Assembly: GCA_022841505.1 (NCBI GenBank)
Contig: JALHRK010000022.1
Location: 1-35,969 of the forward strand
Reading direction: 5' to 3'
Source: Saprospiraceae bacterium
GTDB taxonomy: Bacteria > Bacteroidota > Bacteroidia > Chitinophagales > Saprospiraceae
DNA: 35,969 bases
Shown here: positions 1-35,969 of the stretch, piece by piece
Layout: every line of letters begins with the position of its first letter
Position numbering within the stretch: position 1 is the first letter of the stretch
Translations under genes and position numbers: made by a program
Notes under the pieces: generated by a model
What the model was told of the DNA's origin: nothing
Database searches by the model: none
The model's input: only the letters and a program-made list of their open reading frames with translations

Positions 1-219
1 TTGCCCGCTTCGGCTTCGCTGACCGGAACCGAAGCGCAGGAAGTTACTTTGACCATAACAGACGCACAGGGTCGCGTGGTGAAATTGTTCCGGGGGAACT
101 ACGGCCCAGGCCGTCATACTCAGGAACTGGAAGCGAAAGACTTGCCGGCAGGGGTGTTGTTCTACACCCTGAGGGTTGGTAATTTCTCTGCCACACGCGG
201 CATGATTGTACAAGAATAA
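1..219 (+). CDS. C-terminal end of a T9SS type A sorting-domain protein (5' end outside window)
   Basis: Open from window edge; LTITDAQGRVVKLFRGNYGPGRHTQELEAKDLPAGVLFYTLRVGNFSATRGMIVQE is typical of a T9SS C-terminal domain. Confidence 0.8.
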   Translation: MPASASLTGTEAQEVTLTITDAQGRVVKLFRGNYGPGRHTQELEAKDLPAGVLFYTLRVGNFSATRGMIVQE

Positions 220-245
220 ATTGTGGAGCAAAACTTGTAGTTTCG

Positions 246-275
246 GAGCCGGGGCCTTTTGCCCTGGCTCTTTTT
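246..275 (+). terminator. Rho-independent terminator after the first CDS
   Basis: GAGCCGGGGC-CTTTT-GCCCTGGCTC followed by TTTTT; one mismatch in stem. Confidence 0.7.
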
Positions 276-357
276 AGAACTTTACAAACTCGCTTTCACA
301 AGTACAAAGAAGTTCATATGCAATAATGGCAAACATATTGCATGTTTGTTTTTGTAG

Positions 358-387
358 GGTCGGGGAGATGTTCCCGACCTTTTTTTA
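358..387 (+). terminator. Second strong Rho-independent terminator
   Basis: GGTCGGGGA-GATG-TTCCCGACC followed by T7; no CDS recognised directly upstream. Confidence 0.7.
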
Positions 388-539
388 TCTTTTTAATCCA
401 GTGGTTGCGTTCGTTTCGACTCGGTTTCAATTAACGGTGGCTGAGCGAAGTCTAAAACCCGAATACCGGTATGGCATACCCCCTTCGACAGCATTTCGAC
501 TGCGCTCAATTACCAGATACCAAATTATTGACAAACACT

Positions 540-585
540 AAATAGAGAGCGCCGTCCCGGTTTTCCAGGACGGCGCTCTCTATTT
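540..585. terminator. Long hairpin, probable bidirectional terminator
   Basis: AAATAGAGAGCGCCGTCC / GGACGGCGCTCTCTATTT, 18-bp perfect stem downstream of the AsmA-like gene. Confidence 0.8.
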
Positions 586-604
586 TAAATTGAGTCAATG
601 CCCG

Positions 605-3600
605 CTACCCGCCACCATCCTTTTTTTCGGTATCTTTTTTCTTCTTAAACGGGTTAAATTTTTCCAGCTCGTCTTTAATCTTATCCTTGCTTTCCTTGCC
701 TGCGCCTTCCAGTACATCGTCCACTTTTTTGCGCGCTGTGGAGTCAAGCACCGTACCGGCTTTTTCGCCAATTTTTTCTTTCACAACTTCGGTAGCTTTA
801 TCTTTTGCTTCGTCCACTTTTTTGTTGATGACCGCCCGCGCAGTATCGGCTGCCTGGTTGATTTTTTCATTCACCATGGCTTTCCCTTTTTCGAGTTCAG
901 CTTCTGCTTTTTGGCGCAATTCTTCTTTCTGCTTGTCAAATTCTGCTTTGACTTGACCCTCTGCGGTTTCGCCCAATGTTGCTTCGCCATCTGCGCCAAG
1001 CAGCTGAAGCTTAACTTTAGGGTCGGTGATGGAGCCGGTCAGGTTGACCAACACATTAACGAACTCGCTTTGTTTCAAATTTACACCGTATTTCGCCGCT
1101 TCTTTCTGCAGGGCATTCAGGCCGCTTGAAGCTGCGGCGCCAACTGCGTTTTGCTCCAGCAACTTGCGGGGTACTTTAGCTTTGATTTTATAATCCATAC
1201 TTTGCGTCAGGCTATGCGTGCCGCCAATTTTCATAGCAATCCCCTGCACGGCATAGTCGAATTCCTTAAGTTCCACCGCGCCATTTTTTACCTCAAACCA
1301 GTTTTTAGAGTTGGTCAGCTTCAGGTTGTCTTTCAGCTCCTTGACGTTGAGTGAATTGCCGATGGCCTGAAGTGGTTTAAAACCTTTGATGACCCCGTCA
1401 AGGGTTTGCAGAAATCCCTGAGCGGTCAGGGAGGACAGGTCGGGCATCATGTCTTTGCCCAAACGCCCTTCCATGATGAGGCTGGTATTGAACAATCCTT
1501 CAATGAATTTGCCAATCGGCGCCAGTTTCTGGAAGGTATTGAACGTTGCAAAACTCTTCTGGAAATCCATTTTTTGCAAGTCGAACTTGAAATTAAAAGC
1601 CGGGTTCTCTACGTTTTTCGAGTCGTACCCGCCCGCAACCGCCATCGTTCCGCCAAGGGTTCGGGTGGTGGCGTCTTCGAGCACGACGGCTTCATTTTCA
1701 ACAACAAGTTTGCCTTTCAGGTCTTCCAGCACCATATTGGTGTAGAGGAGCCGGTCCACATCGGCCTGGATGTTCATGGCAATATTGGCAGGCACCCGAA
1801 TCGGTTCCAGGTTTTCGGTTGTGGCTGGCGGCGAAGTGCTTCCGGTTGTGGCAGCAGCAGCGGCGGCGTCCGTTGTCATGAACTGATTGAGATCGAGCAG
1901 TTTGGAGCGAAGCTGAATGTCGCCGCCCAAAGTTCCGTCGTCGAACAGGTAATCATAGGCATCCGTAATGACCCCGCTTGCTGTAATATCGCTTTTCCCG
2001 ACCTGAGCGCCGATGGTTTCTACCTGCAGGCGGTTAGGCTTGGCGTTGCCTTTCAACACCGCGTTGAGCACGCGGTAATCGGCGTATACGATTTCGTTCA
2101 TTTTTGCATCCATCGTAAAGTCGAAGCGGTCGAAGGGGCGTTCGCCGGGGGCAGCTGTTTCGCCAGCTACAGGGGTCACGGGTTGTTGCGGGGTTGCACC
2201 GGCCGGGGCAGGCGTTTCTTCCGTCAGCCATTCGTTGGCGTCAAAGTAGTTGGAACGCACTTTCAGCGTCCCGGTCATGGTTTTTTTCGGAGAAAAATAA
2301 GCGAGAATATTGTCAATGGCGCCACTGGCCTGGATATCACTTTTGCCCAATTTGGCATCAAAGCGGTTGAGCTGAACATTGCGCGGTGTGAAATCCATTT
2401 GCGCATCGCGGATGTTGACTGCGGGCATGTCAGGTGTGCGGTAGATCAGGTCTTTCAACGCCAGTTGGCCGTTCATATTCACCCGATCGTACTCCTGGTT
2501 TTCAATAAAAGACAAGCGGGTTTTAGCCGAAATATCAGCAGAAATAATCCCTCTGATCTGATCAATACCCTGCATAGGAAAGGCTTGCGCCAGTTCGCCC
2601 AGGTTGATGACGCCTTTGGCAACGGCGTCAACATCCGGGTCGGAGATGGGGGTTTTGAGCAGGAATTTTCCTTCAAAAGGGTTGCTGCCCACTTTCATGG
2701 CAAAACGAGAGATGTTGACGACCATGTTGTCAAAATTGCTGTTCGGGCTGTTGACGTCTACTTTCGTCTGAATATTGGCAATGCCCAGAGGCAGGTCGGG
2801 ATATTTTACGTCGCCGTTTTCTACCACCATTTGCACCCGGAAAGCCGGGTATTGTTCTTTTTCCCCGTTGTAAACGCCTTTCACTTCCCCATCCAGATCA
2901 AATTGACCGTTCACTTTCACGTTTTCGTAACCGGCAATGTAGGCACTGGGGATGAGGGAAAACAAGCTCTTGAAATCGTTTTGCGGGCTGTTGAACTTCA
3001 GATCCATCGCAATGTCGTCGCCTTCGGGCGGCATTTGTACAAAACCAGCTGCGTTCAATTGCAATTCATTGATACGCAGTATATTGTCTTTCAGAGTGTA
3101 TTTGCTGTTTTTTTGATCAATATTGAAGGTCGCTTCAAGGTTCGCTTTTGCCTTATTGAGCAAATTGATGCCTCCCTGAGCAACCGTCAGCGCTTCGATG
3201 GCTGTTTTGGTTCTTAAATCAAAGACATCAATGGTAAAATTGCCCTCGCCGCTGTGGTTCAGGTTTTTGATTTCAAGGAAAATATCCCCGCTTTTATCGT
3301 CGTAGAGGATATTGCCGCCTGCAATGCTGTATTCGCGCAGGTTGATTTGCATCCCGCTATAATCCACCGACTCAGCAGGTGTTTCAGGGGCGTCAGAAGG
3401 CTTTACAATGTCATAATTGGCAACGCCGTCTTTCAGGACGAAGACGTTGATTTCCGGCTTTTCCAAATGCACCGATTTGATTTCTACGGGGCCGCTGCCG
3501 CTTAGCACCGACATCAGGTCGAGCGTAAATTCAGCAGATTGGCCGCCCACTAAGCGAACACCTTCGAATGCATCAATCCCCGTGACGGAAAAATTCTGCA

Positions 3601-3805
3601 TTTGAAAACTCAGGTTGGGAAAACTTCTGAACAACGACAGGCTCACATCCTGGAAATCTACTTTGGCATTGAGCGTAGCGTTGATTTCTTGTTTGGCGAA
3701 AGCCAGTAACTTACCTTTGAACAGAAAAGGAATGGAGAAGGCCGCTGCGACGAGCAGCACCAACAACACACCTGCAATGATGAGAATGCGCTTTATAACT
3801 TTCAT
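605..3805 (-). CDS. AsmA-like outer-membrane biogenesis/lipid-transfer-family protein
   Basis: 1066-aa ORF; N-terminal TM helix (IIAGVLLVLLVAAAFSIPFLF) then AsmA-type beta-rich repeats; charged helical C-terminus. Confidence 0.8.
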   Translation of the reverse strand: MKVIKRILIIAGVLLVLLVAAAFSIPFLFKGKLLAFAKQEINATLNAKVDFQDVSLSLFRSFPNLSFQMQNFSVTGIDAFEGVRLVGGQSAEFTLDLMSVLSGSGPVEIKSVHLEKPEINVFVLKDGVANYDIVKPSDAPETPAESVDYSGMQINLREYSIAGGNILYDDKSGDIFLEIKNLNHSGEGNFTIDVFDLRTKTAIEALTVAQGGINLLNKAKANLEATFNIDQKNSKYTLKDNILRINELQLNAAGFVQMPPEGDDIAMDLKFNSPQNDFKSLFSLIPSAYIAGYENVKVNGQFDLDGEVKGVYNGEKEQYPAFRVQMVVENGDVKYPDLPLGIANIQTKVDVNSPNSNFDNMVVNISRFAMKVGSNPFEGKFLLKTPISDPDVDAVAKGVINLGELAQAFPMQGIDQIRGIISADISAKTRLSFIENQEYDRVNMNGQLALKDLIYRTPDMPAVNIRDAQMDFTPRNVQLNRFDAKLGKSDIQASGAIDNILAYFSPKKTMTGTLKVRSNYFDANEWLTEETPAPAGATPQQPVTPVAGETAAPGERPFDRFDFTMDAKMNEIVYADYRVLNAVLKGNAKPNRLQVETIGAQVGKSDITASGVITDAYDYLFDDGTLGGDIQLRSKLLDLNQFMTTDAAAAAATTGSTSPPATTENLEPIRVPANIAMNIQADVDRLLYTNMVLEDLKGKLVVENEAVVLEDATTRTLGGTMAVAGGYDSKNVENPAFNFKFDLQKMDFQKSFATFNTFQKLAPIGKFIEGLFNTSLIMEGRLGKDMMPDLSSLTAQGFLQTLDGVIKGFKPLQAIGNSLNVKELKDNLKLTNSKNWFEVKNGAVELKEFDYAVQGIAMKIGGTHSLTQSMDYKIKAKVPRKLLEQNAVGAAASSGLNALQKEAAKYGVNLKQSEFVNVLVNLTGSITDPKVKLQLLGADGEATLGETAEGQVKAEFDKQKEELRQKAEAELEKGKAMVNEKINQAADTARAVINKKVDEAKDKATEVVKEKIGEKAGTVLDSTARKKVDDVLEGAGKESKDKIKDELEKFNPFKKKKDTEKKDGGG

Positions 3806-3826
3806 AAACCGGTATTTTAATTTGAA

Positions 3827-3878
3827 AATTTGAAAATTTGATGATTTGAAGATTACCCAATCATCAAATTTTCAAATT
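3827..3878. repeat. Inverted repeat, family A (TTTGAAAATTTGATGA words)
   Basis: 20-nt perfect arms AATTTGAAAATTTGATGATT / AATCATCAAATTTTCAAATT, 12-nt loop. Confidence 0.85.
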
Positions 3879-4040
3879 GTCCTTGCAAATCTATCGAATT
3901 CCGGGTAATAGATATTGCTCTTCGGAGCATTGCTTATGTGAATATTAACCATATACATCCATTAAGCCGGAAAATCCATACTTTTGATGCTTTGATTATG
4001 AAAAATACACAAAGCAGTCCGATAAAAATAACTACCCGCT

Positions 4041-5222
4041 ATGCAGACTGAAGTACAAGCCTTTGAGTTGGTTGAAACCCAAAAGGCATTAGAAGACTTT
4101 TACCGCGATAACGAACAGGCCCAATGGATGGCCTTCGATACGGAATTTGTGGGCGAAAAACGGTTCGTAACAAGACTTTGTTTAGTTCAGGCTGCGACCG
4201 AAAACGGGAATTACCTGATTGATCCCATTGCAATACCAGACCTTTCTCCATTTTTGAACCTGGTTCAAAACCCGGATTGCATCAAAATTACCCATGCGGG
4301 CGATAATGATTACCGGTTGCTTTATACTTTGTATGGCATCACACCCCGCAATGTTTTTGACACCCAGATTGCTGCCGGTTTTGCCGGGTACAAACACCCG
4401 GTTGCTTTTCGCAAATTGGTCGAACAGGAACTGGGGCGTTCGCTCGATAAAGGCTATGCCGTCACCGACTGGGAATCGCGGCCTTTTCACAAAAAGCAAC
4501 TGGCGTATGCCCTTGATGATGTGTTGCCTTTGTATCCGATTTGGCAAAGGCTGCAGGACCGCCTGCGCAAACGGGATCGCTTCCACTGGCTGGAAGAGGA
4601 ATGCCTGCAATTGGAAAACGCTGCTTCCTACATCAAGGACCACGAGCAGGAACTCATCAACAGCAATTTGATGAAATCATTGCGCCCGAAAGAACGACTG
4701 TTTTTTCTGAGGCTGATGACCTGGCGTCGGGATTTGGCTGAAAAAAAGAACTATTCTAAAGAAATGATCTTGCCTGAGCGCTACTTAGCGGTGCTTGCAC
4801 GCGGCATCGCTTCCGGAAAAGAAGCATTGCTGCACAACCGCCGGGTGCCGGATAAAATGATCGAACAACACGGATCGCTTTTCGAGTCTTTTTACCGCCA
4901 GGAAGCGACAGAAGCCGAACGCGCCCTGCTTGCTCAGGTCGTTTCGCAAGAAGATTCTGAAGATCCGCAGGAAGAAATTTTGCTGGAAATGCTCTACCTG
5001 CTCGTCCGCCATAAATGTTTGGAAAATGACATTTCGGTAGGGATGGTAATGCCCAAAAACCTGTTGCGACGCCTCCGGGCCGACGAAGAAGCCGGTAACC
5101 TTATCCAGGGCTGGCGGAAGGAACTGCTCGGGGAAGAACTGACGACCTGGCTGCTGCGCATCAATGAGTTGGAGCTGCATGTGGAAGGGGGGAAGATTGG
5201 GTTGGTACCCCGTAGGGGTTGA
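4041..5222 (+). CDS. rnd: Ribonuclease D (DEDDy 3'-5' exonuclease with HRDC-type C-terminus)
   Basis: Motifs AFDTEFVGEKRF, HAGDNDYRLL, YALDDVLPLYPI; 393 aa. Confidence 0.9.
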   Translation: MQTEVQAFELVETQKALEDFYRDNEQAQWMAFDTEFVGEKRFVTRLCLVQAATENGNYLIDPIAIPDLSPFLNLVQNPDCIKITHAGDNDYRLLYTLYGITPRNVFDTQIAAGFAGYKHPVAFRKLVEQELGRSLDKGYAVTDWESRPFHKKQLAYALDDVLPLYPIWQRLQDRLRKRDRFHWLEEECLQLENAASYIKDHEQELINSNLMKSLRPKERLFFLRLMTWRRDLAEKKNYSKEMILPERYLAVLARGIASGKEALLHNRRVPDKMIEQHGSLFESFYRQEATEAERALLAQVVSQEDSEDPQEEILLEMLYLLVRHKCLENDISVGMVMPKNLLRRLRADEEAGNLIQGWRKELLGEELTTWLLRINELELHVEGGKIGLVPRRG

Positions 5223-5292
5223 AAATATTCAACCCCTACGGACGGGTTGAAAATATTCAACCCCTACGGACGGGTTGAAAATTTTCAACCCC
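5212..5292. repeat. Tandem palindrome array (3 copies), GTAGGGGTTGAA-AATA-TTCAACCCCTAC
   Basis: 12-bp perfect stem in copy 1; 28-nt period; overlaps the rnd stop codon. Confidence 0.9.
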
Positions 5293-5311
5293 AATCGTAA
5301 TAATTGATAAA

Positions 5312-7066
5312 ATGCCGGATCAAAAAATATTGGAAATCAAGGGTTTAAAAACAACCTTCCGCGTAAACGGACAAGAAGTCCGGGCGGTGGATAGCATTGA
5401 TTTTCACGTATTGAAAGGGGAGACAATCGGGATAGTGGGCGAATCTGGTTCGGGGAAATCGGTAACGGCTTTGTCCGTGATGCAATTGGTGTCGAAGCCT
5501 GGGGTGATTGCCGGCGGCGAAATCCGCTATTTTCCAGAGAACGGGGAATCGGTGAACTTAGCTGCCTTGTCGGAAAAAGCGATGCAACGCTACCGGGGCG
5601 CCCGGATTGCGATGATTTTTCAGGAGCCGATGACCTCGCTCAACCCCGTTTTGCGTTGCGGAGAACAAGTTGCAGAAGCCATCCGGCTGCATCAAAAAAA
5701 ATCGCAAAAAATTGCCCGCCAGGAAACCCTGAATTTGTTTGAACAAGTGCAATTGCCCGACCCGGAGCGCATTTACAGCGCCTATCCGCACCAATTGTCT
5801 GGCGGACAGAAACAGCGCGTGATGATCGCGATGGCACTTTCCTGCAAGCCCGATATCCTCATCGCCGACGAGCCGACAACCGCCCTGGACGTCACGGTGC
5901 AACAAACGATCTTAACCCTGTTGAAGGAATTGAAGCGCAAGCTGGGACTTTCCGTCATTTTCATCAGCCATGACCTCGGCGTCATCGCTCAAATTGCCGA
6001 CCGCGCCCTGGTCATGTATGGCGGTAAAATTGTGGAACAGGGCAGTATTCATGAGCTATTTCAACATCCGAAACACCCCTATACCAAAGGCTTATTGGCT
6101 TGCCGCCCGCCATTGGACCGCCGCATGCGCCGCCTGCCGGTTGTGGAAGACTTCATGGAAATCACGCAAACGGAGTCGGGCATGGAACTGATCGAAAAAG
6201 CGGGTGCCGCCGATCGCCTTGCATCCCTTTCAGAAGCTCCGGATGCTTATCAAACCCGCCAGAATTTGCTTCAGCAACAACCCGCTTTGCTCAGCGTACA
6301 AAACCTGAGCGTCTGGTTTCCTGCGACGCGAAACTGGCTGGGACAGCCGCGCACGTGGGTGAAAGCGGTGGATGAAGTTAGCTTCGAAGTATTGCCCGGG
6401 GAAACGCTGGGCTTAGTCGGAGAATCGGGATGCGGAAAAACAACACTGGGGCGCGCCTTGCTGCACCTCTTGCCCGTCCGCAGCGGGGAGGTTATTTTTG
6501 ACGGGCAAGACCTCAACACGTTAGAAGCGAAGGCTTTGCGCCGGATTCGGAAAGATATTCAAATCGTTTTTCAAGATCCTTACGCTTCGCTCAACCCACG
6601 ATTGACGATCGGTCAAACTTTGCTGGAACCGTTAGCGCTGCACGGCATCGGGGCCGACGCGAAGGAACGCAAAGACCGGGTTTTGGCGCTATTGCAATCG
6701 GTTCAGCTCGGGCCGGAGTATTTTCAGCGGTACCCGCGTGAGTGTTCAGGCGGTCAACGGCAACGGGTGAGCATTGCACGCGCCTTAGCCAGCGAACCCC
6801 GGTTCATCGTTTTTGATGAATCCGTCTCTGCGCTCGATGTATCGGTACAGGCCCAGGTGCTCAACCTGCTGATGGCCCTGCGCGAAGAACGCGGGTTCAC
6901 CTGCATTTTTATCTCCCACGACCTCTCTGTTGTCAAACTCATGAGCGACCGCATCATAGTCATGAAACAGGGAAAAATTGTGGAATCAGGCTATGCAGAA
7001 GCAGTCTACGCCCATCCCAAAGCGCTGTATACGCAACAGTTGATCGGGGCTATTCCCGGGTTTTAG
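5312..7066 (+). CDS. Fused dipeptide/oligopeptide ABC transporter ATP-binding protein (two NBDs, DppD-DppF/GsiA type)
   Basis: Two Walker A (GESGSGKS, GESGCGKT), two signature motifs (LSGGQKQR, CSGGQRQR), two Walker B. Confidence 0.92.
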   Translation: MPDQKILEIKGLKTTFRVNGQEVRAVDSIDFHVLKGETIGIVGESGSGKSVTALSVMQLVSKPGVIAGGEIRYFPENGESVNLAALSEKAMQRYRGARIAMIFQEPMTSLNPVLRCGEQVAEAIRLHQKKSQKIARQETLNLFEQVQLPDPERIYSAYPHQLSGGQKQRVMIAMALSCKPDILIADEPTTALDVTVQQTILTLLKELKRKLGLSVIFISHDLGVIAQIADRALVMYGGKIVEQGSIHELFQHPKHPYTKGLLACRPPLDRRMRRLPVVEDFMEITQTESGMELIEKAGAADRLASLSEAPDAYQTRQNLLQQQPALLSVQNLSVWFPATRNWLGQPRTWVKAVDEVSFEVLPGETLGLVGESGCGKTTLGRALLHLLPVRSGEVIFDGQDLNTLEAKALRRIRKDIQIVFQDPYASLNPRLTIGQTLLEPLALHGIGADAKERKDRVLALLQSVQLGPEYFQRYPRECSGGQRQRVSIARALASEPRFIVFDESVSALDVSVQAQVLNLLMALREERGFTCIFISHDLSVVKLMSDRIIVMKQGKIVESGYAEAVYAHPKALYTQQLIGAIPGF

Positions 7067-7075
7067 TGTGAGCAA

Positions 7076-7167
7076 AAGACAAGTTGGCAAGAGGCAAATT
7101 GGCAAGAACCGAGAGCCAACTTGCCCATTTGTCTTTTGCCAATTTGCCTCTTGCAAACTTGCCTACT
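7076..7167. repeat. Word-like inverted repeat in a convergent spacer
   Basis: Perfect 19-nt core arms GCAAGAGGCAAATTGGCAA (7087-7105) / TTGCCAATTTGCCTCTTGC (7136-7154) within longer imperfect arms. Confidence 0.85.
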
Positions 7168-7174
7168 TCCTACA

Positions 7175-9568
7175 CTAACGCGCAACGCAAAACCGCCTCG
7201 CTGCCGTCTTCTTCCCATCCGCCTCAATCTGGTAGAAATAAACCCCGCTTTCCCAGGCGGATAAATCAATTCTAAGGGTCTGTTTCAAAACAGCGTTATC
7301 CAGCGCTTGTTGCCACACCTGTTGTCCCAATGCATTGAAAAAAAGTAGGTTGCTTTGAGGAACTTGCAGGTCGGCTGCTTTTTCTATTTCGATAAATGTA
7401 TAGTTTCGGGCCGGGTTGGGGTAACTTTGCACAAGCCGAAATTGAGTAGCGGGCAAGGGTTGAACTGAAGTGAGCAGGGTATCTGTCTGGTAAATGGATA
7501 GGTCATCAAAATAAAACCCGTCGTTGTTGTTGAACCCGTCTGAAGCCAACAAAAAACGCACCGACAATTGGTCGCCGGGCTGCACATACGGCGTCAGGTT
7601 CATTTCTTCGGCTACCCATTCCTGATTGATTCCGTCATAAATGGGTTCATCAAAGCTTTGAAACTGCCCGCCTGTGGTGGTGTATTTTCCACAAACCGGA
7701 ATGTATTCGTTGCCATTGACTGAAATCTGTACCTGAGCGTAATCGTAATTGGGTTCAATGTCCCAACGGGCACGGAAAAACAGTAAAGCCTGATCAAAAT
7801 CGGTCAGGGTCAGTGGTTCGTTCAATTCCAGAATAGTAAAGGCATTGTTTGCATAATTCTCATTCGGTGAATCAGTTATGCTGGTTGGGAATGAAAAATA
7901 AGCTTCGTCCGTAGTTCCCCAGACAGAAGGAGTCGTCCAGTTTTCAAGCGTATTGCCCTGTTCTTCAAATACCGCCGGTGAATTCATAAAAATGCCGCGC
8001 ACCGTATCCAGCTTTGTGTAAAAACCATTGTCGAGCGTCAGCAAAAAAAGTATTTCTTCGCCCTCTCGCATGTTGCTGTTGAGGGAATAAGAAATGGCGT
8101 CTTCAACCGTCTCAAAAGCAGCCGGTTGCAAAACTTTGGGGAGCCCCGTGGCCACCACATTGGCGCTGATGGGAGAAAGCGAAACGGTGAACGGGCCGTT
8201 AGCCAGGCCGTAGCGCTTTAGTTTGAACATAATTTCCCCCTGAGTTGCCGTAATTACAGGGTCATTGATGGCCGAAAGCACCCCGTAGCGATGGGGTAGG
8301 GCTGCCGTCGTCAAATTCATGAGCATGGTTGCTTTGCAATTTGGGAGGATATCCGAAACCGGCGGCCAGAAACCTTCCGTGCCCACTTCCGGTGTCATTG
8401 AATAAATGCGGGGTTTGATGGCCGCTTCGCCATACATCCAGTCGTCGGAGTTACCGTTTACTACGTAGCCCACCGTTTCGGTTCCGGTGCCTGCCCGAAA
8501 ATTGTTTTGCAGGGTCATCGCTTCCGCGAAAGCGCTGAACGTTTCGGCCTCGGCCGTTGGCGTGTCGGAATACCCCCAGGGATACACCAGCAGGTTGCCA
8601 TAGGTATGGTAATTCAATGCCGTGATGAACTTCCGTTGGTAACAAAAATCTCTGACTGCTTTTGTTTCCGGTTCAGAAAACGGGCCGGTGCCGCGGTAAA
8701 CGGCCGACGGTGGCGTAGACGAGGAGCCGACGTTATCAAACCCCCACTGATAGCCATAGTTCCGGTTCAAATCAACGCCGAGCGTATTGTCGTAATTTAC
8801 CTTGCGGTTTTTGCGCCAAAGACCGCCTCCGTTTGGGTTGGTAAATTCATTGTAGAGGTACCCGTCAGGATTCACACAAGGAATAAAATACAGTGCCGTA
8901 TTGTTGACCAAAAACTGAACTTCGGGATCAGTGGCATAATTTTCCAGCAGGTACCACATGAAAAAAATGAGGCTTGAAAGGCTGCCGGGTTCCCGGGCGT
9001 GGTGCAACGCGGTGTAAAGCACTTCCTTTTCCTGAAACTCCACGCTGTTCGGCTGGTCTGTAATGCGCACCCAATAGATCGGGCGTCCTTCCACACTTTG
9101 TCCTGCCTCGATGGGCGCCCGCACGCTGATGAGGTTCGGATATCGTGCGGCCATGGTATCCAAAATATCCAGCATTTCCTGGTAAGTAAAATAACCGCCC
9201 ATAGAACCAAGCTCGAATTGTGAAGGCGTTTCGTAAGGATAGCGATCCTGGCTTCCCGGGCACTCATCAGGCGGATTGCGCGAGCTACCTTCTTCATTCT
9301 GAGCTACATAATGAGCCTGTACGTCTTCAATCAGGATTTCTGTACGAAAGCCGGCTGCCCGTATTTGGGAGATTTCTTCTGATGAAAAATCGCTGATAAA
9401 AAAACGCCCGGTTGCAAATTCACCGTGGGAGACGTCAATGCCGAGTCGAGCCAATTGGAAAAGATTGCGGTCATCGAGCAATACTTTTACCCTGGAATAG
9501 GGCGCCTGCTGTGCAAAAACAGACAAACAGGCACAACAGCATAAGAGGAGTAAAGTCGCTTTTTTCAT
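7175..9568 (-). CDS. Secreted M14-family zinc carboxypeptidase with T9SS sorting domain
   Basis: Signal peptide from MKKATLLLLCCCACLSVFAQ; YTALHHAREPGS zinc motif; TPEVGTEGFWPP; C-terminal T9SS CTD. ORF track start 9658 trimmed to 9568. Confidence 0.9.
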   Translation of the reverse strand: MKKATLLLLCCCACLSVFAQQAPYSRVKVLLDDRNLFQLARLGIDVSHGEFATGRFFISDFSSEEISQIRAAGFRTEILIEDVQAHYVAQNEEGSSRNPPDECPGSQDRYPYETPSQFELGSMGGYFTYQEMLDILDTMAARYPNLISVRAPIEAGQSVEGRPIYWVRITDQPNSVEFQEKEVLYTALHHAREPGSLSSLIFFMWYLLENYATDPEVQFLVNNTALYFIPCVNPDGYLYNEFTNPNGGGLWRKNRKVNYDNTLGVDLNRNYGYQWGFDNVGSSSTPPSAVYRGTGPFSEPETKAVRDFCYQRKFITALNYHTYGNLLVYPWGYSDTPTAEAETFSAFAEAMTLQNNFRAGTGTETVGYVVNGNSDDWMYGEAAIKPRIYSMTPEVGTEGFWPPVSDILPNCKATMLMNLTTAALPHRYGVLSAINDPVITATQGEIMFKLKRYGLANGPFTVSLSPISANVVATGLPKVLQPAAFETVEDAISYSLNSNMREGEEILFLLTLDNGFYTKLDTVRGIFMNSPAVFEEQGNTLENWTTPSVWGTTDEAYFSFPTSITDSPNENYANNAFTILELNEPLTLTDFDQALLFFRARWDIEPNYDYAQVQISVNGNEYIPVCGKYTTTGGQFQSFDEPIYDGINQEWVAEEMNLTPYVQPGDQLSVRFLLASDGFNNNDGFYFDDLSIYQTDTLLTSVQPLPATQFRLVQSYPNPARNYTFIEIEKAADLQVPQSNLLFFNALGQQVWQQALDNAVLKQTLRIDLSAWESGVYFYQIEADGKKTAARRFCVAR

Positions 9569-9633
9569 GAGAAGATTTGATTTGAATGCGTACAAAGGGA
9601 AACCGGGCCAGGAACAAAGATCCGGTTGCGGTG

Positions 9634-9641
9634 CAAAGATA
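9634..9641 (-). promoter_or_regulatory. Bacteroidota -7 box TATCTTTG (for the M14 gene)
   Basis: Matches TAnnTTTG; no well-spaced -33 box seen. Confidence 0.4.
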
Positions 9642-9767
9642 ATAACCTGCCCCATCAAAGCCAGGGTGTGCGGGTTTTCTGTCAGCCAACATTCAAAAAG
9701 AAGCTTATGCTTAATGGGTAAAATGAAATACGTAACTTTCGCCGCAACTTTTCACAACCCAATACTC

Positions 9768-12182
9768 ATGGCAAAAAAATACCTCTTCTCTGTTTTTGCG
9801 GCTTTCTGTTTTATTATAGCCGTTCCTGTTACAGCCGGCGCGCAACCGGCTTGTCCCAACGGACAATCTTCCATCATTGTCAGTATCCTGACGGATGGGT
9901 ACGGCTACGAAATTTCCTGGTCGGTCATTGGTGCTAACGGCACAGTTTACCACCAAACCAATACCCAGACTTACGCCAACAATACCTTGTACCAAACCCA
10001 GGTTTGCGTCCCGGCGGAAGAATGCGTTACGGTTAATATTCGCGACACCTATGGCGATGGCATCCTGGCGCCAGGCTATTTCAACATCGTGCAGGACGGC
10101 GAACTCATCGCCAGCGGAGGGAATAATTACAATTATACCTTCTCCGTGACCGCCGGGTGCGCAGCCGGGCAAATCTGCAACCTCGCTGACACCATCATCG
10201 AGGGCGTATACCAAACGGCCTTCGACGAGCATTGGTATGTGTTTATTCCGGATTCGACCGGTTCTTATTTGGTTTCTACCTGCGGATTGGATACCTGTGA
10301 TACCAAAATCTGGATTTACGATCAATGCCCGGCCAATGGCGGCGCAGCCGACAATACCGGCACCATTTTCTACGATGACGACAAAGGCGGGTGCACGCCT
10401 CAGGCAAACGTAAACGGCTATTTTGAAGCCGGTTCAATCTATTACATCCGCATTGGAGACAAAGACGATGCCTGCGGAGACACCATTACCTGGGAAGTCC
10501 AATACCTTGGGCCCATCGTCGGTTGTACGGATTTGGGTTCCTGTAATTTCAACCCCTTGGCAACCGTAGACGATGGTTCCTGCTTACCGCAAACCCACCC
10601 TGATTGCCCGGAAGGGCCGGACTTGCTGGTACACCAGCAGACGTTGGCCAGCAGCATCTACCTCACCACGATCAATTCTACTGACCCCTGCTTAGTGGCG
10701 GAAGGATGCCTCCGGGGCTACGGCCAGCGCGATATTATTCGCTTTTCCACGCGCATTGACAACATTGGCGAAAAAGACTATTTCATTGGCGTTCCTGCTT
10801 TTGGCAATCCGCAATTTACTTACGACAATTGCCACAACCATTTCCATTACGATGGTTATGCTGAATATTTGCTTTTTGACAGCGAAGGCAATTCAAGTCC
10901 GGTTGGTTATAAAAATGGTTTTTGTGTACTCGATTTGTTCTGCCCGAACGGTGGTTTGGCCAAATACGGCTGCGGCAATATGGGGATTTCTGTAGGCTGC
11001 GCCGACGAATACAGCTCCGGCCTGCCCTGCCAGTGGATTGACGTGACGGATACGCCCGATGGCACCTACCTTTTTGTGACCCGCGTGAATTGGGACAACG
11101 CGCCCGATGCCTTAGGCCGTGTGGAAAAAGATACCATCAACAACTGGGCGCAGGTATGTATAACGCTGGATCGCTCTTCCGGCGCCTTGCAAATGACGGT
11201 GGACGCCAATTGCGCGCCGTTTGTTGATTGCGCGGGAACGCCGTATGGCAGCGCCCGCCCGGACTGCAACGGCGACTGCAACGGCACGGCGCAGATTGGC
11301 GACCTCGATGCAAATAGCTTACAAGAGGTCAACGATGCAGTAGCCTACGTGGAAGCCATCTTAGCCGACGACATCGAAGCGGCGCCCTGCAACGATCTCA
11401 ACGGCGATGGCGAAATTACCGTATTTGATGCGTCGCTGCTGGCCAGCTGCATCAACTACGGCACGGGGCACCTGCACGAGGGAACCGGCGAACACAACCA
11501 TTGCAATTTTCCTTTTGGGGTGAATAATCCCAACGACACGGTGGCCCTCAGCATCATTGCCGCAGATTTTGAACAAGGATATATTGACATCGGCATCCGC
11601 AACCCGCAGTCGCGTATCAACTCTTACCAGTTCCAGTTGGAAGGCGCGATGATCATGGAGGTGGAAAACTTAGTGGATCCTGCCGTTTACCCGATTGCGC
11701 CGCATGCAAACATTGCAGACGCCATGGTGATCGGTATTTCTTACCAGGATTCAATGATCAACAAGTCGGGCGACGTGCAGCCGCTTTGCCGCATTCGTTT
11801 GTTTGAAATCACCGCGGATACAATTTGCATCAAACAGGTGATCTCGGCAGTGAACAGCAACCAGGAACAGGCTTTTGCTTTTGTGGAAGGGGATTGCGTA
11901 GTTGCGCCCATTGTTGCGACTTTTGAGCCGCAGACGCAGCTTTCTGTTCAAATCCAGCCGAACCCGAGTTCCGGCAATGCGTTGCTGCGTTTCGACAACC
12001 CGAACCGGCAAAGCTTCCAACTCCTGCTGCTTGACGCAAATGGCCGCGTGGTAGGACAATACGAAAAAATTACCGGCAACGAAGTCGCGCTGAATGCCAC
12101 GAACCTGCCTAATGGCGTGTACGCTTACCGCCTGATTGGGGAATCGGTGAGTGCTGCCGGGCGTTGGGTAATTCAGCGGTAG
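9768..12182 (+). CDS. Secreted lysyl-oxidase-like protein with dockerin-like segment and T9SS sorting domain
   Basis: Start MAKKYLFSVFAAFCFIIAVPVTAGAQ; lysyl oxidase motif FTYDNCHNHFHYDGYAEYLLFD...GISVGCADEYSSGLPCQWIDVTD; DCNGDCNGTAQIGDLD... / DLNGDGEITVFDASLLASCI; C-terminal CTD. Upstream part of the ORF is likely untranslated. Confidence 0.85.
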   Translation: MAKKYLFSVFAAFCFIIAVPVTAGAQPACPNGQSSIIVSILTDGYGYEISWSVIGANGTVYHQTNTQTYANNTLYQTQVCVPAEECVTVNIRDTYGDGILAPGYFNIVQDGELIASGGNNYNYTFSVTAGCAAGQICNLADTIIEGVYQTAFDEHWYVFIPDSTGSYLVSTCGLDTCDTKIWIYDQCPANGGAADNTGTIFYDDDKGGCTPQANVNGYFEAGSIYYIRIGDKDDACGDTITWEVQYLGPIVGCTDLGSCNFNPLATVDDGSCLPQTHPDCPEGPDLLVHQQTLASSIYLTTINSTDPCLVAEGCLRGYGQRDIIRFSTRIDNIGEKDYFIGVPAFGNPQFTYDNCHNHFHYDGYAEYLLFDSEGNSSPVGYKNGFCVLDLFCPNGGLAKYGCGNMGISVGCADEYSSGLPCQWIDVTDTPDGTYLFVTRVNWDNAPDALGRVEKDTINNWAQVCITLDRSSGALQMTVDANCAPFVDCAGTPYGSARPDCNGDCNGTAQIGDLDANSLQEVNDAVAYVEAILADDIEAAPCNDLNGDGEITVFDASLLASCINYGTGHLHEGTGEHNHCNFPFGVNNPNDTVALSIIAADFEQGYIDIGIRNPQSRINSYQFQLEGAMIMEVENLVDPAVYPIAPHANIADAMVIGISYQDSMINKSGDVQPLCRIRLFEITADTICIKQVISAVNSNQEQAFAFVEGDCVVAPIVATFEPQTQLSVQIQPNPSSGNALLRFDNPNRQSFQLLLLDANGRVVGQYEKITGNEVALNATNLPNGVYAYRLIGESVSAAGRWVIQR

Positions 12183-12312
12183 GGTGTCTGGTTTTATAGT
12201 TCGATAGCTGCGTTATGCGGAGGGCCAAAATCGGTCATCCCGTCCGGCGGGCGGGACTCCCGTTTTTGGCCCTCCGCATGCCTTGCTCTCAAACTCTAAA
12301 AAGCAGACACCC
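12182..12312. repeat. ~131-nt nested imperfect palindrome
   Basis: Outer GGGTGTCTG / CAGACACCC; inner ATGCGGAGGGCCAAAA / TTTTTGGCCCTCCGCAT. Confidence 0.8.
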
Positions 12313-12430
12313 GACTAAGTGGATAGACGATAGTTAGGGGCTCTTTTATAGTCCGATTGCTACAGTACGCTCGACCGGTCCTGTAGGGACCTAATGCCGG
12401 TAGCCCCAGAGCACGTCGTATGGTTTCGTG

Positions 12431-12468
12431 CCGTAGGTACGCAATGTCGGTATTTTGCGTACCTACGG
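12431..12468. repeat. Hairpin CCGTAGGTACGCAA / TTGCGTACCTACGG
   Basis: 14-bp perfect stem, 10-nt loop, inside a larger imperfect palindromic region ~12345-12500. Confidence 0.85.
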
Positions 12469-12497
12469 TTTCTGAACCATGTCGAAGGACTAAATAG

Positions 12498-13141
12498 CTA
12501 CAGTTTAACAAACCGCTGCAACGGGAATATTTTTCCTTCCGAAAGTACTTGCAACAGATACACACCCGCTGGCCATTCTGACACAGAAAGCGAGATGGAA
12601 GCGTCCATGACCTCCTTTTGAACGTCCTGCACCAATCGCCCCTGTATGTCGAATATGCGCACCTGCACATCGCCAACCGGCGATGCGGTGATGCGCACCT
12701 CCAGCTCGGTTGAAGCAGGATTGGGAGACAACAATATTTGAAGATTTTCCGTTGTGGGACCGTCTGTTGAAGTGCTGATGTCACAAGGAGCATCGCCCCA
12801 AAAATTAATGGTACCTGCGACAGGTGATTCATAGCAATTAAGCTTGATGAACCCTTCTTCTGCTATAAGACAAAGCGTAGAATAAAAGTGAATGAAACGA
12901 GCATTGCCAATGCCTTCATAGATGACGACTCCACCAGACCACTCTTCGCTCCAACTTACCCGATATTTCAAATGTTGTGTTTTTACCTAGATTCCGTTAA
13001 ATTCAGTATATGTAATCCGGATACGCCGGTATCCCACCAGGTTTCATAATAATACTTTGCCCCTACTGGCGCCCATTCCAGTTGAGCTTTTGCAGAACCG
13101 AGACAAAAAAGAATGACACAGAGTAAAGCGATTTTTTTCAT
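12498..13141 (-). pseudogene. Frameshifted short secreted T9SS-CTD protein
   Basis: Start at 13141 gives MKKIALLCVILFCLGSAKAQLEWAPVGAKYYYETWWDTGVSGLHILNLTESR then TAA at 12983-12985; the reading continues in another frame (KYRVSWSEEWSGG... to a T9SS CTD) down to 12498. Confidence 0.7.
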
Positions 13142-13332
13142 GGTTGTATTTTTGGGTTTGACCTGAAGTTGATTGATTAAAGATATTTGTTTTCAATCAA
13201 TTACGCTGGTTCATATCTTGGTTTGTCGTTGAAATTCCAGGCGCTTGTCTGTGGTTTGACAAAATTATTAGCACTCAATCCCCTGCTTTGCCTACACCTG
13301 CAATACAACTAAGGTAAAGCCTGCCTTCATTA

Positions 13333-13364
13333 TTTGGAAACAAATTGAGCAGTAGGTAATTTTG
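13333..13364 (+). promoter_or_regulatory. Bacteroidota-type promoter TTTG-N20-TAATTTTG
   Basis: TTTG at 13333-13336, TAATTTTG at 13357-13364, 20 nt upstream of the GNAT start. Confidence 0.6.
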
Positions 13365-13383
13365 CCCTGATAAAATCATCCTT

Positions 13384-13824
13384 ATGCCCTTTCAAATTGA
13401 CACCATACATCCATCCGAATTTTCTGTGATGGCGGATTTGTGGGAAGCATCTGTTCGGGCAACGCACCATTTCCTGACAGAAGCGGACATTGCTTTCTTC
13501 AAACCATTGTTAAGCAGGTATTTTGAAGCGGTCGAACTGGCCAGCGTGCGCGACGAAAATGGCCGGATGCTTGGATTTTCAGGTATTGCAGCCGGAAAAC
13601 TCGAAATGCTTTTTGTACACCCCGAGGCGATGGGCAAAGGGATTGGGAAAGCGCTTTTGCAACACGCCATTGAGCATGGAAACGTGACCGAAGTAGACGT
13701 CAACGAAGACAACCCGCAGGCTGTTGGTTTTTATGAGCATTCAGGTTTCCGAACCATGAGCCGCTCTGAGTTGGATGGCATGGGCAAACCGTTTCCGATT
13801 CTTCACATGGCACTAAAAGCGTGA
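13384..13824 (+). CDS. GNAT family N-acetyltransferase
   Basis: 146 aa; LFVHPEAMGKGIGKALLQHAI acetyl-CoA loop, DVNEDNPQAVGFYEHSGF. Confidence 0.9.
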   Translation: MPFQIDTIHPSEFSVMADLWEASVRATHHFLTEADIAFFKPLLSRYFEAVELASVRDENGRMLGFSGIAAGKLEMLFVHPEAMGKGIGKALLQHAIEHGNVTEVDVNEDNPQAVGFYEHSGFRTMSRSELDGMGKPFPILHMALKA

Positions 13825-13921
13825 TGCTGGCAGGTCTGCCTTTACTTTCTCTGACAATCTCTCTTTGGGAAGGGCGTTATGTTTATTTTTGCGCTTGCAG
13901 ACAAAATAATCGCGTTTGGTT

Positions 13922-15346
13922 ATGAAAAATAGATTGACCTTTTTCTTTTGTATATTATGCTTCACCGCCGCCCTCCGCGCCCAAACCGGCTGTGAAATCC
14001 AGATCAACATCGCCGGCTACACCCACGACACCCTCTGGTTTGGCCACACGGTTGGTAAGCGCGCCGAGCCGGAATTTTTCGCCCTGCGGCAACCCGACGG
14101 AGGTTTCCTGTTGAAAAGCAACGCCCCCCTTCCGCAAGGCATGTACGCCCTGATTATGAAGCGGAACGCCGGGGCAAACTACCAGCACACGCCTTGCTGG
14201 ATCGCGGATGGGCAGCGCAAGTTTGCTGTTAAGGCCGATTACAACCAATTGTTCAATACCATCGCGTTTACCGACGCGAAAGAAAATGAAATCCTGTACG
14301 AATACCTCCGGAACTACCACGAAATGACCGACCGCTTAGATTCGGCCACAGATAAATGGAAGGAAGCTCTTGATGGGAATACCTTTAAATCGAAAATGAT
14401 TGCTGAAACGGCGCTGAATCAATACCAATCGGCCTTCATGCGGCAGTACCCGGGCACCCTGACCGCAAAATTGGTGGAACAGACCTTATTCCTCCTGCCA
14501 CCCCCGGCCACAAAGCCGTACATCAGCCTTGAAGCGGAAGCCGATTCACATTTTCAATGGCAAAAACAGCATTATTTTGACCGCATGAACTTAGCCGGCG
14601 AAGATTTTCTGCGCCAACCGCTTTGGCTTGACCGCACAGATTTTTACGTCACCAAACTCCCGCCTCCATACCCCGACAGCATGATCCAGCAGTTGGAAAC
14701 GGTATTCAAAAAACTCGAACCCAACCGCGAAGCTTACCGATACTATTTCCGCTACATGATGAATTCACTGAGCCGCATGAGCCGCTACCGCACCGACGAG
14801 GTCTTTGTACATTTCGTGCGGAAATATGTAGATAAAGGAAAAGCAAACTGGATATCGGAAAGCGACCTTGGAAAGTACAAAACGGATGCAAATCGCATGG
14901 AACCGCTCTTTGCCGGGAAAAAAGCGCCCAACGTGACGCTTTATGACAAAGACAACAAGGAAGTCTCATTGTACGACATTGAGTCGTCCTATATCCTCAT
15001 TGCCTTCTGGCGCTACGATTGTTCGCACTGCAACAAAGAAATGCCGGTGGTCAAACGGGTGGTTGAAAAATTCCAGTCGAAGGGCGTGAAGGTACTTTCC
15101 GTTTGTGGCAACAGCAGCGAAGCAAACCTGCCCAAGTGCTGGGAATTTGTTGACCGCCATGCCCTGCCTGCCGATTGGATGCACGTGGCCGATCCATTGG
15201 GCCGCTCGCGGTTTTCGTCTTTGTTTAACGTCAGCGGTTATCCCCGGTTGTTTTTGTTGGATGCGGATAAAAAGATTTTGTACAAGCAGGGTGGGGAGGC
15301 TTCGGAGGAGACGATGAGTCGGGTGTTTGGGGAACTTATGGAGTAG
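13922..15346 (+). CDS. TlpA-like thiol:disulfide oxidoreductase, extracytoplasmic
   Basis: Signal peptide MKNRLTFFFCILCFTAALRAQ; C-terminal thioredoxin fold AFWRYDCSHCNKEMP (CxxC). Confidence 0.85.
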   Translation: MKNRLTFFFCILCFTAALRAQTGCEIQINIAGYTHDTLWFGHTVGKRAEPEFFALRQPDGGFLLKSNAPLPQGMYALIMKRNAGANYQHTPCWIADGQRKFAVKADYNQLFNTIAFTDAKENEILYEYLRNYHEMTDRLDSATDKWKEALDGNTFKSKMIAETALNQYQSAFMRQYPGTLTAKLVEQTLFLLPPPATKPYISLEAEADSHFQWQKQHYFDRMNLAGEDFLRQPLWLDRTDFYVTKLPPPYPDSMIQQLETVFKKLEPNREAYRYYFRYMMNSLSRMSRYRTDEVFVHFVRKYVDKGKANWISESDLGKYKTDANRMEPLFAGKKAPNVTLYDKDNKEVSLYDIESSYILIAFWRYDCSHCNKEMPVVKRVVEKFQSKGVKVLSVCGNSSEANLPKCWEFVDRHALPADWMHVADPLGRSRFSSLFNVSGYPRLFLLDADKKILYKQGGEASEETMSRVFGELME

Positions 15347-15349
15347 GAA

Positions 15350-16429
15350 CTAAACCTTCGCCCCTCTTCCCCGCAACAAATGATCCGCCACCACCAACGC
15401 CGCCATCGCCTCCACAATCGGCACCGCGCGCGGCAGTACACACGGATCATGCCGCCCTTTTCCGCTAACCATCGCCGGTTCGCCCTGTTCATTCACCGAT
15501 TCCTGTTCGGCAACGATGGTCGCCACGGGTTTAAACGCCGCGCGGAAGTAAATATCCATGCCATTGGAGATGCCGCCCTGGATGCCGCCGGAGTGGTTGG
15601 TGCGCGTTTTGATGGCCCCGCCGTCGTTGTAGAACGCGTCGTTGTGTTCAGAGCCACGCAGGGTAACGCCTTCAAAGCCTGAACCGTATTCGAACCCCTT
15701 GCAGGCATTAATGCTCAGCATGGCTTTGCCGAGGTCGGCGTGCAGCTTGTCGAAAACCGGTTCGCCCAACCCTGCCGGGCAGTTTTGAATCACGCAACTC
15801 ACCACGCCCCCGATGGTGTCGCCGGCTTTGCGCACTTCGCGGATCAACGCTTCCATTTGTATGGCCATCTCCGGGTCGGGGCAGCGCACCGGGTTGCTTT
15901 CGGTGAGCAATAAATTCAGCGCTTCGTAAGGTTGTGCCAATTTCAGCTGCCCAACCTGGCTGACATAAGCCGAAACGCTTATCCCGTTCTCCATCAAAAA
16001 CAGTTTGGCAATAGCGCCCGCAGCAACCCGGGCCGCCGTTTCGCGCGCGGAAGAACGCCCGCCGCCCCGGTGGTCGCGCAGTCCAAACTTGCTTTGCCAC
16101 GTAAAATCGGCGTGCGAAGGCCGGAAAGCTTCCGCAATGTGGTTGTAATCCTGCGAGCGGGCGTCGGTATTGGGAATGACCATGGCAATGGGCGTTCCGG
16201 TGCTTTTTCCTTCAAAGATACCCGACAGGATTTGCACGGTATCGGATTCTTTCCGCTGGGTGACGATGGCCGATTGTCCCGGGCGCCGGCGGTCCAGCTC
16301 TGATTGTATGAAACCCTCGTCAATCGTTAAACCTGCGGGGCAACCATCCACCACCACGCCAATGGCGGCGCCGTGCGATTCACCAAAGGTGCTGATCCGA
16401 AAAACATTCCCAAAACTACTGCCGGCCAT
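15350..16429 (-). CDS. aroC: Chorismate synthase
   Basis: [55 protein letters not shown]. Confidence 0.97.
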
Positions 16430-16448
16430 GTGCGCTTAATTTTATCCG

Positions 16449-16456
16449 CAAAGGTA
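16449..16456 (-). promoter_or_regulatory. Bacteroidota -7 box TACCTTTG (for aroC)
   Basis: Matches TAnnTTTG just upstream of the aroC start. Confidence 0.4.
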
Positions 16457-16564
16457 GCGACTTCAAAGGAACTTTCTTTCCCGGGAAGCGTTTGTATTCC
16501 ACCTGCGAGCATGGGAGGAGGAGGAAAGTTTGTATTTTCGCCCCGTGGCGTTAAACATTATAAA

Positions 16565-18946
16565 ATGGAACTGGAACCGAAGGATTTATACGAAAAATTA
16601 GAATTCAATAAGGTCATCGAACTGCTGGAGGAGGCTTGCCTGGGTGAACAGGGCCGGGAAGCCGTGCATCAGATTGTGCCGTTGGACGACCGCCTGGCCA
16701 TCGAGCGCCTGCTGGAGGAAGTGAAAGAATACAAGCTCACCATTGAGCAGAACGACCCTTTTCCCATCAAAACGTATTTCGAGATCACGGAAGACCTGCG
16801 CATGCTGGAAATTGTGGATTTCGTGCTGCCGGAAGAAGGATTTCGCCGCATCAACATCGTGTTGCTGTTTGTGCGCGACATGGTTCGGTTTTTCAACGCA
16901 GCGCGCCGCCTGATTTATCCCGCCCTCTACGACATCATCCGGCCTGTGCCTTTTGACGAAAGTCTGCTCGAAGCCATTGAACGCGTAATTGATGAAGACG
17001 GCAATATCCGGCCCGACGCTTCCCCAAAGTTGCTGAAAATCCGCAAAAGCATCCAGGCCCGGCAAAAGGAATTGGATAAAGTATTCCGGATGCTGGCCAA
17101 CGAATACCGCAACAAAGGCATGCTCAGCGACAACGTGGAGAGTTTCCGAAACGGCAGGCGGGTATTGAGTGTGCCTTCCGAACACAAACGCAAAATCAGG
17201 GGCATCATCCACGATGAATCCACAACGGGGAAGACAGCGTTCATCGAACCCGAACCCGTCATCGAAATCAACAACGACATTTTTGACCTCGAAACCGAAG
17301 AGCGCCGCGAAATTTACCGAATCCTGAAAGAATTGAGCACCACCGTGCGGCCTTACGTCCCGGTGATGCGCGACTACCAGGAACTCATCATCCGGTTCGA
17401 TCTCGTGCATGCCAAAGCCCGGTTGGCGGTGCGCATGAACGCGAATCTGCCGCGGTTGGTGAAGCGGTTGGTCATCAGCGTCCAGGATGCTTACCACCCG
17501 CTGTTGTATCTAAAAAACAAACAATCCGACAAAACGACGGTTCCTTTTACCCTGACTTTGTCGCAAAATAACAGAATCCTCATCCTAAGCGGGCCCAACG
17601 CCGGCGGTAAATCCGTCACGATGAAGTCGGTGGGGTTGTTGCAACTCATGCTCCAATGCGGCCTGCTCATCCCGGTGAGCCAGGAATCTGAAATGGGCGT
17701 ATTCAGCAAGTTTTTTGCCGACATCGGCGACCAGCAATCGCTTGAAGACGACCTCAGTACGTACAGTTCGAGGTTGGCGAATGCGCGCTTGTTTCTGGAA
17801 AACGCCGACGACCGCACGCTGGTGCTGATTGACGAATTTGGTTCGGGCACCGACCCGAAAATTGGGGGCGCCATTGCAGAAGGCGTACTGCGCGAGTTAA
17901 ATTTTCGGAAGGTTTTTGGAGTGATTACCACCCACTATTCCAACCTCAAGGTTTTTGCATTCAAAACAAAAGGCTTAGTCAACGGCTCTATGTTTTTTGA
18001 CAAAGACCACCTGTTGCCTACGTATGAATTGAAAGTCGGACGCCCGGGCAGCTCTTATGCATTCGAAATTGCAGAAAAAATTGGCCTCGACGACCGGGTG
18101 ATGCAATATGCGCGCCAGAAAATCGGTCAAAATGAAAAAGCGGTAGACGAGCTGCTGGTGGATTTGCAACGCGAAAAACAGGAGTCGGAAGAGCTGCTCA
18201 AAGAGCTGACGCAAAAGCAGCAACAACTCGATAAGCTGATCCGCAACTACGAACAACTGCACTTAGACCTCGAATTCCGGCGCAAAAAAGTGAAGTTAGA
18301 AACCAAGGAGAAGGACTTCGAGCAAACGGCGCAGCAAAACAAGGATTTCGAGCGCATCATCCGGGAAATCAAGGAAGCGCAAAACCTTGAAAAAGCGAAA
18401 GAACTGGCCATGAAAGCCAAAGAAAGCCGCCGCCAGATCGAAGAAGAAATTGTTCAGATCAAAGAAGAAATTTACCAACCCATCCGTTCCAATAAAAAAG
18501 CAGAAGTCAAAATCGGCGACTACGTCAAACTGCGCAGCGGTGGCGCCACGGGTTTGGTGGAAGCCATCGAAAAAGGCAAAGCAATCGTACTGATGGGGCA
18601 AATGCGCATGAAAATCAACTCTGCCGACTTATTGCAAGCCAACGAACCCCTCGACGTGCAATCGCACCGCAGCGTACAAACCGACGCGGTGCAACAGGCA
18701 GCAGCGTTCCAACCCAAAATTGACGTGCGCGGCATGCGCATGGAGGAAGCCATGAAAATGGTGGAAGAATTCGTGGATCGGGCAATTGTCAACGGCTCTG
18801 CAGAGTTGCGCATCGTTCACGGCAAAGGCGACGGTATCCTGCGCAAAGTGGTGCGTCAGAAAATACGGGAATACAATATGCCCGTGGAAATTTCGCATCC
18901 GCCGGCAGAGGATGGCGGGGATGGGGTGACGATTGTTAAAATTTGA
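16565..18946 (+). CDS. mutS2: Endonuclease MutS2
   Basis: MELEPKDLYEKLEFNKVIELL start; Walker A GPNAGGKSVTMKSVG; DEFGSGTDP; C-terminal Smr domain (DVRGMRMEEAM...RIVHGKGDGILRKVV). ORF track start 16373 trimmed. Confidence 0.95.
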   Translation: MELEPKDLYEKLEFNKVIELLEEACLGEQGREAVHQIVPLDDRLAIERLLEEVKEYKLTIEQNDPFPIKTYFEITEDLRMLEIVDFVLPEEGFRRINIVLLFVRDMVRFFNAARRLIYPALYDIIRPVPFDESLLEAIERVIDEDGNIRPDASPKLLKIRKSIQARQKELDKVFRMLANEYRNKGMLSDNVESFRNGRRVLSVPSEHKRKIRGIIHDESTTGKTAFIEPEPVIEINNDIFDLETEERREIYRILKELSTTVRPYVPVMRDYQELIIRFDLVHAKARLAVRMNANLPRLVKRLVISVQDAYHPLLYLKNKQSDKTTVPFTLTLSQNNRILILSGPNAGGKSVTMKSVGLLQLMLQCGLLIPVSQESEMGVFSKFFADIGDQQSLEDDLSTYSSRLANARLFLENADDRTLVLIDEFGSGTDPKIGGAIAEGVLRELNFRKVFGVITTHYSNLKVFAFKTKGLVNGSMFFDKDHLLPTYELKVGRPGSSYAFEIAEKIGLDDRVMQYARQKIGQNEKAVDELLVDLQREKQESEELLKELTQKQQQLDKLIRNYEQLHLDLEFRRKKVKLETKEKDFEQTAQQNKDFERIIREIKEAQNLEKAKELAMKAKESRRQIEEEIVQIKEEIYQPIRSNKKAEVKIGDYVKLRSGGATGLVEAIEKGKAIVLMGQMRMKINSADLLQANEPLDVQSHRSVQTDAVQQAAAFQPKIDVRGMRMEEAMKMVEEFVDRAIVNGSAELRIVHGKGDGILRKVVRQKIREYNMPVEISHPPAEDGGDGVTIVKI

Positions 18947-19021
18947 AGATTAGTTAATTTGAAAATTTGAAAATTGAGGTGTGAACTCAATCTTCAAATT
19001 TTCAAATCTTCAAATCATCAA
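18941..19021. repeat. Inverted repeat, family A, filling the mutS2/ndk convergent spacer
   Basis: Arms 18957-18978 ATTTGAAAATTTGAAAATTGAG and 18986-19007 CTCAATCTTCAAATTTTCAAAT (21/22 complementary), plus further repeat words on both sides covering both stop codons. Confidence 0.85.
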
Positions 19022-19437
19022 ATTATTTCTTGTCCGGCAAAATGGAACGCAGATTCAATGGCCGCGTTTTCGTCTGAATCAGAGCCATGAACGGCGTTTT
19101 CGCCAACATTTTTTGCATAGAGCGCGCGAATGGTGCCTGGTTCAGCTTTAGCCGGATCGGTAGCGCCAATCAGTTTGCGAAAATCTTCCACGGCGTTGTC
19201 TTTTTCAAGAACTGCGGCCACAATCGGGCCCGAAGACATAAAATCAACTAATTCGCCGTAAAAAGGACGTTCTTTGTGAACGGCATAAAATGCGCCTGCT
19301 GTTTGAGCAGACATGCGCGTGAGCTTCATCGCCACAATGCGGAAACCCGCTTGGTTGATTTGAGCCAAAATTGCGCCAATATGTCCCGAAGCTACAGCGT
19401 CGGGTTTGATCATGGTGAACGTGCGGTTGCCTGTCAT
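19018..19437 (-). CDS. ndk: Nucleoside diphosphate kinase
   Basis: [30 protein letters not shown] active-site histidine motif. Confidence 0.97.
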
Positions 19438-19487
19438 ATTCCTGATAGTTATGATAATTAGAAGGTACATGGGGTTAAAAAACGCCG

Positions 19488-19495
19488 CAAAGGTA
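19488..19495 (-). promoter_or_regulatory. Bacteroidota -7 box TACCTTTG (for ndk)
   Basis: Matches TAnnTTTG upstream of ndk. Confidence 0.4.
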
Positions 19496-19554
19496 AGAAT
19501 CAGTCAATATTTTCATAACAATTTCTAATTTCGCACCCTGATTATAGCACGCGC

Positions 19555-20559
19555 ATGGAATACATTAGTGAAATACGGGCTCTTCTGGCTTCGCCCAAAG
19601 ACATCATCATTACCTCGCACCGCAATCCCGATGGCGACGCCCTGGGTGCTTCGCTTGCGCTTTATCATTATTTGATACAGTCGGGCCACCAGGTGCAGAT
19701 TCTTTTTCCATCGGATTACCCGGATTTTTTCGACTGGATGCCCGACATCAAGCGCATCCTTGATTTTGACAACAGCCCGGACGAATGCAAAGTCATTGCC
19801 GAAAGGGCGCAGATCGCTTTTTACCTCGACTTCAATTCCATTGACCGCATAGACAAGCTGGGCGAATTGCTCGATACGCTGAACATGCGCAAAATTATGA
19901 TTGACCACCACCTCTATCCGGAGCCGGCAGCCGAGTTCATTATTTCAGACACAACAGCGAGCTCCACCTGCGAGATGATTTTCGATTTTATTTGCGCGCT
20001 TGGGGATCGCAAAGCCATTAACCGGACCATCGGCGATTGCCTTTACACCGGGATTGTGACCGACACGGGATCTTTTAAATACAGCACTTCGCCAAAGTTG
20101 TTCCGCATCGTATCGGAGTTGCTGGAACTCGGGGTTGACGACTACGAATTGCAGGATCTTATTGCCAATAATTTGAATGAGAAGCAATTGCGACTGCTTG
20201 GGCATTGCCTCGATAACCGCATGGAAATCCTGCCGGAATTCAAAACCGGGATTATTTCGCTGACCAAAGAGGATTACGCCACCTTCGATATTCAACGGGG
20301 CGACACGGAAGGCATTGTGAATTACCTGCTCAAATTGCGGGAAATCCAGGTTGCCGCATTCTTTATGGAGCAACCCACCATTGTAAAAATGTCTTTCCGG
20401 TCAAAAGGCGATTTTTCTGTTCATGAACTGGCCCGGAAACACTTCAAAGGCGGCGGGCATAAAAACGCATCCGGTGGCTCTTCTTTTCAGAGCCTCAGTG
20501 CAACTTTGAAGCGTTTCAAAGGATTATTGCCGGAGTATGCAAACGAACTTAATCACTAA
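19555..20559 (+). CDS. DHH-family phosphoesterase (NrnA-like oligoribonuclease/pAp phosphatase)
   Basis: SHRNPDGDALGASLAL, MIDHHLYP (DHH), C-terminal GGGHKNASGG (DHHA1). Confidence 0.93.
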   Translation: MEYISEIRALLASPKDIIITSHRNPDGDALGASLALYHYLIQSGHQVQILFPSDYPDFFDWMPDIKRILDFDNSPDECKVIAERAQIAFYLDFNSIDRIDKLGELLDTLNMRKIMIDHHLYPEPAAEFIISDTTASSTCEMIFDFICALGDRKAINRTIGDCLYTGIVTDTGSFKYSTSPKLFRIVSELLELGVDDYELQDLIANNLNEKQLRLLGHCLDNRMEILPEFKTGIISLTKEDYATFDIQRGDTEGIVNYLLKLREIQVAAFFMEQPTIVKMSFRSKGDFSVHELARKHFKGGGHKNASGGSSFQSLSATLKRFKGLLPEYANELNH

Positions 20560-20574
20560 TTTATACCTACTTTT

Positions 20575-21468
20575 ATGAGAATCACTTTGTTTTTGTTATT
20601 GCTGGGCGCCATTTTAGTGGCTTCCTGCCAACCGGAAAAGCAGAAAACAAGCCAGGGCTACGAATATATCGTGCATAAAAGCGCGGGGGCTGAGAAGCCG
20701 AATTCGGGCGACTACGTCTATTTTCATGCCTACGTCCGCAATGGCGATTCCGTCGTCATGAATACCCGTACGCAGCCTCAGTTGCCGCATTTTCAATTAT
20801 CTGACCCTACTGCGCCAAAAGACCCTGCACAACAGGCTTCACCAGTAGAAGATGTACTCCGCATGTTAGGAGTTGGCGACAGTGCGACCATTTTTATTCC
20901 GTTGGATACGGTAAAAAACAAACCTGCCGGATTTGAAGATGCTGCGATGCTTTACTACGATATCGTGTTGGTAGACATCAAAACAAACGAAGAGTACATG
21001 GCAGACATGGCGAAAGAACGCGAAGTTAAAATGGCGGAAGCGGAAGTAACCATGGCAAGATTACCTGAAATTGAAGCATCTGCAGCAGATGTACTCAAGA
21101 AATACAAATCAGGCGCGCTGGCAAGCCAGATCAAAACGACTGCTTCCGGCCTTAAATACCTGATTCAGGAAGAAGGCACCGGTCCGGCGCCTGCTCTTGG
21201 AAAGCCAATCACGGTTCATTATCATGGATTATTGGCGGATGGCAAAATGTTCGACAGTTCTTTCGGACGCGGCGAACCCATCGAGTTTCCCCTTGGCGTA
21301 GGTCAGGTGATTCCGGGTTGGGATGAAGGCCTTTCCCTGATGAAACAAGGCGGTAAAGCCACCCTCTTTATTCCTTACCAACTTGCTTACGGAGAGGCAG
21401 GCAGCCCACCGGTAATTCCTCCCAAAGCCGAACTGATTTTTTATGTTGAAGTGGTGAAAGCGCAGTAG
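20575..21468 (+). CDS. FKBP-type peptidyl-prolyl cis-trans isomerase, probable lipoprotein
   Basis: Lipobox ILVASC; GKPITVHYHGLLADGKMFDSSFGRGEPIEFPLGVGQVIPGWDEGL. Confidence 0.93.
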   Translation: MRITLFLLLLGAILVASCQPEKQKTSQGYEYIVHKSAGAEKPNSGDYVYFHAYVRNGDSVVMNTRTQPQLPHFQLSDPTAPKDPAQQASPVEDVLRMLGVGDSATIFIPLDTVKNKPAGFEDAAMLYYDIVLVDIKTNEEYMADMAKEREVKMAEAEVTMARLPEIEASAADVLKKYKSGALASQIKTTASGLKYLIQEEGTGPAPALGKPITVHYHGLLADGKMFDSSFGRGEPIEFPLGVGQVIPGWDEGLSLMKQGGKATLFIPYQLAYGEAGSPPVIPPKAELIFYVEVVKAQ

Positions 21469-21570
21469 TGATTTGAAGATTTGATGATTTGAAAATTTGA
21501 TGATTGGAGCCATTTCCCATCATCAAATTTTCAAATCCCCAATTTTCAAATTTTCAAATCTTCAAATTTT
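21469..21570. repeat. Inverted repeat, family A, between FKBP gene and prfB
   Basis: 19-nt perfect arms GATTTGAAAATTTGATGAT (21486-21504) / ATCATCAAATTTTCAAATC (21519-21537) plus extra CAAATTTT words. Confidence 0.88.
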
Positions 21571-21574
21571 CGTT

Positions 21575-22670
21575 ATGACTATCGAGCAATTAAAAAATGT
21601 AAAAGACCGATTAGGTGTTCTGGGGAGGTATCTTTGACGTCCAGGGACGATTGATACAAATTGAAGAAAAAGAACAACAATCCCTTGACCCCAACTTCTG
21701 GAATGATCCGAAAGCTGCCGAAGCGGTGCTTAAGGACATGAAAATGCACAAAAACTGGGTTCGGCAATACCAGGTTACTGCCGGCCATGTAGACGACCTC
21801 GAAGTGCTGTACGAGTTTTTCCGAGAAGGAGAAGCCACAGAAATTGAGGTTGACGCCAAATATAAGGAAGCCCTCGAATCCGTCGAGGAACTGGAATTCC
21901 GATCCACCCTCAACCGCCCCGAAGACGAACTCGGGTGCATCCTCGAAATCAACGCCGGTGCCGGCGGCACTGAAAGCTGCGACTGGTCGGAAATGCTCCT
22001 GCGCATGTACACCATGTGGGCCGAACGCAGTGGGTTCAAAGTGACGGAACTCAACCGTCAGGACGGTGATATGGCGGGCATTAAATCAGTAGAAATTGAA
22101 GTGGAAGGCGACTTCGCTTACGGATGGCTCAAAGGCGAAAACGGCGTACACCGCCTGGTGCGCGTGAGCCCGTTCAATTCGCAGGGCAAACGCATGACTT
22201 CCTTCTCTTCCGTCTTTGTACACCCCATGGTGGACGAACGCATTCAGGTGGACATCAACCCAGTTGACCTGGAATGGGACACCTTCCGCGCAAGCGGCGC
22301 AGGCGGGCAGCACGTTAACCGGACGGAATCTGCGGTGCGGGTACGACATTTGCCCAGCGGCTTGGTCGTAGAATGCCAGCAGGAACGCAGCCAGATCCAG
22401 AACCGCGAAACCGCGATGCGCATGTTGCGGTCAAAACTCTACGAACTGGAACTGAAAAAGCAAATGGCGGAACGCGAAAAAGTGGAAGCCGGCAAAATGA
22501 AAAATGAGTGGGGCTCGCAAATTCGTAGCTATGTGCTCGACGACCGTCGCGTGAAAGACCACCGCACCGGCCACCAAACCAGCCAAACGGATGCCGTGCT
22601 GGACGGGGATTTGGACGGGTTTTTGAAGGCGTTTTTGATGCACCGGGACGACGTAGGGGCAATTGATTAA
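21575..22670 (+). CDS. prfB: Peptide chain release factor 2, with programmed +1 frameshift
   Basis: MTIEQLKNVKDRLGVLGRYL then CTT TGA C (TGA 21635-21637), +1 shift into DVQGRLIQIEEK...; GGQHVNRTESAVR GGQ motif. Confidence 0.96.
21624..21638 (+). promoter_or_regulatory. Programmed ribosomal frameshift site of prfB
   Basis: SD-like GGAGG followed by TATCTTTGAC; in-frame TGA with continuation in +1 frame. Confidence 0.93.
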
Positions 22671-22926
22671 TTGCCCCGTCCCATAACGGCAATTGATTAA
22701 TTGCCCCGCCCATAACGGCAATTGATTAATTGCCCCGCCCATAACGGCAATTGATTAATTGCCCTGCCCATAACGGCAATTGATTAATTGCCCCGTCCCA
22801 TAACGGCAATTGATTAATTTACCCTATACGGGCAATTGATTAATTTACCCTATACGGGCAATTGATTAATTGCCTACCCCATACGGGCGCCTATCCCCAT
22901 ACGGGCAATTGATTAATTGCCCCTAC
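22653..22926. repeat. Tandem palindrome array, 9 copies of CAATTGATTAATT plus one degenerate unit, ~29-30 nt period
   Basis: GTAGGGGCAATT-GATT-AATTGCCCC units; array bounded by GTAGGGG at one end and CCCCTAC at the other. Confidence 0.93.
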
Positions 22927-24038
22927 ATGGTTGCCCCATCGGTTAATTGGATTTCCATCCAAACCGGCTGATGATCAGAATATTTAAAATCCTGATTCAG
23001 GGTTTTAATTCCCAGGGCCTTTACGTTGGGCGAAATCAGAAAAAAATCAATAATGGTGACGAAGGTTTCGCCCGGCTGGTAGGTAAATTTGGTTTTCCTG
23101 TTGGAAGGCGTCACCGGGTCGTAAACCCACCGCCAGTCATCCGGAAGAAAACCATCTTCGATGTTAAGTTGGTGGTAGCCCTGCGTTTTTCCGGGCATGA
23201 AGGTGTCAAATTTGAAAAACGGCGGACACTGATTCCAGTCGCCGGCCGCGACCACATAATTGCCTTTTTCGTATTCTTTCAGAAACAATTCGCGCAAAAA
23301 AGCCATCTCCTGGCGCTTCAGCTCGCCTTCGCGGTCGTGGGCAGAATTGTGGATATTGAACACCACCAGTTCTTTCCCGTTTTTTACTTTATATCGAAAC
23401 ACAGCAGCGCAGCGATCCAGCTGAAAAATGCGCGTAGGCCATGCAAATTCGCCGGGAAGTTGGTAGCGCGTAGCTTCTGCCGGCTGAAAACGACTCCACG
23501 AACCCAATCCGCTCTCAACCCGGCCATAAGCATTCCAGGGCTCCAAAATGGGCAAAGGCACCCGCTTCACCAGAAAGTTGGTTGAAAATGTCGCGGCATA
23601 TTGCGGCAGTAGTTCAGAAATCCGCTGAAACTGGTTGACTCCGTAACTGCGCTTGGCATCCGTGTCTACTTCCTGAAACAGGAAAAAATCAGCGGCCGTG
23701 GTCTTCATAAAATTGAAAATACCTTCATGGTTTTTGTCGCTCAATGCCTTGGAGGGCCGAACCATCGCACCGCCGGAAAACAACATCCTGCCCTGGTCGA
23801 ATGAAAAATTGCTTTCGGCGCCCAAGCCGCCATAGCCGATATTCCAGGTAATGAAGCTCAAAATGCTGTCTTCCGGAATCGGAGCAACAGCAGCCGCTTT
23901 TGTACTTTGCAACGGGATGATCTGCTCGGGCTGGTAATCTGTTGAAGTGCCGTGAATGACGACTACGGCCACGTACAGCAGGACAATCAATGACAATAGC
24001 GCCAGGTATTTCAGGGCGCGTTTGAGGTAAGTTGGCAT
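22923..24038 (-). CDS. Endonuclease/exonuclease/phosphatase (EEP) family protein, membrane-anchored
   Basis: MPTYLKRALKYLALLSLIVLLYVAVVVIHG anchor; ITWNIGYGG, FLFQEVDTD, AAGDWNQ, SDHQPVWMEI. ORF track start 24158 trimmed. Confidence 0.9.
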   Translation of the reverse strand: MPTYLKRALKYLALLSLIVLLYVAVVVIHGTSTDYQPEQIIPLQSTKAAAVAPIPEDSILSFITWNIGYGGLGAESNFSFDQGRMLFSGGAMVRPSKALSDKNHEGIFNFMKTTAADFFLFQEVDTDAKRSYGVNQFQRISELLPQYAATFSTNFLVKRVPLPILEPWNAYGRVESGLGSWSRFQPAEATRYQLPGEFAWPTRIFQLDRCAAVFRYKVKNGKELVVFNIHNSAHDREGELKRQEMAFLRELFLKEYEKGNYVVAAGDWNQCPPFFKFDTFMPGKTQGYHQLNIEDGFLPDDWRWVYDPVTPSNRKTKFTYQPGETFVTIIDFFLISPNVKALGIKTLNQDFKYSDHQPVWMEIQLTDGATM

Positions 24039-24209
24039 GTGAACCTTGAGAAGGTTAAAGGGTAAAGTAAAAAGGATAAAGCCGTTGATCGTTGTTCGTT
24101 TGGAACTCCACGTAACGAGGAATATATAGTTGCTTTTGGTTGTTCGTTTGGCGTTCATGTTGAAGGAGTACGTATTTCAAAAATACTTCATTACAGGCTT
24201 TACGTCTCA

Positions 24210-24259
24210 CAACGAACAACGCTCAACTAACAACGCTCAACTAACAACGAACAACCAAC
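24210..24259. repeat. Word-like direct repeats (CAACGCTCAACTAA x2, AACGAACAAC x2)
   Basis: Seen directly; complementary words (GTTGTTCGTTTGG) occur nearby at ~24083-24152. Confidence 0.7.
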
Positions 24260-24838
24260 TCAGACTCTCGGGCATTTCTTCAACGGCGTCAGTTTATCAA
24301 CCAGGACATTCCCTTTGTAAGAAAACTCCTTGTCGCTGTAATGCGCTTCAATGATCAGGTAGTTGATCGGTTGCTTAGCGCGGAAACGAACTTCGTACGT
24401 TTTCCAGTTGATGTGTTTGATAAAATCGGTTTGATACAACAACTGGTCTTTGCTGCACTTGGTCTGGCCGCCCCAGACGCGCAGTTTGACCGGATTGTTG
24501 TAACCGGCATACGTTTTGGCGTAAGCCAGATTGAATTGAAACGCATAACATTCATTGGCTTCCAGGGGCTCCTGGAGGCGTTGGCCGACGCTTTCCCAGG
24601 TGCCGTCTTCGCGGGTAATCAACCCTAAATAGGTCGTCCCGTCGGCAGCTTCCTGGTAAACGCCCCATTGACCGGGCAGAATATCGGGCGTGCTGCCGGG
24701 TTCGCAGGGCAGCCAACCCACCGGTACGGTTGCGTCCTGGGGCTCGCCTTCAAAAGAAGCGTTCTGAAAGTGGATGATTTGTTGAGCCTGCACGTGATAT
24801 GCTACGTTGAATAGCATTGCCAAAATGAAGATTCTCAT
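24260..24838 (-). CDS. Secreted hypothetical protein, beta-sandwich/carbohydrate-binding-like
   Basis: Signal peptide MRIFILAMLFNVAYHVQAQ; IHFQNASFEGEPQDATVPVGWLPCE... typical of jelly-roll modules. Confidence 0.65.
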   Translation of the reverse strand: MRIFILAMLFNVAYHVQAQQIIHFQNASFEGEPQDATVPVGWLPCEPGSTPDILPGQWGVYQEAADGTTYLGLITREDGTWESVGQRLQEPLEANECYAFQFNLAYAKTYAGYNNPVKLRVWGGQTKCSKDQLLYQTDFIKHINWKTYEVRFRAKQPINYLIIEAHYSDKEFSYKGNVLVDKLTPLKKCPRV

Positions 24839-24926
24839 AGTTCTATTGTTTTTGAATACTATCTTGAGGCATAGAAACGCATTTTATCCCCAGAAGATTA
24901 TAATTTTGCTACAACATAAGCAATCC

Positions 24927-25826
24927 ATGTCAAACTACACCGAAAAAACACCCTCCCCACAGAAATCCTCGTTCCGCGATACAAGGCCCAACTACCTCTA
25001 TGCTATTGTCAGTGTGTCGTTGGTTTTGTTTCTGTTGGGATTTTGCGGATTGGTGGTGATCTATGCCCAGCGCTTAGTGACTGCGTTCAAAGAACGGGTA
25101 AATGTACTGATAGAATTGGAAGAATCAACGGCGCCGGAACAAGTGGCCACCATAAAAACCGGTATCGAAGAAAGTGTTTTTGTCAAGCCCGGCACGGTTC
25201 AACTCATCAGCAAAGAAGACGCAGCCCGCTCCATGGCAGAAGCTTTCGGGGAAGATTACAGCAAATTGGACATGCCCAACCCTTACCGCGACATGTTGAG
25301 CTTTAATGTAAGAGCGGCCTATATGGCGTCTGACAGCCTCAATCGCATCAAGCAGGCCATCCTTCAGGAAGCAGGCGTTGCCGAAGTGTTTTATCAGGAA
25401 AATATTGTGGACAACATTGCCGGCAATGTCGGGCGCTTTGCTTATGCTGCGCTGGTCGTTTGCCTTTTTTTTATCCTGATTGCCATCGTGCTGATTCACA
25501 ATACGGTCCGATTGGCTTTGTACGCCAACCGGTTCATTATCAAAAACATGCAATTGGTGGGCGCCTCGTGGGAGTTCATCAGCCGGCCTTATCTGCAGCG
25601 TGCCATCCTGCACGGACTGCTCAGTGGGGTGATCGCTATTGGCGTCCTGTTGCTGCTGGTGTTCTGGGCGCAAAAAGACCTGCCGGAACTGAAAAGCTTG
25701 CAGGATATTTATAGCTTTGCACTCTTGTTTTCCATCCTGATTGTGCTGGGTATTTTGATCAACACATTGAGCACCTACTTTGTGGTGCGCAAATACCTGA
25801 AAATGCGGGTGGATGATCTGTATTGA
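24927..25826 (+). CDS. ftsX: Cell division protein FtsX (ABC permease-like)
   Basis: Start MSNYTEKTPSP; N-terminal TM plus three C-terminal TMs; ERVNVLIELEESTAPEQVATIKTGIEE; MQLVGASWEFISRPYLQRAILHGLLSG. Confidence 0.9.
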   Translation: MSNYTEKTPSPQKSSFRDTRPNYLYAIVSVSLVLFLLGFCGLVVIYAQRLVTAFKERVNVLIELEESTAPEQVATIKTGIEESVFVKPGTVQLISKEDAARSMAEAFGEDYSKLDMPNPYRDMLSFNVRAAYMASDSLNRIKQAILQEAGVAEVFYQENIVDNIAGNVGRFAYAALVVCLFFILIAIVLIHNTVRLALYANRFIIKNMQLVGASWEFISRPYLQRAILHGLLSGVIAIGVLLLLVFWAQKDLPELKSLQDIYSFALLFSILIVLGILINTLSTYFVVRKYLKMRVDDLY

Positions 25827-25830
25827 GGAG

Positions 25831-25976
25831 ATGTTAGATATTAGATTTTAGACATTAGACGAGAGCTTTTACTTGTTGGAAATCAATGAGTAAAATAAAG
25901 TTTCTAAAGTCTTTCAACATTGTCAAAATCTACCGGGGGGTCTAATATCTAAAATCTTTAATCTAAAATCTATCAA
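25831..25976. repeat. Word-like inverted repeat (TTAGATATTAGATTTTAGA)
   Basis: Left ~25835-25861 and right ~25940-25975 imperfectly complementary, about 80 nt apart. Confidence 0.7.
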
Positions 25977-25980
25977 ATCA

Positions 25981-26289
25981 ATGAGTGCCAATAATCCGCA
26001 AAAGAAAAAAGTAGTAGTTCCGGTTCAGAAGCCGCAGGTGGCTGCCCGGACAACGCCCGTTGCATCCGTCCGGAAAGCTGAACTGGTTTTCAACAAAACG
26101 AGCTATATCTGGATGGGCGCGGGTTTGGCCCTGATTTTCATCGGATTGCTGTTGATGAGCGGCGGTAAAATGCCAAGCCCGGAAATCTGGGATGAGGATA
26201 TTATTTACAGCTTTCGGCGCACCGTGCTGGCGCCTATTTTTATTCTCGCCGGCTTAGTTGTTGAAATTGCAGCCATTTTTAAGCGATAA
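25981..26289 (+). CDS. DUF3098 family membrane protein
   Basis: 102 aa with two TM helices; conserved position after ftsX in Bacteroidota. Confidence 0.75.
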   Translation: MSANNPQKKKVVVPVQKPQVAARTTPVASVRKAELVFNKTSYIWMGAGLALIFIGLLLMSGGKMPSPEIWDEDIIYSFRRTVLAPIFILAGLVVEIAAIFKR

Positions 26290-27012
26290 ATGACCATTCC
26301 TTCCCCGCAAGATTTCCTCAACGGCGTCACCCTGCTCGTGGATAAGCCCAAAGGCTGGACTTCCTTCGATGTGGTGAATAAAATCCGCTTTGCCCTGCGA
26401 CGCTACACCGGCGATAAAAAAATCAAGGTGGGCCACGCCGGCACGCTGGATCCCATGGCAACGGGGCTACTCGTTATCTGCACGGGCAAATCCACCAAAC
26501 TACTGCACGAATACCAGGGTTTTTCCAAAGTCTATACCGGAACCATCCTGTTGGGCGCCACCACGCCTTCCTACGATTTGGAAACGGAAATTGACGCGCG
26601 CTTCCCAACGGAGTACCTCACGCCGGCTTTGCTGGAAGCCGCCCGGCAACAGTTTTTGGGAGAAATCGCCCAATTGCCGCCTATGTTCTCAGCCATTAAA
26701 GTGGAGGGCGAAGCGCTGTACAAAAAAGCCCGCAAAGGCGAATCCATCGAATTACAACCCCGCCAAATCCGCATTGATGCCTTCGACCTCACCCGCATTG
26801 AGCTGCCGGAAGTGGATTTTTACGTGGCGTGCAGCAAAGGCACCTACATCCGTTCGTTAGCTTATGATTTTGGCAAAGCGCTCCAAAACGGCGGTTGTTT
26901 GTCGGCTTTGCGCCGAACCCAGATCGGAGAATTTAAAGTGGACGATGCCTGGCAGGTTGGGGATTTTGTGGATGCCGTTTCCGTACCGCCGAACTCCAGT
27001 TCTCCGAAATAG
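26290..27012 (+). CDS. truB: tRNA pseudouridine(55) synthase
   Basis: LVDKPKGWTSFDVV, KVGHAGTLDPMATGLLVICTGKSTK, KGTYIRSLAYDFG. Confidence 0.96.
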   Translation: MTIPSPQDFLNGVTLLVDKPKGWTSFDVVNKIRFALRRYTGDKKIKVGHAGTLDPMATGLLVICTGKSTKLLHEYQGFSKVYTGTILLGATTPSYDLETEIDARFPTEYLTPALLEAARQQFLGEIAQLPPMFSAIKVEGEALYKKARKGESIELQPRQIRIDAFDLTRIELPEVDFYVACSKGTYIRSLAYDFGKALQNGGCLSALRRTQIGEFKVDDAWQVGDFVDAVSVPPNSSSPK

Positions 27013-27062
27013 CACTCGCCGTACCGTACCGCCGAACTCCAGTTCGGCGGAATAACACTCGC
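26983..27062. repeat. Two-copy palindrome repeat CCGCCGAACT-CC-AGTTCGGCGG
   Basis: Copy 2 (27029-27050) is a perfect 10-bp hairpin; copy 1 (26986-27007) is degenerate and lies within the truB 3' end. Confidence 0.88.
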
Positions 27063-27068
27063 TTTTCC

Positions 27069-27200
27069 TTACCCCTGTCTGTATTGAGCAATTCTTTGCT
27101 TTTTGCTGGTATGCTCTAATTTACCCATAGAGTACGCGTACAGAAAGCTATTGATTACTTCTTTAAAATTTCTGAAGTCAGCATGACCAACCAAATACTC
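27069..27200 (-). pseudogene. Possible gene remnant, 43-codon open stretch without clear start
   Basis: EYLVGHADFRNFKEVINSFLYAYSMGKLEHTSKKQRIAQYRQG followed by TAA, preceded by TAA. Confidence 0.3.
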
Positions 27201-27208
27201 TTAACGAC

Positions 27209-27245
27209 AAGCGCCGCCCCGGTTTCCCGGAGCGGCGCTCTTTAT
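27209..27245. terminator. Hairpin terminator downstream of susD-like gene
   Basis: CGCCGCCCCGG-TTT-CCCGGAGCGGCG (one mismatch); related in sequence to the 540-585 hairpin. Confidence 0.65.
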
Positions 27246-27270
27246 TATGCATCATAGAATCCGGATCGGA

Positions 27271-28854
27271 TTACCAGCCTTCGTTCTGCTGAGCAGCCAA
27301 TACCGGGTTGGTATTGAGCTCAGACTGAGGAATTGGCCATACAAAACGGAAATTGTCGTACGGAATAGCCGCAATGCTCATCGTTCCAGTATAGTTCGTA
27401 CCATCGTGGTTGAGGCCAAAGCCCCAGCTTGCGAGGGTCGTGTTACCGAAAGCAACTTTTGAAGGTACGCCTCCTGTGGTGAAGTCCGGATCTTTCGCTA
27501 AGCGGTGGATATCAGCCCAGCGGCGGCCTTCGCCTAAGAACTCGATGCGACGCTCGCGGATAATTGCAGCAGTCAACGCTTTGCCATCGGCAAAATCACC
27601 AAGTTCAAACTGCTCAGCAGGATCAGTAACTGCGCGGTTACGAACTGAATTCAGCAAATCAAGTGCTGCCTGGCTGGGCGATGCACTCTGGCGGGACTGC
27701 GCTTCAGCCACGCTCAGCACAACTTCGGCAAGCCGAATGATTGGCGTGAAGTCGTCCTGAGTGGTAATCTTGCGGTACTTGTTAGAGAAATAACCATTTG
27801 CAGCCGACTTGGTCAGTTGTGCCCGACGCAGGTCGCTTGCCAACCAGAAAGGTGCATTGTACATGATCGGGCTGATGGCCACTAAGGCACGACCCGGAGC
27901 AACGCTGTACATTACAGGCAAAGCACCGTTTACACCCGGGTTGTCCGGCTGAGAGTTCTCGATGGAGAAAATAGATTCTGTGTTGGTGCCATTGCTTGCG
28001 AAAACGCCTTCTGGAGCAGCCATAAGCGAATACGCTGATCCACCCAACAGTTTGGTGCCTTCCGTAATCACACTTGCCCAGTCGCCTTTGTGCTGATATA
28101 CGCGGGTTTTCAATGCCACTGCAGCAGCTTTCACAGCGCGCGTTATCTTGAGGGCAGCAGCACGGGTTTCCGGCAGGTTGGCTTCAGCAAAATTGAGGTC
28201 TTCGAGCAGAAAATCATAGCACTCTTTTACCGTATTGCGCCCCTGAGCCGCAACTTCCACCTGGCGATCCGCTGTATTCACGGCAAGGCGGCGGTAAGGT
28301 ACACCCGGGTGGGATGCATCAGCAGTATGCGCATAAGGACGTGCAAAATGGATCAGCAATTCGTGGTGTGCCAAAGCCCGCAGGAAACGCGCTTCGCCTT
28401 CGTATTCAGCCGCTTTAGCTGCGGAAAGTACACCATCCGTAGCTGCTTTTTGTACGCCTTCGATAACGATGTTGGCTTTGTTGATCACGCCGAAAAGCGT
28501 TTGCCACATGAAGTCATTGTTGGCCGATGCTAAAGAATACGTGCCATCATACGTAAAAGCATAAAAAGCTGCCACGTTGAGCATGTCTTCTCCACGCATG
28601 TCGCCCTGTGATGTACTGGCAGCGCCAAACGGGTAGCCGCGTACCTGGCCGCCTGCATAAAATCCACTTTGGGCGGCGTCATAAACGCCCACCATAGACA
28701 ATTCGGCGCGCTCCGGCGTAGAAAACGCCGCAGCTTCGGTGATCCGGTCAAACGGATCGAGTTCGGTTACATCCTTCTCGCAGGAGACAGCAATGAAAAT
28801 TCCAGCTGTCAAAGTCAGGAGAATGGCCGCTTTATGAAAGAATGTATTTTTCAT
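27271..28854 (-). CDS. RagB/SusD family nutrient-uptake outer-membrane lipoprotein
   Basis: Lipobox ISVSCEKDV-type N-terminus; SusD C-terminal features (LLNSVRNRA, IIRERRIEFLGEGRRWADIHRL, WPIPQSELNTNP). Confidence 0.95.
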   Translation of the reverse strand: MKNTFFHKAAILLTLTAGIFIAVSCEKDVTELDPFDRITEAAAFSTPERAELSMVGVYDAAQSGFYAGGQVRGYPFGAASTSQGDMRGEDMLNVAAFYAFTYDGTYSLASANNDFMWQTLFGVINKANIVIEGVQKAATDGVLSAAKAAEYEGEARFLRALAHHELLIHFARPYAHTADASHPGVPYRRLAVNTADRQVEVAAQGRNTVKECYDFLLEDLNFAEANLPETRAAALKITRAVKAAAVALKTRVYQHKGDWASVITEGTKLLGGSAYSLMAAPEGVFASNGTNTESIFSIENSQPDNPGVNGALPVMYSVAPGRALVAISPIMYNAPFWLASDLRRAQLTKSAANGYFSNKYRKITTQDDFTPIIRLAEVVLSVAEAQSRQSASPSQAALDLLNSVRNRAVTDPAEQFELGDFADGKALTAAIIRERRIEFLGEGRRWADIHRLAKDPDFTTGGVPSKVAFGNTTLASWGFGLNHDGTNYTGTMSIAAIPYDNFRFVWPIPQSELNTNPVLAAQQNEGW

Positions 28855-28872
28855 AATTCAGGAAATTTAAGA

Positions 28873-31800
28873 TTAGAAACCAAGATTGATACCAGCGGAA
28901 ATCACGCGCTGCTGCGGGTTGCCGTTGAAATCTTCGCCAAAACCAGTGTTCGTGCTGAAGTTGGTGGAAGTTTCAGGATCAAGTCCAGAGTACTCCGTGA
29001 AAGTCAGCAAGTTTTGAGCTTGTACAAAAATGCGCAGCGACTCAAGGCCTGCTTTCATAATCGTTGTCTTTGGGAAGGTATACCCCAAGGAAACGTTTTG
29101 AATGCGCAGGAAATCGCCTTTTTCTACCCAACGGGTGGAAGCAAAATCCGGGTTGTTGATGAAGTTCTCCCGGTTAAGCCATACTCTCGGTGTTTGGCCA
29201 TCGCCCGGATTTTCAGCGCTCTGCCAGCGGCCCATAATACCTGCGCCATTGTTGTTGAAGCCCTGGTTGTACAATTCAATTGCCGTACGGTTCATGATGT
29301 AGTTCCCACCAGAAAAACGGAGGAAAATGTTCAGGTCAAAACCTTTGAACGAGAAGTTGTTGTCAAAACCACCAAACCATGTTGGAAGCGCCGAACCTAA
29401 AACGCGGCGATCCGCTGCTGCTGACAAGCTGGATGCTGTCGTGAGTTCAGTCGGGTTAGCCGGATCATACACAAAATAAGTTTGCGTCTGAATATTGCCC
29501 TGAATCAACGTACCGTCAGCTTTTTTGTAGATCGGGTTACCATTCGCAGGGTTAACGCCTTCGTAGTCAAATCCATAGATCGCACGCAGCGATTCGCCTA
29601 CCCGGATGATGTTGAAGTTAGAGGTGATGTCCTGGTTATTGACCAGCGCCAATACTTCGTTGTCTTGTGTAGAGAAGTTCACACTGGCATTCCAGCGGAA
29701 ACCGCCAGCATTAACCAACTGACCATCAATCGTTAATTCAATACCCTGGCCTTTCACCTGACCGATGTTCTGGTTGATGAAGTTACCCGGAATACCCAAT
29801 GACGGAGCCGTAGGCGCCTGGAGGATAACGTCTTTGTTGTCCTGAATCCAGTAAGCGACCGAAATGTTGAAACGGTTGTTGAGCAGACCAATGTCGAGAC
29901 CGACGTCGGTTTTTGCCTGCTCTTCCCAACGCAGTTTGTCGTTGCCGAAGTTGCTGTACGCAATACCGTTCTGAACGCCGTACAGGGCCGATCCGAATGA
30001 ACCAACATAAGGATAGTTGCCAATGCTGGTGTTACCCGTAACGGCATACGAACCACGCAGACGCAGGTCGGAGATTACATCGCGCAAACCATCCCAGAAG
30101 CCTTCCTGAGAAATGCGGTAAGCAAAAGAGAAGCCCGGGAAATAACCTACGCGGTTGTCCGGTGCTAAGGATGACAGGACGTCGCGGCGAATCAGCGCGC
30201 TGACGTAGTACTTGTTGTCGTAGTTGTAGTTCACACGGCCTAAGTAAGAAGACAAGCCGTTTTCGCCGATACCTCCAAAAACCTGTTGGTTGGTAAAGGT
30301 TCCGGAAACGATATTTTCCTGGAAGAAACGGTCAGACAAGGTCGTTACAACAGATTGGAAGAACGTGCTACGCTCTTTCTGGAACTCCTGTACCAAAGTA
30401 ACGCCGAGGTTGTTTTTGCCGAAAGCCTGCTGATAGTTCAGCACGTTCTGCCAGTTCCAGCGAAGGAATGGCGAAAATGCCTGTTGAACGCGACCTACAA
30501 CCGAAAAGCCATCGCCATGACGCGGATCCTGAAATGCATAATCGTCCACCAAACTGCCATCTACGCCAATTTGTGTACGCAGTGTCAAGCCGTCTGCAAG
30601 GGTTGCCTCTAAGAATGCATTGCCCAGCAAACGCCAGGAAGTGGCAAGACGCCGATCGTTGTCGAGTACAAAGCGGATGTTGGGAATCCCGTTGGAGATC
30701 ACATCGTTGTTCGAGCCACGACCCAGCGAACGTGGGTTTGCATCGTCAATGTTGTAGCCAGTTGGGTCGTTTGCATCGAAAACGGCAACGTTCGGCAACA
30801 TACGGATTACTCCAAAGGTGTTACCCGAAAGGTTGTTCGACCCCGTCAGTGGGCCTTCGTTATCCTGGCGGGTGATCCCTGAGGTGAATCCCGACTTCAG
30901 CCAACTGTTTACTTTCTGCTCTAAGTTGGCGCGGAAAGAATAACGTTGCAGGCTATTGCCACGAGCAATACCCGTTTGGTCAGAGAAGCCAAAAGAAAGG
31001 AAGTAGGTCATCATGTCCGTCCCGCCAGTCACCGAGAAAGAATGGCTTTGCTGAGTTCCGTTCCGGAATACAGCATCCTGCCAGTCGGTGTTGACGTCAG
31101 TACCCACAGCAACAGGGTTAGCACCTGCATTGGTGTACTTTTCGTTGTTGATCGTTACGAAGTCAGCAGCTTCCAACAGATCGAACAATTCGGTCGCTTG
31201 TGCCTGGCCTACAAATGCATCGTAGTTGAATTTAGGCTTGCCTGCTTTACCGCGTTTGGTGGTGATGAGGATTACGCCGTTTGCAGCGCGGGATCCATAA
31301 ACTGCAGTAGCAGCGCCGTCCTTAAGAATCTCGAAAGATTCGATGTCGGATGGGTTGATATCGCCCAATGCGTTAGCCGGTGTGAAACCGCCCCTGTCGC
31401 CGCTGATGGCTGGTACACCGTCTATAACGATCAGTGGCTGGGTGCCGGAAGAGATCGAGTTGACGCCCCGTACGCGAATCTGAGGCGCAGACCCCAGGAT
31501 ACCGGAAGTGTTCTGAATCTGTACGCCCGCAGCACGGCCAGCCAATTGCTGTACGAAGCTGGGTGAGGCCAGATCGGAGAGCGTTTCTCCTTTTACTTTA
31601 GAAATGGAGCCGGTCACGTCGCGCTTGGCTTGTGCACCGTAGCCAACGACGACTACTTCGTCGAGACTAACCCCTGCTTCAAGTTTGGCATCGAGAATGT
31701 TGGATGCGCCGATCTCTAATTCCAGGGTATTGTAACCCGTGTAGCTGAAAACCAGGATTTTACCGTCGGCTGGAACGTTGACGGAGTAGCCCCCGTTAAT

Positions 31801-31959
31801 GTCCGAAACCGTACCGGTACTGGTTCCTTTGACCAAAACAGCTGCGCCGATGAGGGCTTCGCCCTTTTCGTCAACTACTGTTCCGGTGATGACCCGTTGC
31901 GCCAGGGTGATGGAGACGCAAAACAGGATCAGAGCGAAACTGAATAGCAATTTTTTCAT
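28873..31959 (-). CDS. SusC/RagA family TonB-linked outer-membrane protein
   Basis: CarboxypepD_reg-like N-terminus (VITGTVVDEKGEALIGAAVLVKGTSTGTVSDINGGYSV), plug DEVVVVGYGAQAKRDVTGSIS, beta barrel, terminal F. Confidence 0.97.
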   Translation of the reverse strand: MKKLLFSFALILFCVSITLAQRVITGTVVDEKGEALIGAAVLVKGTSTGTVSDINGGYSVNVPADGKILVFSYTGYNTLELEIGASNILDAKLEAGVSLDEVVVVGYGAQAKRDVTGSISKVKGETLSDLASPSFVQQLAGRAAGVQIQNTSGILGSAPQIRVRGVNSISSGTQPLIVIDGVPAISGDRGGFTPANALGDINPSDIESFEILKDGAATAVYGSRAANGVILITTKRGKAGKPKFNYDAFVGQAQATELFDLLEAADFVTINNEKYTNAGANPVAVGTDVNTDWQDAVFRNGTQQSHSFSVTGGTDMMTYFLSFGFSDQTGIARGNSLQRYSFRANLEQKVNSWLKSGFTSGITRQDNEGPLTGSNNLSGNTFGVIRMLPNVAVFDANDPTGYNIDDANPRSLGRGSNNDVISNGIPNIRFVLDNDRRLATSWRLLGNAFLEATLADGLTLRTQIGVDGSLVDDYAFQDPRHGDGFSVVGRVQQAFSPFLRWNWQNVLNYQQAFGKNNLGVTLVQEFQKERSTFFQSVVTTLSDRFFQENIVSGTFTNQQVFGGIGENGLSSYLGRVNYNYDNKYYVSALIRRDVLSSLAPDNRVGYFPGFSFAYRISQEGFWDGLRDVISDLRLRGSYAVTGNTSIGNYPYVGSFGSALYGVQNGIAYSNFGNDKLRWEEQAKTDVGLDIGLLNNRFNISVAYWIQDNKDVILQAPTAPSLGIPGNFINQNIGQVKGQGIELTIDGQLVNAGGFRWNASVNFSTQDNEVLALVNNQDITSNFNIIRVGESLRAIYGFDYEGVNPANGNPIYKKADGTLIQGNIQTQTYFVYDPANPTELTTASSLSAAADRRVLGSALPTWFGGFDNNFSFKGFDLNIFLRFSGGNYIMNRTAIELYNQGFNNNGAGIMGRWQSAENPGDGQTPRVWLNRENFINNPDFASTRWVEKGDFLRIQNVSLGYTFPKTTIMKAGLESLRIFVQAQNLLTFTEYSGLDPETSTNFSTNTGFGEDFNGNPQQRVISAGINLGF

Positions 31960-32299
31960 ACTAATCCCTAAGTTTGGTTAAGTAAAATGGTTTGAAAGCA
32001 CCGTCTTGCGACGAATACTTACCTCTTTGGTCAGAGCTTGTCCAGAGACTCTGAGCGCGCGAATTGTTCACAGTTTTTTTAACGGACTCCTGTCATTAAA
32101 TCAGGCGTCTGCAATTGTGTTGTAGCTTTTAGGATAAATCCCATCTAAGGGATGGCATAAATAAGCCCGCAATGTTACGAGTTTTTTATGCATTTCAGAA
32201 CAATGAAAATAGGATGATTCGGGGTAGCATCAGCTACGGAATAGTCAATGCCGTGATAGTAACGCTATCGGTGTACTGAACGCTGCCTGCCTCCGCTGC

Positions 32300-33502
32300 T
32301 TAGTTCTTTTTTTTCATATTCCCCTCCGTATCTATGCTCAGGGGCGTATCCGGAAAATCGGCCTTCGTCAGTTCTATGATCTTATGGATGGCTCGTTTTT
32401 GGGCGTCTATTTTGGGGCCGTGCTGTTTTTGTTGGTAGGTCGGTACGATGCGACCAGACGCAAACGCACCGTCTTTAGTGACTTTCAGTTCGATCAGCGG
32501 TGCAATCCCAGCAGGGCCGCTTAGGCTGAAACGCCCGTAGGTGCAAAAGTTGCCGAGGCTGTATGCAATGAACCGGTCTTTGTAAAGTTCCACCGCGCGG
32601 GTTACATGGGGGCCGTGGCCAAATACAATGTCCGCTCCTGCATCCACAACGCCACGGGAAAACTTCCAGACATCGCCCCGGTTTTCACCATGGAATGTTT
32701 CGGTGCGCTTTGGAACGTGCTGGTGGACAGCGCCTTCTGCTCCACCATGAAAAGAAACGATTACAATGTCAACTTCTTTTTCCAATGCGGCTACAATTGT
32801 TTTTGCCCGGGCAATATTGCGCACGTCGCAGGTACCGCTGTTGGGCGCGAATGCGCAAAAGCCGTATTTTACGCCATTTCGCTCGAAAATAGCCGTTTCA
32901 TCCGTGCCTGCCAAACCTGCATAAGCAATGCCGGCTTCTTTCAAAGCAGCCTTGGCGCGCTTGCGGCCTTCCGCTCCAAAATCGCCCGAGTGGTTGTTGG
33001 CCAGACTCAACACGTCAAACCCGGCGTCAACAAAGTGGTTTACATAGCGTTCCGGCGACCGGAAAACATAGCAAACCTTCGGATCCCTGCATGTTTTTGG
33101 CGTTCCTCCTTTGTCTATAATGGCGCCTTCATGATTTCCAAAAGTGACATCGGCAGCTTTCAGGGTTTCACGCACATCATCTAAAAGGTTTTTGCCGTCG
33201 TTCGCAGGGAGATAACTGGCAGAAGGGTAATTGGTGCCGAGCATCATGTCTCCAACCCCAACAATCGTATAGGTGGAATCAAGGAGCACTTCAGATGAGC
33301 TGCCAATTTCTCCTTCTGTTGCCTGAGCTGAAGGCTGAGCGGAGTCGAAGTCAGCCGAAGGAAGGGCGAGGGCTCTATGCCGGTCGTTACTGACCTTTTT
33401 TTCTACGGCGCGTACATAAGCTGTAGCGACAAAAGTGATGATCACAATTAAAAAAAGACTTCCAATACGGAAGTCTTTCTGTTGTATCTTATTCAACATC
33501 AA
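32300..33502 (-). CDS. CapA family protein (poly-gamma-glutamate synthesis type metallophosphatase)
   Basis: GVGDMMLGTNYPS, TFGNHEGAI, LSLANNHSGDFGAEG, VSFHGGAEG, VFGHGPHVTRAVE. Confidence 0.9.
   Translation of the reverse strand: MMLNKIQQKDFRIGSLFLIVIITFVATAYVRAVEKKVSNDRHRALALPSADFDSAQPSAQATEGEIGSSSEVLLDSTYTIVGVGDMMLGTNYPSASYLPANDGKNLLDDVRETLKAADVTFGNHEGAIIDKGGTPKTCRDPKVCYVFRSPERYVNHFVDAGFDVLSLANNHSGDFGAEGRKRAKAALKEAGIAYAGLAGTDETAIFERNGVKYGFCAFAPNSGTCDVRNIARAKTIVAALEKEVDIVIVSFHGGAEGAVHQHVPKRTETFHGENRGDVWKFSRGVVDAGADIVFGHGPHVTRAVELYKDRFIAYSLGNFCTYGRFSLSGPAGIAPLIELKVTKDGAFASGRIVPTYQQKQHGPKIDAQKRAIHKIIELTKADFPDTPLSIDTEGNMKKKN
33333..33356. repeat. REP-like palindrome inside the CapA coding region
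   Basis: GGCTGA-GCGGAGTCGAAG-TCAGCC; related words at 439-452 and ~495-509. Confidence 0.6.
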
Positions 33503-33513
33503 AAAGTTGGTTT

Positions 33514-34494
33514 TTAGTCAAACGATTGATTGGCTGTTTCGGCAGCTTTAACAAGGTCTTGATATTCTTCAGGCGTGAGGCCGTCAATGACGTATTGAAT
33601 CGGATTCACCTTATCGCCGCGATAAATGACTTCGTAATGGCAATGCGGTGCTGTTGCGGTACCGGTATCGCCAACGAGTCCGATTTTTTGACCTCGAACG
33701 ACGGTTTGTCCTTCGCGCACATCCATGCGGCTCATGTGGCCGTACAAGGTGCGGTAGCCATAGCCATGGTCAATTTCAACGCATAGGCCATACCCGCTGG
33801 AACGGCCAACTTTGACAACCCGACCGGCGCCGGTTGCCTGAATGGGGGTGCCACGGGGTGCTGTAAAGTCAATCCCCGTATGCATTTTCGGCACTTTGAA
33901 AACCGGGTGAATACGGTATCCGAAACCTGAAAGCACCTTCACATCCCGGGCAAGCTTGTCGGAACGCACGGGTTTGATAGACGGAATGGCCGCCAATAAT
34001 TTTTCTTTTTCTTTGGAAACGCCAATGATCGTGTCCAACGAACGCGACTGAAGATCCATCTGACGTTTCAGCCGGTCAATTTTTTCGCGGACGTTAATCA
34101 TCAGATCGCCGGAGTTCTTGAACTGACGATATTCTTTATAGGCATCGTGGCCACCGGTGCCGCCTTGCCAAACGCTCTGGTCAATTGGCTCCATACCAAA
34201 TACCATGCGGTGTGCATAAGCGTCGCGCTTTTGCAAATTATCGAGCACTTCGCTCAGGCGGTCTATGCTGCCGGATGCTTCCGTCAGTTCTGCCTTTAAG
34301 TATTTGATTTCGTTGAGCAGGACTTTTTCCTTCGGGGAAGGGAAAAGCCGGTGGGAAACTAAAGTGAAGATGAATGCTGTGAAAACAGCGGCACAAACAA
34401 ATCCAAAAGCACGTAAAAGCTTCATCCTCAAAGGGACTTTGGCTTTTTCGTATTGAAGCGTGTGCGTGTTGTAAATAAATTTTTCCTTACTCAT
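33514..34494 (-). CDS. M23 family metallopeptidase (LytM-type), membrane-anchored
   Basis: GYRIHPVFKVPKMHTGIDFTAPRGTPIQATGAGRVV, HYEVIYRGDKVNPIQYV; TM and coiled coil upstream. Confidence 0.95.
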   Translation of the reverse strand: MSKEKFIYNTHTLQYEKAKVPLRMKLLRAFGFVCAAVFTAFIFTLVSHRLFPSPKEKVLLNEIKYLKAELTEASGSIDRLSEVLDNLQKRDAYAHRMVFGMEPIDQSVWQGGTGGHDAYKEYRQFKNSGDLMINVREKIDRLKRQMDLQSRSLDTIIGVSKEKEKLLAAIPSIKPVRSDKLARDVKVLSGFGYRIHPVFKVPKMHTGIDFTAPRGTPIQATGAGRVVKVGRSSGYGLCVEIDHGYGYRTLYGHMSRMDVREGQTVVRGQKIGLVGDTGTATAPHCHYEVIYRGDKVNPIQYVIDGLTPEEYQDLVKAAETANQSFD

Positions 34495-34894
34495 GAATGT
34501 TGTTCTTAACCCAGAAATACCTTGATTGTTTGCTTAATAACTGTTCACAAGGCAAAGCGTACAAGGAGCTTAATGGTCCCTCATATTAGTATGTTTGTTG
34601 TTTTTTTACTGCTTGTTTGTGTCATTGAAAAATAGCAGTAATACATCCGAGGTGGATCAAAATTAACAGGCGAATCCATATAAAAAAAACTTTAACACCT
34701 TTTTTAGACGATTGTGGTATCAAAAAAGTGAAGTCTATTGTTTTTGAACCCAAATAAGTTTTAAATCTAAGCAAATTTCACCGATTTGTCGTTCGTTTAT
34801 CGGGAAGGGGGTAGCCATAGGGGGATCTTAACTTGTCCGGTTATCCCGGAACGCCAACCGATCCTTCCGGAAACCTCATTATTTATGGTTTGAA

Positions 34895-34927
34895 AGTGAC
34901 TCGGTGATTTCAAATCACCCGGTCACT
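34895..34927. repeat. Imperfect palindrome AGTGACTCGGTGATTT-C-AAATCACCCGGTCACT
   Basis: 14 of 16 positions complementary; intergenic. Confidence 0.75.
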
Positions 34928-34991
34928 CCGCCAAAATACAGAAACTTGTTTATTCATCGCCACGGCGACATCAGGACGATCTTAAATAGGG

Positions 34992-34999
34992 TAACTTTG
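34992..34999 (+). promoter_or_regulatory. Bacteroidota -7 box TAACTTTG
   Basis: Matches TAnnTTTG, 46 nt upstream of the Omp28-like start; no clear -33 box. Confidence 0.45.
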
Positions 35000-35045
35000 T
35001 GGAATCATTATCGTATAGTCATTCAGACAAAAAATTAACCGCTCT

Positions 35046-35969
35046 ATGAAAAAGTTAAACCTGCTCGCATTGTTGCTCCTGATGGCAAATTTTGCAGTTT
35101 CGCAAAACAGCGCAAAGCGCTACATTATGCTGGAGCATTTCACCAACACCCGCTGTTCCGTCTGCGCCAGCCAGAATCCGGGGTTTTTCAACACCATCGC
35201 CAACTTTGAAGACGATGTACACCATATTGCCTATCACCCGCAATTCCCTTATAACAATTGCTTGTTTTACCTGGCAAATCCGGCGCAAAACAGTGCCCGC
35301 GCTGCTTTTTATAATGTTCCCGGTACCCCAAGGGTTTTGCGCAACGGAACCAATTCATCCACGGCAGGCCAGGTGACTGCTGCGATTTTACAAGGGCTTC
35401 AGGGGCAGACCAGCCCTATTGGGTTCACGGTTTCGGAAACCTCGGGCGCAAGCCGTACGGCAACTGTACAGGTTCATACCTTTGGCGAGGCGCCTACGGG
35501 CAACCTCCGGTTGTTTGTTGCTGTAGCCGAGCGCGAGATCGCTTACAATTCGCCCAATGGCGAAACGCTGCACCACAACGTATTCCGGAAAATGCTGACC
35601 GATATTTCTGGCGATGCGTTTACCGCGGCAGCTTCTGGCAGTACAACGACCCTGAGCTTTCCTTACACCATCGAAAATGGCTGGAATGCGGACGAAATTT
35701 ATGTGCTGGCTTTTGTTCAGAATATAGATACCAAAGAAGTGCTCAATTCCGGTACGCGGTTCGACCCGGTTGTGACCTCCGCAGGCGAAGCGACCGAAGC
35801 TTCTGAATTTAAGGTTTTCCCGAACCCGGCTTCCGGATTGACCAATATACAGTTCCACGAACCGCTCACGGGCCTGCTCTCGATCCTCGATGCCCGGGGC
35901 GCAGTGCTCTGGAACAACCGGATTGACCAGGTTCAAAACACCACAGCGGACATGAGCGCTTTTGCGCCG
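35046..35969 (+). CDS. Omp28-like secreted protein with T9SS sorting domain (3' end outside window)
   Basis: Translated from ATG at 35046: MKKLNLLALLLLMANFAVSQNSAKRYIMLEHFTNTRCSVCASQNPGFF...; ends in EFKVFPNPASGLTNIQFHEPLTG. Open to window edge, so absent from the ORF track. Confidence 0.85.
   Translation, partial: MKKLNLLALLLLMANFAVSQNSAKRYIMLEHFTNTRCSVCASQNPGFFNTIANFEDDVHHIAYHPQFPYNNCLFYLANPAQNSARAAFYNVPGTPRVLRNGTNSSTAGQVTAAILQGLQGQTSPIGFTVSETSGASRTATVQVHTFGEAPTGNLRLFVAVAEREIAYNSPNGETLHHNVFRKMLTDISGDAFTAAASGSTTTLSFPYTIENGWNADEIYVLAFVQNIDTKEVLNSGTRFDPVVTSAGEATEASEFKVFPNPASGLTNIQFHEPLTGLLSILDARGAVLWNNRIDQVQNTTADMSAFAP

Follow-up and report, generated by a model that had tools for sequence, protein, structure and literature searches.

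Palindromic repeat arrays behind genes of a Saprospiraceae genome and their relation to the stop codons of neighbouring genes

A 35,969-nt stretch of Saprospiraceae DNA carries palindromic repeats of unrelated sequence at, or across, the stop codons of housekeeping genes. Do such repeats supply the stops of their neighbours, or have they come to lie behind genes that already ended there? This whole stretch, hereafter the window, corresponds to contig 22 in a draft genome of 7.5 Mb and 999 contigs. Genes and palindromes (score ≥12) were called across 1.62 Mb (22%) of the source genome, taken in stretches. The main comparison genome was G001, a relative of the same genus with ~85% DNA identity. 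The closest named relative in the collection searched is a Saprospiraceae MAG with 94% identity in mutS2, the mutS2 and ndk tails of which are the same as on G001 contig C53.

Repeats at gene ends in the window

The loci of the window that bear on this question are as follows.

3819..3878, no strand assigned: inverted array of family A (ATTTGAA octamer) separating rnd from a divergent AsmA-family gene (605-3805, minus strand)
4041-5222: rnd (DNA_pol_A_exo1+HRDC), stop TGA 5220-5222 inside GTAGGGGTTGAAAATATTCAACCCCTAC, tail RRG*
5210..5292, plus strand: family D array, three units of the GTAGGGGTTGAAAATATTCAACCCC type, covering the rnd stop
7072..7161, no strand assigned: family C (GGCAAG/TTGCC) inverted array between the convergent ABC ATPase (stop 7064-7066) and M14 peptidase (stop 7175-7177) genes
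12178..12323, plus strand: element B, a structured dispersed element of ~125 bp, beginning at the lysyl-oxidase stop (12180-12182)
16373-18946, plus strand: mutS2, stop TGA 18944-18946
18938..19025, no strand assigned: inverted array of family A that takes up the whole convergent gap of mutS2 and ndk, with both stops at its two ends
19018-19470, minus strand: ndk, stop 19018-19020
21470..21571, no strand assigned: family A inverted array, starting 1 nt past the FKBP stop (21466-21468)
21615-22670: prfB, stop TAA 22668-22670 inside the first CAATTGATTAATTG unit, tail GAID*
22650..22935, plus strand: CAATTGATTAATTG array, seven exact units plus diverged ones, extending across both the prfB stop and the EEP nuclease stop
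22923-24158, minus strand: EEP nuclease, stop TAG 22923-22925 of a terminal GTAGGGG
26290-27012: truB, stop TAG 27010-27012 in copy 1 of a 43-bp direct repeat, tail VPPNSSSPK*
26981..27066, plus strand: two direct 43-bp units with CCGCCGAACT...AGTTCGGCGG palindromes, unit 1 of which supplies the truB stop

Sequence and reading frames bear out the description given in an earlier note on this DNA, which had placed six stops inside repeat units (rnd, mutS2, ndk, prfB, the EEP nuclease and truB), four more near or adjoining arrays (ABC ATPase, M14, lysyl-oxidase and FKBP), and the tails RRG*, GAID* and VPPNSSSPK* within repeats. Its counter-example, the family A repeat between two divergent 5′ ends, is likewise present; that array is absent at the matching site of the same-genus relative. 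In the ABC ATPase/M14 gap, this relative has a similar array. Searches of the window against Rfam and for tRNAs returned no match.

Placement and families of the arrays

Strong palindromes (score ≥12) number 227 in the 1.62 Mb, compared to 5 in a Markov-2 shuffle. These arrays are mostly wholly intergenic (198), with nine inside coding sequences, 20 over at least one stop and none over a start. The 20 stop-overlapping arrays comprise 12 in convergent and eight in tandem gaps, four of them covering two stops each, and nine of the 24 overlapped stops (16 convergent, eight tandem) are touched by just 1-2 nt. As the gene caller was home-made and its start positions are approximate, the absence of start overlaps is less secure than the counts for stops.

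Placement was assessed with 202 arrays in gaps shorter than 1.5 kb. Of 135 arrays in tandem gaps, 104 lie closer to the upstream stop than to the downstream start (104 vs 31, P=2e-10), with median distances of 34 nt to the stop and 95 nt to the start. An array is present in 32% of convergent gaps, compared to 18% of tandem and 10% of divergent ones. The proposal of the earlier note that repeats are placed at gene 3′ ends is real and strong as far as position just behind genes is concerned. Its companion, that stops concentrate in repeats, finds no support genome-wide, where the overlap is about at or below that of random placement. With each array set at random within its own gap and an invasion of 5-30 nt permitted, 22-28 convergent stop overlaps were expected and 16 seen, 5.8-20.1 tandem ones were expected (5.8 at 5 nt) and eight seen, and 5.7-19.9 tandem start overlaps were expected and none seen. 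Judged by these expectations, the arrays shun starts and favour 3′ flanks, and do not seek stops. The window lies on the rich side: within the placement set, three of its 10 arrays cover a stop, compared to 17 of 192 elsewhere (Fisher P=0.06).

An excess of stop triplets in the arms was considered and rejected, 403 in-frame stops being seen against 477 expected from base composition. Arrays with stops in two or three frames of the outer 36 nt overlap stops more often (16/89 vs 8/152, P=0.003), and this excess drops to P=0.07 once the gene's own stop is omitted; some stop matching at insertion may have contributed.

The 1.62 Mb contains 42 arrays of element B (by a broad motif), 22 of family A (ATTTGAA octamer), 19 of family C (GGCAAG) and 10 of family D (GGGG..GAAAATTTTC..CCCC), together with several smaller families and 88 unassigned arrays. 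Among the 89 arms of at least 20 nt, 12 have an 8-bp and nine a 7-bp period. The exact pattern of family A, the arms of which are A+T-rich, matches 167 times genome-wide, and the reversed control not once. All 16 left arms read ATTTGA inward and none TCAAAT, so that a frame entering from either side soon meets a TGA. A 22-mer of this family has 229 matches here, four in G001 and none in 23 other members of the bacterial family, by which count family A is a lineage-specific burst. For the arrays as a whole, the direction of change (gained in this genome, not lost from the relative) is read from one same-genus genome and distant ones.

Element B differs in kind. Alignment of 33 copies revealed invariant loops and variable stems, in which 21 of 40 predicted pairs have compensatory changes on both sides, with few G-U pairs. 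It has no Rfam match at E<=1. A covariance model found at least 53 copies in the source genome. In G001 it gave 19 matches on both strands, which amount to about 10 separate places; the other family members searched had none, and nine and one matches turned up in two genomes from different families within the order. The patchy spread points to a mobile element, the structure of which would be kept under constraint as DNA or RNA. We flag it as a separate covarying element that merits its own study.

Stop codons and gaps in relatives

Comparison with G001, in which the sites of arrays outside the window were located by their flanking coding ends, was possible for 17 overlapped stops. The protein length is unchanged in eight, differs by 1-3 residues in another eight, and is greater by eight residues in truB. 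One of the eight unchanged cases (L090 18545) is no test of repeat absence, because both genomes carry the same repeat family there. Among 21 genes free of an array, the difference is zero in 15 and at most three residues in 19. By this comparison, repeat-overlapped genes vary a little more at their extreme C-terminus, without being remodelled.

In 42 relatives, the mutS2 stop is displaced by no more than two residues, and ndk ends at the identical residue in 16 of 17 (tails read by eye). Nearly all of these relatives lack the array of the window, as judged for most of them from ~70 nt of downstream sequence; the few with other octamer-type repeats there (e.g. L257, L266 and L268) do not carry it. 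The mutS2 tail reads VKI* here and VRL* in G001, and that of ndk QEII* and LEVF*, respectively. The FKBP stop, TAG, is kept in G001. The rnd tail is similar in length to those of relatives and no longer than in one of them; the G001 contig ends ~14 nt before the matching repeat site.

In prfB, the tail MHRDDVGAID* corresponds to MHREDVEVID* in G001, with the stop at the same place, and the stop predates the CAATTGATTAATTG array. The exact unit is confined to the prfB locus in the source genome, and since G001 has AATTGATTAAT across its prfB stop, the array may derive from amplification of the gene end itself. A related hairpin lies a few nt further on in G001.

The exception is truB, the only locus that clearly took its stop from a repeat. 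Its tail, DFVDAVSVPPNSSSPK, stands against DLTNAMMA in the same-genus relative and is eight residues longer; as judged from these tails, the repeat replaced the C-terminus and provides the stop. The EEP nuclease, which has no counterpart in G001, is probably a second case, as six relatives of the family end 3-5 residues earlier. The idea that repeats supply stops holds for truB, and probably for the EEP nuclease, whereas mutS2, ndk and prfB keep their stop positions in relatives that lack the repeat. With this and the lack of genome-wide enrichment, both outcomes that the earlier note had listed as refuting its idea have been observed.

Four convergent pairs illustrate how the overlap could arise. 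Their gaps measure 34, 11, 13 and 35 nt in G001, compared to 66, 56, 70 and 86 nt here, where they are filled by arrays; an array of such size in a gap of 11-35 nt must reach the last codons. In mutS2-ndk and two other convergent pairs (L084 and L107), the same gap in G001 has a hairpin of an unrelated family. Such replacements are no proof of recruitment, because three in about 10 convergent pairs approximate the convergent background of 32%.

Origin of the arrangement and known systems

We favour, at a probability of roughly 0.7, lineage-specific REP-like palindromes of unrelated families that were inserted, then filtered by selection, and tolerated behind genes. Several such families would spread in the genome and expand locally, the arms of some being composed of tandem units of 7-8 bp; spread by insertion is what we infer, as no transposase is tied to the families. 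Purifying selection would purge copies inserted within coding sequence or close to starts, whereas those behind genes would be tolerated, above all where two genes converge. The convergent gaps of the ancestor may have been as short as the 11-35 nt of the four loci in the relative and the arrays have ~60-90 bp, so that an array would extend into the final bases or codons of one neighbour, or of both. Since protein length is held to about three residues, the old stop would be kept or replaced in place. Only rarely would a new stop and tail truly come from the repeat, as in truB and probably the EEP nuclease.

Could chance suffice? In a palindrome-rich genome with short gaps, some stop overlap is inevitable, and the window may simply hold several cases. 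This is adequate for the stop overlap itself, which is about at or below the placement null, and agrees with the P=0.06 of window versus rest. It is refuted for position relative to starts, since the 5′/3′ asymmetry (20 arrays over stops, none over starts; 104 vs 31) needs selection or targeting, and as a full account chance is very improbable. Targeting might come from REPs moved by a RAYT-type Y1 transposase, the mechanism that the earlier note had entertained, which would insert at gene 3′ ends via stop-like motifs (GTAG, TTGA) and thus supply stops. GTAGGGG...CCCCTAC palindromes are indeed present (11 matches per strand), GTAG REPs are tied to RAYTs and often give TAG stops in other phyla (PMC3733652), and stop-containing arrays overlap stops more often. 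However, no dedicated transposase was found: there are just two weak PF01797 hits, neither sharing a palindrome with the arrays, and the palindrome adjacent to one hit belongs to none of these families and does not occur in the 1.62 Mb. As family A is without a GTAG tag, the overlap is not clearly above random placement and the stops are mostly ancestral, we regard this mechanism as improbable.

The hairpins might instead be selected 3′-end elements, such as terminators, mRNA 3′ stabilisers or insulators between converging transcripts, with unrelated families recruited repeatedly at the same gene ends; the earlier note had suggested a combined stop-plus-hairpin end. The order of convergent over tandem over divergent gaps, the median of 34 nt from the stop and the unrelated hairpins in G001 gaps are consistent with this. 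A passage of PMC12306157 cites ribosome stalling by E. coli REPs at most 15 nt from the stop, and the arms of an array pair better with each other than with those of other arrays, a comparison biased in that arms were chosen by pairing. However, at least six T within 9 nt follow 4.7% of the hairpins, compared to 4.4% in random gaps, and the T content equals that of random gap DNA. Lacking U-tracts, most hairpins are not classical intrinsic (rho-independent) terminators, and that candidate was rejected. Several orthologous gaps in the relative are also without a hairpin, and we consider such a selected function unlikely. A broader version would have gene 3′ ends, especially convergent ones, refilled across species by unrelated hairpins of the same design because these are useful, the families being interchangeable while position and structure are kept. 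It might invoke the mutS2-ndk gap, which holds family A here, a GGCAAG hairpin in the same-genus relative and other octamer hairpins in more distant Saprospiraceae, yet it seems to us quite unlikely.

Insertion followed by selective filtering thus remains our preferred reading, and because the stop position is mostly unchanged in close relatives that lack the repeat, the arrangement is ordinary REP-like biology rather than routine stop supply. Stops overlapped by repeats are easily misread; as the relative demonstrates, the gene in most cases already ended there before a repeat came to occupy the gap. By the same comparison, several REP-like families of Saprospiraceae have turned over quickly and differently from species to species; for this group, the literature searched yielded no named repeats and little repeat annotation.

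Repeats that supply stop codons are already published, as GTAG REPs (PMC3733652) and TAACTGA repeats (PMC4679880). Among E. coli REPs (RepRanger, PMC12306157), 446 of 4,072 are located no more than 15 nt from a stop, where they may influence translation and the mRNA; this near-stop subset is like the arrays here but of a different sequence family. The TAACTGA heptamers (MacGregor 2015, PMC4679880), present in a few Bacteroidetes too, give stops in all three frames and overlap gene ends by up to 18 nt. Like the present arrays, they are short tandem units able to overlap a gene end; they are, however, direct repeats located mostly just upstream of start codons in the studied genome, whereas the units here differ, the arrays are inverted and starts are avoided.

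The closest likeness is to the GTAG REPs (Di Nocera et al. 2013, PMC3733652), the termini of which often give a TAG stop to flanking ORFs. Both are short, many-copy, dispersed and mainly intergenic palindromes, mostly in convergent and tandem gaps and often less than 20 bp from a 3′ end. By contrast, the arrays here fall into several unrelated families of symmetric palindromes or octamer-built arms, mostly without GTAG, and have no associated RAYT. They do not follow the pattern of a 20-40 bp unit with GTAG or CGTC at one end; family A is untagged, and family D units begin with GTAG yet are symmetric. For Bacteroidetes, the same survey has CGTC repeats only, its GTAG repeats being from other phyla. 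Altogether, the arrays of this genome are REP-like repeats, distinct from GTAG REPs and from a RAYT system.

Element B and its distribution

The structured repeat that begins at the stop codon of the lysyl-oxidase gene, here termed element B, is a dispersed unit separate from the palindrome families.

12178-12323: element B, ~125 bp, dispersed

Search by flank motifs revealed 36 full-length copies in 1.62 Mb of the window's own genome, and element B is also carried by the same-genus relative G001 and, patchily, by two further families of the same order. It has no Rfam match. The loops are invariant, and the stems are hypervariable and covarying.

A RAYT-like gene outside the window

L111, 1423-2007: RAYT-like Y1 transposase gene

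Upstream of this gene, on sequence stretch L111, lie GCAAGTCAGAGACTTGC palindromes; the GCAAGTCAGAGACTTGC palindrome was not found in the 1.62 Mb sampled.

Short-unit arrays and the rnd site

24208-24259: CAACTAACAACG heptamer array
25829-25971: TTAGATATTAGA-type inverted octamer array

A 12-mer of the CAACTAACAACG array has only two matches in 1.62 Mb of the window's own genome, and the heptamer is present in dozens of copies in G001. The TTAGATATTAGA-type array starts a few nucleotides after the stop of an ftsX-like gene. Contig C231 of G001 (end of L155) terminates ~14 nt short of the position where the rnd repeat lies in the window; the assembly may have broken there at a repeat.
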